Source: Desulfobacteraceae bacterium (lineage in GTDB: Bacteria; Desulfobacterota; Desulfobacteria; Desulfobacterales; Desulfobacteraceae). Taken from it: a stretch of 51,213 bases of DNA. A program made the translations under genes and the position numbers. Under the pieces are notes generated by a model. The model searched no databases and was not told where the DNA came from. It worked only from the letters and a program-made list of their open reading frames with translations. Below, in pieces: positions 1-51,213 of the stretch. Location of the stretch: the NCBI GenBank assembly GCA_003354055.1, contig PIVQ01000005.1, positions 1 to 51,213 on the forward strand, read 5' to 3'. Position 1 is the first letter of the stretch, and every line of letters begins with the position of its first letter.

Positions 1-119
1 AAGGAGAAGTGATGAGTAAAAAACCCCCGAACTGGAGTAAGATTGGAAAGCGTTCGCGTGCCAAAGGTGCGGCATTCGAGCGTGAGGCAAAAAAGGTGTG
101 TGCGGGTCTGTGGGATCAG
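1..119. repeat. Terminal direct repeat, left copy
   Basis: Bases 1-119 are identical to 51095-51213. A perfect repeat that stops exactly at the contig ends, inside a gene, is what an assembler leaves when a circular (or circularly permuted) molecule is reported as linear. The unique circular length is 51,094 bp. I see no stem, promoter or packaging signal special to it; it holds the ribosome binding site and start of the first gene. It could also be a true terminal redundancy, but a 119-base length suggests a k-mer overlap. Confidence 0.9.
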
Positions 120-506
120 GATCACTGTCAGGTGGACTGGACACGGATTCGGCCTGAGACTGCACAAAGATTGGGTGCCGGAGATTTGGCACCAACGTAC
201 TCGGAGATTGCAACCGCAGGGATTCCAGGAAGACCTGTTCTAAACTTCGGATGGGTGATCGAGTGTAAGCACCGCAGACAAATCAACGCGGTGACGATCC
301 AAGGCTGGATTGATAAGATGCTCGTGGAAAATCCAGACCGAGTGCCCGTCCTGATCTACAGGGTGGACAACGGACCGGTGACAGTAGTGTGTCCCTCTTC
401 TCTAGGTCTTCCTCTTCCGTGGAAAGTGACTTGGCGTCAACTGAAGGTGTTGCAAAGGAACATGGCGTCTGCGTTCTTTCTTCCTTCTTGGACGTGGCGA
501 CCATGA
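12..506 (+). CDS. PD-(D/E)XK nuclease, Holliday-junction-resolvase-like
   Basis: A 164-residue protein. The core pieces are a basic N-terminus with a KGAAFERE helix (first acidic residue), an AGDL segment (catalytic Asp) and VIECKHRR (the E-x-K half of the PD-(D/E)XK motif). This order is typical of small Hjc-like or VRR-type phage resolvases, which would cut branched replication intermediates. The ATG at 12 is chosen because AAGGAG lies at 1-6 and the stop of the upstream methyltransferase overlaps it as TGATG across the circle junction. Its stop overlaps the polymerase start as ATGA (503-506). Nuclease fold likely; substrate inferred. Confidence 0.7.
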   Translation: MSKKPPNWSKIGKRSRAKGAAFEREAKKVCAGLWDQDHCQVDWTRIRPETAQRLGAGDLAPTYSEIATAGIPGRPVLNFGWVIECKHRRQINAVTIQGWIDKMLVENPDRVPVLIYRVDNGPVTVVCPSSLGLPLPWKVTWRQLKVLQRNMASAFFLPSWTWRP

Positions 507-2557
507 TTGCCAAAGTAGTGTCACCCAACGCCAAGCAAGAGGATATGCAGTTAGCTCGATCGCTGATTCGGCACGAGTTGACTGACGTGTCGGTGACATA
601 CAGAGATCCCAGCGAAAAACCCTGTGTGGTCCTGGTGGAAGGACAGGAAGGTATGAAAGCCGCAGGTCTGGGGACGAAACTGCCGGTCACCGGTAGTGTT
701 TGCTGGAGTGACAAATACAAGACATTCGTCGTGCAAACGAAGTGGATGCTTGGTCTTTTACCTGATGAACTCCGGTCTGTGGGAAAAGCCATCAAAGCCT
801 GCGTCAAGGGGAAGCAAAGATCCTCGACGTTAGTGCTTGACCCGAAGACCTTCATGGCTGACATCAGGAAAAGAGACGTTGGTATCGACTTTGAGACTAC
901 AGGTCTCACTCCTGCGAATGACGGAATTCTGTCAGTTGGTGTTGGGTTGAAGGAAAACGGACGCTATCACGGGTACTGGTGGCCCATTTGGCATAAAGAA
1001 TGGGCAGCAACACCAGGAGCAAGAAGACAGCGTATGCGAGACCTCCTCCGTTGGTGGGGGTCTGGCGGCACGCGAATCGTCCACCACGCAAAGTTCGAGT
1101 GTGGCTGGGTTGATTGGTTGCAGAAGGCTTACGGAATAAAGAGTGCCACAGATGCGGCATCCAACACCCACGACACGATGATGGAAAAGTGGTTGTTGGA
1201 TGAGAACACTCCACACAACCTGGACTGGCTCTCGGTTCAGGAGTTAGGGTACAAGCCGTACTGGTTGCGTCTTGGTCCAAAAGATCAATTCAGTGACGAG
1301 AGTCTGACACTCTTAGGGCGATACAACGCCTTAGATGCTGTGGCTGGGATTGAGCTTCATCACAGGTACTGGCCACGAATGACGGAAAGACAGAAGATAC
1401 TCTGTAAGGAGACTTTGGTACCGGTGTCTCTGGTGCTGGCACGTATGGAACAACGAGGAATGCACGTCAGCATTCCGAAGCTGAAGAGTGCCATCAAGGT
1501 GACACAAAAGAGAGCAAATGAGATCAAGGGTACCCTCGATGAAGAGTGGGGTGTCTTGAACTTCAATTCGGTACCGCAGATGACGAAACTTTTGTTCGAG
1601 CAGTTAGGGATGCCTGTCCTTAAGACCACACCAAAGGGCAACCCGAAGATGGATGCGGACATACTCGAGCAGTTAGCAAAGCGTGACCCGAATGTGGCAC
1701 TCTTGTCTGAGTATAAAAAGTGTCTAGCCAAGATTTCGAACGTTCTAGCCAAGCTGCTCAAATTAGCAGAGAGTCAAGATGGTGTCATTCACACCAACTT
1801 CAACATCGGGTTGACTGTGACTGGACGTCTAAGCTCTTCAGGACCGAATCTGCAGAACCTCGAACGGGGAGGAATCGAAAAGACCTGCTTCAGGTCGAGG
1901 TTCCCTGGTGGTTGGCTCTTGATTTTGGACTACAAACAGCACGAACTCAGAATCTGTGCTATAGAGTCGCGTGACGATAACTTGTCACTCGTCTTCATTG
2001 ATGGACTCGATCCTCACTCAGAAACCAAAGCTAACTGCCGTCTGCCGTCACGTGATATTGCCAAGAACGTTAACTTCAGCTTCATCAGTGGCATCACGCC
2101 GTGGGGTCTGGAGTTCGAGTTTGGTATTCCACGTGATAAAGGCGAGATCTACAAGAAGCGATGGTTCAAGAGGTACCCAGGTGTGGGAGAATGGCACGAG
2201 GCTGTCATTTCGCGTCTTCGTTCAAGTGGGTACGTGGAGAATCTATTCGGTCGTAGGCGTCACCTTCCCGGCATTCTGTCGAAAGACAGGCAGACGAAGA
2301 ATGACGCACGAAAGCAGGGACTCAACTACCCGATCCAGGGTGGTGGTGCTGACCTGATGTATCAGGCAATGAACAAGGTGGAACGGGCACTGTCTCCGTA
2401 CAACGCTTGTCTCATTGGTCAGGTTCATGACTCAGCTATCATTGACTGTCCCGCAAAAGAGGTAAAAGAGGTAAGTGCCATTGTTTCGGCATGCATGAAA
2501 GACTTCCCGTTCAAGGTTCCACTAGGTGTGGATGTGGACGTGAAAAAGCATCTATAG
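503..2557 (+). CDS. Family A DNA polymerase with 3'-5' exonuclease (DpoZ-like)
   Basis: A 684-residue replicative polymerase with an N-terminal exonuclease and C-terminal polymerase domain. Exonuclease motifs: DFE at D129/E131, HHAKFE near 194-199, YNALD near 274-278. Polymerase motif A is DYKQHELR with D476. Motif B is R517-x3-K521-x2-NF, but the Gly and Tyr that normally follow (FGxxYG) are both Ser (S526, S529). Motif C reads VHDS (D643) instead of VHDE. The start at 503 forms an ATGA overlap with the upstream stop; longer in-frame starts run far into the nuclease gene. Together with purZ and mazZ it is a good candidate for the Z-phage polymerase that incorporates 2-aminoadenine; that specificity is inferred. 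Confidence 0.9.
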   Translation: MIAKVVSPNAKQEDMQLARSLIRHELTDVSVTYRDPSEKPCVVLVEGQEGMKAAGLGTKLPVTGSVCWSDKYKTFVVQTKWMLGLLPDELRSVGKAIKACVKGKQRSSTLVLDPKTFMADIRKRDVGIDFETTGLTPANDGILSVGVGLKENGRYHGYWWPIWHKEWAATPGARRQRMRDLLRWWGSGGTRIVHHAKFECGWVDWLQKAYGIKSATDAASNTHDTMMEKWLLDENTPHNLDWLSVQELGYKPYWLRLGPKDQFSDESLTLLGRYNALDAVAGIELHHRYWPRMTERQKILCKETLVPVSLVLARMEQRGMHVSIPKLKSAIKVTQKRANEIKGTLDEEWGVLNFNSVPQMTKLLFEQLGMPVLKTTPKGNPKMDADILEQLAKRDPNVALLSEYKKCLAKISNVLAKLLKLAESQDGVIHTNFNIGLTVTGRLSSSGPNLQNLERGGIEKTCFRSRFPGGWLLILDYKQHELRICAIESRDDNLSLVFIDGLDPHSETKANCRLPSRDIAKNVNFSFISGITPWGLEFEFGIPRDKGEIYKKRWFKRYPGVGEWHEAVISRLRSSGYVENLFGRRRHLPGILSKDRQTKNDARKQGLNYPIQGGGADLMYQAMNKVERALSPYNACLIGQVHDSAIIDCPAKEVKEVSAIVSACMKDFPFKVPLGVDVDVKKHL

Positions 2558-2567
2558 GAGATTGCAG

Positions 2568-2747
2568 ATGCGAACGAGTTTAGATAAGGTGAAGGTGGTC
2601 GCACTGACACGTCCATGGCGTAGGGCTGGGAAGTGCAAGGAGACGAGGTGCACCGAATCACCAAAGTGGAAGGTAACTGTTGGTAGAACGTCCATGGAAG
2701 TGTGTGACAAGCACGTGGCACCATGGCGGAAGAAAGGAGGTAAGTAG
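2568..2747 (+). CDS. Small cysteine-containing protein
   Basis: A 59-residue basic protein. It starts at the ATG at 2568, 7 bases after AGGAG (2556-2560). Two CxxxxC-spaced cysteines (CKETRC) and a later C-x2-H could bind one zinc ion. It sits between polymerase and another small gene with almost no gap, so it is co-translated with replication genes. Function unknown; a polymerase accessory or DNA-binding role is only a guess. Confidence 0.6.
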   Translation: MRTSLDKVKVVALTRPWRRAGKCKETRCTESPKWKVTVGRTSMEVCDKHVAPWRKKGGK

Positions 2748-2749
2748 TC

Positions 2750-3025
2750 GTGGCAAAGAAAAAAACCACGGGACCGAAGGACGCAAGAGTCACCTACAAC
2801 CTAGGAGCCACCCTCAATATTGATCAATTCGAGAACGTCAAGATCGAGGTTGGGGTGACACTGCCTTGTCATGAAGACGAGGTAGAAGATAGAATGGGTG
2901 AAGCTGCAACACTTGTTGAAGAGTTCATTCAAGCAGAGACTCAAGGTGGGCTGGACGGAGTGATTCGAGCAATATCGAGCACACCGGTAAAGCAAAGACG
3001 ATCGAAAGCACAAAGGTCCAAGTAG
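2750..3025 (+). CDS. Conserved small phage replication-region protein
   Basis: A 91-residue protein starting at GTG 2750 directly behind an AGGAGG-type site (2735-2741). A central segment beginning YNLGATLNIDQFENVKIEVG looks like a beta-rich domain, followed by an acidic helix and a lysine/arginine-rich tail. The gene 8333-8557 has a related-looking opening (ITINIQTSEEDKK), so the two could be paralogues. I do not recognise a function; its place just before the SSB suggests a role in DNA replication. Confidence 0.6.
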   Translation: MAKKKTTGPKDARVTYNLGATLNIDQFENVKIEVGVTLPCHEDEVEDRMGEAATLVEEFIQAETQGGLDGVIRAISSTPVKQRRSKAQRSK

Positions 3026-3038
3026 GAGTGACAGAACA

Positions 3039-3773
3039 ATGGCAGTGAAGAAGACGAAGAAGACGACGAAGAAAGTCAAAAAAGGCGTGACCAAGAAGAA
3101 GGCTTTCCGGACTGGTGGGTCAGGAGGAGATGAGGGAGGAGGAGACTTCTACAGCCGGATGGCACGTGGACGTGAAGGGATGAAGAGCGGATCGAAATTC
3201 TTCAAGATCACAAATGAGGAAACCACCGTCCGCTTTATCCCGTTCGAGCACGACGGAGAGATGGAGCTTTATGCCGAAGATGTGTCACACGTCATGTGCC
3301 ATCCATCGGCACCGGGAAATCTGCCGTGTCTGGAAGATGGATGCCCCATTTGTGGCATTCAAGATGAATACGAGCAGCTCCCTCAGGACATCGCCGACAA
3401 GCTTCGTCCCCGCAAGACGTTCAACGTCCACGTGGTGGAACGGACCACACCGGGAGCGAAGACCGGCGATTTGGTGGTGTGGGGTGCTCCGAAGACTGTC
3501 ATGGAGAAGACACTCGGCATCGTGTGTGACCGGACCGAGTACCCGAACTGTCTCGATCTCGTGAAGGGTCGCGATATGAAGATCCTCAAGACCGGACAGA
3601 AGATGCAGACCCGGTACGACGTGCGACCGGCTGGTTCCCCGTCCAGGGCTCCTTCGTTCGAGGGAGAGCCCGTGGACCTGATCGCCCGTGCAGAAGCGAA
3701 GCTTAAGAGGTTCGCCGATTTCGACTACGAGGAGATTGCACAGAACATCAGGGACACGATCGAGGGTGGATGA
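3039..3773 (+). CDS. Single-stranded DNA-binding protein, zinc-containing gp32-like
   Basis: A 244-residue protein. A lysine-rich N-terminal tail (KKTKKTTKKVKK) precedes a glycine-rich linker, then an OB-fold-like core. The core carries a HVMCHPS segment and CPICG, a His/Cys set like the structural zinc site of T4 gp32-type proteins. It would coat single-stranded DNA during replication. It lies between polymerase and purZ. It holds only one imperfect copy of the genome-wide palindrome (3341), fewer than most genes of its size. SSB assignment rests on the pattern and context, not on an alignment. Confidence 0.65.
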   Translation: MAVKKTKKTTKKVKKGVTKKKAFRTGGSGGDEGGGDFYSRMARGREGMKSGSKFFKITNEETTVRFIPFEHDGEMELYAEDVSHVMCHPSAPGNLPCLEDGCPICGIQDEYEQLPQDIADKLRPRKTFNVHVVERTTPGAKTGDLVVWGAPKTVMEKTLGIVCDRTEYPNCLDLVKGRDMKILKTGQKMQTRYDVRPAGSPSRAPSFEGEPVDLIARAEAKLKRFADFDYEEIAQNIRDTIEGG

Positions 3774-3783
3774 CGCGAACGTG

Positions 3784-3802
3784 TCACCGGATGTTCCGGT
3801 GA
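3784..3802 (+). terminator. Hairpin after the SSB gene
   Basis: An 8-bp perfect inverted repeat, TCACCGGA and TCCGGTGA, with a 3-base loop, 11 bases after the SSB stop. No T-tract follows, so it may be an mRNA-stabilising or attenuating hairpin instead of a classical terminator. A second, weaker hairpin (GGCTC/GAGCC) lies at 3870-3884 before the next gene. The 130-base gap holds nothing else I can name. Confidence 0.5.
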
Positions 3803-3903
3803 TGACGACATGTATGGAGCATTCATGGGTTGTGATCGACATCCAGCAGAGATGTAGCACCTGAAGGTTGGCTCGATGTGAGCCGGGATAGGGGAGGGTT
3901 TTT

Positions 3904-4173
3904 GTGGTCCTTACATGGAAAAATGACATGCAGTTGGCAGTAAAGTGGTGTTCCGGTCACCACGTAGCAGAACCGGATAACGCGGGAATCATGATCAGTC
4001 ATGACAGCAGCCTGACACGCGGACTGTGCGTGACTGAAAAGGGTAAGATGCAAACGGTGGATCTCGCCCTAATCACAGTGATATTTGAGGACAAGGAGAT
4101 CGAAAAAACAGAGAACAAAGATGACAAGAATACGACATCGGGCAAAACCGACAAGGGTAAATCCTCGAAGTAG
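3904..4173 (+). CDS. Hypothetical protein with lysine-rich tail
   Basis: An 89-residue protein starting at GTG 3904, behind GGGGAGGG (3891-3898). The N-terminal 55 residues look globular; the last 30 are a highly charged low-complexity tail (E/K/D/T/S). Two genome-wide palindromes fall in it within 100 bases (3923, 4001) and a third at 4121. It ends 13 bases before purZ and is probably co-translated with it. No family recognised. Confidence 0.55.
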   Translation: MVLTWKNDMQLAVKWCSGHHVAEPDNAGIMISHDSSLTRGLCVTEKGKMQTVDLALITVIFEDKEIEKTENKDDKNTTSGKTDKGKSSK

Positions 4174-4186
4174 GAGCGAACAACAG

Positions 4187-5236
4187 ATGCAAGCAGGAAA
4201 GCTAAACGTCATAATCGACGGTCAATGGGGAAGTACGGGAAAAGGGGCCCTAGCGGGAGCCTTGACCCCAGGTTGTAGCGTGACTGTCTGTGACTTTATG
4301 CCACAGGCTGGTCATACCGTGTTCTGGGGTGGGAAAAAGTACGTCTTCCGTCAACTCCCCGTGGGTGTCCTTCAACCTGGACACGTCGTGTACATCGGTC
4401 CTGGTGCTGTCATCGACGAATCACGCTTCCTTGTGGAGCTAGAGTGGGTGGCTCCAGGAGTGGAGGTAGTGATTGATTGGCGTGTCCCACTACTCGAGGG
4501 AATCGACCACGCAAACGAAAGAGCCACCAACGCATGGATGGGTTCCACGTGCGAAGGGTGCGGATCTTGCCTCTCACGTAAGGTTCGTCGCCTGAAAGAC
4601 GTCAAGTTCATCACGGACAGTGTCAGAATCCTGTCACACAAAGCAGTGACGACGGGAGACGTTCATCAACAGCTATCGGAAAGTCTGGGTGATGGGCACA
4701 CTGTCATGGTGGAGTCGGCTCAAGGATTCGGCCTGTCCCTCAATCACGGCTTTTATCCACACGTTACCTCCCGTGACGTGACTTTGACATCGATCCTCGA
4801 TCGGATTGGTGGTTTTCATCCTGAACAGGTGGGTGACGTGTGGGCGTCACTCCGAAGCTTCCCGATTCGCGTTGGTGGTCCCTCCGGTCCTTGTTTCAGT
4901 GATCAGAAGGAGCTAGATTGGAGCGAACTGCCATGCCCACCAGCGAAGCCAGAGAGAACCACGGTTACCGACAGGGTACGCCGGATCTTCACGTGGTCCA
5001 ACATGCAGTACCGGGACTTCATTGACAGAACGCGACCTACACACATTCGGGTCAGCTTCCTGGATTATGTGATGCCGGTGAGTGACATTCACGTGTCACA
5101 CGTCCCGAACTCCAGAGTTCTCGAATGGTTGGATGTTAACGTGCGGAAGCCTTACATTGATGTGGTTGGTAGGAGCCCCAAGTTGATGCAGGCTTCGTTT
5201 GGTCCAGGTCCGGAGGATTACGTGTCATGGTCTTGA
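4187..5236 (+). CDS. purZ: PurZ-type adenylosuccinate synthetase (2-aminoadenine synthesis)
   Basis: A 349-residue PurA-fold enzyme. The P-loop reads DGQWGSTGKG: the catalytic Asp of PurA (GDE) is Ser at residue 16, the hallmark of phage PurZ. GHT (H43), IGPGAVID, a QGFG segment and NHGFYPHVTS follow in PurA order. PurZ joins aspartate to dGMP to make N6-succino-2-amino-dAMP, which host PurB turns into dZMP. The ATG at 4187 follows AGGAG (4172-4176); the longer reading frame to 4085 overlaps the previous gene and adds only basic residues. Its end overlaps the nucleotide kinase by 10 bases. Activity on dGMP is established for the family and inferred here. Confidence 0.85.
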   Translation: MQAGKLNVIIDGQWGSTGKGALAGALTPGCSVTVCDFMPQAGHTVFWGGKKYVFRQLPVGVLQPGHVVYIGPGAVIDESRFLVELEWVAPGVEVVIDWRVPLLEGIDHANERATNAWMGSTCEGCGSCLSRKVRRLKDVKFITDSVRILSHKAVTTGDVHQQLSESLGDGHTVMVESAQGFGLSLNHGFYPHVTSRDVTLTSILDRIGGFHPEQVGDVWASLRSFPIRVGGPSGPCFSDQKELDWSELPCPPAKPERTTVTDRVRRIFTWSNMQYRDFIDRTRPTHIRVSFLDYVMPVSDIHVSHVPNSRVLEWLDVNVRKPYIDVVGRSPKLMQASFGPGPEDYVSWS

Positions 5237-5802
5237 CATACATGGGACAACCAGGGGTCGGCAAGACCACGATTTCCCGTGTGGTGTCGGCCATGACTAG
5301 AATACCTCTCCTTTCCTTGGGTCAGCTGATCAGACCTTGGGTATCAGTGGAAAGGCTGATGATGGAGGGTGACAACCCAGAGGCACCACAGATCACTGCC
5401 ATGTTGGTGTCACGTCTTGTACTTCATGCAGTAAATGAGGGTTCAGTCATCATTGACGGATACCCGAAGAGTGTAGATCAGCTTAGTTGGCTTTACCAAA
5501 TCTGCAAGCCAACATGCGTCTTAAACGTTCGATGGATTCGAGGTCCCCAACGGATAGAGGACAGGAACGAGTCCGATCAGACTTTGGCGAAAGCTGGAGA
5601 GACTGATTACGAAAAACTCCACCAAGAGTGTCAAAATATGGGCATAAAGGTGGCAGTTGTGGAGAACGAAGCGAATCTTGATCATCAAGCGTTGATAGCT
5701 GCTGTTGAATACGTTCAGTACGGGTACGAGTGGGTGAAGATGAAACAGGTGCATGACAAGCAATTGTCAGCGTGCCTGGAGACTCTCAATGTTAGACTTT
5801 GA
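5227..5802 (+). CDS. P-loop nucleotide monophosphate kinase, adenylate-kinase-like
   Basis: A 191-residue protein. It has a Walker A GQPGVGKTT near the N-terminus and IIDGYPKS near residue 77, matching the DGFPRT segment of adenylate kinases. It would phosphorylate a (deoxy)nucleoside monophosphate. It is translationally coupled to purZ (10-base overlap) and overlaps the helicase gene. In a Z-genome phage this placement suggests dZMP to dZDP conversion, which other Z phages are thought to leave to host guanylate kinase. Substrate is inference. A triple half-site array of the genome palindrome lies at 5628-5656. Confidence 0.7.
   Translation: MVLTYMGQPGVGKTTISRVVSAMTRIPLLSLGQLIRPWVSVERLMMEGDNPEAPQITAMLVSRLVLHAVNEGSVIIDGYPKSVDQLSWLYQICKPTCVLNVRWIRGPQRIEDRNESDQTLAKAGETDYEKLHQECQNMGIKVAVVENEANLDHQALIAAVEYVQYGYEWVKMKQVHDKQLSACLETLNVRL
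5628..5656. repeat. Three-arm array of the palindrome
   Basis: GTGTCA, GGGCAT and TGGCAG spaced at 11 bases each inside the nucleotide kinase gene: three arms on one face of the helix. It suggests that arms can be used in series, as in cooperative binding. Confidence 0.5.
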
Positions 5803-7006
5803 TGAAGAATACCAGTGGGCGATGCTGTCTCGCTGCCTGAATCCCAAATTCTGGGAACGGGTAAACGGGCTGTTGCATCCGTCCATGTTTCTGCCGGATC
5901 CCGGTGTGGTGTTTACATTCATCAAAAGATCGTACGATAAGAGTGACAAGCCTCCGTCACGGACAGCCATCAAGCAGAAGTTCAGATTGGCTCTACCCAA
6001 AGCAGACGAGAACACTAGCGAATCAGCAGACTTGGAGTTGATTCGTGAAGTGTCATCGAGTTGGCATCTAAACGACTTGATTGCTAAAGTTAGAGACCAT
6101 GAAGATCAGGGAGATCTCGAAGATGCGTGGGGGGTGATTGCAGGGTGCAAGGGAACGCCGGTAAACGGTGAAGTAAGGAGAATCAACGCCTTACTCGATG
6201 ACCCCAACTTGGCACCCCCCACGCGGGACACTGTGGCTACTCACATCCCCACCCTAGACAAGAAGTTCGGTGGGGGTGTGGGACGCAAGGAGTTAGCGAT
6301 TCTCGCTGCTCCAGCCAATAGAGGAAAAAGCTCGATTCTAGCCTGGATTGGTGGGTCTGCTATAAAACAGGGGTGGACTGTCACTCACTTGTCATTGGAG
6401 ATGGATGACGCACAGATGGCAGAGAAGTACCGACGACGATTGTTGGGTCTGTCGTTGGTTGAACTATCGAATACTGGAGCGAAAAAGAGACATAACCAAC
6501 TGAAAAAGATAGCGAAAGAGTACGGGTGTGACGGTTTGTACATCCGGCAGCTTGTGTCCCATAAGTACACGGTGTCAGACTTACGTCAGTTTGTTCAGGA
6601 AGACGGTACGGACCTGTTGATCGTTGACTACAGCGACCACCTAAGGCCGACAACAAAACGAACGGACAAACGACTAGAACTGGCAGAGATCCAGGAACAG
6701 CTACGGGCTCTGGCAGTTGAGGAGGATATCGCCGTGTGGGATGCCGCACAGGTGTCACGGGCTGCGTACGCGAAATCACGAGCAGGAATGGAAGATGTAG
6801 CGGAGTGCATCCAAAAAGCACACATCGCTGACCAGATGGTTACCTTCAATCAGAACACGTCGGAAGGTCAAAGCGATTCCGCAGGTTCGGCGAGTGGGAG
6901 ACTGCACATCGCAAAGAACCGCTATGGTCCCGCAAGAGATGTCATTGATGTGACAGTGAATATGGCTTTATGTCATGTCTACGAACAACAAGGAGACTTC
7001 GCTTGA
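5789..7006 (+). CDS. DnaB-like replicative helicase (RecA-fold ATPase)
   Basis: A 405-residue protein. An N-terminal helical domain is followed by a RecA-like core: Walker A APANRGKSS near 174-182, LSLEM, and Walker B LLIVDYSD near 275. A DAAQVSR segment matches the sensor region of phage DnaB helicases. It would unwind duplex DNA at the fork with the TOPRIM primase two genes on. The start at 5789 (after CTGGAGACT) is preferred to 5753 because it places a ribosome binding site correctly; it overlaps the kinase end. Confident in family. Confidence 0.85.
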   Translation: MLDFDEEYQWAMLSRCLNPKFWERVNGLLHPSMFLPDPGVVFTFIKRSYDKSDKPPSRTAIKQKFRLALPKADENTSESADLELIREVSSSWHLNDLIAKVRDHEDQGDLEDAWGVIAGCKGTPVNGEVRRINALLDDPNLAPPTRDTVATHIPTLDKKFGGGVGRKELAILAAPANRGKSSILAWIGGSAIKQGWTVTHLSLEMDDAQMAEKYRRRLLGLSLVELSNTGAKKRHNQLKKIAKEYGCDGLYIRQLVSHKYTVSDLRQFVQEDGTDLLIVDYSDHLRPTTKRTDKRLELAEIQEQLRALAVEEDIAVWDAAQVSRAAYAKSRAGMEDVAECIQKAHIADQMVTFNQNTSEGQSDSAGSASGRLHIAKNRYGPARDVIDVTVNMALCHVYEQQGDFA

Positions 7007-7041
7007 ATGAGAACGAACGAAAAAGACTGAAGAGAACGTCG

Positions 7042-7383
7042 ATGCGAGTGATCTACATCGTCGGACCGTACAGAGCAAGAACAGAAGATGGAGTAAGGAG
7101 AAATATCCGGAATGCCGAAGAAGTGGCAGCCAACGTGTGGGAAAGAGGGGTTGCCTGTATCTGTCCTCACCTGAACTCTGCATTTATGGGTGGGATCAGG
7201 GATGACAACGATAGGACACTCCTTGATGGAGACTTGGAGATTCTCTCTCGGTGTGACGCAGTCTTGGCACTCAATGGATGGAGAACTTCAGAGGGGAGTA
7301 GAGCCGAACTAGATAGGGCTCAATCTTGCAACATCCCGATTCTCTATTCTCAGCAGGAGTTGACCTCATGGCTACGAAGCTAA
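7042..7383 (+). CDS. DUF4406 / nucleoside deoxyribosyltransferase-like protein
   Basis: A 113-residue protein opening with MRVIYIVGPYRAR, the nucleotide-binding start of the DUF4406 and nucleoside 2-deoxyribosyltransferase group. It continues with HLNSAF, LDGDLEILSRCDAVLAL and a GSRAELDRA motif carrying the usual catalytic Glu. It may cleave or move bases on deoxynucleosides, fitting a phage that remodels its purine pool. An alternative start is TTG 7003, which has GGAGA 8 bases upstream. It overlaps the primase gene by 16 bases. Confidence 0.7.
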   Translation: MRVIYIVGPYRARTEDGVRRNIRNAEEVAANVWERGVACICPHLNSAFMGGIRDDNDRTLLDGDLEILSRCDAVLALNGWRTSEGSRAELDRAQSCNIPILYSQQELTSWLRS

Positions 7384-8354
7384 TCGGTCGATTTACGTTT
7401 GCGAAACTCAAAGGGGACGAAGCTGCAGTGATTGTTTACTGTCCTTCGTGTCCTGATGGTACCGGTCACTGTGAACTTGACCCCAAGGGAGTTGGCTTCT
7501 GCCATCGTTGTGGCACCGGGTTCTCCCTGACCCCTGCGGAGAAACAGATCGTCGGGTCCATGCTGGGTACCCCCCGAAAAGGCCACGGAAGGCCACGGAA
7601 GCCCACGGACGGGCTGGGGGGGTCTGGAAGTACCCCGAAGACACGGAAAGTACCTCCACAAGGCTCCGGAGTACCTCCCTCGACGTCTCCGTGGGGGTCT
7701 ATCCTAGGGGATCCGATCTCCCGGAGGTCCCTCCACTACAGGTACCTTGCGGGACGGGGGTTGACGGAGAGGCACATCGAGACGTTGGCTCCTCGTCTTG
7801 GCTCCGATCCGTGGATGGCTTATTTTCCTGTGTGGGACCATGACGGGCTTGTGTCATACGTCGTGGGTAGAACCATGGCTAAAAAGTGCCGGATTCGGTA
7901 CTGGTACCCACCAAAGATAAGGGTGGACACCGGGAAATCGGAGCACGTGTGGGGTGTCCATCTCCCACAAAGGAACAGAGAGTACGTCGTCACAGAGGGA
8001 ATCTTTGATGCGGTATTCTGCAAGGGAGGTCTTGCCATCTTAGGATCAAGAATAAGTGACACACAGATGGCACTAATCAAGAAGTTGGACCCTCGAAAGA
8101 TCACCATCGCTCTAGATTCTGACAGGCACGCTCGATATGAGTGTGGTAACCACAGATGTAAGACTCTTGGCAACAGCACTCGATGTCTCAGGTGTGGCAG
8201 TCAAATGAGGGAACGTGCCAACGACATGTTGGAAGCTCTCAGGTTGAAACGATTCTTAGGTTCGGCTCGAGTAGAGGTTGCTCGATTGCCAAGAAGCATG
8301 GACCCCGCAGACCTCAAGGGAGACTTGAATCAATGTCAAACCTTAGTCATATAA
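7368..8354 (+). CDS. DNA primase with zinc-binding and TOPRIM domains
   Basis: A 328-residue protein. N-terminal zinc module (CPSCPDGTGHC followed by FCHRCG), a proline/glycine-rich linker near 70-115, and a TOPRIM domain with VVTEGIFDAV (catalytic Glu) and ITIALDSDRHA (DxD). A second set of cysteines (CGNHRCK and CLRCG) lies after the TOPRIM strands. It would make RNA primers for the adjacent helicase. ATG 7368 is chosen over 7326 because it has GGAG at 7355-7358 and matches the conserved N-terminus length. Overlaps the next gene by 22 bases. Confidence 0.85.
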   Translation: MATKLIGRFTFAKLKGDEAAVIVYCPSCPDGTGHCELDPKGVGFCHRCGTGFSLTPAEKQIVGSMLGTPRKGHGRPRKPTDGLGGSGSTPKTRKVPPQGSGVPPSTSPWGSILGDPISRRSLHYRYLAGRGLTERHIETLAPRLGSDPWMAYFPVWDHDGLVSYVVGRTMAKKCRIRYWYPPKIRVDTGKSEHVWGVHLPQRNREYVVTEGIFDAVFCKGGLAILGSRISDTQMALIKKLDPRKITIALDSDRHARYECGNHRCKTLGNSTRCLRCGSQMRERANDMLEALRLKRFLGSARVEVARLPRSMDPADLKGDLNQCQTLVI

Positions 8355-8557
8355 CGATCAACATTCAGACGAGTGAGGAGGACAAAAAGAACCTCAGCCG
8401 GATTTTGGCTAGTGGGGCTCGTTTTCTGGAGAGTGAAGATGGGATTGATGGGTTGATTTCCGCGATAGTCCAGATCATGGAGTACGTGAAGGCTATCGAC
8501 AAGACGTTCGCCGATCTTCAGCGTGACATCCGTATGTCACCAACGAGAGGACAGTGA
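8333..8557 (+). CDS. Small hypothetical protein
   Basis: A 74-residue, mostly helical acidic protein (opening MSNLSHITINIQTSEED). ATG 8333 follows AAGGGAG (8318-8324) and overlaps the primase end. Its stop overlaps the next start as TGATG. Its opening resembles the central part of the 2750-3025 protein. Function unknown. Confidence 0.6.
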   Translation: MSNLSHITINIQTSEEDKKNLSRILASGARFLESEDGIDGLISAIVQIMEYVKAIDKTFADLQRDIRMSPTRGQ

Positions 8558-8832
8558 TGGATACAAGAAGAATCATCTCAAAGCAGTTCGTCGTGCACTT
8601 CCCCTGGACAGGAGTAAAGGAGGAAGACGACGTAACAGCACAGAACGCCACCCAGGTGATCGAAGGTCTTCACACAGGAGCCACTATCGCCGTCCCCAAC
8701 GGGGGAGGGTGGAAGATTGATCACCTGTGGAGTGTCAAGAAGTTGGCATGGATGTGTTTCGCTGGTTTGGTTGTCCACGGATTGCTGATCGGTGCTAGTC
8801 TGGCTTATTGTTTCTCGCACCCCACGCCTTAG
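8557..8832 (+). CDS. Small C-terminal membrane protein
   Basis: A 91-residue protein, last plus-strand gene of the DNA-metabolism block. Residues about 62-87 form one hydrophobic segment (WMCFAGLVVHGLLIGASLAY), so it is likely a single-pass membrane protein. It overlaps the convergent minus-strand gene by 38 bases at the 3' end. Could be a superinfection or lysis-control factor; no family recognised. Confidence 0.6.
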   Translation: MDTRRIISKQFVVHFPWTGVKEEDDVTAQNATQVIEGLHTGATIAVPNGGGWKIDHLWSVKKLAWMCFAGLVVHGLLIGASLAYCFSHPTP

Positions 8833-9346
8833 CCATGCGAGCGACTATTCGCCACAGTGGGTCTTCATTCTTGACTGTAGGACCCTCGAATTCGACGAAC
8901 GCGGGGACGGGGAGGGGACAGTGATGCTTCGAGTGACGGTTTTTGTACTCGATTGCTGATCCCTCCTCGTCCTGGTCGCTCCACTTCCCACACCCACAGC
9001 ACAAACAATAGTGAAGAATCGAATCCGTCTCCTCCTCAAGAATCCCAATTGAGTGAGGACACTTCCAGCATGACTTATTTCTGGCATCGCCCACCACATC
9101 AGGAACCACCCCCGATCTTAGAGTTCTCAGAGCCTTGAATCCCAGACCTAAGATTTCAATGGCTCCCTTCCTCCACTGCTTGTTCATCTCCTTACACTTG
9201 ACTCCCTTTTTGACCACCTTCCCTTTAGGTTCAACTGGTGGGGGTAGTGGTCTATTCGACGAGGTGTACTTTGATGTCACAAGCATGGCACTACGAGCCT
9301 TTCTTTCCCGTTCTGCCATTTCGTGATTGTCAGGAAGAAGTGTCAT
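8795..9346 (-). CDS. Cysteine-rich tail-region protein
   Basis: About 183 residues. The start at 9346 is 4 bases after the upstream stop, so re-initiation is likely; an internal Met at 9319 is the alternative. The C-terminal half has CWKCPHS, a YCLCCGCGKW cluster and a HHCPL segment, together able to bind one or two zinc or iron-sulfur centres. It is the last gene of the late block and converges on the replication block. Related cysteine patterns occur in phage tail-tip regions; exact role unknown. Confidence 0.6.
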   Translation of the reverse strand: MTLLPDNHEMAERERKARSAMLVTSKYTSSNRPLPPPVEPKGKVVKKGVKCKEMNKQWRKGAIEILGLGFKALRTLRSGVVPDVVGDARNKSCWKCPHSIGILEEETDSILHYCLCCGCGKWSDQDEEGSAIEYKNRHSKHHCPLPVPAFVEFEGPTVKNEDPLWRIVARMAKAWGARNNKPD

Positions 9347-9350
9347 TGAT

Positions 9351-10895
9351 TTAGCACCCACACTGAACGAGCATGTTCCTAGGAGTAATGAAGATGAACC
9401 CATCGAATCGTTGCTCTTTTGGTGTGAAAACCCCTCCGTCTAGTTGGGTGTTGTCGTTAGATCTTCCTGGGATCGGCGAGTCTTCGATATTCTGCAGAAC
9501 GTCGCAACACGCACCAGAACAGGCAGATGCAACGAACGTGTCAGGACCAGAACTGATTGACTGATCCGTCTTTAGTCCTTCCCATCTCAAGTAATGAGGT
9601 GTCGCTGGTGTGGCATAGCCTTGATGAAGAACCCTCTCTTCGTTCGGACCCACTACAATCAATTTCCTGGTTTCATGCTCCACACCAGGAGATCCGTCTT
9701 TCTGCAATCTCAAGTCGTAAGGATCTCCCGCATTGAGCAGAGTTAATCCGGCTGGAGCAGCTGACGTCAGCTTGACACGCACACCAAGGAGCATCTTGCA
9801 AGAGGCGGTGAGTCGCTGGAAAGTGTCGGACCCGTCCACGGACGTTTCGGCGTACATGTAGAGCAGGACTGAAAGATCGGTAAGTGTCAAAACAGCGTCA
9901 AGCTCCAGTCTGCTCATGTAGTCTCTGGCTTTGAGTGGGATATCTACCCCGTTGTAAGCGTCGTAGTGAGTTGCTGTTCCCTGGACCACCGTATCAGCCA
10001 AACCCTCTGAATGCAACCATTGTGACATCGAAGCACTGTCGTACTTCTGTGATCCTCCGTGTCCTGGGTTGTCTAGTCGATCAACTATCGCGTTCATTCC
10101 CTCCCACGCAGCGTTAATCAACTGAACCCGGAATGCTTGAGGTGATGAGTACGGGTACTCCTCCCCTGCTGCGTTATTCGTGCTAAGTCGAGCAGTGGAG
10201 GAGAAATCTGGCTGATTCACGTTGTCCGCGATGGCTGGGGTAGTTTCGCCTACGCAGTCAACCTCAGGGTACGCACTGCAGTTACGGATAAAGCAGAAAA
10301 AGTCCGCCTGAACCCAACAGCTAGGAGCAGCTCCAGCAGCCAAGTACATGAATGACATACCAATGTCACCCATAAGGGCAACGTCCACTGTCTTTTCTAC
10401 TAACTGATCGCAGTTATTCGGATCCACGCACTGCTCTACTTGATTGCACGTCATTGCCCATCCGAAAATGTCCCTGACGAACATTCGGCTCATCCACTTC
10501 AACCAGTAGTTTCCTTCGCAGTATTTCTCAGGGGCACAAGGTTGAATGTTGAACGTGTGTACCGTACTCGACCTCTTAAGGAACCATCGAACTTCACTGC
10601 TGTCTGCCATCCAACTGTCATGCGTAAGGTCTGCCAAGTAGTCGTCATCTTGCATGCGTACGCAAAATTTGGGACCGGTGTATCCGGTGTTCCCTGGGTG
10701 AACAGCTGCAGCACCGATTCCCTGACACCTCGTGTGATCCGTGTCTGTGAGTTCACACGGAGATGTAGCGGGAGTGAACTGACCGTTGCTGTAGAAACAG
10801 TCGTTGGTGGTCTCACAATCGCTGAACTGAGGGAAACCGTAAGCCGACGACCAACACTCAGTGGCATCAAAAGATAAACGACATGGTAATGTCAT
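9351..10895 (-). CDS. Cysteine-rich tail tip / structural protein
   Basis: A 514-residue protein rich in cysteines across its length (about 25), with many short beta-type segments and no transmembrane helix. Its place after the tape measure and other tail genes indicates a distal tail or host-contact protein. The start overlaps the previous stop as ATGA (10892-10895). High cysteine content is unusual for a tail protein and suggests disulfides or metal sites. I do not recognise a family. Confidence 0.6.
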   Translation of the reverse strand: MTLPCRLSFDATECWSSAYGFPQFSDCETTNDCFYSNGQFTPATSPCELTDTDHTRCQGIGAAAVHPGNTGYTGPKFCVRMQDDDYLADLTHDSWMADSSEVRWFLKRSSTVHTFNIQPCAPEKYCEGNYWLKWMSRMFVRDIFGWAMTCNQVEQCVDPNNCDQLVEKTVDVALMGDIGMSFMYLAAGAAPSCWVQADFFCFIRNCSAYPEVDCVGETTPAIADNVNQPDFSSTARLSTNNAAGEEYPYSSPQAFRVQLINAAWEGMNAIVDRLDNPGHGGSQKYDSASMSQWLHSEGLADTVVQGTATHYDAYNGVDIPLKARDYMSRLELDAVLTLTDLSVLLYMYAETSVDGSDTFQRLTASCKMLLGVRVKLTSAAPAGLTLLNAGDPYDLRLQKDGSPGVEHETRKLIVVGPNEERVLHQGYATPATPHYLRWEGLKTDQSISSGPDTFVASACSGACCDVLQNIEDSPIPGRSNDNTQLDGGVFTPKEQRFDGFIFITPRNMLVQCGC

Positions 10896-12085
10896 ATCCG
10901 TTCACACCCTCCTGCAGTGTCGGTCTTCATAATCATCGGCCTTCTCTCCAGTAAGGACATAGAAGACCACACACCACCCTCCACCCTGTTCTGCCACGGG
11001 ATTGGCAGTTGACCCAATTCAGGAAGAGAACGCGAGACTTCCATCCCTGTATACGTGTTAGTCAACAACCCACCCGACACTTCGTCGTCGGATTCCAGCT
11101 TAATCACCCACTGACCTGTCACCGGATCGACTACGTCATCTCCCCATAGGTAAGACCATAAACCATTCGGCTTGATCACCGGAACGGTCGATCTCCATCT
11201 GTTGATTGGTAGTCCAGTACCAGGAACAAAAGCACCCTCCACCAAACCAAAGTTGAATTCAACCAAAAAGTGCGTGTACATGTTTGGTGTGCAAAGATCG
11301 TTGAATTGACCGAAGGTAGACCACGCTCTCACCTGAACAGTACTCGACCCTTCGAATAGGTCGTTCCAGATGGTAGCGTCAATCGTCTTCTCCACCACCA
11401 ACGGACCGTTATCGCAGCTTAAGCCGTTACCCGTACCGTCAAGATTGGTTCCCTTGATGGCTTCTTTGAACGCAACCGAAGTTAATCGTTCGTTCCACGG
11501 CTGAAGCACCCACGTATCAAAAGCGTTGATGTCCGGTTCACCGAGAATTAAAGTGAAAGCAGTGCCATCACTCTGACCCTCAAATCGAATAAACGGATTC
11601 TGATCAAATGCCGTGATTCCGGCATTGTCACCTGAAGCGTTCCAAGAGTTAACTAAACCAGTGACGAGATTCTGGATCAAATCGTCCGCTAAAACTGTGT
11701 ATGATGCCACCACAGTGACACCTAAAAGGATCTCCCACACTTGACCCGGTGCCATGTCCCACAGTGGGTCTGCTGTTATCTCCACTCTAGATATCTGAGC
11801 AGACGAGGTGTCCTCCACGAAGAGATGAGTCACTGCATTAGTTGGTGTTTGATCAGCCAGCATTGTCAAGGTGATCACCGGATTGTTGAACGCGGAAGGG
11901 GCTGCCACACTTATGACATACACGTCCTCACGATCATCGTACGTGGAGAAGTTGATGTTTCCGCTGTTCTCGCTGAACGCTCCCTCCGCCGTGTCGGGGG
12001 TGATCGTCCCAGGGAGAACAGGAACAGAAATCATCTGGACTGGAAGTAGTGTACGCTTTAGCGTATTTGGATTAGACACCACCAC
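10892..12085 (-). CDS. Tail protein
   Basis: About 397 residues, beta-rich, no membrane segments. It starts at GTG 12085 (or the in-frame GTGs at 12082 and 12079), overlapping the preceding gene by 14 bases. Being between two other tail-tip genes, it is probably a structural component of the tail tip. No domain recognised. Confidence 0.6.
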   Translation of the reverse strand: MVVSNPNTLKRTLLPVQMISVPVLPGTITPDTAEGAFSENSGNINFSTYDDREDVYVISVAAPSAFNNPVITLTMLADQTPTNAVTHLFVEDTSSAQISRVEITADPLWDMAPGQVWEILLGVTVVASYTVLADDLIQNLVTGLVNSWNASGDNAGITAFDQNPFIRFEGQSDGTAFTLILGEPDINAFDTWVLQPWNERLTSVAFKEAIKGTNLDGTGNGLSCDNGPLVVEKTIDATIWNDLFEGSSTVQVRAWSTFGQFNDLCTPNMYTHFLVEFNFGLVEGAFVPGTGLPINRWRSTVPVIKPNGLWSYLWGDDVVDPVTGQWVIKLESDDEVSGGLLTNTYTGMEVSRSLPELGQLPIPWQNRVEGGVWSSMSLLERRPMIMKTDTAGGCERI

Positions 12086-12590
12086 CCCCAGCTTCCGTTG
12101 CTTCAGGATCGATGAAGCCGATGTTTTCGGCCCAACGGTACATGAGTGTCAACTGATTGGCACTGTTGTAAGTAAAGAGAGCAGCACCACTGAGGTTCTC
12201 AGGAGGAACGATGTCGACAACGGGTCTCACTGCTCCTTGGATGTTGTACTGTGCGTACGTACCCCCGATTAGAGGATAAGCCTCAAACACACCCCCCACG
12301 GCACCGATGTGGTAGCGTTGACCGTCTTCTCCAGTCAACTTTGCCTCCCCAGGCTGTTCGATTACCTGTTGAACTTCAAGTAGGGGTGTCACTAAGTCGA
12401 CAGTCCGTAAGACGCAGACCTTTAGATCACTTCCTGACCCGGTACCAGGAATGATGGCTATTCCATCACTTCCAGCCACCACACGCATTCCGGTAACTCC
12501 TTGTGCCAGAGCCCGAACTATGCGATTCCAAGACTCCGCACTCGGAAGATCACCAGGAGAAATTCTAGGTTCGTGTATAGTGCCAGCCAT
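12072..12590 (-). CDS. Tail-associated structural protein
   Basis: A 172-residue protein, opening MAGTIHEPRISPGDLPSAES and ending in a glycine-rich tail (AGGGGV). The start codon sits in the spacer of a genome-wide palindrome (12580-12597), as for several late genes. Similar small genes occur downstream of the tape measure in siphoviruses. Function not assigned. Confidence 0.6.
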   Translation of the reverse strand: MAGTIHEPRISPGDLPSAESWNRIVRALAQGVTGMRVVAGSDGIAIIPGTGSGSDLKVCVLRTVDLVTPLLEVQQVIEQPGEAKLTGEDGQRYHIGAVGGVFEAYPLIGGTYAQYNIQGAVRPVVDIVPPENLSGAALFTYNSANQLTLMYRWAENIGFIDPEATEAGGGGV

Positions 12591-12593
12591 TTG

Positions 12594-13439
12594 TCACCCT
12601 GAAATAGTGCTAAAGTCGCCAAGGGGAAAATGCCGGTAGTTCTCGGACGTACCCACTTTATGTAGGTGGTCCCAGTTTCCCCACGTGTTTGCCACAGGAC
12701 CCGCGATATCCGGTCGCCAGAACCGATTCCATCCCCCAAAATCAGCCTTAAACCGATACTCGAATGTCACCATACCAGAAGCACTCTTTCTGATGACGGG
12801 AGGCTTGCATAAAAGCTGCCCTGCTGTGAAGATGATCTGCAGAAAGTGTGTCGTGACACTGGCATCGTTGGTCCTACCAACTAGATCGGCAACAGCAGCC
12901 CAGACGTTGTATGTCACACCAACGTCAGTGGCTAAGATGTTATGATGGGTTTGGGTGTAGTCCATCCCAAATAGCTGCTTTGTGGGAGCCTCTGCTGCCG
13001 AGATAGGCTTATCATCATCAGCCCACTGTAAGGTGTCGTGAGGAAGAGGAATAGCCTCTATCGTGGGGACTATCTCCTCTGAGATCGGAATCTGAAGCCC
13101 ACCCAGTAGAATATCCTCAGGGTCGAGGATCTGCGGAGATCGATACTCTACGGTCAGACGTGCTTTTTCGTGGACTACCCATCCATCGGCGTGTTGGCTG
13201 GACGCTGCCGTAATCGGAGCGATTCCTACTTTTTTGCAGAATGCCGTAGGTGTGGCATGCGGGTAGATGTAGCCCAGGCCGTTGTTTGCGTTAAGCAAAA
13301 GATCTCGCAGGGTGTAGCGTTCAGCCCAATCACACGTCAACACCTGAGTCACATTCAGGGACCCCTGCTCGAACTTTTCCGCAGGGGACCCCTCAGCCTC
13401 TGCCCAACTAGGCACCGTTGCAACGAACGGATCTGCCAT
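12594..13439 (-). CDS. Probable distal tail protein
   Basis: A 281-residue protein encoded directly after the tape measure, the usual place of the distal tail protein or hub. It has a long central segment of mixed beta structure and a C-terminal FEYRFKADFGGWNRFWR segment rich in aromatics. No membrane helices. The gene has palindromes at 12848, 12911 and 13241 in the same codon phase. Role inferred from position only. Confidence 0.55.
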   Translation of the reverse strand: MADPFVATVPSWAEAEGSPAEKFEQGSLNVTQVLTCDWAERYTLRDLLLNANNGLGYIYPHATPTAFCKKVGIAPITAASSQHADGWVVHEKARLTVEYRSPQILDPEDILLGGLQIPISEEIVPTIEAIPLPHDTLQWADDDKPISAAEAPTKQLFGMDYTQTHHNILATDVGVTYNVWAAVADLVGRTNDASVTTHFLQIIFTAGQLLCKPPVIRKSASGMVTFEYRFKADFGGWNRFWRPDIAGPVANTWGNWDHLHKVGTSENYRHFPLGDFSTISG

Positions 13440-13449
13440 AACTTATCTC

Positions 13450-15474
13450 CTACTTGAAGCCCAACTCTTGCTTCTTAAGTGCCAAGATCACGTCATCCAA
13501 CTTGTCGTTCGAGATCTTCGTCAAATCCACTATCGTGGTGGTGTTTTTTGCTGTCTTCTCAGTTGAAGCGTCCTTTTGTGAAGTAGCGGAGGAGCTTGCC
13601 GAATCACTCCTCCTCCTGGAAGCTGCTGCCTCTAAGACCCTGCGTCTCGTTCCCTCCAATGACTCAAGGCTGGCATTCACAGCTTCCTGTTGCTTCCTCA
13701 TCTCCATTAATCTGTTGACCTGCTCTTCCGTCAGAAGTCCTTCTCTCTGGAACAGATCCAGTCTCTCTTTGAACTCTGCATCTCTTTGCTCTTCAGTCTT
13801 CAGCATCTCCTGTAGGGCATCCAACTCTGATTGCAGTGTCGCTCTTCTATCCCTCCTAGCTTGAGCCTCATCGTTGATTGCCTGGACTGCAAGCTCTGTT
13901 GCCTCTGCTTGTCTCTTCTTGAATTCGATGTCTTGTGCCGCAAGTCTGGCACCCAGAAGCACCCCACCGTTGGCACCCTTCAGCTTTAGTTCGTAGATGG
14001 CCACAGCTTCGGAGGTCATACCAAAGGTGTCTCTCTGGATTTCCAACCTCTGCGTCAGCTTATCTACCTCTTCACGCAAGCTCTTTGACTCTTCGCTCTC
14101 CCGTTCCCTCTCAGGTGCCGGAGTATCGTCACCTCGTGCTTTCCTCCCCGTGGCCGTTAATCTTGCCATCTCCCTGCTGATGCCTCTGATCTGTTCAGCT
14201 ATCTTGGCTGCGTTTCCTGCAGCGTTATTCCTCAAGTACCAGGGAGCATCCGACGTGGCCATCTCTATTTGTTCGGCCTTGAGTCTCTCTAGTGACGCTT
14301 TCATGTCACGAAGAGCACTTAATCTAGACTGCATATCTGTAGCGTCTGCTGCTCTTTCTTGTGCCTCACTTAGGTCATTCCAGTTTTTCGCCGCTTCCTT
14401 GCTTGCCTCACCAGCTGCGTCTAGATCCTTCTCCAGTCCCTTGATCCACGCGACGAATGCCAAACCTGTGGCAAGAACGGCAGCAAAAGCAGCAACTAGG
14501 AGGGTAAGAGGTCCGCCCATAAAGAGCATCGCAGCACCGGCAGCCTCCACAGCAGGAATAAGGAAGGTGATGACAGCAGCGAACCCTTTGACCAAACTGA
14601 TGACCTTAGGTAAAACAACCATCACTGCCAAAGTAGCGGCACCCCACTTAGCCACTGTGACAATCATCTCCTTGTTCTTTTCGATCCATGCTGCGATTTC
14701 AGGAAGACCCTCCCTTAAGGCAGTTATCCATCTGGTGGCCATGGGGAGAAGTTGGGTCCCTATCTCTACTGCCAAATCCTTGGCACTTGAAGTGAGACCA
14801 CGCAGTTGATTAGCGAAGGAACCAGCCGTCCGAACTGCATCGCCTTGAGCGTCAGAGGTCGAGTCAATGATGATTGCTAGCCTTGCCATTGCCTTTTCAG
14901 CAGGTGTCATGTCTTTGACACTTTTGTTGAGCCCCTGCTGAAACGCTTTTTGTGCAATCGTGGCTTCGTTGATAACGATTCCGTACCTCTGTACTGCTCT
15001 GTGTTGTCCAACCAAGGCAGACGTGAGAGCCTGGATGACCTGTGGTTCTGCCTCGTTGTTGAACGAGCCGAGATCAATAGCCAACTGCACAACCTGCTGA
15101 CTAAGTGCCGCAGCTTGATCACGTGCGAAGCCAAGCGGGACAAACGTATCCTGAACAGAAGAAAGGAAGCGAACCAACTCTGCGACTGACCTTTGCGTGG
15201 CATCAGCCGTGACTCTCGCCCACTCGAGCACTGCATCACTGTTCCCCTTAAACACAGCCCTAAATTTGCCGGTGTCCTCCTCAAAATCAGAAGCCAGCTT
15301 GATTAATCCAGCAAATGCAGCACCTCCAACCAGAAGCATACGTCGTGCTGTTCTAGCTACGGCGTCCATCTTCTGTTGCATACCCCGCATCGTGCGTGTC
15401 ACTCTACTGGCACCCGATTGCCACTTGTTGTCGTCAAGGGTCAGATCGAGATGGGCTGCATTTACTCTGCTCAT
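13450..15474 (-). CDS. Tail tape measure protein
   Basis: A 674-residue protein with an N-terminal coiled region, a TP901-type core (near 65-230, including SVAELVRFLSSVQD and LSQQVVQLA), two or three hydrophobic stretches at about 275-345 and a long charged coiled-coil C-terminus. It sets tail length; this size suggests a tail near 100 nm and hence siphovirus form. The start overlaps the frameshift-product stop as ATGA. All ten palindromes I checked in it begin at codon position 2. Confidence 0.85.
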   Translation of the reverse strand: MSRVNAAHLDLTLDDNKWQSGASRVTRTMRGMQQKMDAVARTARRMLLVGGAAFAGLIKLASDFEEDTGKFRAVFKGNSDAVLEWARVTADATQRSVAELVRFLSSVQDTFVPLGFARDQAAALSQQVVQLAIDLGSFNNEAEPQVIQALTSALVGQHRAVQRYGIVINEATIAQKAFQQGLNKSVKDMTPAEKAMARLAIIIDSTSDAQGDAVRTAGSFANQLRGLTSSAKDLAVEIGTQLLPMATRWITALREGLPEIAAWIEKNKEMIVTVAKWGAATLAVMVVLPKVISLVKGFAAVITFLIPAVEAAGAAMLFMGGPLTLLVAAFAAVLATGLAFVAWIKGLEKDLDAAGEASKEAAKNWNDLSEAQERAADATDMQSRLSALRDMKASLERLKAEQIEMATSDAPWYLRNNAAGNAAKIAEQIRGISREMARLTATGRKARGDDTPAPERERESEESKSLREEVDKLTQRLEIQRDTFGMTSEAVAIYELKLKGANGGVLLGARLAAQDIEFKKRQAEATELAVQAINDEAQARRDRRATLQSELDALQEMLKTEEQRDAEFKERLDLFQREGLLTEEQVNRLMEMRKQQEAVNASLESLEGTRRRVLEAAASRRRSDSASSSATSQKDASTEKTAKNTTTIVDLTKISNDKLDDVILALKKQELGFK

Positions 15475-16195
15475 TGAACTCCTGCTTTCAACGCGTCTTC
15501 CATGGTAGCGTGTCTTACCGTTCCCGGTGTCGTACTCCCTGTCATCTCGGCTATTGCATCATTCACGTACTGTTCTGTTTGGTAGGGTGTCAAGGCTCTG
15601 ACAGTCTCAGCACTCCACCCTCTAGCTCTAGCCAAAAGATGATAGGCGGCATCAACGTCTCCTACCTTCCCGCTTTTCTCCTCTCCCTTTGCTTTTTCCG
15701 TCTTTCTCTTCTTCTCACCCTCTCCCCGTCCGTCAGCTTTTTTTTTACGTCATCTTTTGATGAATTGAGCCTGTCGTACTCGTCGAGTGCCGCATTCATG
15801 ACATCCGGGTCCATGACCTCCCGAAGGATCTCTCCCGTGTCCACTTCAGGATGATGCCTCTGTAAGCCAAACCACAGAAGCTTAGCTACTCCCCGTGGGG
15901 TGACCATCGTGGCCAGAGTTAGCCCCGATGCCATGGTAGTGCCACACGCTTGATCAAAGGCTCGATCCTTCATCCTCTGCTCTTCTTCTTTGTTCTGAGC
16001 AATGATCTTGAGATCCTCTTTTTCGTCTCCTGTCAGGGGTATGGCACTGGCTCTTGCTGCCTTTCCCGCTTCATTCACGTGTTCTGCTCGTACCCAAGCC
16101 ATGTACTCGTCTAAGTCTTCATTGGTTAGCGGGACCATACGATACTGGTTAGGTCCAAGAAAGAGGGTGCCCGCTGCTGCACTCATTTGTGCCAT
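15471..16195 (-). CDS. Tail assembly chaperone GT, made by -1 frameshift
   Basis: An open frame in -1 relative to the G-like gene runs without a stop from the slippery run to a TGA at 15473-15471 that overlaps the tape measure start. The run, read on the minus strand, is nine A followed by G (15746-15737), containing A AAA AAG, a classical -1 slippery heptamer. The extension adds about 90 residues, including GDVDAAYHLLARARGWSAET. Lambda and many siphoviruses make gpGT this way. The frame openness and heptamer are seen; frameshifting itself is inferred. Confidence 0.75.
15662..16195 (-). CDS. Tail assembly chaperone G-like
   Basis: A 177-residue protein preceding the tape measure. Start ATG 16195 lies inside a genome palindrome (16189-16206). 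It has a compact N-terminal domain and a very basic C-terminal tail (RRRERRKKQRERRKAGR). Position between tail tube and tape measure matches lambda gpG, which coats the tape measure during assembly. Part of the ribosomes are expected to shift frame at 15743-15737 to make the longer form. Confidence 0.7.
   Translation of the reverse strand: MAQMSAAAGTLFLGPNQYRMVPLTNEDLDEYMAWVRAEHVNEAGKAARASAIPLTGDEKEDLKIIAQNKEEEQRMKDRAFDQACGTTMASGLTLATMVTPRGVAKLLWFGLQRHHPEVDTGEILREVMDPDVMNAALDEYDRLNSSKDDVKKKLTDGERVRRRERRKKQRERRKAGR
15737..15746 (-). promoter_or_regulatory. Programmed -1 frameshift slippery site
   Basis: Nine consecutive A then G on the minus strand, in frame as GTA AAA AAA AAG CTG. The heptamer A AAA AAG lets both tRNAs re-pair one base back. 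GC-rich codons follow, which could add a stimulatory structure. It is the only run of this length in the late genes that I noticed. Confidence 0.75.
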
Positions 16196-16214
16196 AGTCC
16201 TGTCACTCCTACCC

Positions 16215-17042
16215 TTATGGCCAGAAATCCCCACCCGTAGGCTGTGTGATAACACCTTCGGTGGGCGTAGCTGCAACATCGGTGTATCCGGTCATGGCAC
16301 AATTGACTGTACCCTTTACGACCGCGTTTGTCTCAACGTTGCACTCAATGTCCGTCACGGACTCGATCATCATCCAATTGAACAACCAGAACTCCGTAGC
16401 ATTCACGTAAACCCGAAGGTGATGCGTGGAACCCTTGGTCAAGAACGTTGCCAACGTCGCGACATTCTGGGTGTATGACACGTTTGCGTCATACGTCCCC
16501 TTCAGTCGCTTCGTCTCCCCTGCAGTAGAGGAATCACGATATGCCACGTTCGCGGCAGTCAACCGCAAAGTGATTGTCGTGATGTTCTCTATCTCTGCAT
16601 AAGACGGAGTAGCAGAAGGAGTGGCACTTTCAATCTTACAGTCAATCGATGAATCAGGATCCGGGACGGTCGCATCCGTGGCCACAGAAGCACCCAGGGT
16701 CAAAGCCCCATTGCTACTGAAATTGACCACGTGTTTGACTATCTCGCCAGCTTCCACATCAATGGTCAACTCGAACGAATCGACGATTGCCACACCTGTG
16801 GCACCCAACGATCCGTTGATTGAACCAGTGAAGGTAAAACCAGCACCGGGAAAAACAGCAGGCTGACCGTCCCACGCTTCATACCGTCCCGACCAATCAC
16901 CGTTACCGGCAAGTCGCTTTGGCATGTTGGTTGTGTTTGAGGCTACAATAGCCTTCAGGTCCTCCGTAGAGGTAACCTGCCACAAACCAACTGTGTGAAC
17001 ACCATCAACTGCTCCAAGCTCCCCGGATAGAGGCGTAGCCAT
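16215..17042 (-). CDS. Major tail tube protein
   Basis: A 275-residue beta-rich protein (MATPLSGELGAVDGVHTVGL opening) upstream of the chaperones and tape measure, the standard siphovirus position for the tail tube. It contains an immunoglobulin-like stretch with many T/S/V residues and a WLFNWMMIES segment near the end. It should form stacked hexamer rings around the tape measure. Identity is from position, size and composition. Confidence 0.65.
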   Translation of the reverse strand: MATPLSGELGAVDGVHTVGLWQVTSTEDLKAIVASNTTNMPKRLAGNGDWSGRYEAWDGQPAVFPGAGFTFTGSINGSLGATGVAIVDSFELTIDVEAGEIVKHVVNFSSNGALTLGASVATDATVPDPDSSIDCKIESATPSATPSYAEIENITTITLRLTAANVAYRDSSTAGETKRLKGTYDANVSYTQNVATLATFLTKGSTHHLRVYVNATEFWLFNWMMIESVTDIECNVETNAVVKGTVNCAMTGYTDVAATPTEGVITQPTGGDFWP

Positions 17043-17045
17043 ATG

Positions 17046-17564
17046 TCACGCTCCTGTCACAAAGAGACTTCTCTTAAACCAACACTCGGTCAAGCCAGAC
17101 CATACACCAGTCCACCCAGGAACACCACGAGCGAGATCTTCATCAGTGACCCCAATCACGATCTCCGTAGGTTCGGCTTTGACCACGAATGTCTGCCCTT
17201 TCCAGGTAAGAGGCGTAAGCTTCGTACTCCAGTTATACAGAGCACGAAGAATAGCCCAGGAAAGAGGAAACATCATCGGTGTCATCCGTTTGTCACCGGT
17301 AGACACCTGTACTTCCCAACGATAGAGGACCATCAAAGAATTAGACGACTTATGCGTGTTGATCTCGCATGCCACAGGTATGACACGTACCTCCGGTAAG
17401 TCTCCTTCACGGATAACTTGCCGAAAGGGGTCTGCCGCACGTTTGTCATCGTTCAGCTTCACCCTATTCTGTGGTTTTACCATTTCGGTGAACAAATCGC
17501 TCACCTCTAGGACCTCCCACGTGGCGTTGTGTATCTGCGTCAACGGATCAGTCTCGATAGCCAT
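17046..17564 (-). CDS. Probable tail terminator / head-tail joining protein
   Basis: A 172-residue protein between the gpG-like morphogenesis protein and the tail tube gene. Size and position match tail terminators that cap the tube. It has a mid segment MVLYRWEVQVSTGD and a tryptophan-rich C-terminal third. No motif proves the role. Confidence 0.5.
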   Translation of the reverse strand: MAIETDPLTQIHNATWEVLEVSDLFTEMVKPQNRVKLNDDKRAADPFRQVIREGDLPEVRVIPVACEINTHKSSNSLMVLYRWEVQVSTGDKRMTPMMFPLSWAILRALYNWSTKLTPLTWKGQTFVVKAEPTEIVIGVTDEDLARGVPGWTGVWSGLTECWFKRSLFVTGA

Positions 17565-17565
17565 C

Positions 17566-18051
17566 TCAGATCTCCGATGCTGCTTTCCGCAAGTCTCCCA
17601 TCATCTGTTTTCTCAAACGAGGTGATGGATGCACGATGATTCGACGAACAGGAAGCCTACCGGCTCCTGTCTGATGCCACTTTGCGATGCGTGCCACACT
17701 TACGTCACTCCCACTGTGTTTAGCAGGTCCACCGTATCCAACTCGAATTCCACGGCGAATCCGCTTCTGTAGCTGACCAGGAGTGTTAGAAAAAACCGGT
17801 GACATCGCGGCAAGAAGAGTGCCCGTATCCCTGAGGACCTTTGCTCCATTCAGCTTTCCTCGCTTTCTCTTGTGCTTCAGCTTAGGCCATTCACCAGCAC
17901 CAGAACTCAAACGAACGAATCGCTTCTGGAGGAATGACCTATATCTGACAGCCCAACGCAACATGGCCTGATGAAAAGGGCCATTCACCGCGTGGATAGC
18001 GTGGGTCAGCCGAGAAAAAGGACCGAGATCTACAGTCACATCAGACGGCAT
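17566..18051 (-). CDS. Phage virion morphogenesis protein, Mu gpG-like / tail completion
   Basis: A 161-residue basic protein. The RDTGTLLAAM segment followed by RIAKWHQTGAGRLPVRRII is the recognisable pattern of gpG-like / HK97 gp10-like head-tail completion proteins. It overlaps the previous gene end by 11 bases. It probably acts at the neck. Confidence 0.7.
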   Translation of the reverse strand: MPSDVTVDLGPFSRLTHAIHAVNGPFHQAMLRWAVRYRSFLQKRFVRLSSGAGEWPKLKHKRKRGKLNGAKVLRDTGTLLAAMSPVFSNTPGQLQKRIRRGIRVGYGGPAKHSGSDVSVARIAKWHQTGAGRLPVRRIIVHPSPRLRKQMMGDLRKAASEI

Positions 18052-18436
18052 CTTCGTCTTCGCTCCTGACCGGTGATTTTTCAGTCATCCCCGAATCCTC
18101 AACCACTTGTGCCGCATTGATGACTCTCTCGTACTTCACTCGAAGGGAACCCGCGTTACCGAGATTTCTCCAGCCTTTAGAGCCGAGATGCTCGAGCATA
18201 AGCGTTACTCCTTCGTTTTCCCCGACAGGATCACTCATATCGGAGTACCCGGAAACTGTCACCGGGATGTCACCAAATTCAACAATCAAGTCGTCGGCAT
18301 CCAGATTGAACTTGTGTCCAGTCATAGATGATGCAAAAAATGCCGCATCTATGGCACACCGAGCACTCTTATTCAAGACTTCCCAGCACGCCAGAACACC
18401 TCTCTTTTGTGCCAAAGTCATGTCACTTGCGTTCAT
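18041..18436 (-). CDS. Hypothetical head-tail region protein
   Basis: A 131-residue protein. ATG 18436 is well placed behind AAGGGAGG. It is acidic at the C-terminus (EDEDAV end). It lies between two connector genes, so a neck role is plausible, but I recognise no family. Confidence 0.55.
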   Translation of the reverse strand: MNASDMTLAQKRGVLACWEVLNKSARCAIDAAFFASSMTGHKFNLDADDLIVEFGDIPVTVSGYSDMSDPVGENEGVTLMLEHLGSKGWRNLGNAGSLRVKYERVINAAQVVEDSGMTEKSPVRSEDEDAV

Positions 18437-18449
18437 TGTCCTCCCTTTC

Positions 18450-18896
18450 TTAAGGTAAAACGTCATCAGCGTCGATCACAAAGGCATCAACCTCAGGAGC
18501 AAGAGAGGTGATGGAATCATCATCGAGTTGATAGCGACCCGCACGTATATCAGCCAATCGGTTCATAGCCTGATCGTGGAGCTTCGTCAAGGCGGAAGCC
18601 AATGACTTAGGATCGTCACCATCTACGTTGACCAAACCACGGGAACGATGCAGCCACACGCCAGCAAGGGTAGACGTTACCCGCTTGATTGGTCCAGGAA
18701 CGGTAGTAAACGGGACAGTGTAAGGTCCTCCCCTTAACACACCATCCACGTCGTCTTGTGCTGCTGCTAAAGCTTCGGTCACCTTTGCGGTGACGTCAGC
18801 CTCAACCACTACCCCATCCATCGATGCCCACTCTGTGACATTCGTCTGACCAAACTGCAGTTCAATATCAGCCCTTACGGCGTATGCTGTCATCAT
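18450..18896 (-). CDS. Head-tail connector, DUF1320 / Mu gp36-like
   Basis: About 149 residues, opening MMTAYAVRADIELQFGQTNV, the pattern of the DUF1320 family. An alpha-helical body with an acidic end fits a ring-forming adaptor under the portal. The start (18896 or 18893) follows GGGAG and overlaps the preceding gene by 29 bases. Confidence 0.75.
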   Translation of the reverse strand: MMTAYAVRADIELQFGQTNVTEWASMDGVVVEADVTAKVTEALAAAQDDVDGVLRGGPYTVPFTTVPGPIKRVTSTLAGVWLHRSRGLVNVDGDDPKSLASALTKLHDQAMNRLADIRAGRYQLDDDSITSLAPEVDAFVIDADDVLP

Positions 18897-19152
18897 GAAG
18901 CTCCCGTACTGTTTCCTCAATCACTCCGAGTTTCGTCATCAGCTGATCATTCCAGGACTTATGGTCCTCAGCCATTCGTGTCAATGACGAAACGTTGACA
19001 CGAAGGTCGTTGATGTGATTCCACTGCTCCTTCGCTTGTAACTGCATTGATCTAGCCCAAGCAAAAGCCACAGTCCCCAAACCGCCCAAAGCCGCAACAC
19101 CAAGCCACGACCATGTCACCGGTTCGGCGTGTTCCGCAAGAAATGTCAGCAT
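18868..19152 (-). CDS. Small membrane protein with coiled coil
   Basis: A 94-residue protein. Residues about 14-33 form one transmembrane helix (WSWLGVAALGGLGTVAFAWA), followed by a charged helical, coiled-coil-like tail. The start ATG 19152 lies in the spacer of a palindrome (19143-19160). Placed between major capsid and connector, it could be a holin-like or scaffold-anchoring protein. No family is certain. Confidence 0.55.
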   Translation of the reverse strand: MLTFLAEHAEPVTWSWLGVAALGGLGTVAFAWARSMQLQAKEQWNHINDLRVNVSSLTRMAEDHKSWNDQLMTKLGVIEETVRELHDDSIRRKG

Positions 19153-19165
19153 ACTGGCACCTCCA

Positions 19166-20170
19166 CTAGTTCGACGTATAGCCGCGATACAGCAAAGCAG
19201 GTCGCGTGCAGATGTTGAACGGCGAAGACTGAACATGAACCTTCGTGGCCGTGTTCAGATCATTCGGCACCTGCTTGACGTAGATCGGAATGCCGACCGT
19301 GTTTGCGACCTCCAGGAACGTTCCTGGACTCCACGTCGTTTGGAACAGATTCGGAACGCCGACAGGGAAGAACCTGCAGTCCCCATCAGGGATGAAGGGT
19401 GCCGAACCACTGGCATAACCCCTGTACTCTTCCCAGAAGATGTCGCCAAACTGAAAACCTGACCGTACATCGTCCCGGAGGAACGCTCCCTGCTGCCACC
19501 TGTCGAACGCTGCTTTTACCAAAGCATGCGTGGTGAACGCCCGATAGAAGGATGGGGAACACAACGCGTGGACGTGGTCGTACGCAAGACCACCCAGCAC
19601 GTTTTCGATGCCACCGACAACCTCGTGACACTTCGACCGGATGTTCGTGCCTGCAGTACCAAGCACGAAATCCATTGTCGGCTGTGTGACACTGAATCGA
19701 GTGAACAGGTTCTCGATGACAGACTGGTCAGCGTCGAGGACTGTCCCCTTGATGGCACCGATTCTCAGGTGCTCAATCGTTGTCATGATGCTCTGCTTCA
19801 TCTGAGTGACCCGGCTGTTCATGACTGCAGCCAGTCCAGCAGTGGATTCGGGATTCTCGAAGGTTCCCTTACCCTGGATGTCGTCGGAGGTGATCTCATC
19901 CTCCAACGGAAGGTGCTGTGCGTCGAAGCGATGCATCTTGCCCTGCGTATGCTTGTGGGCTGTCGCCTGACCACCGCGTTTCTGATTCGGAACGAGTGTC
20001 AAGACTCCGTCTTTCTCGGCAACGGCAATCGTGACCTGGGTGATTCCCTCCGTACTGAAGAGTCCCATCCGTCCGATGCGACCCTCCGCGTACGGGAGGT
20101 GTTGGGCTGCCTTTGTCAACGAAACGAATGAATACGGTGCGTTGTCAAAGGGGTTAATGATAGCTGGCAT
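19166..20170 (-). CDS. Major capsid protein, lambda gpE-like HK97 fold
   Basis: A 334-residue protein with the gpE-family pattern. The opening NPFDNAPYSFVSLTKAAQHL matches the start of gpE proteins; TTIEHLRIGAIKGTVLDADQ is the family spine helix followed by the beta turn; and the C-terminus ends in a TRPALLYRG segment. It follows the decoration gene, as in lambda-like head modules. It holds just one palindrome (19398), leaving a 780-base gap, the longest in the genome. Confidence 0.85.
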   Translation of the reverse strand: MPAIINPFDNAPYSFVSLTKAAQHLPYAEGRIGRMGLFSTEGITQVTIAVAEKDGVLTLVPNQKRGGQATAHKHTQGKMHRFDAQHLPLEDEITSDDIQGKGTFENPESTAGLAAVMNSRVTQMKQSIMTTIEHLRIGAIKGTVLDADQSVIENLFTRFSVTQPTMDFVLGTAGTNIRSKCHEVVGGIENVLGGLAYDHVHALCSPSFYRAFTTHALVKAAFDRWQQGAFLRDDVRSGFQFGDIFWEEYRGYASGSAPFIPDGDCRFFPVGVPNLFQTTWSPGTFLEVANTVGIPIYVKQVPNDLNTATKVHVQSSPFNICTRPALLYRGYTSN

Positions 20171-20225
20171 GCCAAATCTCCTTAGCTAGCCACAAAAAAT
20201 GTCACGAACGTGTCATCTCAACTCA

Positions 20226-21257
20226 TCAGGAGAAGAGAGTGGCACCCTCCCTCTGGAAGAGGAATCCTCGTGCCTGCAGGTCTTTCACCGCATCACGGCG
20301 ATTACCTGGAGTGAACACGACCTCGTCTTCATCCACCGTGCACTCACGAGCAGCAATCACTGTCTCGTCCGTGGCACTCGTGGTGGTGACCGCTTCCAGC
20401 ATGACACCGTAGGCATCGGCCTTTCCAGCAGGTCCACCAAGAGTCGTCCTCGTGATGGCAGCACTGGTCATGCCGACAGCGAGTGAGGCGTCGACGGTGA
20501 ACAGATCGACAGGCCATCCCTCGTACCCGTCACCACTGAATGTCAGGGTACTGGCAGTGATGGCGGTACCACCCGCAATGATCTGGTTGGTACCGAAGGT
20601 TGTGTCGAGTGCCGACTGAATGGCAGCCGTGTTCGCGTTGTACGCGATGGTTGCCGTCGTCGCTTCCACACCCAAGGCCGTCTTTCCGGTGATCGTGAAG
20701 GTACCGGATGCCAGAGTACCGGCAATGGCCATCAGCTGGACTTCGTCAGCTGCCGTTCCTGCTCCACCCTGACCACCAAACGTGGTGTGGGTGATGGTGG
20801 CATCCTCAAGACCCGTCATACCCTCTGTGTTGATCTGAATCAGAGGCTGCTCGATGCCAGCGTACGCCGTTCCACTGAACGTGAATGTACTGGCAGTGAT
20901 GGCCGTTCCAGCCACAACGACGATGCTACCACCCAACGCGGTGTCAACTCCAGCTTGAATGGCTGCGGTATTGCCGTTGTAGGCAATCGGGTCCGTCCAA
21001 ACCACAGCACCCGCAGGTGTCGTAAACCCAAGCGTGAAAGTCCCAGCCGACAACGTGCCGGTGATTCCCATGGTCTGCACGTCATTTGCCGGTGATCCCA
21101 TGGCTGCAATTTGACCGGCACTCGTTTTCTGAACCACCTGTCCGAAGACAAGCGTTTGACTGGTGGCAACGATAACCTTCTCGCGGCTTCGCTGTCCCCC
21201 TTGCTCCCATCGCAGGACGTCGCCTGCTGTTTTTGCTTCGGTGATTGGGGTTGTCAT
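20226..21257 (-). CDS. Head decoration protein with two inserted beta repeats
   Basis: A 343-residue protein. The first 50 and last 75 residues resemble lambda gpD-type decoration proteins (the end includes TTTSATDETVIAARECTV). Between them are two copies of a domain of about 98 residues. Copy 1 begins at NDVQTMGITGTLSAGTFTLG and copy 2 at DEVQLMAIAGTLASGTFTIT; each ends in a LTFSG or FTFSG motif. A third copy lies in the 27673-33600 protein. It would trim the capsid surface. Confidence 0.75.
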   Translation of the reverse strand: MTTPITEAKTAGDVLRWEQGGQRSREKVIVATSQTLVFGQVVQKTSAGQIAAMGSPANDVQTMGITGTLSAGTFTLGFTTPAGAVVWTDPIAYNGNTAAIQAGVDTALGGSIVVVAGTAITASTFTFSGTAYAGIEQPLIQINTEGMTGLEDATITHTTFGGQGGAGTAADEVQLMAIAGTLASGTFTITGKTALGVEATTATIAYNANTAAIQSALDTTFGTNQIIAGGTAITASTLTFSGDGYEGWPVDLFTVDASLAVGMTSAAITRTTLGGPAGKADAYGVMLEAVTTTSATDETVIAARECTVDEDEVVFTPGNRRDAVKDLQARGFLFQREGATLFS

Positions 21258-21275
21258 CCCAGAATCTCCTTTTTC

Positions 21276-21309
21276 ATGTCACATTCTTGTCATGACAAGG
21301 ACTTGGCAC
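21276..21309. promoter_or_regulatory. Double palindrome upstream of decoration and capsid genes
   Basis: Two genome-wide palindromes overlap by two bases in the gap between the protease and decoration genes: ATGTCA-N6-TGTCAT (21276-21293) and ATGACA-N6-TGGCAC (21292-21309). This is one of the few places with two sites in an intergenic region, just upstream of the two most abundant head proteins. It may act as an internal operator. Confidence 0.6.
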
Positions 21310-21314
21310 TGCCG

Positions 21315-22559
21315 CTACTTCTTTGCGGCTTCTTCGCGTCTTTTCGCGTCCGCGAGTACCTCGTTGTCCTCGTCCCCTTTTCCCTTCGCGTCGTCCGAAA
21401 GCTCGACATCAGGGACCTGTTTGCCGGTGAGTTCGTCCCTCTTCATCTTCGGACGTTCCTCGATGGCAGCCATCACGCCGTCAAAGGCATCACCCGATTC
21501 GGATGAGAGTGCCAGAGTCAGGGCATCCTTGGTTGCAAAAAGCTCCTTGAGCTTCTTCGCTTCCGCAGGGAGAACCTGACCCCGTTCCACCGCACGATCG
21601 ATCTTCAACTCCCGGTTTTCCGATACTGCCGAAAGCTGGAGAGGATGGAATGTCACAGGCTTGGCATCTTCCTTCTTGTCTGCTCCGTCGTTGTTTTTCC
21701 CATCATCAGACTCGGAGCTAGCCGTGATAGTGGGTGTCTTCGCTTCGCGTTCCTTGACCTTTGCCTCTACTGCAGCATCGAGATCTTCGTCTTTGACGCT
21801 GTCATCGATGCCGAGTAGGGCTCTTGTCTTCTTCAGGTCTGGCATGATTGCCTCCTCAGAAGCTGCAATAGGAGTCCACTCCCCCAATCCCGGTATGACA
21901 GGATTGGGGCACAATGATACAAACCGAATCGGGTACCGGTGAGAGGTTCCCTTACCATCCACGTATTCGGGTACTGTCTTGATGCTGACATCATTCCTTT
22001 GTGCCGAAACGATGGCATCCTCACCCACGATTGTCGCGATCATCTTGAGGTCATCACCCTCTACGAACATCTGATCGACGAATCCCCTGTTGAGGTCGGA
22101 CTTGGGTTGAGCCTCGACCTCTTTTTCGCTCTTGTGGTCTGCGGGAATCCAGACCTTGACACCGTTCTTTTTCATGGCGTTGAAGGTGTCAACCCAATGA
22201 CACATAACCTCAGGAGTCACGGTGAAGTTGAGATTCTCCGATTGCTTGAACCATTCACCGGCTTTGATGATGGTCTTCACGAATCTCTGCTGCGGAATCT
22301 TTGAGGGACCCGCAAGCTCAATATCTCCGAGTGTCACCCATCCGTCATCGTCATCGGACAATGTCAGAAGCAAGGACTCATTCGGCATCGCCGGTACCGA
22401 GTCCAAGCTTACGTCTTCTTTTCTCCTGTCCCACTGGCTGTTACACGCAGCCATCCTATCGGACATATCTGGAAACCCCCGTGCCATGGTTTCGTCACCC
22501 ATGAACCGAGAGATAAACGTGTTTTTCAACTCCCCCTTGTTGGGTCTAAGAGTTTGCAT
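21315..22559 (-). CDS. Head maturation protease and scaffold, Mu gpI-like
   Basis: About 414 residues. The first 255 match the Mu gpI-type protease: a PEVMCHWVDTFNAM helix, VWIPADHKS (candidate catalytic His), a NDVSIKTVPEY segment (candidate Ser) and CPNPVIPG. The remainder is a low-complexity, charged, helical scaffold region. ATG 22559 is used because AAAGGGAT lies upstream and it overlaps the previous gene by 14 bases. It would scaffold the procapsid, then cleave itself. Confidence 0.8.
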   Translation of the reverse strand: MQTLRPNKGELKNTFISRFMGDETMARGFPDMSDRMAACNSQWDRRKEDVSLDSVPAMPNESLLLTLSDDDDGWVTLGDIELAGPSKIPQQRFVKTIIKAGEWFKQSENLNFTVTPEVMCHWVDTFNAMKKNGVKVWIPADHKSEKEVEAQPKSDLNRGFVDQMFVEGDDLKMIATIVGEDAIVSAQRNDVSIKTVPEYVDGKGTSHRYPIRFVSLCPNPVIPGLGEWTPIAASEEAIMPDLKKTRALLGIDDSVKDEDLDAAVEAKVKEREAKTPTITASSESDDGKNNDGADKKEDAKPVTFHPLQLSAVSENRELKIDRAVERGQVLPAEAKKLKELFATKDALTLALSSESGDAFDGVMAAIEERPKMKRDELTGKQVPDVELSDDAKGKGDEDNEVLADAKRREEAAKK

Positions 22560-22749
22560 CAATATCCCTTTCGTAGACGATTTTACCATCCCCGTCCTGC
22601 GGTGTCAAGTGTTGGTCATTTCCGTAAGCTATTGCATCAGGGATACCCTCGGGAAAAGCTCGACAGATCACTGTCTCTCCGTCCTGGGCAACACCTACGA
22701 AGTGCTTACAAGATCGAGTAAAACACGCTGGTTCAGCAATGCTCGTCAT
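22546..22749 (-). CDS. Small conserved head-region protein
   Basis: A 67-residue protein with CFTRSCKHFVG, ICRAFPEGIPDAIAYG and a DQHLTPQDGD segment. This cysteine/FPEGIP pattern is familiar from small genes beside Mu gpF-like head genes in many phages; its function is not known. Overlaps neighbours at both ends, so translation is coupled. Confidence 0.65.
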   Translation of the reverse strand: MTSIAEPACFTRSCKHFVGVAQDGETVICRAFPEGIPDAIAYGNDQHLTPQDGDGKIVYERDIDANS

Positions 22750-24341
22750 CCTCTTGCTCCTGGTACCTTACCAAACTTCTCAACAAAAAACCTCTCTATA
22801 GGCAGTGTCAATCTGTTGGCACTTTTTCCATACTCAGGATGGGAATAAGCGGCAAACGCCTCAGCAAATCCCTCCTTCCCTTGTGTGGATCCGTACTTAC
22901 TAATCAACCTTTTATCATCGTGACTTAGTTTCTTTTCCCACAACCTTTCCCACTCTGATCGCATAGCCTTTTGTGATGGATCAAAGTAGACAGCATGTCC
23001 GTACTCGTGCCGTAGAACCCCTTCCACCGATTTATCCACGTTCCATGTAGGGGGACGCTTCCCAGTAGTTAAAGCCCCTTTCCACCCTCTCTTCTCCGCA
23101 TCGAATACCTTGATATCGATGGAGCTTCTTAAGCTACTGTAGACCCCCATCACCGATTCTTTTTTGTTGGGAATGTTTGTATTCCTGATTCTCAAATGCA
23201 TCGGTTTAGTTGGTTTTCTCTTGTCCCAATTCGGGAGTGCCATCATGTTGTCATGGGCAAGCTTAACAGACTCGGCCATACGTTCTTTTTGAAGATCAGT
23301 TAATCCAAAATCAGTATGGGTTTTGAATCCTAGGTTCTTCCCCTCTCTAGTGAGATTCCCCTTAGTTGGCCTTACTACCGAAACCGACCTTGTAGGCGTA
23401 CCTATGAGATCCGACGCTGCGGCACTAGTGGAGGATGTCAAAACTCTGGCATCACGAAAAGCCCGTCCAGGGTGAAACTGGAAATCCTTATCGGCTCTTA
23501 CTGGAAGGACCTTTTGCTTTTCCCCTTCTCCTACTATCACCGTAGCTGGAGGTTCTTTCTGCTCCTTGGGTTTCTCATCAAATGTCACAGGTATGGCAAT
23601 GCATCGACAATTCCACCCGTTGGGGGGGTAGTTCTCAGCCCAGAAGGGGTGATTCTTCTCGAGTATCACACCGTCCATCGCTTGATGTGTTGCTCTCGTT
23701 CTGTCGTCCCCCACTGCCGTGTATTCGTACCCCCACAGGATGTCTTGAACGGCTGGATGTTGATCTGCTTGCCATGCACCTGAAGAGTAAGCTAGTTGGG
23801 AGTTGGTCCGAAAGATAGCCTCTAAGGCGTTAGGTGATCGGGGGTCAAGACCAGCAAGATCAAACGCGGATGCCAACCTTTCGACACCGGCTTTCACGTG
23901 TAGTCCCTGCTCTTGAATCAGGACCATAGCCCGTGCAAGCTTTTTCTCTAAATGATTGCTGAGTCCTGATGTCACCTGTGTGACACGCGGAGAGTAAAGC
24001 TCCTCTAATGCTTCCTTTCCATCTGCAGTTAATCCCAAACGTGACTCTAAGCTTTCTACAGCCTCTTTATGAGCCAACGACGTTGCGTCAGCATCAAGGG
24101 TAAGCCCCATAATCTTGAGAGCCCGAATCGATCCCTTAAGGTGAGACCTCATCATCTGCTGAAGTAAAAGGGCTGCCAAACCCGTGGCATCCTGTACCGG
24201 CACCAGTGGATCTCTTCCGGTACGGTACTCCCGAAGAACCCTCCTTTTGAGTCCCCGAAGGTACCTCTTCCCTACACGTACGGACTCCAGGATCGAAGCC
24301 CGTTGATCGCGTAAGACAAGCTTTCTTTTAGTGTCAGCCAT
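22746..24341 (-). CDS. Minor head protein (Mu gpF-like) fused to a zinc metalloprotease-like domain
   Basis: A 531-residue protein. Residues about 100-280 are the phage Mu F / minor head domain, ending in NGWNCRCIAIPV, the conserved NWxCRC signature. The C-terminal 170 residues carry HEYGH (H445, E446, H449), a classical HExxH zinc site, with a candidate third ligand Glu in EGFAEAF (490-494). Known gpF-like proteins sometimes carry toxin or enzyme domains. It could be injected or act on the envelope. The ATG lies within a palindrome (24331-24348). Confidence 0.8.
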   Translation of the reverse strand: MADTKRKLVLRDQRASILESVRVGKRYLRGLKRRVLREYRTGRDPLVPVQDATGLAALLLQQMMRSHLKGSIRALKIMGLTLDADATSLAHKEAVESLESRLGLTADGKEALEELYSPRVTQVTSGLSNHLEKKLARAMVLIQEQGLHVKAGVERLASAFDLAGLDPRSPNALEAIFRTNSQLAYSSGAWQADQHPAVQDILWGYEYTAVGDDRTRATHQAMDGVILEKNHPFWAENYPPNGWNCRCIAIPVTFDEKPKEQKEPPATVIVGEGEKQKVLPVRADKDFQFHPGRAFRDARVLTSSTSAAASDLIGTPTRSVSVVRPTKGNLTREGKNLGFKTHTDFGLTDLQKERMAESVKLAHDNMMALPNWDKRKPTKPMHLRIRNTNIPNKKESVMGVYSSLRSSIDIKVFDAEKRGWKGALTTGKRPPTWNVDKSVEGVLRHEYGHAVYFDPSQKAMRSEWERLWEKKLSHDDKRLISKYGSTQGKEGFAEAFAAYSHPEYGKSANRLTLPIERFFVEKFGKVPGARG

Positions 24342-24348
24342 TTGTCAC
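24331..24348. promoter_or_regulatory. Palindrome spanning the start codon of the gpF-like gene
   Basis: GTGTCA-N6-TGTCAC with the start codon of the minus-strand gene in the spacer. The same layout (start codon in the 6-base spacer) occurs at 12580, 26947, 27263, 47636 and 48408, so this is a repeated class of site at gene starts. Confidence 0.55.
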
Positions 24349-25635
24349 TTCGTCTGCGTCTTCCACTGCAGCATCCAGAGCGTCCGTCACTTCTGGAGTA
24401 TTCAACTCTCGTTCAGCCCGAAGAGCCTCCCTATCGTCTTCGTCGAGCATCGGCAGTCCCGCAGCTTCAACGATGGAGTCAAGGTCGATTCGATCCAACA
24501 TCTCTTCCAACCCACCCTGCGTCTTGAGAATCGTGGCCAGTGTCTCGTGGAAGAGCGTCTTTTTCTCATCAGCAATCGGGGATGCCAGAATTCTGACAGT
24601 GTTCTGTGCTTTCATCCCGTAGTTGGCAACGAGGATCCGGTTAACGAGATGCCAGTTGATCAACCTGACGAGATCTTTGTGTCTCAGGTCCATATCGGTG
24701 AGAGCGAACGACGCGTGTTCTCCTGCTTCGGCCTTCGTCCCGAACTGTCCCTCACTGACGGATCGTTCAGGAAGAAAGTACGAACGAATGATCAGCTTGT
24801 CGAGGTACTCACCCCGTGGAAGGAATGCCGGTTGTTTGGCACCCGAATCTGACAGAAGTTCGACCCCCCACTGGATGTGTTCCACCATCTCGGCAGTCAC
24901 GCCGTGCGTCGTCCTTGGAATCATACGGGGAAGAATCAGCCCACTGGACGAGCGAAGCTGCGTAAGGATAGACTTTGCTATCGTTTCATTCGGGGTGTTT
25001 ACTCCTGCGACGTCCGTTGATCCCACAGGATAGTTGACGACTACGTGGCTTCCTGCCACTTTCTTGTCATAACGAGCTGCACCGTGGTCCCACTCCACCC
25101 ATCTGTTGTAGAGACCACGAACCACCTCAAGTCTACCCATGCTGTACCAGTAGGTCCCCTCCACTTCACCATGGAGAACCAATGCAAGCTCGATCGGGAC
25201 TTCAACACCGTCGTTCTGACACAATGATGACATCTGACCTCGACGATCCACGTGTATCGAGGTGATGTCCTGGAGGAGAGGTTTCGTCTTGATGGGAATC
25301 AGGTCTCCCTCTATCAACTCCCAGATGATTTCAAAGGGGCTCCACCCGAAATCGAGTACGCCACACAGACCGGAACCCAAGAGGATCGGCCTGATGTCGA
25401 GCATCACGTCTTCAATAAGCTCCTGTGCTCCTTCAGGTGCTTCGTCGTCTGCCTCGATGGTCCACTCGGCAGCAAGAATCGGTGCCTTAGCCATGGCACG
25501 AGCGAATTGTACCGTAGCCTGCTTTCTGACAGTACGGTATGACTCGTACGTGGCAGGGAGGTTGAGCGGCAAATCCTGGTCATCGTAAAGACTCAGAGCC
25601 AAAGCCGTGTGTTGTGCACCTGTGATCTCAGGCAT
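24334..25635 (-). CDS. Portal protein, DUF935 / Mu gp29-like
   Basis: A 433-residue protein with the DUF935 portal pattern. An N-terminal YRTVRKQATVQFARAMAKAP stretch is followed by WTIEADDE, LDFGWSPFEI and a C-terminal acidic tail. It forms the dodecameric ring through which DNA is packaged. It overlaps the gpF-like gene by 8 bases and follows the terminase, the usual Mu-type order. Confidence 0.85.
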   Translation of the reverse strand: MPEITGAQHTALALSLYDDQDLPLNLPATYESYRTVRKQATVQFARAMAKAPILAAEWTIEADDEAPEGAQELIEDVMLDIRPILLGSGLCGVLDFGWSPFEIIWELIEGDLIPIKTKPLLQDITSIHVDRRGQMSSLCQNDGVEVPIELALVLHGEVEGTYWYSMGRLEVVRGLYNRWVEWDHGAARYDKKVAGSHVVVNYPVGSTDVAGVNTPNETIAKSILTQLRSSSGLILPRMIPRTTHGVTAEMVEHIQWGVELLSDSGAKQPAFLPRGEYLDKLIIRSYFLPERSVSEGQFGTKAEAGEHASFALTDMDLRHKDLVRLINWHLVNRILVANYGMKAQNTVRILASPIADEKKTLFHETLATILKTQGGLEEMLDRIDLDSIVEAAGLPMLDEDDREALRAERELNTPEVTDALDAAVEDADEVTNG

Positions 25636-26956
25636 AGTTAACTACCTCCGCTAAGGATTCCATGTGGATCCCTCCTTCTGAGTCGTAGTCGAAGGGTACG
25701 TCGATTGGGAACAAATCGAAGATCGAATAACCTGCACTGTCAGCAGCGTGTCCCCGCTTCGGATCTGACGTGTCCATCTGCCTCGTCCCTGGTTTGAATC
25801 CGCACTGTACGAGATCTTCCCTTAGATGCTCGCACTTAGGATCAATGAAAAATCGTCTCTCTCCTCCTGCTGACTCTAGCATGGCATTCACTCGAGCCCA
25901 TCTGTCTTCTATCGACGGGTTTGCATCAGGGTAATGGACTGTCCTCCCCTTCTGAATGAACCACGGGTCCTCCAGGATCTGGTCATAGTCACTGCTGGCT
26001 GCAGACGTCTTGCGTGCCTTACTAGTGGCATCACCGTGGAATTCAAATCCACCTTCGTGGTAAGCAAACCTCTCCTTCGTCCTTCTCAGAGCCATACGGG
26101 TGTTTGCGTCCTCCAGGTGGAGTTCGTCGATAGCCTCGATGTGCTCTTTACCCCTGCGTTGCATGAACGTCCATGCCATGGGGTCGACATTGAAGTCCGA
26201 AGACACGATCACTGGCTTGGTCTTGTCATAGTGACAAGGACGAACGTTGTAGGCTTCGTCGAAGCAGTAGTAGACCCCACCACCTGACGTCTGCCATTCA
26301 GCCAGCATCTGTTCTCTGTAGTCCTTCGGATCCATCTGGCTCATGGCTGCAGAGAGGACATCTGCTTTCACGATTCCCGTACTAGGCCAATTAAAGCAGA
26401 TCCGATCGTCACTGCCACTACTGCGACATTCAGAACAGAACGACTTAAACTCTCTCGAAGACGGACCGGATCTTTTTGGGACGCCGATTCTCCAGCAGAA
26501 CCCATCGTACGTCGACAAAGCGGGAAGAATCGAGTTGGTGTAAGCACCAGAGATGTGATCGCAAGCCTCGTCGATGATGCCACCAGCCCATTGATCACCC
26601 TCGATTCGTTCCGGCTTGTTCATGCCGCAAATGTGGAGTGACGTACCAAAGACAGTCTCGATGATAAGCTCTGACTTGTTGATGTCACTGATCCACGCTT
26701 CAGGAATAAGCCGTAAGAACTTCTTCCACGCGATACGCTTTGCCTGCTCTCGTGTTGGTGCAGCGTAGAAGTACATCGGCTCTGGGTTGTTTGGTTGCGG
26801 ATCAGCAAGTCTCAACACCAGCTTACGCCGTGCAATCTCCGTCTTACCCGAACCTCGACCACCGTATACGGCAATAAATCGACACCTACTCTCCCAGAAC
26901 TGATCCTGGATGGGATGATGAAACAACGGATACCAGCCTAGGGGTAGTGCCACCAT
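25628..26956 (-). CDS. terL: Terminase large subunit
   Basis: A 442-residue packaging motor. The N-terminal ATPase has Walker A YGGRGSGKTEIARRK and Walker B GGIIDEACD; the C-terminal RNase H-like nuclease carries IVSSDFNVDPMAW (first Asp). It cuts and pumps DNA into the head. ATG 26956 is preferred to 27010: it overlaps the upstream stop as TAATG and begins MVALPLGWYP, a usual terminase opening. The site 26947-26964 covers the start. Confidence 0.9.
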   Translation of the reverse strand: MVALPLGWYPLFHHPIQDQFWESRCRFIAVYGGRGSGKTEIARRKLVLRLADPQPNNPEPMYFYAAPTREQAKRIAWKKFLRLIPEAWISDINKSELIIETVFGTSLHICGMNKPERIEGDQWAGGIIDEACDHISGAYTNSILPALSTYDGFCWRIGVPKRSGPSSREFKSFCSECRSSGSDDRICFNWPSTGIVKADVLSAAMSQMDPKDYREQMLAEWQTSGGGVYYCFDEAYNVRPCHYDKTKPVIVSSDFNVDPMAWTFMQRRGKEHIEAIDELHLEDANTRMALRRTKERFAYHEGGFEFHGDATSKARKTSAASSDYDQILEDPWFIQKGRTVHYPDANPSIEDRWARVNAMLESAGGERRFFIDPKCEHLREDLVQCGFKPGTRQMDTSDPKRGHAADSAGYSIFDLFPIDVPFDYDSEGGIHMESLAEVVNYA

Positions 26957-27273
26957 TATGTCACCGTCAAAACTTCCTTTACCTGGAATTGCTTCTTTGA
27001 ACTCGTCCACGTACCAGAGGGAGTGACCAAGTACCCTTGGATCTCCCAGACCCCAGCAACATCGAGATCGTCCGCTACGGTAACGTACTGCATCAGTCCG
27101 TCCGTCCCGTCCGTGGCGAAAACTGCGTCTTCCTCCACTACCACATCGTTTGGGTCTTTGAGCCTGATCTTCATCGTCGTGGCAGCAGAGATGTCAAACA
27201 CAGCACCATCCTCTGTTACCTCAAGGATGAGCTTTGTCCCGATATCACCTACGTGTACTTCAGGGTCAGCCAT
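26956..27273 (-). CDS. Small Ig-like tail/neck protein (BppU N-terminal-like)
   Basis: A 105-residue beta protein with the pattern of BppU-type N-terminal domains (LILEVTEDGAVFDISAAT, then TMKIRLKDP). Such domains join receptor-binding fibres to the virion. It sits between the fibre gene and the terminase. The start codon falls in the spacer of site 27263-27280. Confidence 0.6.
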   Translation of the reverse strand: MADPEVHVGDIGTKLILEVTEDGAVFDISAATTMKIRLKDPNDVVVEEDAVFATDGTDGLMQYVTVADDLDVAGVWEIQGYLVTPSGTWTSSKKQFQVKEVLTVT

Positions 27274-27276
27274 TTG

Positions 27277-27573
27277 TCACCTCTCCACCACGACCTGAAC
27301 TTCCGGTCGTTCAAACTCAAAAGAAAGATCCGTCTCTACCTCACAGTTTACCAGATTCACCCCACCTATGTCAAGTATCTGTCTCACCTCCGTCGTGATC
27401 CCTGATGTCAACTGGACGTCATCCACGAAAACCTCCCTCTGGAAGACCGTTTGGATCTTGACCTTCTTGAGTACGTCTTCAGGGAGAACAACCTGAATCG
27501 GAACCCGTATCCAATGGTCATCGTGCCAGTGCCATTCGTTCCAGTGATCATTGTACCAGTGACCCGTTGACAC
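27277..27573 (-). CDS. Small protein with His/Trp-rich N-terminus
   Basis: A 98-residue protein starting at GTG 27573. The N-terminal 22 residues (GHWYNDHWNEWHWHDDHW) are extremely rich in His and Trp, a likely metal-binding or surface-contact motif. The rest is beta-type. It lies between fibre genes and the BppU-like gene. Function unknown. Confidence 0.55.
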   Translation of the reverse strand: MSTGHWYNDHWNEWHWHDDHWIRVPIQVVLPEDVLKKVKIQTVFQREVFVDDVQLTSGITTEVRQILDIGGVNLVNCEVETDLSFEFERPEVQVVVER

Positions 27574-27673
27574 TTACCACACCCTCATCGAGTCCACCCA
27601 AGGAAGCAAAAACCACGGTACGATCGGATGCCACCACCAAAAGATAATCATAGCTCGTCCTTTCAAATGCCAT
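27548..27673 (-). CDS. Very small protein overlapping the fibre stop
   Basis: A 41-residue frame, opening MAFERTSYDYLLVVASDRTV. Its ATG overlaps the stop of the 1975-residue gene as TAATG, and its end overlaps the next gene by 26 bases. Perfect coupling at both ends argues that it is real, despite its size. Confidence 0.45.
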   Translation of the reverse strand: MAFERTSYDYLLVVASDRTVVFASLGGLDEGVVSVNGSLVQ

Positions 27674-30600
27674 TACGGCGTCACCACAGTTGACCGAACT
27701 CCCGCTGCCGTGTACGTGATCGTTGCAATCACCGTTCCGTCTGCTCTTTTAAAAGATATCTGATTCGCAGCAGGAGAAGTGGTAGACCCACCCAACACAG
27801 CCCGAACCAACTCGATAGTGTCCTCGTAAGACAAACTATCCAAAGTGTACGTCATGAGTGCCGTCACTACGGCATCAGCATCGTGGGTACTCAGTAAAGC
27901 ATGAGCTGAATCCATCTCCGCCTTCGTCGGAGGAGCGTACGTGTTTAGTGCGTTTGTTGCCGCGTTCAAAAGATCCGTGGTACTTACGTCATTGAGAGAT
28001 GTCACATCAGTGGTTCTAGCCAAATCAACCCGCACATTAGCGGTGGCTTGAGCCGTTAACGCCATGATTGCACCTGATTGAGCGGCGTTATCCGTTCCGC
28101 GTTCACTTGTGTTGTTGTTGATTGTACCTCCCGTTACAGAGCGTGACGGATTTATTGTGTTGTTCCAGACGTCCGTCGCCTCAATGTTGTGTAAAGCACC
28201 GAATGACGTGGATAAGACACCCGGTATGTCATCAACCTGTAATTCGTTGGTGTCTGCCACCACGTCAACAAGTGTCAGCTGTATGTCATTCGTGTCCGCG
28301 AAAATTAGACCTACGTTTGTGTTTGTGTTTGATATGTTGCTACTGGTTGAAGATTCAAGAAATACCACAGGATTTTCCACTATGGAATAGCCATCATTCA
28401 AAGACGGTTGTACGATGAAGAATGGATCTGTAGTGGCAACTCTAGTGGACCCATTATAGGCAGTAATCAATCTCGATTGACCTTTCCCCGCCCCCGTTGT
28501 AACAATGAAACCAGAACCTACGTATAGGTGAGATGTAGAACTAGCAGATCCATCAAGTGTCACAGATGTGGCAGTAGAAGCTTGTATCAAACCAGACACC
28601 AAAGCACCGGAATTAGTTACATCCGTAACAACGGTAACTAATGCTACTTCATCTGTCGTCGGATCAAAAGTGGATAGCGTATCGGCCTGATCACTGAGTG
28701 TCTCTAATGTGTCACCATCTATCCCTTGAAGAGAGGCTATGGTCACACCACCAGTAATATCCGCTGCTGAATGTGACGAACGAGAAGAAACAGTGGCATC
28801 AAGATTCGAAACATCAGCTTTCACATCAACAGGAGACGTCACTGGAGTGGCACCCACAAAATTGACTCTAGCATCTATTGTGTTTGCTGAAGTAAACGTC
28901 AAATCATCGGTCTTCGCTTGGACGGCGTCAACCTTACCTTCAACAGTCGTAAGACTGGCTGCCGTTGCCAAGGCACTGACATCTGCTTTTGCTGCCGTCC
29001 TGGATGCGGCATCTGTGGTCACCGTCCCAGTGATCGAGCCCACACCACCAGAGACGCTCCCTGTAACGTTGCCGGTGAGACCCCCCGTGATGTCTCCACG
29101 GACGTCAACCCCACCAACACCCCCCACGGCATCCAGACCGTCTCCGGAGGCTCCTCCTGCTACGTGGAGCCCGTCCCCCGTCGTCGTACCCACCAGGGAC
29201 ACTCCATGACCTCCGGACCCCCCTCCCGTGGCCAGAAGACCCACTCCCGTGGCCCCTCCGATCACAGAGAGCCCAGCACCGGTGCCGTCACCGGTCAGGG
29301 TAACTGCGGAAGTGTTCAAGGTCGTGGATGCCACAGCTACCCTCTCAAGTGTCAAGACTGCGGCACTCCCACCATGAGCACCATCCGCGAGCAACACTCC
29401 ATCGGTTGTTTCGTCAAACGTACTCAGGGTAGAAATATCGGCCTTAAGGTCGTTGGGTGCCGCGATTTTGGCAGTAGTTATGGCAGCAGTGGCTATCGAG
29501 TTTGCGGTTATTGCGTTGTTTGACAAGGTCACCGCATCGCCAGAAGAGAAGGTGGACAGCCCAGATTGAATTGCTGTCACCGCCGTGGCATTCGGTACGT
29601 TGATTAGGTCCATTTGGTCCCCTGGTACCGCAGCATCGTACGTCAACAGTTCAGTCTCAACAGAAACTGCCGATGCCATACGTTCGGCACCCAACGGGAG
29701 TACACTCTGAATCTCATCAGTGTCAGCGTACACCAGATTGAAGATCGTGCCAATCTGCCTACCAGTAGTCCCTGCCGTTGTGTGTGATCCCCATAGTTCA
29801 TCCCAGACGTCATCAACGATGCCACTCCAGGCGGAGAGGGTTCGTGTTCCTGATGTCCACACATCAGCAGCAGCATGACTCGACCGTGACGAAACTGCGA
29901 CATCAAGATTGCTAACGTCAGCCTTACTGGCTGTACGAGATGCAGCGTCAGTCTCAACAGCAGCAGTAACAGAACCAACAGCACCCGTCACCGAAGACAC
30001 TGCCACATCAATGACACCTCCAGTGAGAAAATCACCACCGCCAGCACCGGTCATGTCAAACATCGCACCAGAAACGGAGGAGCTATCAAATTCGACCCCT
30101 GATGCAATACCGGTACCTACTGGATCGATCAAAACTCCTGGACCATCGCTGGGACCCTTGATGTGTAGAGGAACACCACTAGAACTAGCACTAACCAATG
30201 ACATGGCGTCGGCACCTGTTACACCATTAAGGTAAACAGCACCATTACCTATGCTCTCAACAAACACACCAGCTCCAGTCGAGCTATTTCCAGTGATCTT
30301 GACTCCCATATCTAAAACACCAGTACCTCCCGCAATCGTCACTGCGTCCCCACTCCCTGCAGAGATGATGTTGAGCCTATCGAGCCGAAGTGTAGTCCCT
30401 GGATTGTTGTTCAGCATGTCACTAAGATTCTCGGCAGCTGACACACTGTTGTCAATTCGCACAACATCACAGAACACACGACCCGTAACGTCGGACGTAT
30501 CTATCGCCGTGGCTGGATCACTTGCACGCACTAGCTTTTCATTACCGTACGACGCATGCGACACCACCCCACTGATGGAGTCTATGGTGGTACTCATGCC

Positions 30601-33600
30601 GGAGAGATCCGCAGCAAATGACGAGGATGTGACATGTCCTGCAGACAGTTCGTCCCACACCTCATCAGCTATCAGATCACCGGCAGCCACTGTCACATTT
30701 ACATCATCTGCTGATTCATCGAAGTTAGAGATGGTCCCCGTGGGAAGCTTACCTTGCATCTCGTTCGTGTCCACCAGAATTGCTGCTGAATCAGAAAACA
30801 CCTGAGTAACGTCCGTTTCGATGTCCGTTACGCTCTTTCCGTACGTACTTGCTGTGGTGTGTCCGGTGAGAGGTTCGTCCCACACAGCATCAACGGCAGC
30901 TGAAGTGAGATTCATCTCGTCCCCAGGCGACGAATGGCTGTCATTACTGTGTTTTACCGATCCGAATCCTTGTGCCAAGAATCCGTCAGTCCCAGCTTGA
31001 GCGTTGTCCCACATCAGGGTGTAGCCTGAATCAGTTGACTCCGTGATCGCCAGTCCATCAGCAACACGGAGAAAAGCGTTTCTGCTGATTTCCGTATCGG
31101 TAAGGTTCGCTCCAATCAAGCTAATCACGTCCCCGTCCGTCCCGTCGTAGAAAGAGAACTGGTTATCCGTTATTCGCGTCCCCTGGAGTGCCGCAGTCCC
31201 GTTGACCAGAATGCACGGCTTGTCGTCCAGAACCACCGTACTGAACTCATGGAACACGTTGTGGTGGATGTACGCTCTATTCCCTGTGATGGTGATTGCT
31301 TCGTCTGCCGTGTTCTCTGCGATGCACCGTGTCACCACAGCGTCATCTCCAGAAATCAACACCCCCGTATTGTTTCCTCCGGTGTCCGTGGCTTCCCACC
31401 GTACGCCATCAAGTGCCACTCTATCGGCACTCATGGTGATGGACACCGTACCGGACCCCTTCGTTGTCTCCACAGGAGTTGAGGCAGAAACTCCGGTCAA
31501 TGAGGTGACGTCCATCGTGAAAGCGTCTTTGTCATACCCAGCCATTCCTTGACCGCTAAATGTCAGGACTAAGACATCAACAGTACCGGAAGCCACGATC
31601 CGAGAGGCACCGTAAACCGTATCAAGCTCTGTGTTTATCGTTGCCATCGACGCGTTCCACGCGAGAGCACTAGTGGTTTGCTCCACTTCCAGCACGTCAT
31701 CGCCGGTCAGGGTAAAGGTTCCTCCTGATGCCGTCCCCGTGGTTGTCAGCGTCTGTACCTCGTTGACCGGCGTACCGTTTCCATCAACCTCACACTCTCG
31801 AGGATGTACGCATGACAGCGTCATGTCATTCTTAGAGAGATCGATTTCTTCAGCACTAAGGGAACCCTCAATCATGACGATTGTGTCTCCCCGTCCCGCA
31901 GTCACCAAACCTAGGACCGAAGCCCATGTGAGTTTTGCCTGTGCTTCACTTAGACCCGTGTTGCTGTCGTTTCCTGACGTTGGGTCCCAATAGAAGGCCA
32001 CCCCGTGTGGCCATGTCTCGTCGTACTGCCGCTTTCCGTAGCTACCCTCCACGGCGTGCGTCGTGATGATCTCATCCCACACGGCGTCTGCGATGGCTCC
32101 CGTCGTGGGTCCAGCGATTCCACCATCAGCGAGTGCCTGCAGACTGTCAGTCGTTCTATCATATGTCGCAGTCCCGTCATCCGCAAGCAAATCAAGGTAG
32201 GAGTCTGCCACAGGTGCACCAGGAGCAGCAGAGAAAGCGATGTGGTCAAGATTGTAAGTCTGTAGCATGCTTAGGATTAACGTCGCAGGATCAACTCCAG
32301 CAAGAAGGTACGAGTCCACCTTACCACCACCCAACGTGATGGCAAGATCGGAGAAGTTGGTAGGTAATGCCGCGTACGTGTCACCCGTTTGTGCAATGTG
32401 TCCAGTTAGAGCATCACCGACAACCTTACCCGCTTGTACGCCAGTGTAAGATGCCGGAATGTTGACAGCCCAGGGATCACCCGCAGCAGACGCATTAGCC
32501 AAAGCTTCTGCCGTACTCCCTCCAGTGCCGCTATGATCGGCTAGTGTTTCGAGCCAAACAGCATCTGCAATCGCCGCTGCTGATGGTGCCGATGCCGTGG
32601 CAAGAGCCGAGAGGGAAGATGCCGTGTTGTCGTAGTTATCCCAATCAGCCGTCACCGCATCGTCTACGAGGAATGCCACAACACTGTCATCAACTACGTC
32701 AGTACCCGTAACAGACGCCGCAAGTAAGTGATCTAGGTTGTAGTTTTCGATAGATGAGTTTGCCGCGTTGAAGATCGCCGTGGCTGCAGCCACCCCGTTG
32801 AGATACCGAGAGTCAACCCGTCCCGTAGTCACTTCGATGTCCAGATCGTCCCAGTTTGTCGGCGGAGCCATTGACGCGATTGTTGCCACATTCGCGACGT
32901 CATCGGTTGTCCAATCGAAGTAATCTGCAGTAGGTTGAGTCCGAGCATTGAACTCCGAGACGGTCGGCACGTCTGCAATGTCCGCTGAGATAGACGCTCC
33001 TACTGGTGCCCCCAAATCTTCTTGCGTTGCTGGTGCCTTCGCGTGAGAATATCCAGTTCCATCAAACATCGATTTGAAATTTGCCAAAGATGTGGCACTA
33101 CTACTAAGTTTGACTACGTTCGATTCTACGTCTCCATCAACATGAACATCTAACGTATTCGCCGGTGTCGTACTCCTAACCAGATCATCAACGTCTACTG
33201 CCGTTGTCGTGATCGTTATCATGTTGGCCAGAGCACCAGTACAGGTAAACTTACAGGAGATGTAATCGTGGTTCATCTCTGCTGCTGTCAAATCAATGGC
33301 ATACATCCCCGTGGTACCAGATTGAGTAGCAGTGTCAGTGATGGCTTGAGCAGACCATGTATCTGTCGATGCCACATAACTGTCACAGTCATCTGTGATC
33401 GTACAGCTTTTCAGGAGAGCAGTATCCGCAGAGTCCACCATACCGAAGAGGATCGTGTACGCGGTATTCTTCTTGGCTACAATCGGTGCCGCTAATGTGT
33501 CAGCAGCAAAAACCAGGAAGAAAAACAAGGAAATCCACCACAGAAGTTTACGCTTGCCGAACTCTGAGAAGTACCTTTGTTTACCGTTAACCGTATGCAT
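27673..33600 (-). CDS. Giant exported fibre-like protein with beta-helix
   Basis: A 1975-residue protein, largest in the genome. Residues about 19-38 form a Sec-type signal (LLWWISLFFFLVFAADTLAA). After it comes a BppU-like domain, then many repeats with the pattern DAVWDE..TTHxxxGSYGK. A domain of about 98 residues shared with the decoration protein follows (NEVQTLTTTGTASGGTFTLT), then a pectate-lyase-type right-handed beta-helix, a G/V/T-rich repeat region and a long trimeric-type C-terminal stalk. A receptor-binding or surface fibre is likely; a signal peptide on such a protein is unusual. Confidence 0.7.
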   Translation of the reverse strand: MHTVNGKQRYFSEFGKRKLLWWISLFFFLVFAADTLAAPIVAKKNTAYTILFGMVDSADTALLKSCTITDDCDSYVASTDTWSAQAITDTATQSGTTGMYAIDLTAAEMNHDYISCKFTCTGALANMITITTTAVDVDDLVRSTTPANTLDVHVDGDVESNVVKLSSSATSLANFKSMFDGTGYSHAKAPATQEDLGAPVGASISADIADVPTVSEFNARTQPTADYFDWTTDDVANVATIASMAPPTNWDDLDIEVTTGRVDSRYLNGVAAATAIFNAANSSIENYNLDHLLAASVTGTDVVDDSVVAFLVDDAVTADWDNYDNTASSLSALATASAPSAAAIADAVWLETLADHSGTGGSTAEALANASAAGDPWAVNIPASYTGVQAGKVVGDALTGHIAQTGDTYAALPTNFSDLAITLGGGKVDSYLLAGVDPATLILSMLQTYNLDHIAFSAAPGAPVADSYLDLLADDGTATYDRTTDSLQALADGGIAGPTTGAIADAVWDEIITTHAVEGSYGKRQYDETWPHGVAFYWDPTSGNDSNTGLSEAQAKLTWASVLGLVTAGRGDTIVMIEGSLSAEEIDLSKNDMTLSCVHPRECEVDGNGTPVNEVQTLTTTGTASGGTFTLTGDDVLEVEQTTSALAWNASMATINTELDTVYGASRIVASGTVDVLVLTFSGQGMAGYDKDAFTMDVTSLTGVSASTPVETTKGSGTVSITMSADRVALDGVRWEATDTGGNNTGVLISGDDAVVTRCIAENTADEAITITGNRAYIHHNVFHEFSTVVLDDKPCILVNGTAALQGTRITDNQFSFYDGTDGDVISLIGANLTDTEISRNAFLRVADGLAITESTDSGYTLMWDNAQAGTDGFLAQGFGSVKHSNDSHSSPGDEMNLTSAAVDAVWDEPLTGHTTASTYGKSVTDIETDVTQVFSDSAAILVDTNEMQGKLPTGTISNFDESADDVNVTVAAGDLIADEVWDELSAGHVTSSSFAADLSGMSTTIDSISGVVSHASYGNEKLVRASDPATAIDTSDVTGRVFCDVVRIDNSVSAAENLSDMLNNNPGTTLRLDRLNIISAGSGDAVTIAGGTGVLDMGVKITGNSSTGAGVFVESIGNGAVYLNGVTGADAMSLVSASSSGVPLHIKGPSDGPGVLIDPVGTGIASGVEFDSSSVSGAMFDMTGAGGGDFLTGGVIDVAVSSVTGAVGSVTAAVETDAASRTASKADVSNLDVAVSSRSSHAAADVWTSGTRTLSAWSGIVDDVWDELWGSHTTAGTTGRQIGTIFNLVYADTDEIQSVLPLGAERMASAVSVETELLTYDAAVPGDQMDLINVPNATAVTAIQSGLSTFSSGDAVTLSNNAITANSIATAAITTAKIAAPNDLKADISTLSTFDETTDGVLLADGAHGGSAAVLTLERVAVASTTLNTSAVTLTGDGTGAGLSVIGGATGVGLLATGGGSGGHGVSLVGTTTGDGLHVAGGASGDGLDAVGGVGGVDVRGDITGGLTGNVTGSVSGGVGSITGTVTTDAASRTAAKADVSALATAASLTTVEGKVDAVQAKTDDLTFTSANTIDARVNFVGATPVTSPVDVKADVSNLDATVSSRSSHSAADITGGVTIASLQGIDGDTLETLSDQADTLSTFDPTTDEVALVTVVTDVTNSGALVSGLIQASTATSVTLDGSASSTSHLYVGSGFIVTTGAGKGQSRLITAYNGSTRVATTDPFFIVQPSLNDGYSIVENPVVFLESSTSSNISNTNTNVGLIFADTNDIQLTLVDVVADTNELQVDDIPGVLSTSFGALHNIEATDVWNNTINPSRSVTGGTINNNTSERGTDNAAQSGAIMALTAQATANVRVDLARTTDVTSLNDVSTTDLLNAATNALNTYAPPTKAEMDSAHALLSTHDADAVVTALMTYTLDSLSYEDTIELVRAVLGGSTTSPAANQISFKRADGTVIATITYTAAGVRSTVVTP

Positions 33601-34907
33601 TAATTCGTCCTCTTCGCTCGACCCTGTGCCCTAAATTCAGCCCGACCCACACCCGATGACAAAGACGCGTCATAGGGAAAGCTACTAAACATGAACGTTC
33701 GAAGCTCTCTCGCCCACATATCCCCAATGATGAAGTTGTCGTTGTTGGCTCCGACTACGAACCACTCGTCAGCGATATCCGGAATGTAGGTCCCCCCAGC
33801 AGCTTCAAAATAGCTGTCGAAGAAAACACCTGTACAACCTGAAGTGTCTGCTATCGCGGTGTAGGTGGACCCGTCGTATTTCCCGTAGTAGATGCCGACA
33901 CCGCCAACTCCGGTCTCTCTAAACTGACCAGCCCATTTGGCTCCAAGTGCCACAGCAGCGTCACCAAATTGATCTTTTGGTCCGATGATGCCGTTACCCG
34001 TAGCACTGTCCGCGACGATTCCACCACCATCTGTCGGTGCAAACACACCTTTCGTGGCGGATGAACTGTCGATGGTATCGACCCAATCCCCACTAGTGAG
34101 GTTATCTCCCGTGTCCGACGTTGTACCCGATTGGTAAGCTGCCGACATCAACGATGCTACCCGGAACTGACCCTCACTTGGCACTGACGTAATGCCGTAC
34201 TCGATGATGACGTTTTTCCAATGAAAAGCACTCTCACCGGCAAAAGGGTAGGACGCATCGACTTGGGCAGCATAGACAATCGAGTGTCCTCCTCCCGTAC
34301 CATCGTTAAAGTCCGTCGAGGAGATACTGTCGATCAGGTTCCGCGAATCGTCTCCTTCTGGAGTGAGATAAACGTAAGCCTCACCTGTCGAATCATGCCG
34401 TTTGTAGAAGATGTCTAGCCAGTACCACGTATCGTCCTCGAATACATCGTTATTGTTACTCCATGACGAACCACTGGCACGCAGGATGGAGAACGTATGC
34501 ATCGTGCCCGTACCATCAGAGCCTAGCTTCAATCCAATATCGCGATTACCAGAAGGACCAAACCAGAAGAACTCTACATCGGTGTCGACCACAATATCCG
34601 GATTGCTGATAGCCAGCCACGCTCCGATGTGAGTGAACGTCGTACCTGCATCGGGTCCGGTAATGGAGTAGGTACCGGATGTCTTGACTGTAGTTGACCC
34701 GTTGACGAGGAGGTGTTCGTCGTCGCCTGCTCCTGTCGGAACGGTTAGCGTTGAAGACAACGAAAAGTTGCTTTGCGGAGCGGAGCACTCAAACTCGAGA
34801 TTCACGAGTTCAGCGTAAGCATAGGCGTCTTCCACCGTCACCGCTGCATGACATAAAGATGGCATCAGGGAAAGAACAAAGCCGATGACATACTTAAGAC
34901 ATCTCAT
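33600..34907 (-). CDS. Secreted lectin-like / laminin-G-like structural protein
   Basis: A 435-residue protein with a clear signal peptide (MRCLKYVIGFVLSLMPSLCHA, cleavage after AHA-type site). The body is beta-sandwich-like, with segments such as TFSILRASGSSWSNNNDVFE and WYWLDIFYKRHDSTGEAYVY that resemble concanavalin/LamG-type lectin folds. It overlaps the zinc-ribbon gene and is coupled to the giant fibre gene as TAATG. Carbohydrate binding is inferred. Confidence 0.65.
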   Translation of the reverse strand: MRCLKYVIGFVLSLMPSLCHAAVTVEDAYAYAELVNLEFECSAPQSNFSLSSTLTVPTGAGDDEHLLVNGSTTVKTSGTYSITGPDAGTTFTHIGAWLAISNPDIVVDTDVEFFWFGPSGNRDIGLKLGSDGTGTMHTFSILRASGSSWSNNNDVFEDDTWYWLDIFYKRHDSTGEAYVYLTPEGDDSRNLIDSISSTDFNDGTGGGHSIVYAAQVDASYPFAGESAFHWKNVIIEYGITSVPSEGQFRVASLMSAAYQSGTTSDTGDNLTSGDWVDTIDSSSATKGVFAPTDGGGIVADSATGNGIIGPKDQFGDAAVALGAKWAGQFRETGVGGVGIYYGKYDGSTYTAIADTSGCTGVFFDSYFEAAGGTYIPDIADEWFVVGANNDNFIIGDMWARELRTFMFSSFPYDASLSSGVGRAEFRAQGRAKRTN

Positions 34908-35139
34908 TGACTACTGGCCTTCCTACGTTTTCCTCGTGCCAACTCTTCACTCCCGTGGCTTTCGCCGTGGCTTCTGGATTCTGGGAGTAAAGCTTCGTCA
35001 TCGTCTTACCCACGCAGTCCACACAATACCATCGCTTCCCAGGGTTCTGGAGCTTAATTTTCCTCCCCAGGATAGTCGCTTTCTCCTTCTTGCTGTGTAG
35101 TGTGGTCGTGCCACATCTCTGACAGTGTCTTTTCCTCAT
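34894..35139 (-). CDS. Small zinc-ribbon protein
   Basis: An 81-residue basic protein. HCQRCG near the N-terminus and WYCVDC in the middle make a four-cysteine zinc ribbon. Role unknown. Ends 14 bases inside the next gene. Confidence 0.6.
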   Translation of the reverse strand: MRKRHCQRCGTTTLHSKKEKATILGRKIKLQNPGKRWYCVDCVGKTMTKLYSQNPEATAKATGVKSWHEENVGRPVVNEMS

Positions 35140-35154
35140 GATCGTACGGTGCCT

Positions 35155-35634
35155 CTATGTACCACTGCCCATTAATCGTGACCCCAGGTTGACCAGTGAT
35201 TGCCAATAACTTAAACAAAGTGCCACACCTCCGACACCCACTAGGGTGAAAATCAAGGACCAAGGGAGATAATCGCCGTCCCTCCAACGGCACTTCCACC
35301 ACGCAACCCACCCTCCGAAGAAGACAGCCATGAAATAGCAAAGAGCGATAAAGTACCCGATACGTCTCTTTGCGTGTGACATCTCTCTGACATCCATGAG
35401 AATGTTCAGGAGAAACTCAAAATCGGCGTCCACCTTCCACTTTCCCCTAGGCTTCACGTACGCATCGTCGTGTCTCATGCAGTGTGTCGCAAGGCTGACA
35501 CCAAAGAGGGTATCTGGAATCAACCACCCTCCGATCATTCCTGGACCACACTTGTGGGTCTTCTGTGACGCCACCCCCACGACAGCCCAAATCAGAAGAA
35601 AAAAGATGAACAAAAGAACAGATGTCAACCACAT
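35155..35634 (-). CDS. Membrane protein with phospholipase A2-like motif
   Basis: A 159-residue protein starting at the Met at 35634. Three hydrophobic segments (WLTSVLLFIFFLLIWAVVGV, IGYFIALCYFMAVFFGGWVA, LPWSLIFTLVGVGGVALCLS). Between the first and second, THCMRHDDAY then a KVDADFEFLLNIL helix matches the CxxHDxxY...D catalytic pattern of phospholipase A2-like domains. It may cut phospholipids in host membranes during lysis or entry. The motif is seen; the activity is inferred. Confidence 0.55.
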   Translation of the reverse strand: MWLTSVLLFIFFLLIWAVVGVASQKTHKCGPGMIGGWLIPDTLFGVSLATHCMRHDDAYVKPRGKWKVDADFEFLLNILMDVREMSHAKRRIGYFIALCYFMAVFFGGWVAWWKCRWRDGDYLPWSLIFTLVGVGGVALCLSYWQSLVNLGSRLMGSGT

Positions 35635-35888
35635 GACGCTTTCCTTTTCTTTAGTATCCTCTTGTGTCTGGTGGTTTTCGATCCTCCCCTTTTGTTGTTG
35701 ATGTTGATCTTTACCGGACCCTTCTCCCTCACCTCCGGGTCCCTCCGTGCCATCTCTCTGGCAGCCCAAAACAAATCATCCGCAAACATCCCTCCTTCGT
35801 GCTCGATGTTGCGGAGTGCTGCTGCCACAACGATGTCATAAAGACCCCGCTTTTCTTCAATCGTTGCGGTTTTTGCTGTATTTCCCAT
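35625..35888 (-). CDS. Small basic-tailed hypothetical protein
   Basis: An 87-residue protein with a helical N-terminal region (EEKRGLYDIVVAAALRNIEH) and a lysine/arginine-rich end (RHKRILKKRKASCG). It overlaps the phospholipase-like gene by 10 bases. No family recognised. Confidence 0.5.
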   Translation of the reverse strand: MGNTAKTATIEEKRGLYDIVVAAALRNIEHEGGMFADDLFWAAREMARRDPEVREKGPVKININNKRGGSKTTRHKRILKKRKASCG

Positions 35889-36258
35889 ATCAATCACCAC
35901 ACCTTCGGGGGAGACGCGACCTCTTTATCGTGACTATTTGTGGAGGGTCTGCGTCTGTCCCCCGTTTTGGTGCGTGGTAAGGTAAAAAAAGTGCCACCCC
36001 CGTGACAGGAGGACGTCCAAACCACGGGGGTAGCTAAAAAGGGTAGTGAGTGCCGCTTACGTGACACCCTCTCCCTGGACCTCAGCAAAGCGAAGAGGAC
36101 GGGGATCGAACCCGCGTGGCGGACAGCTAATCCACCAGTGACCCTTGTTGTCACCTCTCGCCGATGCGTTACTCCGCATTCCCTCAGGCAAGGCGAACCT
36201 GTGGACTGCGGTGTCACACCTTGGTCACTAGATGAGCGTCCTTGCTGCATCTTTGTAC
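35889..36258. other. Gene-poor stretch between late genes, RNA-like
   Basis: About 370 bases without a convincing protein gene, unlike the tight spacing around it. It holds palindromes at 35991, 36050 and 36211, and on the minus strand a T-arm-like sequence and acceptor-like pairing (36092-36160). The open frame across it has the look of a translated RNA gene (its reverse frames read like tRNA tails). An RNA gene is the likeliest content. Confidence 0.45.
36092..36160 (-). tRNA. Possible degenerate tRNA or tRNA-like element
   Basis: Minus strand. GCGGG-TTCGATC-CCCGT is a standard T-arm, followed by CCTCTTC, which pairs (6 of 7) with CGAGAGG about 60 bases upstream. A 4-bp D-type stem (TGAC/GTCA) and an anticodon-type stem (GTGGA/TCCGC, loop TTAGCTG) can be drawn. 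But the total length is 69, U8 is missing and the loop is atypical, so it may be a remnant or a tRNA-like signal. Confidence 0.3.
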
Positions 36259-36423
36259 CTAGTCGATCCAACCACACGGAAGGGTGATGTCCGTATCACC
36301 CACTCCGATGATGCAGTCGTCCGGAGGAGGTTGGACCACATCTCTGATTTCCTGTAGACAAGTCGGCAACGCAAAGGTGATCGACGTAGCCAACACAATG
36401 ACAAACTGACGACATTTTTTCAT
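36259..36423 (-). CDS. Small secreted protein
   Basis: A 54-residue protein missed by longer-gene scans. The start is a TGA/ATG overlap (ATGA) with the glycosidase-like gene. Its N-terminus (MKKCRQFVIVLATSITFA) is a Sec signal; the mature part has two cysteines (DDCIIG and LPCGW), so a disulfide is possible. Probably a periplasmic factor. Confidence 0.5.
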   Translation of the reverse strand: MKKCRQFVIVLATSITFALPTCLQEIRDVVQPPPDDCIIGVGDTDITLPCGWID

Positions 36424-37445
36424 TGAGTCGCTCCTGAATGGTACGCGTAAAAGTGACGCCAGAAACTGGTGGTCTTACCCAGCTTATGGTCAACTCCAGG
36501 CCACATAAAGACAAAAGGCACACGCCGATTGTCATAAAAACGAGGCTGCAATGCCTTCCACTTGGCATGCAAATCAGATGCCATCATCTTGGCATGTACC
36601 TCGTCGTAGTCGTTTTGTCCTGCTCTCCCCACGCTCCTTCCGTTGAATACCCTCCTCCAGGTCCACCCGAAGGATACCCACGGCACAACGTCTTGCTCTT
36701 GTGATGCCAGCGTACGCCGCATTGCCTCTCTCATGTGGTGGGTCTGCTCTGGCCAGTACAGGGAGACGGACGCCCAATCGGAGCGAACGCACACCGGAAC
36801 CTGCTCGAACTCACTCCAGCCCGTCTTCGTCGGTGCCTCTCTTTGTGCCCGATAGTTATAGAAAAGAACCCCGAATCCGTGCTCTCTTGCCAAATCGCCT
36901 AGAATGTTGAGTTTATGACAGAGAACTGGCACTGTGATCTCGTTGATGACAGAGTATTCGTGATCGTACATCACCACCACGGGTGACACACCCACGGCAT
37001 CTTTTATTTCCAACAGCTTTTTCCTGACCTTCTCCCTCTCGGCATCCCACCTTTCACCTAGGTCAAGAATGAACTTCACCCGTTCGAATTCAAATCGTGC
37101 TGGATCGTCCCCGTACAGCTTCTTGAGCCTGTTGTATTCCCTAACCAAAGGAGAGTAAGAGACAGCAACAGTGCCCTTCGGGGTGATGGATGCCACAGCC
37201 TTGGCACACTGCTTGATCTGCTCGGAAGAAGACCACGCGAGACTAATCGGACAGGAGAGAGTGACCCTCGTCCATTGCCTCAATTCCTCCTCACTGTCGA
37301 AATTAGAAGTTCCCCAGGACATAAGGGGTTTGGGTAGTGGCTTGAGTGTCGCCAATTTGGCACTCTCATCACCAAGTGCTGCACCGACACCAATGCAGAG
37401 GAACAAAAACACCAGAGCCACAATCAACGGCAGTTTTTCTCTCAT
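36420..37445 (-). CDS. Secreted glycoside-hydrolase-like protein
   Basis: A 341-residue protein starting at ATG 37445 behind AGGAGCAGG. Signal peptide about residues 1-24 (LPLIVALVFLFLCIGVGAAL). The mature part reads like a TIM-barrel glycosidase: SPVVVMYDHEYS with acidic residues, GVLFYNYRAQ, and VPWVSFGWTW with aromatic lining. It might degrade cell-wall or capsule sugars and serve as the endolysin, as no other lysin is visible. Family not certain. Confidence 0.55.
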   Translation of the reverse strand: MREKLPLIVALVFLFLCIGVGAALGDESAKLATLKPLPKPLMSWGTSNFDSEEELRQWTRVTLSCPISLAWSSSEQIKQCAKAVASITPKGTVAVSYSPLVREYNRLKKLYGDDPARFEFERVKFILDLGERWDAEREKVRKKLLEIKDAVGVSPVVVMYDHEYSVINEITVPVLCHKLNILGDLAREHGFGVLFYNYRAQREAPTKTGWSEFEQVPVCVRSDWASVSLYWPEQTHHMREAMRRTLASQEQDVVPWVSFGWTWRRVFNGRSVGRAGQNDYDEVHAKMMASDLHAKWKALQPRFYDNRRVPFVFMWPGVDHKLGKTTSFWRHFYAYHSGATQ

Positions 37446-37457
37446 CACCTGCTCCTA

Positions 37458-37592
37458 TCAGCACGTATGGCCTGGAAGGCGAATACGTCCACACGATGGA
37501 CACGTGAAGCATTCCCCCGTTGGCACCGATGTCTCGTCCGTGTCATCAGGTGTCTCGTTGGATTCTTCTTGCTGCGTTTCCGGGTCGATCAT
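37458..37592 (-). CDS. Small acidic cysteine protein
   Basis: A 44-residue protein whose ATG overlaps the upstream stop as TGATG (37594-37590). Acidic first half, then CFTCPSCGRIRLPGHTC, four cysteines suitable for one zinc ion. Not long enough for routine gene calls. Function unknown. Confidence 0.5.
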   Translation of the reverse strand: MIDPETQQEESNETPDDTDETSVPTGECFTCPSCGRIRLPGHTC

Positions 37593-37810
37593 CACTTACT
37601 CTCCTTTGGTGTCCATTGATTGAACACGTGTCGATTAACGTACGCCGGGTCCAAGGCTTCCTTGAACGCTTCCTTCAACGACTTTGTGATCGTACGTGCC
37701 ACAATCACGTCATCAAACTCACCGATTGCCTGCTTCGTGTTTGACTGAATAGTCTTCGTACTCGGCTCTTCTTGTGGTACGGTGCAGGTTAGACCATCAG
37801 TCAATGCCAT
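37592..37810 (-). CDS. Hypothetical protein
   Basis: A 72-residue, largely helical protein with no membrane segment or cysteine cluster. Overlaps the next gene by 1 base. The palindrome 37804-37821 lies over its start. Not recognised. Confidence 0.5.
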   Translation of the reverse strand: MALTDGLTCTVPQEEPSTKTIQSNTKQAIGEFDDVIVARTITKSLKEAFKEALDPAYVNRHVFNQWTPKESK

Positions 37811-37822
37811 AATTCAGACACC

Positions 37823-38077
37823 TTATGAACACGAACTCTGGTACTCAACGCAGTTGATGTAGATGGAGCCGATAGGATCACCGTTGCCATCCAAGAAGTA
37901 CGCTCTCGTGTACTGAACCCCTCCTTCACAGTACCCATCCTCCAGATCAAACGACATCTCTCCAGCTGGGATGTGCGTACACGCCGTGGGACGATGCTCT
38001 GGGGGTTCAATTGCCGAAACCGACACGGAAAAGAACAGAACGAGAACCACCATCAAACCAACGATTGCTGTCTTCAT
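37823..38077 (-). CDS. Small secreted cysteine-containing protein
   Basis: About 84 residues, Sec signal (MKTAIVGLMVVLVLFFSVSVSA). The mature 62 residues carry four cysteines and many acidic groups. Start at 38077 or 38080, behind a perfect AAGGAG. One of six late proteins that appear to be exported. Role unknown. Confidence 0.55.
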   Translation of the reverse strand: MKTAIVGLMVVLVLFFSVSVSAIEPPEHRPTACTHIPAGEMSFDLEDGYCEGGVQYTRAYFLDGNGDPIGSIYINCVEYQSSCS

Positions 38078-38114
38078 CATTTTCTCCTTAAAAGGTCCTT
38101 GTTGATGCCATTCC

Positions 38115-38363
38115 TTAGACATCCAACAGATTGAACAGATTCTTTTCGCTTGGTCCCTCCCCGTCGGGAATGTCAGGATGACCACCCACTGGCACTGTCC
38201 CGTCTGCATTGTGGGCTGGAACCTCCAGATCTTGATATACGACCACTCCGTTTTCCGCAATCAGCTTCCACCCACTGTCGATGATGGAGATGCCACACCG
38301 CAGATCCGGTGACTTCCCCTTGTTGTACTGCTTCAACATCAACCTTGCTTCGTTCAGTGTCAT
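38115..38363 (-). CDS. Hypothetical protein
   Basis: An 82-residue protein opening MTLNEARLMLKQYNKGK. The start is fixed by an ATGA overlap with the tiny membrane protein gene before it. The C-terminus is rich in G, P and D. No family recognised. Confidence 0.5.
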   Translation of the reverse strand: MTLNEARLMLKQYNKGKSPDLRCGISIIDSGWKLIAENGVVVYQDLEVPAHNADGTVPVGGHPDIPDGEGPSEKNLFNLLDV

Positions 38364-38506
38364 TCCTTTGACTCCCTTTTCGATGCCTCGTTTGTGGCAC
38401 TCCATCGTGCCATCTTTATTAGCTCTTCTTGTAGCTGCCACTCCCTTACCCCAACAGAAACACCCAGAATCAGGAGAACAACCACCACCCCGATAATCCA
38501 GGTCAT
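38360..38506 (-). CDS. Tiny single-pass membrane protein, possible inner spanin or holin
   Basis: A 48-residue protein. Residues 2-19 (TWIIGVVVVLLILGVSVG) form one transmembrane helix, followed by a charged helix (REWQLQEELIKMARW). ATGA overlaps at both ends show tight coupling. With the lipoprotein two genes upstream, this resembles a two-part spanin set, though the cytoplasmic-to-periplasmic topology is only inferred. Confidence 0.55.
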   Translation of the reverse strand: MTWIIGVVVVLLILGVSVGVREWQLQEELIKMARWSATNEASKRESKE

Positions 38507-39048
38507 TTCTTCACCTTCTTTTTTGATGCCGTCTTCTTGGCACTCTTCTGTCCCGTACGGGTTGCCTCAGAAGGAAGACCTACACTGTCTGCCATCGCTT
38601 GCATCTGCTCTCTTATGCTCTCGGTCGTTGCTGTCTTAGCTACTTGATCAGGAAGACGGAGACCAAGCATCTTGGTGATAGCCTTTTGTGCCGCAACCAC
38701 TGCTCGTAAGTCCCGTTCATCAGGAAGAAATGCCATCTCAATGACACGTGTTAAGGTGTTGTACGCTTTGGCTATCTCATCCTCTGCCGTGTACCTTTCT
38801 TCTCTCAGGAGTGAACGGACCTTATCGATGTAGTGTTCCTTGATCGTTCGCCTTGCGATGTAGGTCTTACGCTTCTTCAGTCCCGCTTTTACCAATTCCC
38901 CCGTCTCGAATAGCTGATGCTCACGACACATATCTGTCATCGTGTGGTTTGGGATTCCCTCTGCGACGAGTCCTCTCACGAACGTAAGCCTAGCCTCTAT
39001 AAGCTCTTCTTGTGCTAGACAATCTGTTCGTTTCTTAGGTTTAGCCAC
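38503..39048 (-). CDS. Probable small terminase subunit
   Basis: A 181-residue protein starting at GTG 39048. The N-terminal half (RLTFVRGLVAEGIPNHTMTD) looks like the helix-turn-helix of TerS-type proteins, the middle is helical, and the tail is lysine-rich (KKTASKKKVKK). It lies at the start of the late block, far from terL, so the assignment rests on pattern only. Alternative: a general DNA-binding protein. Confidence 0.45.
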   Translation of the reverse strand: MAKPKKRTDCLAQEELIEARLTFVRGLVAEGIPNHTMTDMCREHQLFETGELVKAGLKKRKTYIARRTIKEHYIDKVRSLLREERYTAEDEIAKAYNTLTRVIEMAFLPDERDLRAVVAAQKAITKMLGLRLPDQVAKTATTESIREQMQAMADSVGLPSEATRTGQKSAKKTASKKKVKK

Positions 39049-39057
39049 GGGATTCCT

Positions 39058-39240
39058 TCAAGGTGTGGGTGATTCTTGAGGGGTGACACTTTCTTGACAC
39101 TGTTTGCAAGTGCACTCCTTCTTTTGTGTAAGCTTGTCCAACAGCAAAAACTCCCCGACCCTTACCAGGGTAGAGCAACCTAGCAGAGATGCAAACAGTG
39201 CCACACAAACGACACTCAACGATACGTATCTGTTCCGCAT
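39058..39240 (-). CDS. Small lipoprotein, outer spanin (Rz1)-like
   Basis: A 60-residue protein. The signal ends in LFASLLGC, a good lipobox with the lipid-bearing Cys at residue 22. The mature part is short, with CTCKQC and a proline-rich end typical of o-spanins. It would sit in the outer membrane and join the membranes in lysis. It is the first gene of the leftward block, just behind an intrinsic terminator. Confidence 0.6.
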   Translation of the reverse strand: MRNRYVSLSVVCVALFASLLGCSTLVRVGEFLLLDKLTQKKECTCKQCQESVTPQESPTP

Positions 39241-39273
39241 GGGGACTCTGTCCCTCCTTTTTTCCCGTCAGGG

Positions 39274-39294
39274 AAAAACCCTCCGAAGGAGGGG
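39274..39294 (-). terminator. Intrinsic terminator before the leftward block
   Basis: Minus strand: a GC-rich stem (CCCTCC, loop TTCG, GAGGG) followed by TTTTT. It lies between the control region and the first late gene, so leftward transcription must read through it. This suggests anti-termination or attenuation of late genes. Confidence 0.65.
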
Positions 39295-39474
39295 TCTCTA
39301 CGAGGTGTCCAGTTTGTGTCATTCTCTTCTTTTCCTGATCCTCAAATTTAACTACTCTCCCATCTCTTTATTAGTAAAGACCCCTCACAAGGTCTCTGAC
39401 GTTCACTCGAGTTATCAGACGATAGTGCCACTACAAAGTCATACGGCCTGACGGTACCGGGAGTGCGTATACCC

Positions 39475-39489
39475 TAAAGTGGGACTTTA
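39475..39489. promoter_or_regulatory. Palindromic operator TAAAGT-GGG-ACTTTA, copy 1
   Basis: Perfect 6-bp inverted repeat with 3-base spacer. The same 15-mer appears at 39625-39639 and, inverted, at 44876-44890. An imperfect form lies at 39920-39934. All four lie in non-coding control DNA. Confidence 0.6.
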
Positions 39490-39526
39490 ACTAACCTCCT
39501 CCGGTCCGTCTGGAGCATACCTCGTG

Positions 39527-39542
39527 GTTAGGCCAGCCTAAC
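39527..39542. promoter_or_regulatory. Palindromic operator GTTAGG-N4-CCTAAC, copy 1
   Basis: Perfect 6-bp arms with 4-base spacer. It is followed by a TGTAACAGCCGTGTAACA stretch, which also precedes copy 3. Three copies in 320 bases of non-coding DNA suggest a repressor or activator other than the one reading the genome-wide palindrome. Confidence 0.65.
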
Positions 39543-39568
39543 TCTGTAACAGCCGTGTAACACGGAGA

Positions 39569-39584
39569 GTTAGGTCCACCTAAC
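39569..39584. promoter_or_regulatory. Palindromic operator GTTAGG-N4-CCTAAC, copy 2
   Basis: Perfect arms, spacer TCCA. Preceded by TGTAACAGCCGTGTAACA (39545-39562). The pair, TGTAACA repeats plus operator, recurs at 39809-39847, so the composite unit was duplicated. Confidence 0.65.
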
Positions 39585-39610
39585 TGAACCCTCGTGGAGG
39601 ACAGCAGACG

Positions 39611-39703
39611 GATTGGTCATTTCATAAAGTGGGACTTTACGACATCACAATGACATAAGATGAGTTGATGTAAATAAGCTTAACTATGACACAAGCTCGT
39701 CAT
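39611..39703 (-). promoter_or_regulatory. Control module, minus-strand copy
   Basis: Read on the minus strand, this 93-base segment aligns end to end without gaps with 44812-44904. Shared blocks are TGTCATAGTTAAG, a TATTKAC-type hexamer (possible -35), ACTC, TGTCGTAAAGTCCCACTTTA and TGAAATGRCCAATC. It carries two genome palindromes and one TAAAGT operator. It faces the leftward late block and is a candidate late promoter with its operators. Confidence 0.6.
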
Positions 39704-39831
39704 ATGACAAACTCGTGACAGTGGGACAGATGGGATGGTACCGGGACAGTCCCACTCTCCGGATATCTCTGACAGACCCCCCCAACGTCCGTGGAGGAGC
39801 CTTCTCGTGTAACAGACGTGTAACAGCTTGA

Positions 39832-39847
39832 GTTAGGTGTACCTAAG
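39832..39847. promoter_or_regulatory. Palindromic operator GTTAGG-N4-CCTAAG, copy 3
   Basis: Arms match in 5 of 6 positions. It follows CGTGTAACAGACGTGTAACA (39806-39825), the same arrangement as copy 2, and lies about 120 bases upstream of the early promoter. Confidence 0.6.
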
Positions 39848-39966
39848 CCTTGGGCACTACCACCCGTAGTGGGTAGGTACACGTACACACCACAACCGGT
39901 AGTAGGTCTTACGAGCTTATAAAGTCTTGCTTTAACACTTTGTTCCTTTTTTTCTTGTGCGGGTCC

Positions 39967-39995
39967 TTGACACAAGCGTACCGGTGTGGTAAAAT
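39967..39995 (+). promoter_or_regulatory. Strong sigma-70 promoter of the early block
   Basis: TTGACA (39967-39972), 17-base spacer, TAAAAT (39990-39995), with a TGG extended -10. Both boxes are near consensus. It drives rightward transcription of the early genes from about 40002. The promoter at 45557 shares the spacer end GTGTGGTA, so the two are related in sequence. Confidence 0.85.
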
Positions 39996-40300
39996 TTACG
40001 TAGATCGGGGGTTGCTCCGGTCGCCCCCTTCGGGGTGGCAGCTCTTTGACAATCGAACGCTGCGAGATGCTGAGGCGGCGAGCGTGGGAAGCGGGGACGA
40101 GCGAGTCATGTCCTCCCTCCAGAATCCCACGGCACCGGACCTGCGACAGAGACCGATGAACCGCAGAGACCGGCAAGACAGCCGAAAGGCCACCCACGAC
40201 CGGACGAGCACCCCCCAAACAACCAAAACGCCGCGAGACGGTGACACGATGGAGGGGACAGGACGGTCGCGTACGATCCACGGTGGCTTCTGCGGGTAGG

Positions 40301-40330
40301 TGGCTCCTCCCGCACTGATGAGGCAAGCCA
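40301..40330 (+). ncRNA. Conserved leader hairpin, copy 1
   Basis: TGGCT and AGCCA close a 20-base loop ending in CACTGATGAGGCA, followed by ACGAACGAAGGAGA and the start codon of the first early gene. Copies 2-4 keep loop length and CTGATGAGGYA while the stem changes on both sides (TGGTT/AACCA, TGGGC/GCCCA), which is compensatory change. Confidence 0.7.
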
Positions 40331-40356
40331 AGACCACGAACGAAGGAGAACGAACG

Positions 40357-40521
40357 ATGAATGACAAGCCGATGACACAATGCGACGATTGCGAAGAGAC
40401 GATTGACAGCAAGACGCACCACCGACATAGCAGTCGACTCCAGGCCGATTTCACGCTTTGTGACGGATGTGCGGCATCTTACGATGATTTGATGGCAGAC
40501 AACGGCCTCATGATCCACTAA
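40357..40521 (+). CDS. Small zinc-ribbon early protein
   Basis: A 54-residue protein, first gene behind the early promoter. CDDCEET and LCDGCAAS form a four-cysteine ribbon with histidines between. Start at 40357, behind AAGGAG. Probably an early host-takeover factor; function unknown. Confidence 0.65.
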   Translation: MNDKPMTQCDDCEETIDSKTHHRHSSRLQADFTLCDGCAASYDDLMADNGLMIH

Positions 40522-40554
40522 ATGACACGAACACGGCACAAAGGAGAACGAACG

Positions 40555-40815
40555 ATGAACATGGACATTGACCGAGTGGTGCAGATCCTGCAGAACACGA
40601 ACGCCACGACGGTGACACCCGTTCAGCTGGAGACGCTGCAGACGGAAATCACCCAGATGAGAGCCTTCATCAACGCTCCACGGAAACACTGGCTGATCGA
40701 GCAGTGCGGAGCCCACAAAGGAGAGATCGTCAGGGAAACGACGATGGGGGTGATCGACGCGTGGGACCTCAACAAACAGATGAACAGCCTACAGTGGGTC
40801 GAAATCGTTGAATGA
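40555..40815 (+). CDS. Early hypothetical protein
   Basis: An 86-residue helical protein (MNMDIDRVVQILQN opening). It follows AAGGAG at 40541-40546. The gap before it holds palindrome 40522-40539. No family recognised. Confidence 0.6.
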   Translation: MNMDIDRVVQILQNTNATTVTPVQLETLQTEITQMRAFINAPRKHWLIEQCGAHKGEIVRETTMGVIDAWDLNKQMNSLQWVEIVE

Positions 40816-40847
40816 CACGAACACGACACAAAGAAGGAGACACGATT

Positions 40848-41249
40848 ATGGCATCAGCACTGACAGACGAACAGGCGGCAGCGTGGGGGTCGAGGCTGGA
40901 AGACGTGCTGCAGGACATCGCGTCGGATGCGGCATTCGCCACGGACGTTGAGGAGGTACAGGACATCGCAGAGAGACTCGCGGATGTCACCGAAAAGATC
41001 AAGAGTCTGGCTGACAAGGTCGTGACAGTCCAGGGAAACGCACTCCTGAGGAGAGGCTACAACGATCTGGGAGAGAAGCTGACCCCCGAACAAATCGAAC
41101 ACCAGCACAGAGAAGACGAATACGGCGTACCCCACTTCCCAGATGCCGCAACCGTGGCATGCGGTTGTGGTGCGTGCGTCACCTCGATCTGCGAGAAATG
41201 CAGCCCATCAGAAGACCGTGTGGATGACGACAACCTGGACATGGACTAA
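40848..41249 (+). CDS. Early protein with C-terminal cysteine cluster
   Basis: A 133-residue acidic, helical protein. The end has CGCGACVTSICEKCS, five cysteines able to bind zinc. ATG 40848 follows AAGGAG. The gap before it holds palindrome 40812-40829, very like that at 40522. Function unknown. Confidence 0.6.
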   Translation: MASALTDEQAAAWGSRLEDVLQDIASDAAFATDVEEVQDIAERLADVTEKIKSLADKVVTVQGNALLRRGYNDLGEKLTPEQIEHQHREDEYGVPHFPDAATVACGCGACVTSICEKCSPSEDRVDDDNLDMD

Positions 41250-41262
41250 GGAGGACGGATCA

Positions 41263-41616
41263 ATGAAGGACAGAACCTACAAAAAGCTGCAAAGTGCCAT
41301 CCGATTGGCACTGCGAGACATCCTCGACGACATCGACGTCTGCGATAAACTGGCAGAGTCCATCAATGGGTACATGACGGAGAAACAACGAGCAGCCATC
41401 CTCAAGGACGATCCGGACGGCGAGATGTGCGACAGGCTCGAGGGTTGGATGAGACATGTCGTCTATCTGACACTCGATGGATTGGAGATGCCGGACCTCA
41501 GGGAAACATGGGCGTGCCACGGATGCGGCATTGACCTGATTCCTTACGAGGAGCCGTGCAAAGGATGCAAGTGCCACTACGACGGCACCAAGAATCCAGG
41601 ACCCAACTACCGATAG
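41263..41616 (+). CDS. Early protein with zinc ribbon
   Basis: A 117-residue protein. N-terminal helices, then CHGCGIDL and CKGCKC near the end (four or more cysteines). Start behind GGAGGA. Not recognised. Confidence 0.6.
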   Translation: MKDRTYKKLQSAIRLALRDILDDIDVCDKLAESINGYMTEKQRAAILKDDPDGEMCDRLEGWMRHVVYLTLDGLEMPDLRETWACHGCGIDLIPYEEPCKGCKCHYDGTKNPGPNYR

Positions 41617-41620
41617 CCGA

Positions 41621-41643
41621 AACCCCCCGAATCATCGGGGGTT
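41621..41643 (+). terminator. GC hairpin after gene 41263-41616
   Basis: AACCCCCCGA, loop ATCA, TCGGGGGTT. A strong stem without a T-tract, 5 bases after the stop and 10 bases before leader hairpin copy 2. Hairpin plus leader is a repeated pair (also at 42750 and 44446), so it may be an attenuator or processing site. Confidence 0.6.
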
Positions 41644-41653
41644 CACGGTGGGG

Positions 41654-41683
41654 TGGTTCCCCCTGTGCTGATGAGGCAAACCA
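41654..41683 (+). ncRNA. Conserved leader hairpin, copy 2
   Basis: TGGTT and AACCA (plus one more G-C pair) close a 20-base loop ending in TGCTGATGAGGCA, followed by CAACACGAACGAAGGAGA and the start of the next gene at 41709. Confidence 0.7.
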
Positions 41684-41708
41684 CAACACGAACGAAGGAG
41701 ACAGAGTG

Positions 41709-42743
41709 ATGAGTGATGACAAGAGTTTGGCACACAGATTGGTTGGAATCGCGGTTCAAGAGGAAATCGAGAACAACGCAGCACGAATGGAAGAGAAGAA
41801 TGTGTGGGGGGTGATGCTCGCCGCCTTGAGTGATCTGGCTCAAGAGCACGACGCAGATGAGTTGAATGCCATCGTCATGGCACAAATCGGATGTGATGGA
41901 GGAGAAGGACTCAACATGCTCGAGCATCTGGAGTTGTGGTGTGACAAGATGCTGTCATGTCCCGATCTGTGGTTCAGTTGGATCGAGACGATGCAGGGAA
42001 TGATGGAGTACCGTGTCAAGAACCTGTCAGTCGACGACATCGACAAAGGAAACGACGAGAGCTACTGGCGACTCTCTTATGCCATGGATGCGGCACACCG
42101 GGTGTGTCTGGATGATGGAAACGTCAGGGAACAGGAGAGCATCGATTGGTGCGATGACGTAGCAAAGGCCATCTGCGGACTGGACGGCATCAGGCAACAC
42201 ATCAAGGTGGGGAGCGACGATGACAGTGAATCGGCACTCGTTCACTTCGAGCACGTAGCGGGAATGATCCGAGTCAGTTTTGCGACACATTGCATGAGGC
42301 ACGACGATGAGACTCGAAATCGCTACGAAGCCGGTGATCCTCCCGCAGCCATCCTTCTCCTCAAGGAGATGTTCTCCGATCCCGCAGAGGTCGGATCAGC
42401 CCACACGTGGAACGAAAGAGCCGATGCCATCATTGAGGCATACAAAGAGAAGAGCGTCACGACGATGACACCAGCGATGGAGTTGATCCACGAGATAGCC
42501 AAGGGCACCGAATTCTCGGACGACGTGGAACGATGGACGGAAAAGGCCATGGAGATCACCGGGACGATCGAGGTAGTGGATGACACGGACGCGACACCGG
42601 ACGATCCGACAGAAGAGGAGGACGGAAAATTGACGTTCACCCTGGACGTCGATGGTGTTGATCCAGAAGAGGTGGAGCGTCTGATCCGTCAGAGCCTGAC
42701 CTACGTTTACCGTGACAAGGTGATGACACTCAAGAGGCACTAA
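41709..42743 (+). CDS. Large acidic early protein
   Basis: A 344-residue acidic, helical protein, longest of the early block. Near residue 185 it has FATHCMRHDD, the same residues as in the phospholipase-like late protein; the DNA behind it is also nearly identical over about 30 bases. No domain recognised. The gene is dense in palindromes (12 sites). Confidence 0.6.
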   Translation: MSDDKSLAHRLVGIAVQEEIENNAARMEEKNVWGVMLAALSDLAQEHDADELNAIVMAQIGCDGGEGLNMLEHLELWCDKMLSCPDLWFSWIETMQGMMEYRVKNLSVDDIDKGNDESYWRLSYAMDAAHRVCLDDGNVREQESIDWCDDVAKAICGLDGIRQHIKVGSDDDSESALVHFEHVAGMIRVSFATHCMRHDDETRNRYEAGDPPAAILLLKEMFSDPAEVGSAHTWNERADAIIEAYKEKSVTTMTPAMELIHEIAKGTEFSDDVERWTEKAMEITGTIEVVDDTDATPDDPTEEEDGKLTFTLDVDGVDPEEVERLIRQSLTYVYRDKVMTLKRH

Positions 42744-42749
42744 GCCGAA

Positions 42750-42769
42750 ACCCCCCCTACACGGGGGGT
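42750..42769 (+). terminator. GC hairpin after gene 41709-42743
   Basis: ACCCCCCC, loop TACAC, GGGGGGT, six bases after the stop and directly before leader hairpin copy 3. No T-tract. Confidence 0.6.
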
Positions 42770-42780
42770 ATGGGGGACGT

Positions 42781-42810
42781 TGGGCGGATCCCCACTGATG
42801 AGGCAGCCCA
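42781..42810 (+). ncRNA. Conserved leader hairpin, copy 3
   Basis: TGGGC and GCCCA close a 20-base loop ending in CACTGATGAGGCA. Stem bases differ from the other copies on both strands, so pairing is kept while sequence is not. Start codon follows at 42834. Confidence 0.7.
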
Positions 42811-42833
42811 CACACGAAGAAGGAGACAGAACG

Positions 42834-43298
42834 ATGGCACAAAAGCAGTTGAAGACGACGAAGTTTAGTAAGAGGCAGTGGGAGATCATTGACGCGATGA
42901 ATTGGCATGACGACATGCTGTCACTCGGCACGTTGCGGGTTCTGCGGAGCGGAAAGGAAACAACATGGGCTCACTTCGAGTGGACGACTGGTATTCAGTA
43001 CCACTATTGGGTGGGACCACACGGTCAGGTAAAGAGCAATCGGGTAGACGATCTCGGTTCTGCTGCGAGCCACTACACCTACCAAAAGGCACGTGAACGC
43101 TGGGTGTTGACTCAGCCAATCGAGATGATGATTGACACCATTGGAAAGATGGATGCCACCAAGGTGTCAGGCGAGCAGTGGTTGCGGCTGATGAGTAGTG
43201 TCAATGGATTGGCATCCTCAAGATACGCGACAACGCGTGGTCCAGTCTGTGACCTGTGTGGGTCGGTTCACGCGAAGGGAAGTCGTTGTCCCAACTAA
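42834..43298 (+). CDS. Early protein with C-terminal zinc motif
   Basis: A 154-residue protein. The core has several W/Y/F residues (SGKETTWAHFEWTTGIQYHY); the end is CDLCGSVHAKGSRCP, a compact zinc site. Starts behind AAGGAG. Unknown role. Confidence 0.6.
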   Translation: MAQKQLKTTKFSKRQWEIIDAMNWHDDMLSLGTLRVLRSGKETTWAHFEWTTGIQYHYWVGPHGQVKSNRVDDLGSAASHYTYQKARERWVLTQPIEMMIDTIGKMDATKVSGEQWLRLMSSVNGLASSRYATTRGPVCDLCGSVHAKGSRCPN

Positions 43299-43309
43299 GG
43301 AGGTGCCAC

Positions 43310-43504
43310 GTGTTTGGCATACGACCATCAAGAGAGTGCAATTGCGGATCAGGTGAGATCGGGTACGAGTTGACGGATGCACGTGGAATCTACGTGGCGT
43401 TTGTCTGTGAGAAATGTGAAGGAGAGGTGAAGAAGGGGTACAGACCGGAGATCTTCACAGACGGTAGTTACCCCTGCGATGAGCAGATTGACGAGGATTA
43501 CTGA
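43310..43504 (+). CDS. Small zinc-ribbon protein
   Basis: A 64-residue protein starting at GTG 43310 inside a palindrome (43303-43320). Cysteines CNCGSGE and FVCEKCEG form a ribbon; the tail is acidic. Small proteins of this kind (CxC...CxxC) are common in phages; function unknown. Confidence 0.6.
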   Translation: MFGIRPSRECNCGSGEIGYELTDARGIYVAFVCEKCEGEVKKGYRPEIFTDGSYPCDEQIDEDY

Positions 43505-43507
43505 ACA

Positions 43508-43545
43508 GTGCCAGATGTCTGTCATAGTTAAGCTTATTGACGACA
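43508..43545 (+). promoter_or_regulatory. Palindrome plus TAGTTAAG element, third partial copy
   Basis: GTGCCA-N6-TGTCAT followed by AGTTAAGCTTATTGACGAC. The first 40 bases match the control module at 44812 and, inverted, 39703. Here the module is cut short and runs into the ribosome binding site of the next gene. Confidence 0.5.
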
Positions 43546-43568
43546 ACTCACGAGAAGGAGATCGAACG

Positions 43569-43994
43569 ATGAACGAAGATCGAAAGTCGCTACTCAATGA
43601 TCAGGAACGAATCACCACGTTGGTGATGGAGACGATGCGGGAGGATCTGCGAGTCAACGAAACAACCATGGACGCCGACATCAGCTTCGCACAGTGTACA
43701 ATCCGTTCCCTAGATTTGAACGGAAACGCGATGCACGCCGCAGTGGGTGTCATCAGAGAGGCATTCTTGAGAGAGGCAGCAGAGATCGATGCTCTGGCAG
43801 ATGCTGCGATAGGCAAGGATAATGCCCCAACACTGACATCCCGAAGATTAGACGCCAACGCAGCGTACGCACGCCGTGTGATGGTAAAGCTGCAGGAAGC
43901 AATGGAGACCTGGATACCTCCTTGCATTGGCTGTGGTCTTTCCCGGCATGAAGGAGCCTGCGAAGAGACGTTGATTTTCACTGATAGGCACTAA
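43569..43994 (+). CDS. Early hypothetical protein
   Basis: A 141-residue, largely helical protein with an end containing CIGCGLSRHEGAC, a candidate zinc site. Starts behind AAGGAG. No family recognised. Confidence 0.6.
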   Translation: MNEDRKSLLNDQERITTLVMETMREDLRVNETTMDADISFAQCTIRSLDLNGNAMHAAVGVIREAFLREAAEIDALADAAIGKDNAPTLTSRRLDANAAYARRVMVKLQEAMETWIPPCIGCGLSRHEGACEETLIFTDRH

Positions 43995-43998
43995 AAAG

Positions 43999-44016
43999 AT
44001 GACAATCGTTTGTCAT
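43999..44016. promoter_or_regulatory. Extended intergenic palindrome
   Basis: ATGACA-ATCGTT-TGTCAT extends to 8-bp arms (AGATGACA and TGTCATCT). It is the longest perfect form I found and lies between genes, 5 bases after one stop and about 30 before the next start, so it is a good reference operator. Confidence 0.65.
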
Positions 44017-44048
44017 CTAAACGCATCCCCACGAGAAGGAGAATAGAG

Positions 44049-44426
44049 ATGGCTGAGAGAGTACGAGGAGACAAGAGGTTGTCACATGGTCAGTTTTTCG
44101 ATCTCTGCAAATGGATCGAGGTTCATCGGGAGGAGCTAGTTGACAACAAGGACTGGAAAGACTGTCTGGCAGAGGCTGCTGCAGTGATCAAGCCGAACCA
44201 CGGTGTCTCAGATGGGACATTTCGGGAGGCAGCCAAAAAGGTGGGGGTCATTCTGGTGCAGGCTCGATTCACACAAGAGAGTGTCACTAGGGCGACACCT
44301 CTCCTTAAGGCTATGGGTCGTGCCATCCTTCTGCTGGGTGATCAGCGAAAGGGAGGGTGGCCGAAGGGGATCACCAATCAGGAAGTGCAGATCATACGCG
44401 ATTTCCTGAAGGGCAATCCCACATGA
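44049..44426 (+). CDS. Early hypothetical protein
   Basis: A 125-residue basic, helical protein (MAERVRGDKRLSHGQFFDL opening). Its repeated helices might form a DNA-binding domain, but no HTH is clear. The palindrome 44423-44440 overlaps the stop. Not recognised. Confidence 0.55.
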   Translation: MAERVRGDKRLSHGQFFDLCKWIEVHREELVDNKDWKDCLAEAAAVIKPNHGVSDGTFREAAKKVGVILVQARFTQESVTRATPLLKAMGRAILLLGDQRKGGWPKGITNQEVQIIRDFLKGNPT

Positions 44427-44445
44427 CAGGTGTTTGACACCGAAT

Positions 44446-44461
44446 CACCCCTTCGGGGGTG
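44446..44461 (+). terminator. GC hairpin after gene 44049-44426
   Basis: CACCCC, loop TTCG, GGGGTG, 20 bases after the stop and 12 before leader hairpin copy 4. No T-tract follows. Confidence 0.55.
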
Positions 44462-44473
44462 ACTGCGGATGGG

Positions 44474-44503
44474 TGGTTCCCTCCGTACTGATGAGGTAAA
44501 CCA
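44474..44503 (+). ncRNA. Conserved leader hairpin, copy 4
   Basis: TGGTT and AACCA (plus one more G-C pair) close a 20-base loop ending in TACTGATGAGGTA. Start codon follows at 44526. Same loop length and core as copies 1-3. Confidence 0.7.
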
Positions 44504-44525
44504 CAACACGAACGAAGGAGACAGA

Positions 44526-44831
44526 ATGATGGCACAATTTTACACGGACCCAACACGAGAAGAAGACCCACACGCTCTCCCTGATGCGGAGGTTTTCCAT
44601 GTGGATCCTACAGAATGCATACTACTGGAGAACGGAACACTAAGTCATTACGGCGACTTAGGAGAAGGATGGTTTTGGTGGCAGAAATCTCCTGGTTGTC
44701 TTCCTGATGGAGAACCCAACGGACCCTTCGAGACGGAGGATGCCGCAGTAGTGGCAGCGAGAGAAGAGGTGACCATGGAAAAGGACGCAGACGCAGCGTG
44801 GGAAGCGATGAACGACAGAGACTTGTCATAG
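44526..44831 (+). CDS. Small acidic early protein
   Basis: About 101 residues, very acidic, with GEGWFWWQKSPG in the middle and a helical end. Start 44526 or 44529 behind AAGGAG. The control module begins inside its last codons. Unknown role. Confidence 0.55.
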   Translation: MMAQFYTDPTREEDPHALPDAEVFHVDPTECILLENGTLSHYGDLGEGWFWWQKSPGCLPDGEPNGPFETEDAAVVAAREEVTMEKDADAAWEAMNDRDLS

Positions 44832-44904
44832 TTAAGGATATTGACGACGACTCGGTTTGTGCCATTATCGTGTCGTAAAGTCCCACTTTATGAAATGGCC
44901 AATC
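44812..44904 (+). promoter_or_regulatory. Control module, plus-strand copy
   Basis: Aligns without gaps with the minus strand of 39703-39611. It contains ACGACA-N6-TGTCAT, TAGTTAAG, TTGACG (possible -35), an imperfect palindrome (44859) and TAAAGT-CCC-ACTTTA (44876-44890). Its downstream end lies just before the gene at 44937. Confidence 0.6.
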
Positions 44905-44936
44905 CTAGACCTGTACTAGATGAAGGAGATAGAACA

Positions 44937-45560
44937 ATGGCGAACAGACGTTGGAAGTGCCACGCTTGTGGCAGCTACGATTGCAGAACGGGGAAATGCC
45001 AGAAGTGTGGCAGTTACCGAACAGGACCGTCGATGGAGGGGTCAACCGATGAGAAGCCCACGAAAGAGAAGACGACAGAAGGACTGGCGGATACGTCAAC
45101 TGGAACAGTGGATCGGTCATACGGCGTGGGTAGTGGGCTTCCGATCCGACACCCCGATCAACCCATTCAATCAAGGGACGGAGTACCACGCGATTTGGCG
45201 ACAGGGAAGGGCTGCAGCCCAGAAGTGTCACGAGGGTGTCAGGAACACATAGAGGGTTTCCTTCAACTCCTCACAAAGGATGACGCAGACCTGTCAGTAG
45301 TAAGACTTCAGATCGCCATAGGAAGATGGTGTGAGAGGTTGGAAAGGAGTAGAGAAAGTGCCATAGGTTTGTCCTTACAAGAACGAATCGCGGAGATCCG
45401 GGACTACGCAAGGCGTCTTCAAGGAGCCATCTGTCTGGTCACAGGGTACCAGGAAGACCCTCCGGTATGTCTTGATTGTGGCTGGAGAAGCTGCCGATGT
45501 GCACCAAATGACGACGTATACGGTTGCGACCACCACGAAGGATATCGGAACGGGGGTTGA
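44937..45560 (+). CDS. Protein with zinc ribbons at both ends
   Basis: A 207-residue protein. N-terminus: CHACGSYDC and CQKCGSY. C-terminus: CLDCGWRSCRC and a CDHHEG end. The middle is a helical segment. A bridging or nucleic-acid-binding role is plausible. Starts behind GAAGGAGAT. Confidence 0.6.
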   Translation: MANRRWKCHACGSYDCRTGKCQKCGSYRTGPSMEGSTDEKPTKEKTTEGLADTSTGTVDRSYGVGSGLPIRHPDQPIQSRDGVPRDLATGKGCSPEVSRGCQEHIEGFLQLLTKDDADLSVVRLQIAIGRWCERLERSRESAIGLSLQERIAEIRDYARRLQGAICLVTGYQEDPPVCLDCGWRSCRCAPNDDVYGCDHHEGYRNGG

Positions 45561-45585
45561 CGAACTCGAAAGCGTGTGGTAGAAT
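45557..45585 (+). promoter_or_regulatory. Second strong sigma-70 promoter
   Basis: TTGACG (45557-45562), 17-base spacer, TAGAAT (45580-45585), TGG extended -10. The end of the preceding gene overlaps the -35. A genome palindrome (45594-45611) starts at about +2, where a bound dimer would block open-complex formation or escape. Confidence 0.8.
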
Positions 45586-45593
45586 ATGAGTTG

Positions 45594-45611
45594 ATGTCAA
45601 GACGACGTCAG
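45594..45611. promoter_or_regulatory. Palindrome at the start of the 45557 transcript
   Basis: ATGTCA-N6-CGTCAG immediately downstream of the -10 box. The position is that of a repressor operator. It is followed by another half-site (ATGACAC at 45612). Confidence 0.6.
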
Positions 45612-45643
45612 CATGACACAAGGTGAACAAGGAGTAAAGGCTT

Positions 45644-45970
45644 ATGATCAACAGACTCGACACGATTTTGCAAGACGATGGCTACAAGGCACCTTTCTTG
45701 GTGGACAACAAAAGAGTCGCACGTGAAATCAACAGAGAGGTCCTGGATTTCGCGTTCCAGTCACGAGAGATGACCCTGACCGATTTCATGCTTCGTTATG
45801 CCAACATCATGGCACGTATGGAAAAAGCCCATCTAGAGAACAGCCGATGGGCGGACGACGTGCGGACGATTCTCAACACCCAGCTTCGGGTGAAAGCGAT
45901 ACCGGTACCGGCTGGAGCTTTCATGTCGGCCATGGAGCGTCTGGTCAATAAGTCGCTCCAAAACGGATAG
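45644..45970 (+). CDS. Early hypothetical protein
   Basis: A 108-residue helical protein, first gene behind the 45557 promoter. No motif recognised. Ribosome binding site GGAG at 45629-45632. Confidence 0.6.
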   Translation: MINRLDTILQDDGYKAPFLVDNKRVAREINREVLDFAFQSREMTLTDFMLRYANIMARMEKAHLENSRWADDVRTILNTQLRVKAIPVPAGAFMSAMERLVNKSLQNG

Positions 45971-46062
45971 CTGCGGGGGTGCGGTTAGGGGGGTGGGTGC
46001 CACGTGTTTGGCACCTGCTCCCCGTTTGACGGATGATTCGCCTCAGAAAGGGAGGTGACACA

Positions 46063-46362
46063 ATGACGACACGATGCAAAAACTGGATCGATGGTAGGTA
46101 CCTTTGCCCCAACGAAGCAGTGTTGCCAGAAGAGCACTGCGAAGAGTGCATGGCAAGAATCGGTGACTACTGCTTTGCATGTCCCTGTCCTGGGTGTTTA
46201 ACCCACAACTCGATGGAACCCGACACCAGCATCGAGTGTGACAGAAAGATGGGGGAGACGGCTTTACGGTGTGAGAGGTGTCATTGGACTGTCATAGTCG
46301 ACAGTCACGGACGGCAAATCCGAGTGGTAACAGTGAAGGAGAACACAGATGCATCTAAGTGA
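46063..46362 (+). CDS. Cysteine-rich zinc-binding protein
   Basis: A 99-residue protein with about eleven cysteines (CKNW, LCPNE, HCEECM, YCFACPCPGC, CERCHW). At least two zinc ions could be bound. Start ATG 46063 lies in palindrome 46055-46072, which also overlaps the ribosome binding site. Early transcription-factor-like role is possible. Confidence 0.6.
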   Translation: MTTRCKNWIDGRYLCPNEAVLPEEHCEECMARIGDYCFACPCPGCLTHNSMEPDTSIECDRKMGETALRCERCHWTVIVDSHGRQIRVVTVKENTDASK

Positions 46363-47107
46363 GAGAGAGATAGAGGAAGTGACACAACTCTGTCACGCAG
46401 CGTACGGAATTTTCGTCCCTGGTGGCTACCATGAACGAATCGAGCAGGAGTACGGAAGAGTTGACATCGTACGACTGAGGAAAGCCATCGGAGATTCACA
46501 GGCCAACAAACCTGCGAGTGACGACGATCTGGCATTCTACGGGTACATCATCAAAGCGTACATTCACGCGTTCTCGAACTGGGATTGGGTGTGCCCCACT
46601 CCAGGGATCGGCAGTGAGGGTGTTTGTGTCCAACGTTGGTCGAATCTCGCTGACAGACTCATGGCAGCAGGCCACGGAAAAAGAACCACACCTCCTCCAG
46701 GTAGGGTGATCGAGAACTACGGAGATTACGTAAACTACCTGGACCAAAAGATCCGGGAGAAGATGGAGCAGGAGGATCGAGAGGTCCCTGTCGCCCCTTT
46801 TCATAGTTCTCTTGAATCGGCCATGCGGCTCTTCCCTGAAGCAAAGCGAATCGAGATGACGAGAGTATGGCAGTACAACAGTGACGACGAAGGGGACGCC
46901 GACGTGTTCGTTTGGTACGCCACGATGGACCCTGAACGTGCATGTTGTGCTCCCCCCGTGGGGTACGGATGGACGCCACAGGCTGCTTTGCTTCAGATGT
47001 GGCTCTGTGACAAGGGTGTTGTGTTCAGAAGCGAAACAACCTCCCTTCCCGAACACAAACCGGAGATCGTAGGCCACAGCAAGAAGGACGGACCGATCTT
47101 CAAGTAG
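46349..47107 (+). CDS. Early hypothetical protein
   Basis: A 252-residue protein with mixed structure and no clear motif; an acidic N-terminal helix (LSEREIEEVTQLCH) and an ADVFVWYATMDPERACC segment. It overlaps the previous gene by 14 bases. Not recognised. Confidence 0.55.
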   Translation: MHLSEREIEEVTQLCHAAYGIFVPGGYHERIEQEYGRVDIVRLRKAIGDSQANKPASDDDLAFYGYIIKAYIHAFSNWDWVCPTPGIGSEGVCVQRWSNLADRLMAAGHGKRTTPPPGRVIENYGDYVNYLDQKIREKMEQEDREVPVAPFHSSLESAMRLFPEAKRIEMTRVWQYNSDDEGDADVFVWYATMDPERACCAPPVGYGWTPQAALLQMWLCDKGVVFRSETTSLPEHKPEIVGHSKKDGPIFK

Positions 47108-47118
47108 GGGAAAGAACA

Positions 47119-47625
47119 ATGGTGGTGGAAATCTGCGGAATGGATAACTGCCAGAATACTGACATCGAGCTAACGTGGCTTGGTGAACCGATTTGCTCGA
47201 CATGCTGGCGTTCAGTATGCGAGATGGAACAAGAAGGAGAAAAAGAGATGGAGAGCACAGCAACAAAAAAGGTGGTCAAGAAAAAGGTAGTCAAGAAGAG
47301 TGCCAAGAAGACGGCACCCAAGGCCAAGGCAACAAAAAAGGCCGTCAAGAAAGGAACGACACCGAAGGCCGTCAAGAGGGTGAAAAACGCAGCCGACAAG
47401 TGGAAGGTCGGAGCCAAGACCAAAGCGGGTGCCAAGATTCTGGCAGTCCACGATCCGGACCCCAGGGATGGCACACCAGGACACGGACGGCAGATCACCA
47501 TCGCGTGCGTCATCACCGGCAAACCGCGTAAGATCTACGTGCAGGACGCACATCAGGTCTGCACGATCGACGATCCCAAGGTCAAGGCGGAGATGCGGAA
47601 GAAAAGGAAAGCAAGCAAGGGCTAA
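47119..47625 (+). CDS. Zinc finger plus histone H1-like lysine-rich protein
   Basis: A 168-residue protein. Residues 1-35 carry CGMDNC and CSTCWRSVC. Residues about 50-100 are a lysine/alanine repeat (KKVVKKKVVKKSAKKTAPKA), like bacterial H1-type proteins (HC1). The C-terminal part is a small beta/alpha domain. It may coat or compact DNA, host or phage. It stands beside the sigma-like gene. Confidence 0.65.
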   Translation: MVVEICGMDNCQNTDIELTWLGEPICSTCWRSVCEMEQEGEKEMESTATKKVVKKKVVKKSAKKTAPKAKATKKAVKKGTTPKAVKRVKNAADKWKVGAKTKAGAKILAVHDPDPRDGTPGHGRQITIACVITGKPRKIYVQDAHQVCTIDDPKVKAEMRKKRKASKG

Positions 47626-47635
47626 CCGAAAGGTA

Positions 47636-47653
47636 GTGTCACATGGATGTCAC
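47636..47653. promoter_or_regulatory. Palindrome spanning the start of the sigma-like gene
   Basis: GTGTCA-N6-TGTCAC with the ATG (47643) in the spacer. If the HTH protein it encodes binds the palindrome, this is an autoregulatory site. Confidence 0.55.
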
Positions 47654-48155
47654 CCTTGCATGTGAACTGGACGGAGTGTTCACGAGGTGTACAGACGCGA
47701 TGATAAGGACCCAATCATGGAGAGAAGACGCGAAGCAGGACGTGTGGGTGCATGTTCTACAGAAATGGTCGAGGTTCTCACATCTCAAGGGTGCGGAGTT
47801 AAAATCCACTCTCTGGGTTGTGTGTCGCAATTTTGTCACCACGTGGATTGGTGAAAAGCGTAAGGAGTTCTTATCCCTGATTCCTTACGGAAACGTTGAA
47901 CAACCCCAATCGATGGCACTCGTTGATTGGGATGATGTGTGGTCAACCCTGAATGCACCGGCGTTATTCGTCGCAAAAGAGTGGCTGTATGGAGGTTGTG
48001 CCGCAGAGATGGCACGCAAAAGAAGCGAAAACCTCAAGCGGGTAACTGTGACGATGCAAGACGTAGCCGAGAGCCTAGGGATGAGCAGAGCTACGGTCAG
48101 CAGGCACCTAGCGTCCTTCCGGGAAGCCGTGGAGGTCTGCACGTACAGCCTGTGA
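47643..48155 (+). CDS. ECF sigma-like protein with CRP-like recognition helix
   Basis: A 170-residue protein. Residues about 24-75 (REDAKQDVWVHVLQKWSRFS to WIGEKRKEF) fit sigma-70 region 2 of the ECF type. Residues 138-163 are a helix-turn-helix, DVAESLGMSRATVSRHLASF, whose SRxTVSRxL form is shared by sigma region 4 and by CRP/FNR-type recognition helices. It may direct RNA polymerase to late promoters, or bind the genome-wide palindrome. It is the only clear HTH in the window. Two strong terminators follow. Confidence 0.65.
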   Translation: MDVTLACELDGVFTRCTDAMIRTQSWREDAKQDVWVHVLQKWSRFSHLKGAELKSTLWVVCRNFVTTWIGEKRKEFLSLIPYGNVEQPQSMALVDWDDVWSTLNAPALFVAKEWLYGGCAAEMARKRSENLKRVTVTMQDVAESLGMSRATVSRHLASFREAVEVCTYSL

Positions 48156-48231
48156 ACGTCGGAAGGCTTGTGGGGGGTCTTTAGGGGTGGAAGGAGCCAC
48201 AGCGATAGCTAGTTGGCTCCCAGGATGATAG

Positions 48232-48274
48232 CGGGGGGGAGGGTCCTCCAGGGGGAAACTCCTCCCCGTTTTTT
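48232..48274 (+). terminator. Intrinsic terminator
   Basis: GC-rich stem of about 10 bp (CGGGGGGGAGG with CTCCTCCCCG) and a TTTTTT tract. Strong rho-independent form. Ends the transcript of the sigma-like gene. Confidence 0.8.
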
Positions 48275-48356
48275 GGCATCATCGATTCGTGCTTGGCTCC
48301 CTGGGTGTGAGAGCGGAATGATTGACTAAGCACAACAAGAGTCCTTCATCGTGGAC

Positions 48357-48397
48357 CCTCCATCACCCTTCGGGGTGGTGGGGGGTTTTGTTGTCTT
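48357..48397 (+). terminator. Intrinsic terminator
   Basis: Stem CCTCCATCACCC / GGGTGGTGGGGG with a TTCG loop, then TTTTGTTGTCTTT. A second strong terminator 80 bases after the first. Confidence 0.8.
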
Positions 48398-48418
48398 TAC
48401 GCTTGAGGTGACATAAGC

Positions 48419-48961
48419 ATGACATTTATTGAACTCTACGTTGCCTTAGTGAAGCTTGCCACAGGTGTGCAGCAATTCCACCTATATCATGGCAAGGGTA
48501 AAGCCCCCCTCCTCAAGAAGTTGGTGACAAAACTTCGTCATCTAGAAATCGATCCTCAAGAGTACCTAGCACAGATGTTTGGGTGGTACACACCGAACAG
48601 ATGCCGCAGGCTACTAGCGGGGTTAACGTACCCAACACCTGAACTGCTAGGGGGATGGCACTCAATATCCCTTTATTTCGATCTCAAAGCGGGACGAATC
48701 AAAGCAGAAAAGATCAAGCTTCCTGAGGTTGTGGTGGTCAAGGAAAGAGTGATTCGAACGGTAGATGTTCAGAAAGGAGAGGTCGATCCGTTATCTGCCA
48801 TCGTGAATGCCAAGGATTTGTCATCTTTAACGGGACTCAAGCGAGTCGAGGTGACACAAACAATAACGAAACTCAAAAAGAGCAGGAAAACGCTATGGGC
48901 AAACAGAAAGGCTATCTTACGGGCAAGCCTGGGAGGTACCTCCGGGACCTGTGGATCGTAG
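48419..48961 (+). CDS. Hypothetical protein
   Basis: A 180-residue basic protein with N-terminal helices (FIELYVALVKLATGVQQFHL), a mid region rich in L/P/G, and a VVVVKERVIRTVDVQKG strand pair. Start ATG 48419 lies in palindrome 48408-48425. No family recognised. Confidence 0.55.
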   Translation: MTFIELYVALVKLATGVQQFHLYHGKGKAPLLKKLVTKLRHLEIDPQEYLAQMFGWYTPNRCRRLLAGLTYPTPELLGGWHSISLYFDLKAGRIKAEKIKLPEVVVVKERVIRTVDVQKGEVDPLSAIVNAKDLSSLTGLKRVEVTQTITKLKKSRKTLWANRKAILRASLGGTSGTCGS

Positions 48962-49212
48962 AGGCGGCGAAAGAACCTGTCGAGCATCGAACCCCAGGTG
49001 AAATCGTGCATGAGCTGCGGAGTGAGGGAGGGATAGTCGGAAGGGAAGACTATCCCGAAAAAGCGTATCAAGACATCTTTGCCTCCCTCCACGAGTTAGA
49101 GGTACTGGAGGAGAAAGCAGCAACAGCAAGTGCTAACCGCAGTCTGCGTATGATTACGGTTTTCATATTCGGTGCCATCATTGGGGCACTTCTTCAGGAT
49201 CTGGTAACATGA
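48895..49212 (+). CDS. Small C-terminal membrane-anchored protein
   Basis: A 105-residue protein. Helical N-terminal part, then a C-terminal hydrophobic segment (MITVFIFGAIIGALLQDLV) as membrane anchor. Overlaps the preceding gene by 67 bases in another frame and the next by ATGA. Confidence 0.55.
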   Translation: MGKQKGYLTGKPGRYLRDLWIVEAAKEPVEHRTPGEIVHELRSEGGIVGREDYPEKAYQDIFASLHELEVLEEKAATASANRSLRMITVFIFGAIIGALLQDLVT

Positions 49213-49373
49213 GCGAAGATACCGAAGGAATGGTAAGGGAACTGCTCGACAACGAGAACGTGGAGTTGAACAGTTGGGAAGCTGGTTTCATTGAGGATAT
49301 GGAGGGAAAAACCACCTTCAGTCCCAATCAGGCAGCAAAAGTGTCACAGATTTGGCACAAGAACTTTGGTTAG
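49209..49373 (+). CDS. Small hypothetical protein
   Basis: A 54-residue acidic protein, too short for the usual cutoffs. ATGA overlap with the previous stop; AGGAG of the next gene lies in its stop codon region. Function unknown. Confidence 0.55.
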   Translation: MSEDTEGMVRELLDNENVELNSWEAGFIEDMEGKTTFSPNQAAKVSQIWHKNFG

Positions 49374-49383
49374 GAGAATAGTG

Positions 49384-50256
49384 ATGGTACCGATTGCTGG
49401 TAAAGACTACGATTTGCATCTCCCTCAGGAGTATGCGAGTGTAACGCAGATCAACATGGGGCTACGTTGCCTCAAGCAGTACGAGTTTCGCTACGTGGAA
49501 GGGTTGAAGATTGCTCCTGCTCTTCCTCTTGCGGAGGGTGGCTCGCACCACACCGCACTCGAAGCGAACAACTTGCAGAGAGCAAAGAAAGGAAAGAGCC
49601 TAGCGAAAAAGACGATGATCGACCGATTCGCAGAAGCTTTCCTTGGTCAGGAAAAGGAGATAGCCGACTGGCAAGGCGAGAACGCCAACAGCGTGATTGC
49701 ACGAGGGAAGGGAATCATCGAACTCTACCTTCAGTCTCCTGAGAGTGCCACTACTCCGACACTCATTGGCAAGGACCACGGGGTGGAGTGGGCATTCGGT
49801 GGCATCAACAAACACGGCAAGAACAAACAGAAGGATCAACCGTCCGTGTTGGTTGCTGGTGTGCCGATGGCTGGAATCATCGACCTGAGAGAAGCGAAAG
49901 AGGTGACGGACTACAAGGTGGTAGCCAAGTCCCCGTCAGCCAACGCAGCAGAGGTGAGCTTACAGCTTATGATCTACGCTGCGGTGACACGGACCCCGAA
50001 GACCAGCATTGTCGGGTTGACAAAAACGAAGACCCCGAAAGTCGTCAAGGTGGAGCATAAGCACGATCTCAAAAGAAGTGCCAGATGGGTGGCACACGTC
50101 GTGTCCTCCATCGCAAAGTCCATCTCGGCTGGGATCTTCCCCTGTGCGAGTCCCGACAATTGGGCTTGTTCTCCGAAGTTCTGCGGTTATTGGGGCCGAT
50201 GCCGTGGAGCGTCCGCACAGACGAAGTATTTCCAAGTTGGAGGTGTCAAGTGTTAG
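49384..50256 (+). CDS. RecB/Cas4-type PD-(D/E)XK exonuclease
   Basis: A 290-residue protein. Opening YASVTQINMGLRCLKQYEFR is the CRxxY-type helix of Cas4/RecB nucleases. AGIIDL and VTDYK give the catalytic Asp and D-x-K. C-terminal CASPDNWACSPKFCGYWGRC is a four-cysteine cluster, likely Fe-S. It could resect DNA in recombination. Start ATG 49384 behind AGGAG. No other Cas gene is present, so this is a recombination enzyme. Confidence 0.8.
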   Translation: MVPIAGKDYDLHLPQEYASVTQINMGLRCLKQYEFRYVEGLKIAPALPLAEGGSHHTALEANNLQRAKKGKSLAKKTMIDRFAEAFLGQEKEIADWQGENANSVIARGKGIIELYLQSPESATTPTLIGKDHGVEWAFGGINKHGKNKQKDQPSVLVAGVPMAGIIDLREAKEVTDYKVVAKSPSANAAEVSLQLMIYAAVTRTPKTSIVGLTKTKTPKVVKVEHKHDLKRSARWVAHVVSSIAKSISAGIFPCASPDNWACSPKFCGYWGRCRGASAQTKYFQVGGVKC

Positions 50257-50531
50257 ACATCCAACGTGAAGTTTCGCGATGGGTGGCTCTCACCTTTCCT
50301 GCGGCAACGCTAGAATCGCAGATTCGCAAACTACGAGCAGAAGTAGTGGAGCTAGAAAAGGACCCATCCAGCGTTGACGAACTGGCAGACATCGGTGTCG
50401 TACTTCTGGCACTCACTTCACGAATGGGAGAGGATTTTGACTCCCTGGTTCGCCAGAAGATGGAGATAAATCGGACACGACAGTGGGCTCTCCAAGATGA
50501 CGGCACGTACCAACACGTGAAGGAGAAGTGA
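50250..50531 (+). CDS. mazZ: MazZ-like DUF550 dNTP pyrophosphohydrolase
   Basis: A 93-residue, all-helical protein. The pattern WVALTFPAATLESQIRKL, then EVVELE (E-x-x-E) and DELADIGVVLLAL (E-x-x-D), ending in KMEINRTRQW, is that of the DUF550 branch of MazG-like enzymes. In Z phages MazZ converts dGTP to dGMP (and dATP to dAMP), feeding PurZ. Start GTG 50250 behind GGAGG, overlapping the nuclease by 7 bases. Confidence 0.8.
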   Translation: MLDIQREVSRWVALTFPAATLESQIRKLRAEVVELEKDPSSVDELADIGVVLLALTSRMGEDFDSLVRQKMEINRTRQWALQDDGTYQHVKEK

Positions 50532-51106
50532 TGCGACGACTCAAACCACACGACGTGTACGTCATCGATCCACCGTGGCCTACGCAACGACCAAAGAAGA
50601 ATCAAGGCCGATACGTCGTGGACGAACGGTACACGTACGACACGATGTCACTAGTTGACATCGAGGAATTGCTGCGGCAAAAGATTCTCCCTGACCAAGA
50701 GGGACTCGCACTGAAGGAGCAGAGGCAAACACAGGTCTTCCTGTGGTCTGTCGATTCGATGGTTTTTCACGGTGACACGATGATGGCAGCACTCGGTTAT
50801 CGATTTCATGCTCGTCTAATCTGGGATAAGGGAAACGGCTTCCCGTCCCACGCAATTCGACATGCTCATGAATATCTGACTTGGTACTACACCGGACTTT
50901 TCCTTCCCCCAGCATCAGGAACGAAAGGTAAGTACGCGTCGGTGTTTCACGCTCCATCCCGACAACATTCGAGAAAGCCGAACATTGCGTATGACATGAT
51001 ATCGACACTCTATCCAAGTCTGAGAAAGGCAGACATATTCAGCAGAGAGAAGCGTAAAGGATGGTCAACGTGGGGCAATCAAACGAACAAGATGAAGGAG
51101 AAGTGA
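50531..51106 (+). CDS. MT-A70-family adenine-N6 methyltransferase
   Basis: A 191-residue protein. VIDPPWP near residue 12-17 is the DPPW catalytic motif of adenine-N6 methyltransferases; the end has DIFSREKRKGWSTWGN, the usual MT-A70 C-terminus. Start ATG 50531, AAGGAG upstream. It is coupled to mazZ and to the PD-(D/E)XK gene (TGATG). In a genome with A replaced by Z its substrate is an open question. Confidence 0.8.
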   Translation: MRRLKPHDVYVIDPPWPTQRPKKNQGRYVVDERYTYDTMSLVDIEELLRQKILPDQEGLALKEQRQTQVFLWSVDSMVFHGDTMMAALGYRFHARLIWDKGNGFPSHAIRHAHEYLTWYYTGLFLPPASGTKGKYASVFHAPSRQHSRKPNIAYDMISTLYPSLRKADIFSREKRKGWSTWGNQTNKMKEK

Positions 51107-51213
51107 TGAGTAAAAAACCCCCGAACTGGAGTAAGATTGGAAAGCGTTCGCGTGCCAAAGGTGCGGCATTCGAGCGTGAGGCAAAAAAGGTGTGTGCGGG
51201 TCTGTGGGATCAG
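51095..51213. repeat. Terminal direct repeat, right copy
   Basis: Exact second copy of bases 1-119. It begins at the AAGGAG ribosome binding site inside the end of the MT-A70 methyltransferase gene and runs into the PD-(D/E)XK nuclease gene, joining the right end of the window to the left end in the correct frame. Confidence 0.9.
51106..51213 (+). CDS. Start of the PD-(D/E)XK nuclease gene, cut by the window end
   Basis: First 36 codons of the gene at 12-506, here repeated because the contig is circular. Same start and ribosome binding site. Not a second gene. Confidence 0.9.
   Translation, partial: MSKKPPNWSKIGKRSRAKGAAFEREAKKVCAGLWDQ

Follow-up and report, generated by a model that had tools for sequence, protein, structure and literature searches.

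The 51,213-nucleotide stretch of DNA analysed here (the window) is a circularly complete siphophage genome with PurZ, PolA and MazZ-like genes, along which a gapped palindrome, (V)TGHCR-N6-YGDCA(B), recurs from 59 to 51168 (no strand assigned). The array comprises 225 strict sites in the window and ∼310 by matrix on the circle. We regard it as almost certain that it is a selected set of dimer sites.

The phage genome and its palindrome array

A terminal overlap of 119 bp closes the genome into a circle of 51,094 bp. PHROGs/Pfam profile scans assigned a DNA polymerase I of the PolA type (389..2557, + strand). Other genes include a PurZ-type 2-amino adenylosuccinate synthetase (4085..5236, +), the major capsid protein (19166..20170, −; together with its relatives, a query in the search for more relatives), the terminase large subunit TerL (25628..27010, −; also used in the relative search), a PDDEXK nuclease (49291-50256), a MazZ-like dATP/dGTP pyrophosphohydrolase (50085..50531, +; PF04447 over residues 60-147 of the ORF) and an MT-A70 methyltransferase (50528..51106, +). 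The Q-x-G-S-T-G-K-G motif of PurZ contains the Ser that we take to be the hallmark residue of Z-genome PurZ, and this S16 is invariant in a 31-sequence alignment. Judging from the PurZ, PolA and MazZ-like genes, the phage DNA probably carries 2-aminoadenine for A. A link between the Z genome and the array was rejected: the motif array was found in 0 of 80 PurZ loci (the best 80 of 527), and the motif is present in a relative, G008, where a PurZ homologue was not found.

The 16-bp core TGNCR-N6-YGNCA matched 225 times in the window, as against 3–15 matches at every other spacer from 0 to 19, and the six-base spacer of the original prediction is thereby confirmed. That prediction also counted about 230 18-bp palindromes; the figure holds for the core and does not hold for the full RTGNCR-N6-YGNCAY, which occurs 150 times (0–7 at other spacers). 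The first core site lies at 59, the last ends at 51168, and 224 strict sites remain on the 51,094-bp circle. The half-site was refined to (not T)-T-G-(A/C/T)-C-(A>G), with G at the N position in 6 and T preceding TG in 14 of 448 half-sites. Each half has one invariant A, and the site is bipartite and symmetric. A symmetric 22-bp matrix (threshold >8 bits) gave 314 matches vs. 17.1 with shifted halves (maximum 29 in 12 shifts). Merging of overlaps left 310 non-overlapping sites, or one per 165 bp, and the three largest gaps inspected in the strict set had weaker matrix sites inside. One 16-mer was present twice and all others were distinct, so the sites are not copies of one repeat.

RNA or single-strand hairpins would share the shape of the motif, an inverted repeat around a six-base loop. 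Their variable paired positions should then covary, and this was not observed. At the N position 83 pairs were complementary vs. 75.7 ± 6.7 expected; at the R/Y pair the count was 122 vs. 138 ± 6; and six further position pairs had no excess of complementarity. Two G-type halves together were avoided, which fits additive affinity with a threshold. Halves without covariation indicate a double-stranded dimer site rather than a hairpin, and we consider hairpins highly improbable. The fixed N6, the symmetric halves and the presence of sites both between genes and in genes of either orientation agree with the earlier proposal of a dimeric protein predicted to bind the whole genome. A putative two-fold symmetric protein bound to the whole genome is well supported.

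Selection on codons, proteins and spacing

We show that silent codon positions and the amino-acid level are both under selection for the site. The codon-preserving shuffles suggested with the original prediction did not reproduce the counts: for a set of hand-picked ORFs, 193 sites lay within genes, compared with 15.9 ± 3.2 (maximum 25) in 200 synonymous shuffles. Of 192 coding sites, 156 sit in the codon frame that costs the protein least. Site-compatible hexapeptides were found at 36.4 per 1000 codons vs. 26.6 ± 0.9 in shuffled proteins (10 shuffles), and 187 of the 550 compatible peptide positions in the window bear a site. The hexapeptide excess was absent in motif-less relatives (observed/shuffled: G015 24.8/26.2, G020 20.7/19.9, G014 32.4/32.3, G013 27.3/26.4). 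The amino-acid sequences encoded in the window are skewed in favour of the motif. An origin of the array by chance, codon bias or copying of a mobile repeat, for which we found no supporting point, is contradicted by the spacer specificity, the synonymous shuffles, the matrix control, the hexapeptide excess and the near-unique 16-mers, and can be dismissed with near certainty.

Coverage of the genome is shown to be near-uniform, with few gaps above 260 bp. The coefficient of variation (CV) of spacing was 0.64 for strict sites (random 0.99) and 0.56 for matrix sites (random 0.90; lowest among 5000 random sets 0.75). Matrix-site gaps above 260 bp numbered 36 vs. 60 at random (lowest 45), those above 400 bp 6 vs. 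23 (lowest 13), and those below 40 bp 18 vs. 46 (lowest 26). Each of the 51 listed genes that reach 300 bp contains at least one site. Strict sites were also more even than random codon-compatible positions (CV 0.81 vs. 1.16; lowest of 2000, 0.92), although by the same comparison strict gaps above 400 bp were ordinary (34 vs. 40.8 expected). Pair distances had no periodicity at 10–12 bp, a small excess at 9.5 bp (4.2) and a strong signal at 3 bp, as expected from the codon frame.

Relatives and the search for the binding protein

A three-site pattern search of IMG/VR matched 32 loci, of which 20 had their sites counted over the whole record. A single one of the 32, G008 (locus L083), has a clear dispersed array; it is a true relative (TerL 48%) and carries the window motif at about one fifth of the density. 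With a matrix trained only on window sites, 56 sites above 8 bits were found in G008 vs. 8.8. Spacing there is Poisson-like (CV 0.94) and the proteins are not significantly bent (hexapeptides 20.5 vs. 18.5 ± 1.4); with so sparse an array, coverage is evidently not needed in G008. In many of the other loci, including L082, L084, L086, L095, L102, L105, L107, L110, L111 and L112, the sites were copies of a local repeat, and these loci were rejected as arrays. L088 was borderline (in 52 kb, 16 sites, some of them clustered, vs. 3 for the reversed pattern), and the remaining loci were near background once the three selecting sites were allowed for. No other locus stood out among 105 TerL-related and 79 capsid-related loci (overlapping sets, many partial). 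G020 (L134), close kin of G008 with common replication genes, does not have the motif: a weakly positive count with the loose pattern (11 vs. 4.7) was not borne out by the matrix (10 vs. 9.8). One further relative carries a different array, GTGCA-N6-TGCAC. In G013 a second palindrome occurs 21 times in 16.5 kb, with 14 of the 21 at gene starts (chosen by hand from ORFs) vs. ∼8% expected.

A DNA search of INPHARED with bases 1-25000 gave no match, and tblastn of PurZ, TerL, PolA and capsid gave only matches below 60% identity. IMG/VR scans with single proteins or two sequences found nothing close (one gave only L001 at 22%), and PolA had no match in GTDB genomes. For the closest relative, a 26,236-bp contig, the comparison covered its proteins P0002, P0004 and P0124. 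Over these three genes (65%, 65% and 54% identity) a site-compatible peptide is found at 3 of 13 strict sites and at 10 of 16 non-site positions. The expectation of sites at aligned positions in relatives, judged from this relative's proteins, thus holds at 3 of 13 positions and fails at 10, where the compatible peptide is lost. This outcome goes partly against the original prediction: most site positions are not conserved in this relative, though turnover of the array may account for it.

For the binding protein, PHROGs scans covered 20 large ORFs, Pfam scans 30 ORFs, and combined Pfam and PHROGs scans 74 small ORFs, a set that overlaps the others; some ORFs of the structural module and antisense ORFs lay outside all three. 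The only helix-turn-helix (HTH) match above a cut-off in these scans was a 170-aa protein (47643..48155, +) with a C-terminal Crp-like HTH (PF13545, 27.6 bits, cut-off 27). It has an additional sigma-70 region-2 match below the cut-off, no cyclic-nucleotide domain match in the Pfam scan, a structure model with pLDDT 41 and no homologue found in G008; from these profile matches it is a weak candidate. A sigma-like gene as a general cause is weakened by G020, which has a sigma-70 region-2 gene without an array. The 180-aa protein at 48419..48961 (+) is an unlikely binder: its HTH_Crp_2 match is far below the cut-off (E 0.038, 14.4 bits) and it has no profile match at E 0.02 in the small-ORF scans. 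A home-made regular expression gave no convincing ribbon-helix-helix match in the window, and PF01402 gave 0 matches in 7 relatives. A short G008 ORF (23985-24212) has a ribbon-helix-helix look by eye. Integrase, ParA and classical repressor profiles had no match in the PHROGs/Pfam scans made, and the partition factor named in the original prediction looks unlikely, a ParA-like match being absent. The binder may be the HTH protein at 47643-48155, a small phage protein that belongs to no known family, or a protein of the host.

In the last case the phage would imitate a label of the host genome, or its sites would attract or titrate a regulator of the host. This would accord with the window and G008 having the motif in common while PolA is the only detected gene that they share outside the structural set, and with the lack of the motif in G020 despite the replication genes of G008. 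We drew 398 Pseudomonadota genomes evenly and examined, besides these, seven single genomes that hold TerL relatives. RTGNCA-N6-TGNCAY reached at most 44 per genome (0.9–8.8 Mb) in the 398, vs. 68 in the 51-kb window, and no host-wide array was found in either set. Titration would not depend on even coverage. We consider a host binder unlikely.

An alternative is that a modification enzyme or a nuclease recognises the motif, which would then serve as a self/non-self mark. A bipartite, symmetric site with an invariant A in each half would suit such an enzyme, and the phage encodes both the MT-A70 methyltransferase and the PDDEXK nuclease. The scans made found no specificity subunit, with MT-A70 as the only match, and a homologue of it (MT-A70 family only) was not found in G008 by sequence, which also leaves the MT-A70 protein unsupported as reader of the motif. 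Known restriction-modification sites are far less degenerate than the window motif, and phages normally avoid rather than enrich them. We consider the recognition-site explanation improbable.

Possible roles and known systems

The role that we favor, at slightly below an even chance, is that the sites nucleate a genome-wide nucleoprotein coat or organiser. A dimeric double-strand DNA-binding protein would occupy the ∼310 sites, which would act as nucleation points ∼1–2 DNA persistence lengths apart, and the bound protein would coat, bridge or compact the entire phage genome during infection. The benefit would require a site in nearly every ∼250-bp stretch, and the phage DNA could thereby be insulated or protected, whether or not transcription is affected as well. 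Against the coat stand the failure to find in G008 a homologue of the HTH protein (the only one over the cut-off), the sparse, Poisson-like array of G008 with its unbent proteins, the many related loci that do without the motif, the mostly unconserved site positions in the closest relative (3 of 13), the ordinary number of strict gaps above 400 bp among codon-compatible positions, and the absence of 10–12 bp phasing. More tentatively, the array may be a viral chromatin or identity mark, in which selection keeps a dimer site per ∼250 bp, altering proteins, and the coat tells phage from host DNA or shields it against nucleases, silencing or defence; we rate this as possible but doubtful. To our knowledge, there are few cases in which selection on hundreds of binding sites is strong enough to bend coding sequence genome-wide. 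Should the coat or label interpretation hold, the phage would have site-specific chromatin, ∼10 times denser than stoperators, and packaging, insulation and marking of phage DNA inside the cell would become testable. The motif can be used directly as bait for protein isolation.

The CRP/FNR family consensus has TG...N6...CA geometry, and the window sites share these ends with half-sites 11 bp apart. The likeness to CRP and CooA sites noted in the original prediction extends to geometry and not to sequence: by family consensus, exact CRP or FNR sites numbered 0 in the window and CooA-type TGTCR-N6-YGACA sites 11. A CRP/FNR regulon would also differ in its regulator if the HTH candidate is the binder, as this protein has only HTH_Crp_2 and the weak sigma region-2 match, without a sensor domain. 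The matS site of MatP has the half-site GTGAC, which resembles some window arms, but its spacing differs from N6. The exact matS consensus GTGACRNYGTCAC occurred 0 times in the window, and the core at spacer 1 gave 13 matches, inside the 3–15 background. HIP1 of cyanobacteria, of unknown function, is likewise a dense palindrome found across the genome and within genes; it is a fixed 8-mer, whereas the phage array is a degenerate gapped 16-18-mer with near-uniform coverage.

The stoperators of Cluster A mycobacteriophages (L5, Bxb1) are dispersed repressor sites, 20–30 per genome, with a motif that varies between relatives; they are asymmetric, oriented with transcription and bound by a known repressor (PMC6550527). 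By analogy, a repressor across the genome could silence by blocking elongation or spurious promoters, and the second palindrome at G013 gene starts would be in line with this. The window array is 10 times denser and symmetric, and it runs through genes whichever way they point; the scans made, from which some structural-module ORFs were omitted, found neither an integrase nor ParA nor a classical repressor, though the genome may encode an ORFan repressor; and ∼310 roadblocks would burden lytic transcription. We think such a silencer unlikely. What the two systems have in common is many dispersed sites for one protein (predicted here) over a phage genome. They differ in the known repressor of the stoperators (PMC6550527), with none found in our scans, and in their 20–30 asymmetric sites compared with ∼310 here, which are symmetric and lie in genes on both strands.

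Site counts, symmetry and selection within codons

The 16-bp core TGNCR-N6-YGNCA occurs 225 times in the window, compared with 3–15 times at each of the spacers 0–5 and 7–19, which agrees with the spacer-6 maximum of the original prediction. The predicted number of ∼230 palindromes holds for this core, and not for the 18-bp form RTGNCR-N6-YGNCAY, found 150 times. The half-site profile is symmetric: T before TG and G at N are nearly excluded, and R is A three times as often as G. Forms that differ by one mismatch, a C or T at R, are overrepresented too (56 vs. 3–13 at seven other spacers). A refined symmetric 22-bp matrix, trained on the window alone, gave 314 sites above 8 bits (mean of 17.1 for shifted halves), 310 of them non-overlapping; the 957-bp and 830-bp gaps of the strict set hold weaker matrix sites. 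Unpaired half-sites are mildly enriched (749 vs. 636 ± 21), an excess that may come in part from pairs in which one half is weak.

Codon-preserving shuffling did not reproduce the counts, as expected for a real array: genes hold 193 sites vs. 15.9 ± 3.2 in 200 protein-preserving shuffles. The frame NNT GNC RNN NNN NYG NCA is used by 156 of 192 coding sites. The window seems to have tolerated amino-acid as well as silent changes for its sites, since its proteins contain 553 site-compatible positions per 15,198 codons (36.4 per 1000 vs. 26.6 ± 0.9 in 10 shuffles of the same proteins) and no such excess was detected in four relatives without the motif. Proteins of G008, a related phage with the same motif, gave 20.5 vs. 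18.5 ± 1.4 shuffled, which is not significant.

A hairpin reading was rejected, as no covariation links the variable positions of one half to those of the other (at N, 83 complementary pairs vs. 75.7 ± 6.7; 1000 permutations). The R/Y positions show a deficit of complementary pairs (122 vs. 138 ± 6; 1000 permutations), which means that sites combining two weak halves are avoided, as additive binding energy would predict.

Spacing and a possible genome-coating role

Gaps between matrix sites average 165 bp with a CV of 0.56. Randomly placed sites (5000 sets, 16-bp exclusion) gave a mean CV of 0.90 and a lowest of 0.75. Gaps longer than 260 bp (36 vs. 60 at random), longer than 400 bp (6 vs. 23) and shorter than 40 bp (18 vs. 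46) are all depleted; the largest is 571 bp, against a random average of 956 bp, and all 51 listed genes that reach 300 bp contain a site. Coverage fits better than pure exclusion, because an exclusion model matching the CV (66–70 bp) forbids shorter gaps, of which 39–49 are present. Measured against codon-compatible positions, the strict-site CV lies below all 2000 draws; strict gaps longer than 400 bp are ordinary there (34 vs. 40.8), and coverage is not supported by this comparison. The array consists of selected, evenly covering, two-fold symmetric double-strand sites.

We infer that a protein would nucleate at each site and then coat, bridge or compact the genome. The commonest gaps, ∼120–220 bp, correspond to about one to two DNA persistence lengths and would therefore suit bridging, or spreading of ∼100 bp each way.

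Gene content and related phages

With its ends overlapping by 119 bp, the window makes up a complete circular phage genome of 51,094 bp. It encodes TerL, portal, capsid and tape measure proteins, together with PolA, single-strand-binding protein, PurZ, a DnaB-type helicase, primase and a RusA-like resolvase. A MazZ-like gene, an MT-A70 methyltransferase (50528–51106) and a PDDEXK nuclease (49291–50256) are also present. PurZ suggests that 2-aminoadenine replaces adenine in the phage DNA. The array could also be a modification mark, at lower odds than coating, bridging or compaction. Several right-arm genes (40522–45560, +) share a similar read-through leader ending in EGDRTM or the like before the likely start, suggestive of a repeated ribosome-site leader; the one exact DNA pattern tried matched once only. 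The peptide ATHCMRHDD is common to two otherwise unlike ORFs (42282, +; 35490, −) in nearly identical surrounding DNA.

A search of 5.8 billion proteins, with candidates pre-filtered by shared words, returned one relative each for PolA, PurZ and the HTH protein at 54–65% identity, on 26,236-bp contigs taken as one contig and compared by proteins (next best: PurZ 47%, PolA ∼32%). Site positions are largely not conserved in this relative, which speaks in part against the original prediction, although the array may turn over: the relative's peptide could carry a site at 3 of 13 strict positions and not at the other 10, vs. 10 of 16 compatible non-site positions.

A three-site pattern matched 32 IMG/VR loci and revealed one clear dispersed array, in IMGVR_UViG_3300009788_000166 (G008, 42,760 bp). 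This phage is homologous (TerL 48%, capsid 41%, portal 39%, a 275-aa tail protein 46%, PolA 24%) and has 37 TGNC-N8-GNCA sites (4–13 at other gaps), 30 with matching flanks (vs. 0–6), and 56 matrix sites (vs. 8.8). The window's codon frame is shared by 26 of the 37; the 30 flank-matched sites are Poisson-spaced (CV 0.94). Its close kin G020 has no array (10 matrix sites vs. 9.8). Among 106 TerL-related loci (26 from IMG/VR and the best 80 of 412 from GTDB genomes), only G008 stood out for the motif. It recurred among 80 capsid-related loci (best of 217), where the strongest of the remaining 79 reached 4 sites vs. 1.2; some records belong to both sets, and many loci are short or distant. None of 80 PurZ loci (best 80 of 527) carried the motif.

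The survey for arrays of other palindromes covered 29 TerL loci, 9 records and 80 capsid loci. The TerL relative G013 (16,452 bp) contains GTGCA-N6-TGCAC 21 times, mostly GTGCAATCNNTTGCAC, with 14 of 21 at gene starts; it appears to be a separate, per-gene operator-like array, differing from the window's in sequence and placement. No other array of similar strength and dispersal was found in these sets. Two IMG/VR PurZ phages, L012 and L013, share identical TTGWCAA sites (36 in 21 kb of L013, where other gaps predict ∼4.8). The sites run in both orientations and often take the form TTGACAA with an A-rich stretch after it; they resemble an array of the stoperator type in a further PurZ phage.

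Candidate binders and known systems

The only HTH match over cut-off in the window scans was a Crp-type HTH in the 170-aa protein at 47643–48155 (+) (27.6 bits vs. a cut-off of 27), which also has a sub-cut-off sigma region 2 match; 48419–48961 matched HTH much more weakly. No homologue of the HTH protein was found in G008, whose sigma-like gene gave no useful alignment with it, and 74 small ORFs picked from a list of 181 (some of them scanned before) yielded no other DNA-binding regulator in profile scans; the binder is therefore just as likely to be a small ORFan or a host protein. The array as the target of a host protein is possible, at lower odds than coating, bridging or compaction; none of 398 Pseudomonadota genomes was dense in sites (at most 44 18-bp T/A-form sites per genome vs. 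68 in the window). Sigma-factor-like genes occur in G008 (L114:263–748), G020 and G016 (the last below cut-off). Directly upstream of the HTH gene, 47119–47625 (+) encodes a protein of 168 aa that has a histone-H1-like stretch rich in lysine and alanine.

A search of titles and abstract openings on stoperators or genome-wide palindromic phage sites showed nothing comparable, which is weak evidence of absence as most subscription journals fall outside its coverage. Silencer sites are a possible reading of the array, also at lower odds than coating, bridging or compaction. The dispersed repressor sites of Cluster A mycobacteriophages number 20–30 per genome and are asymmetric and oriented with transcription (PMC6550527), whereas the 310 sites of the window are two-fold symmetric.
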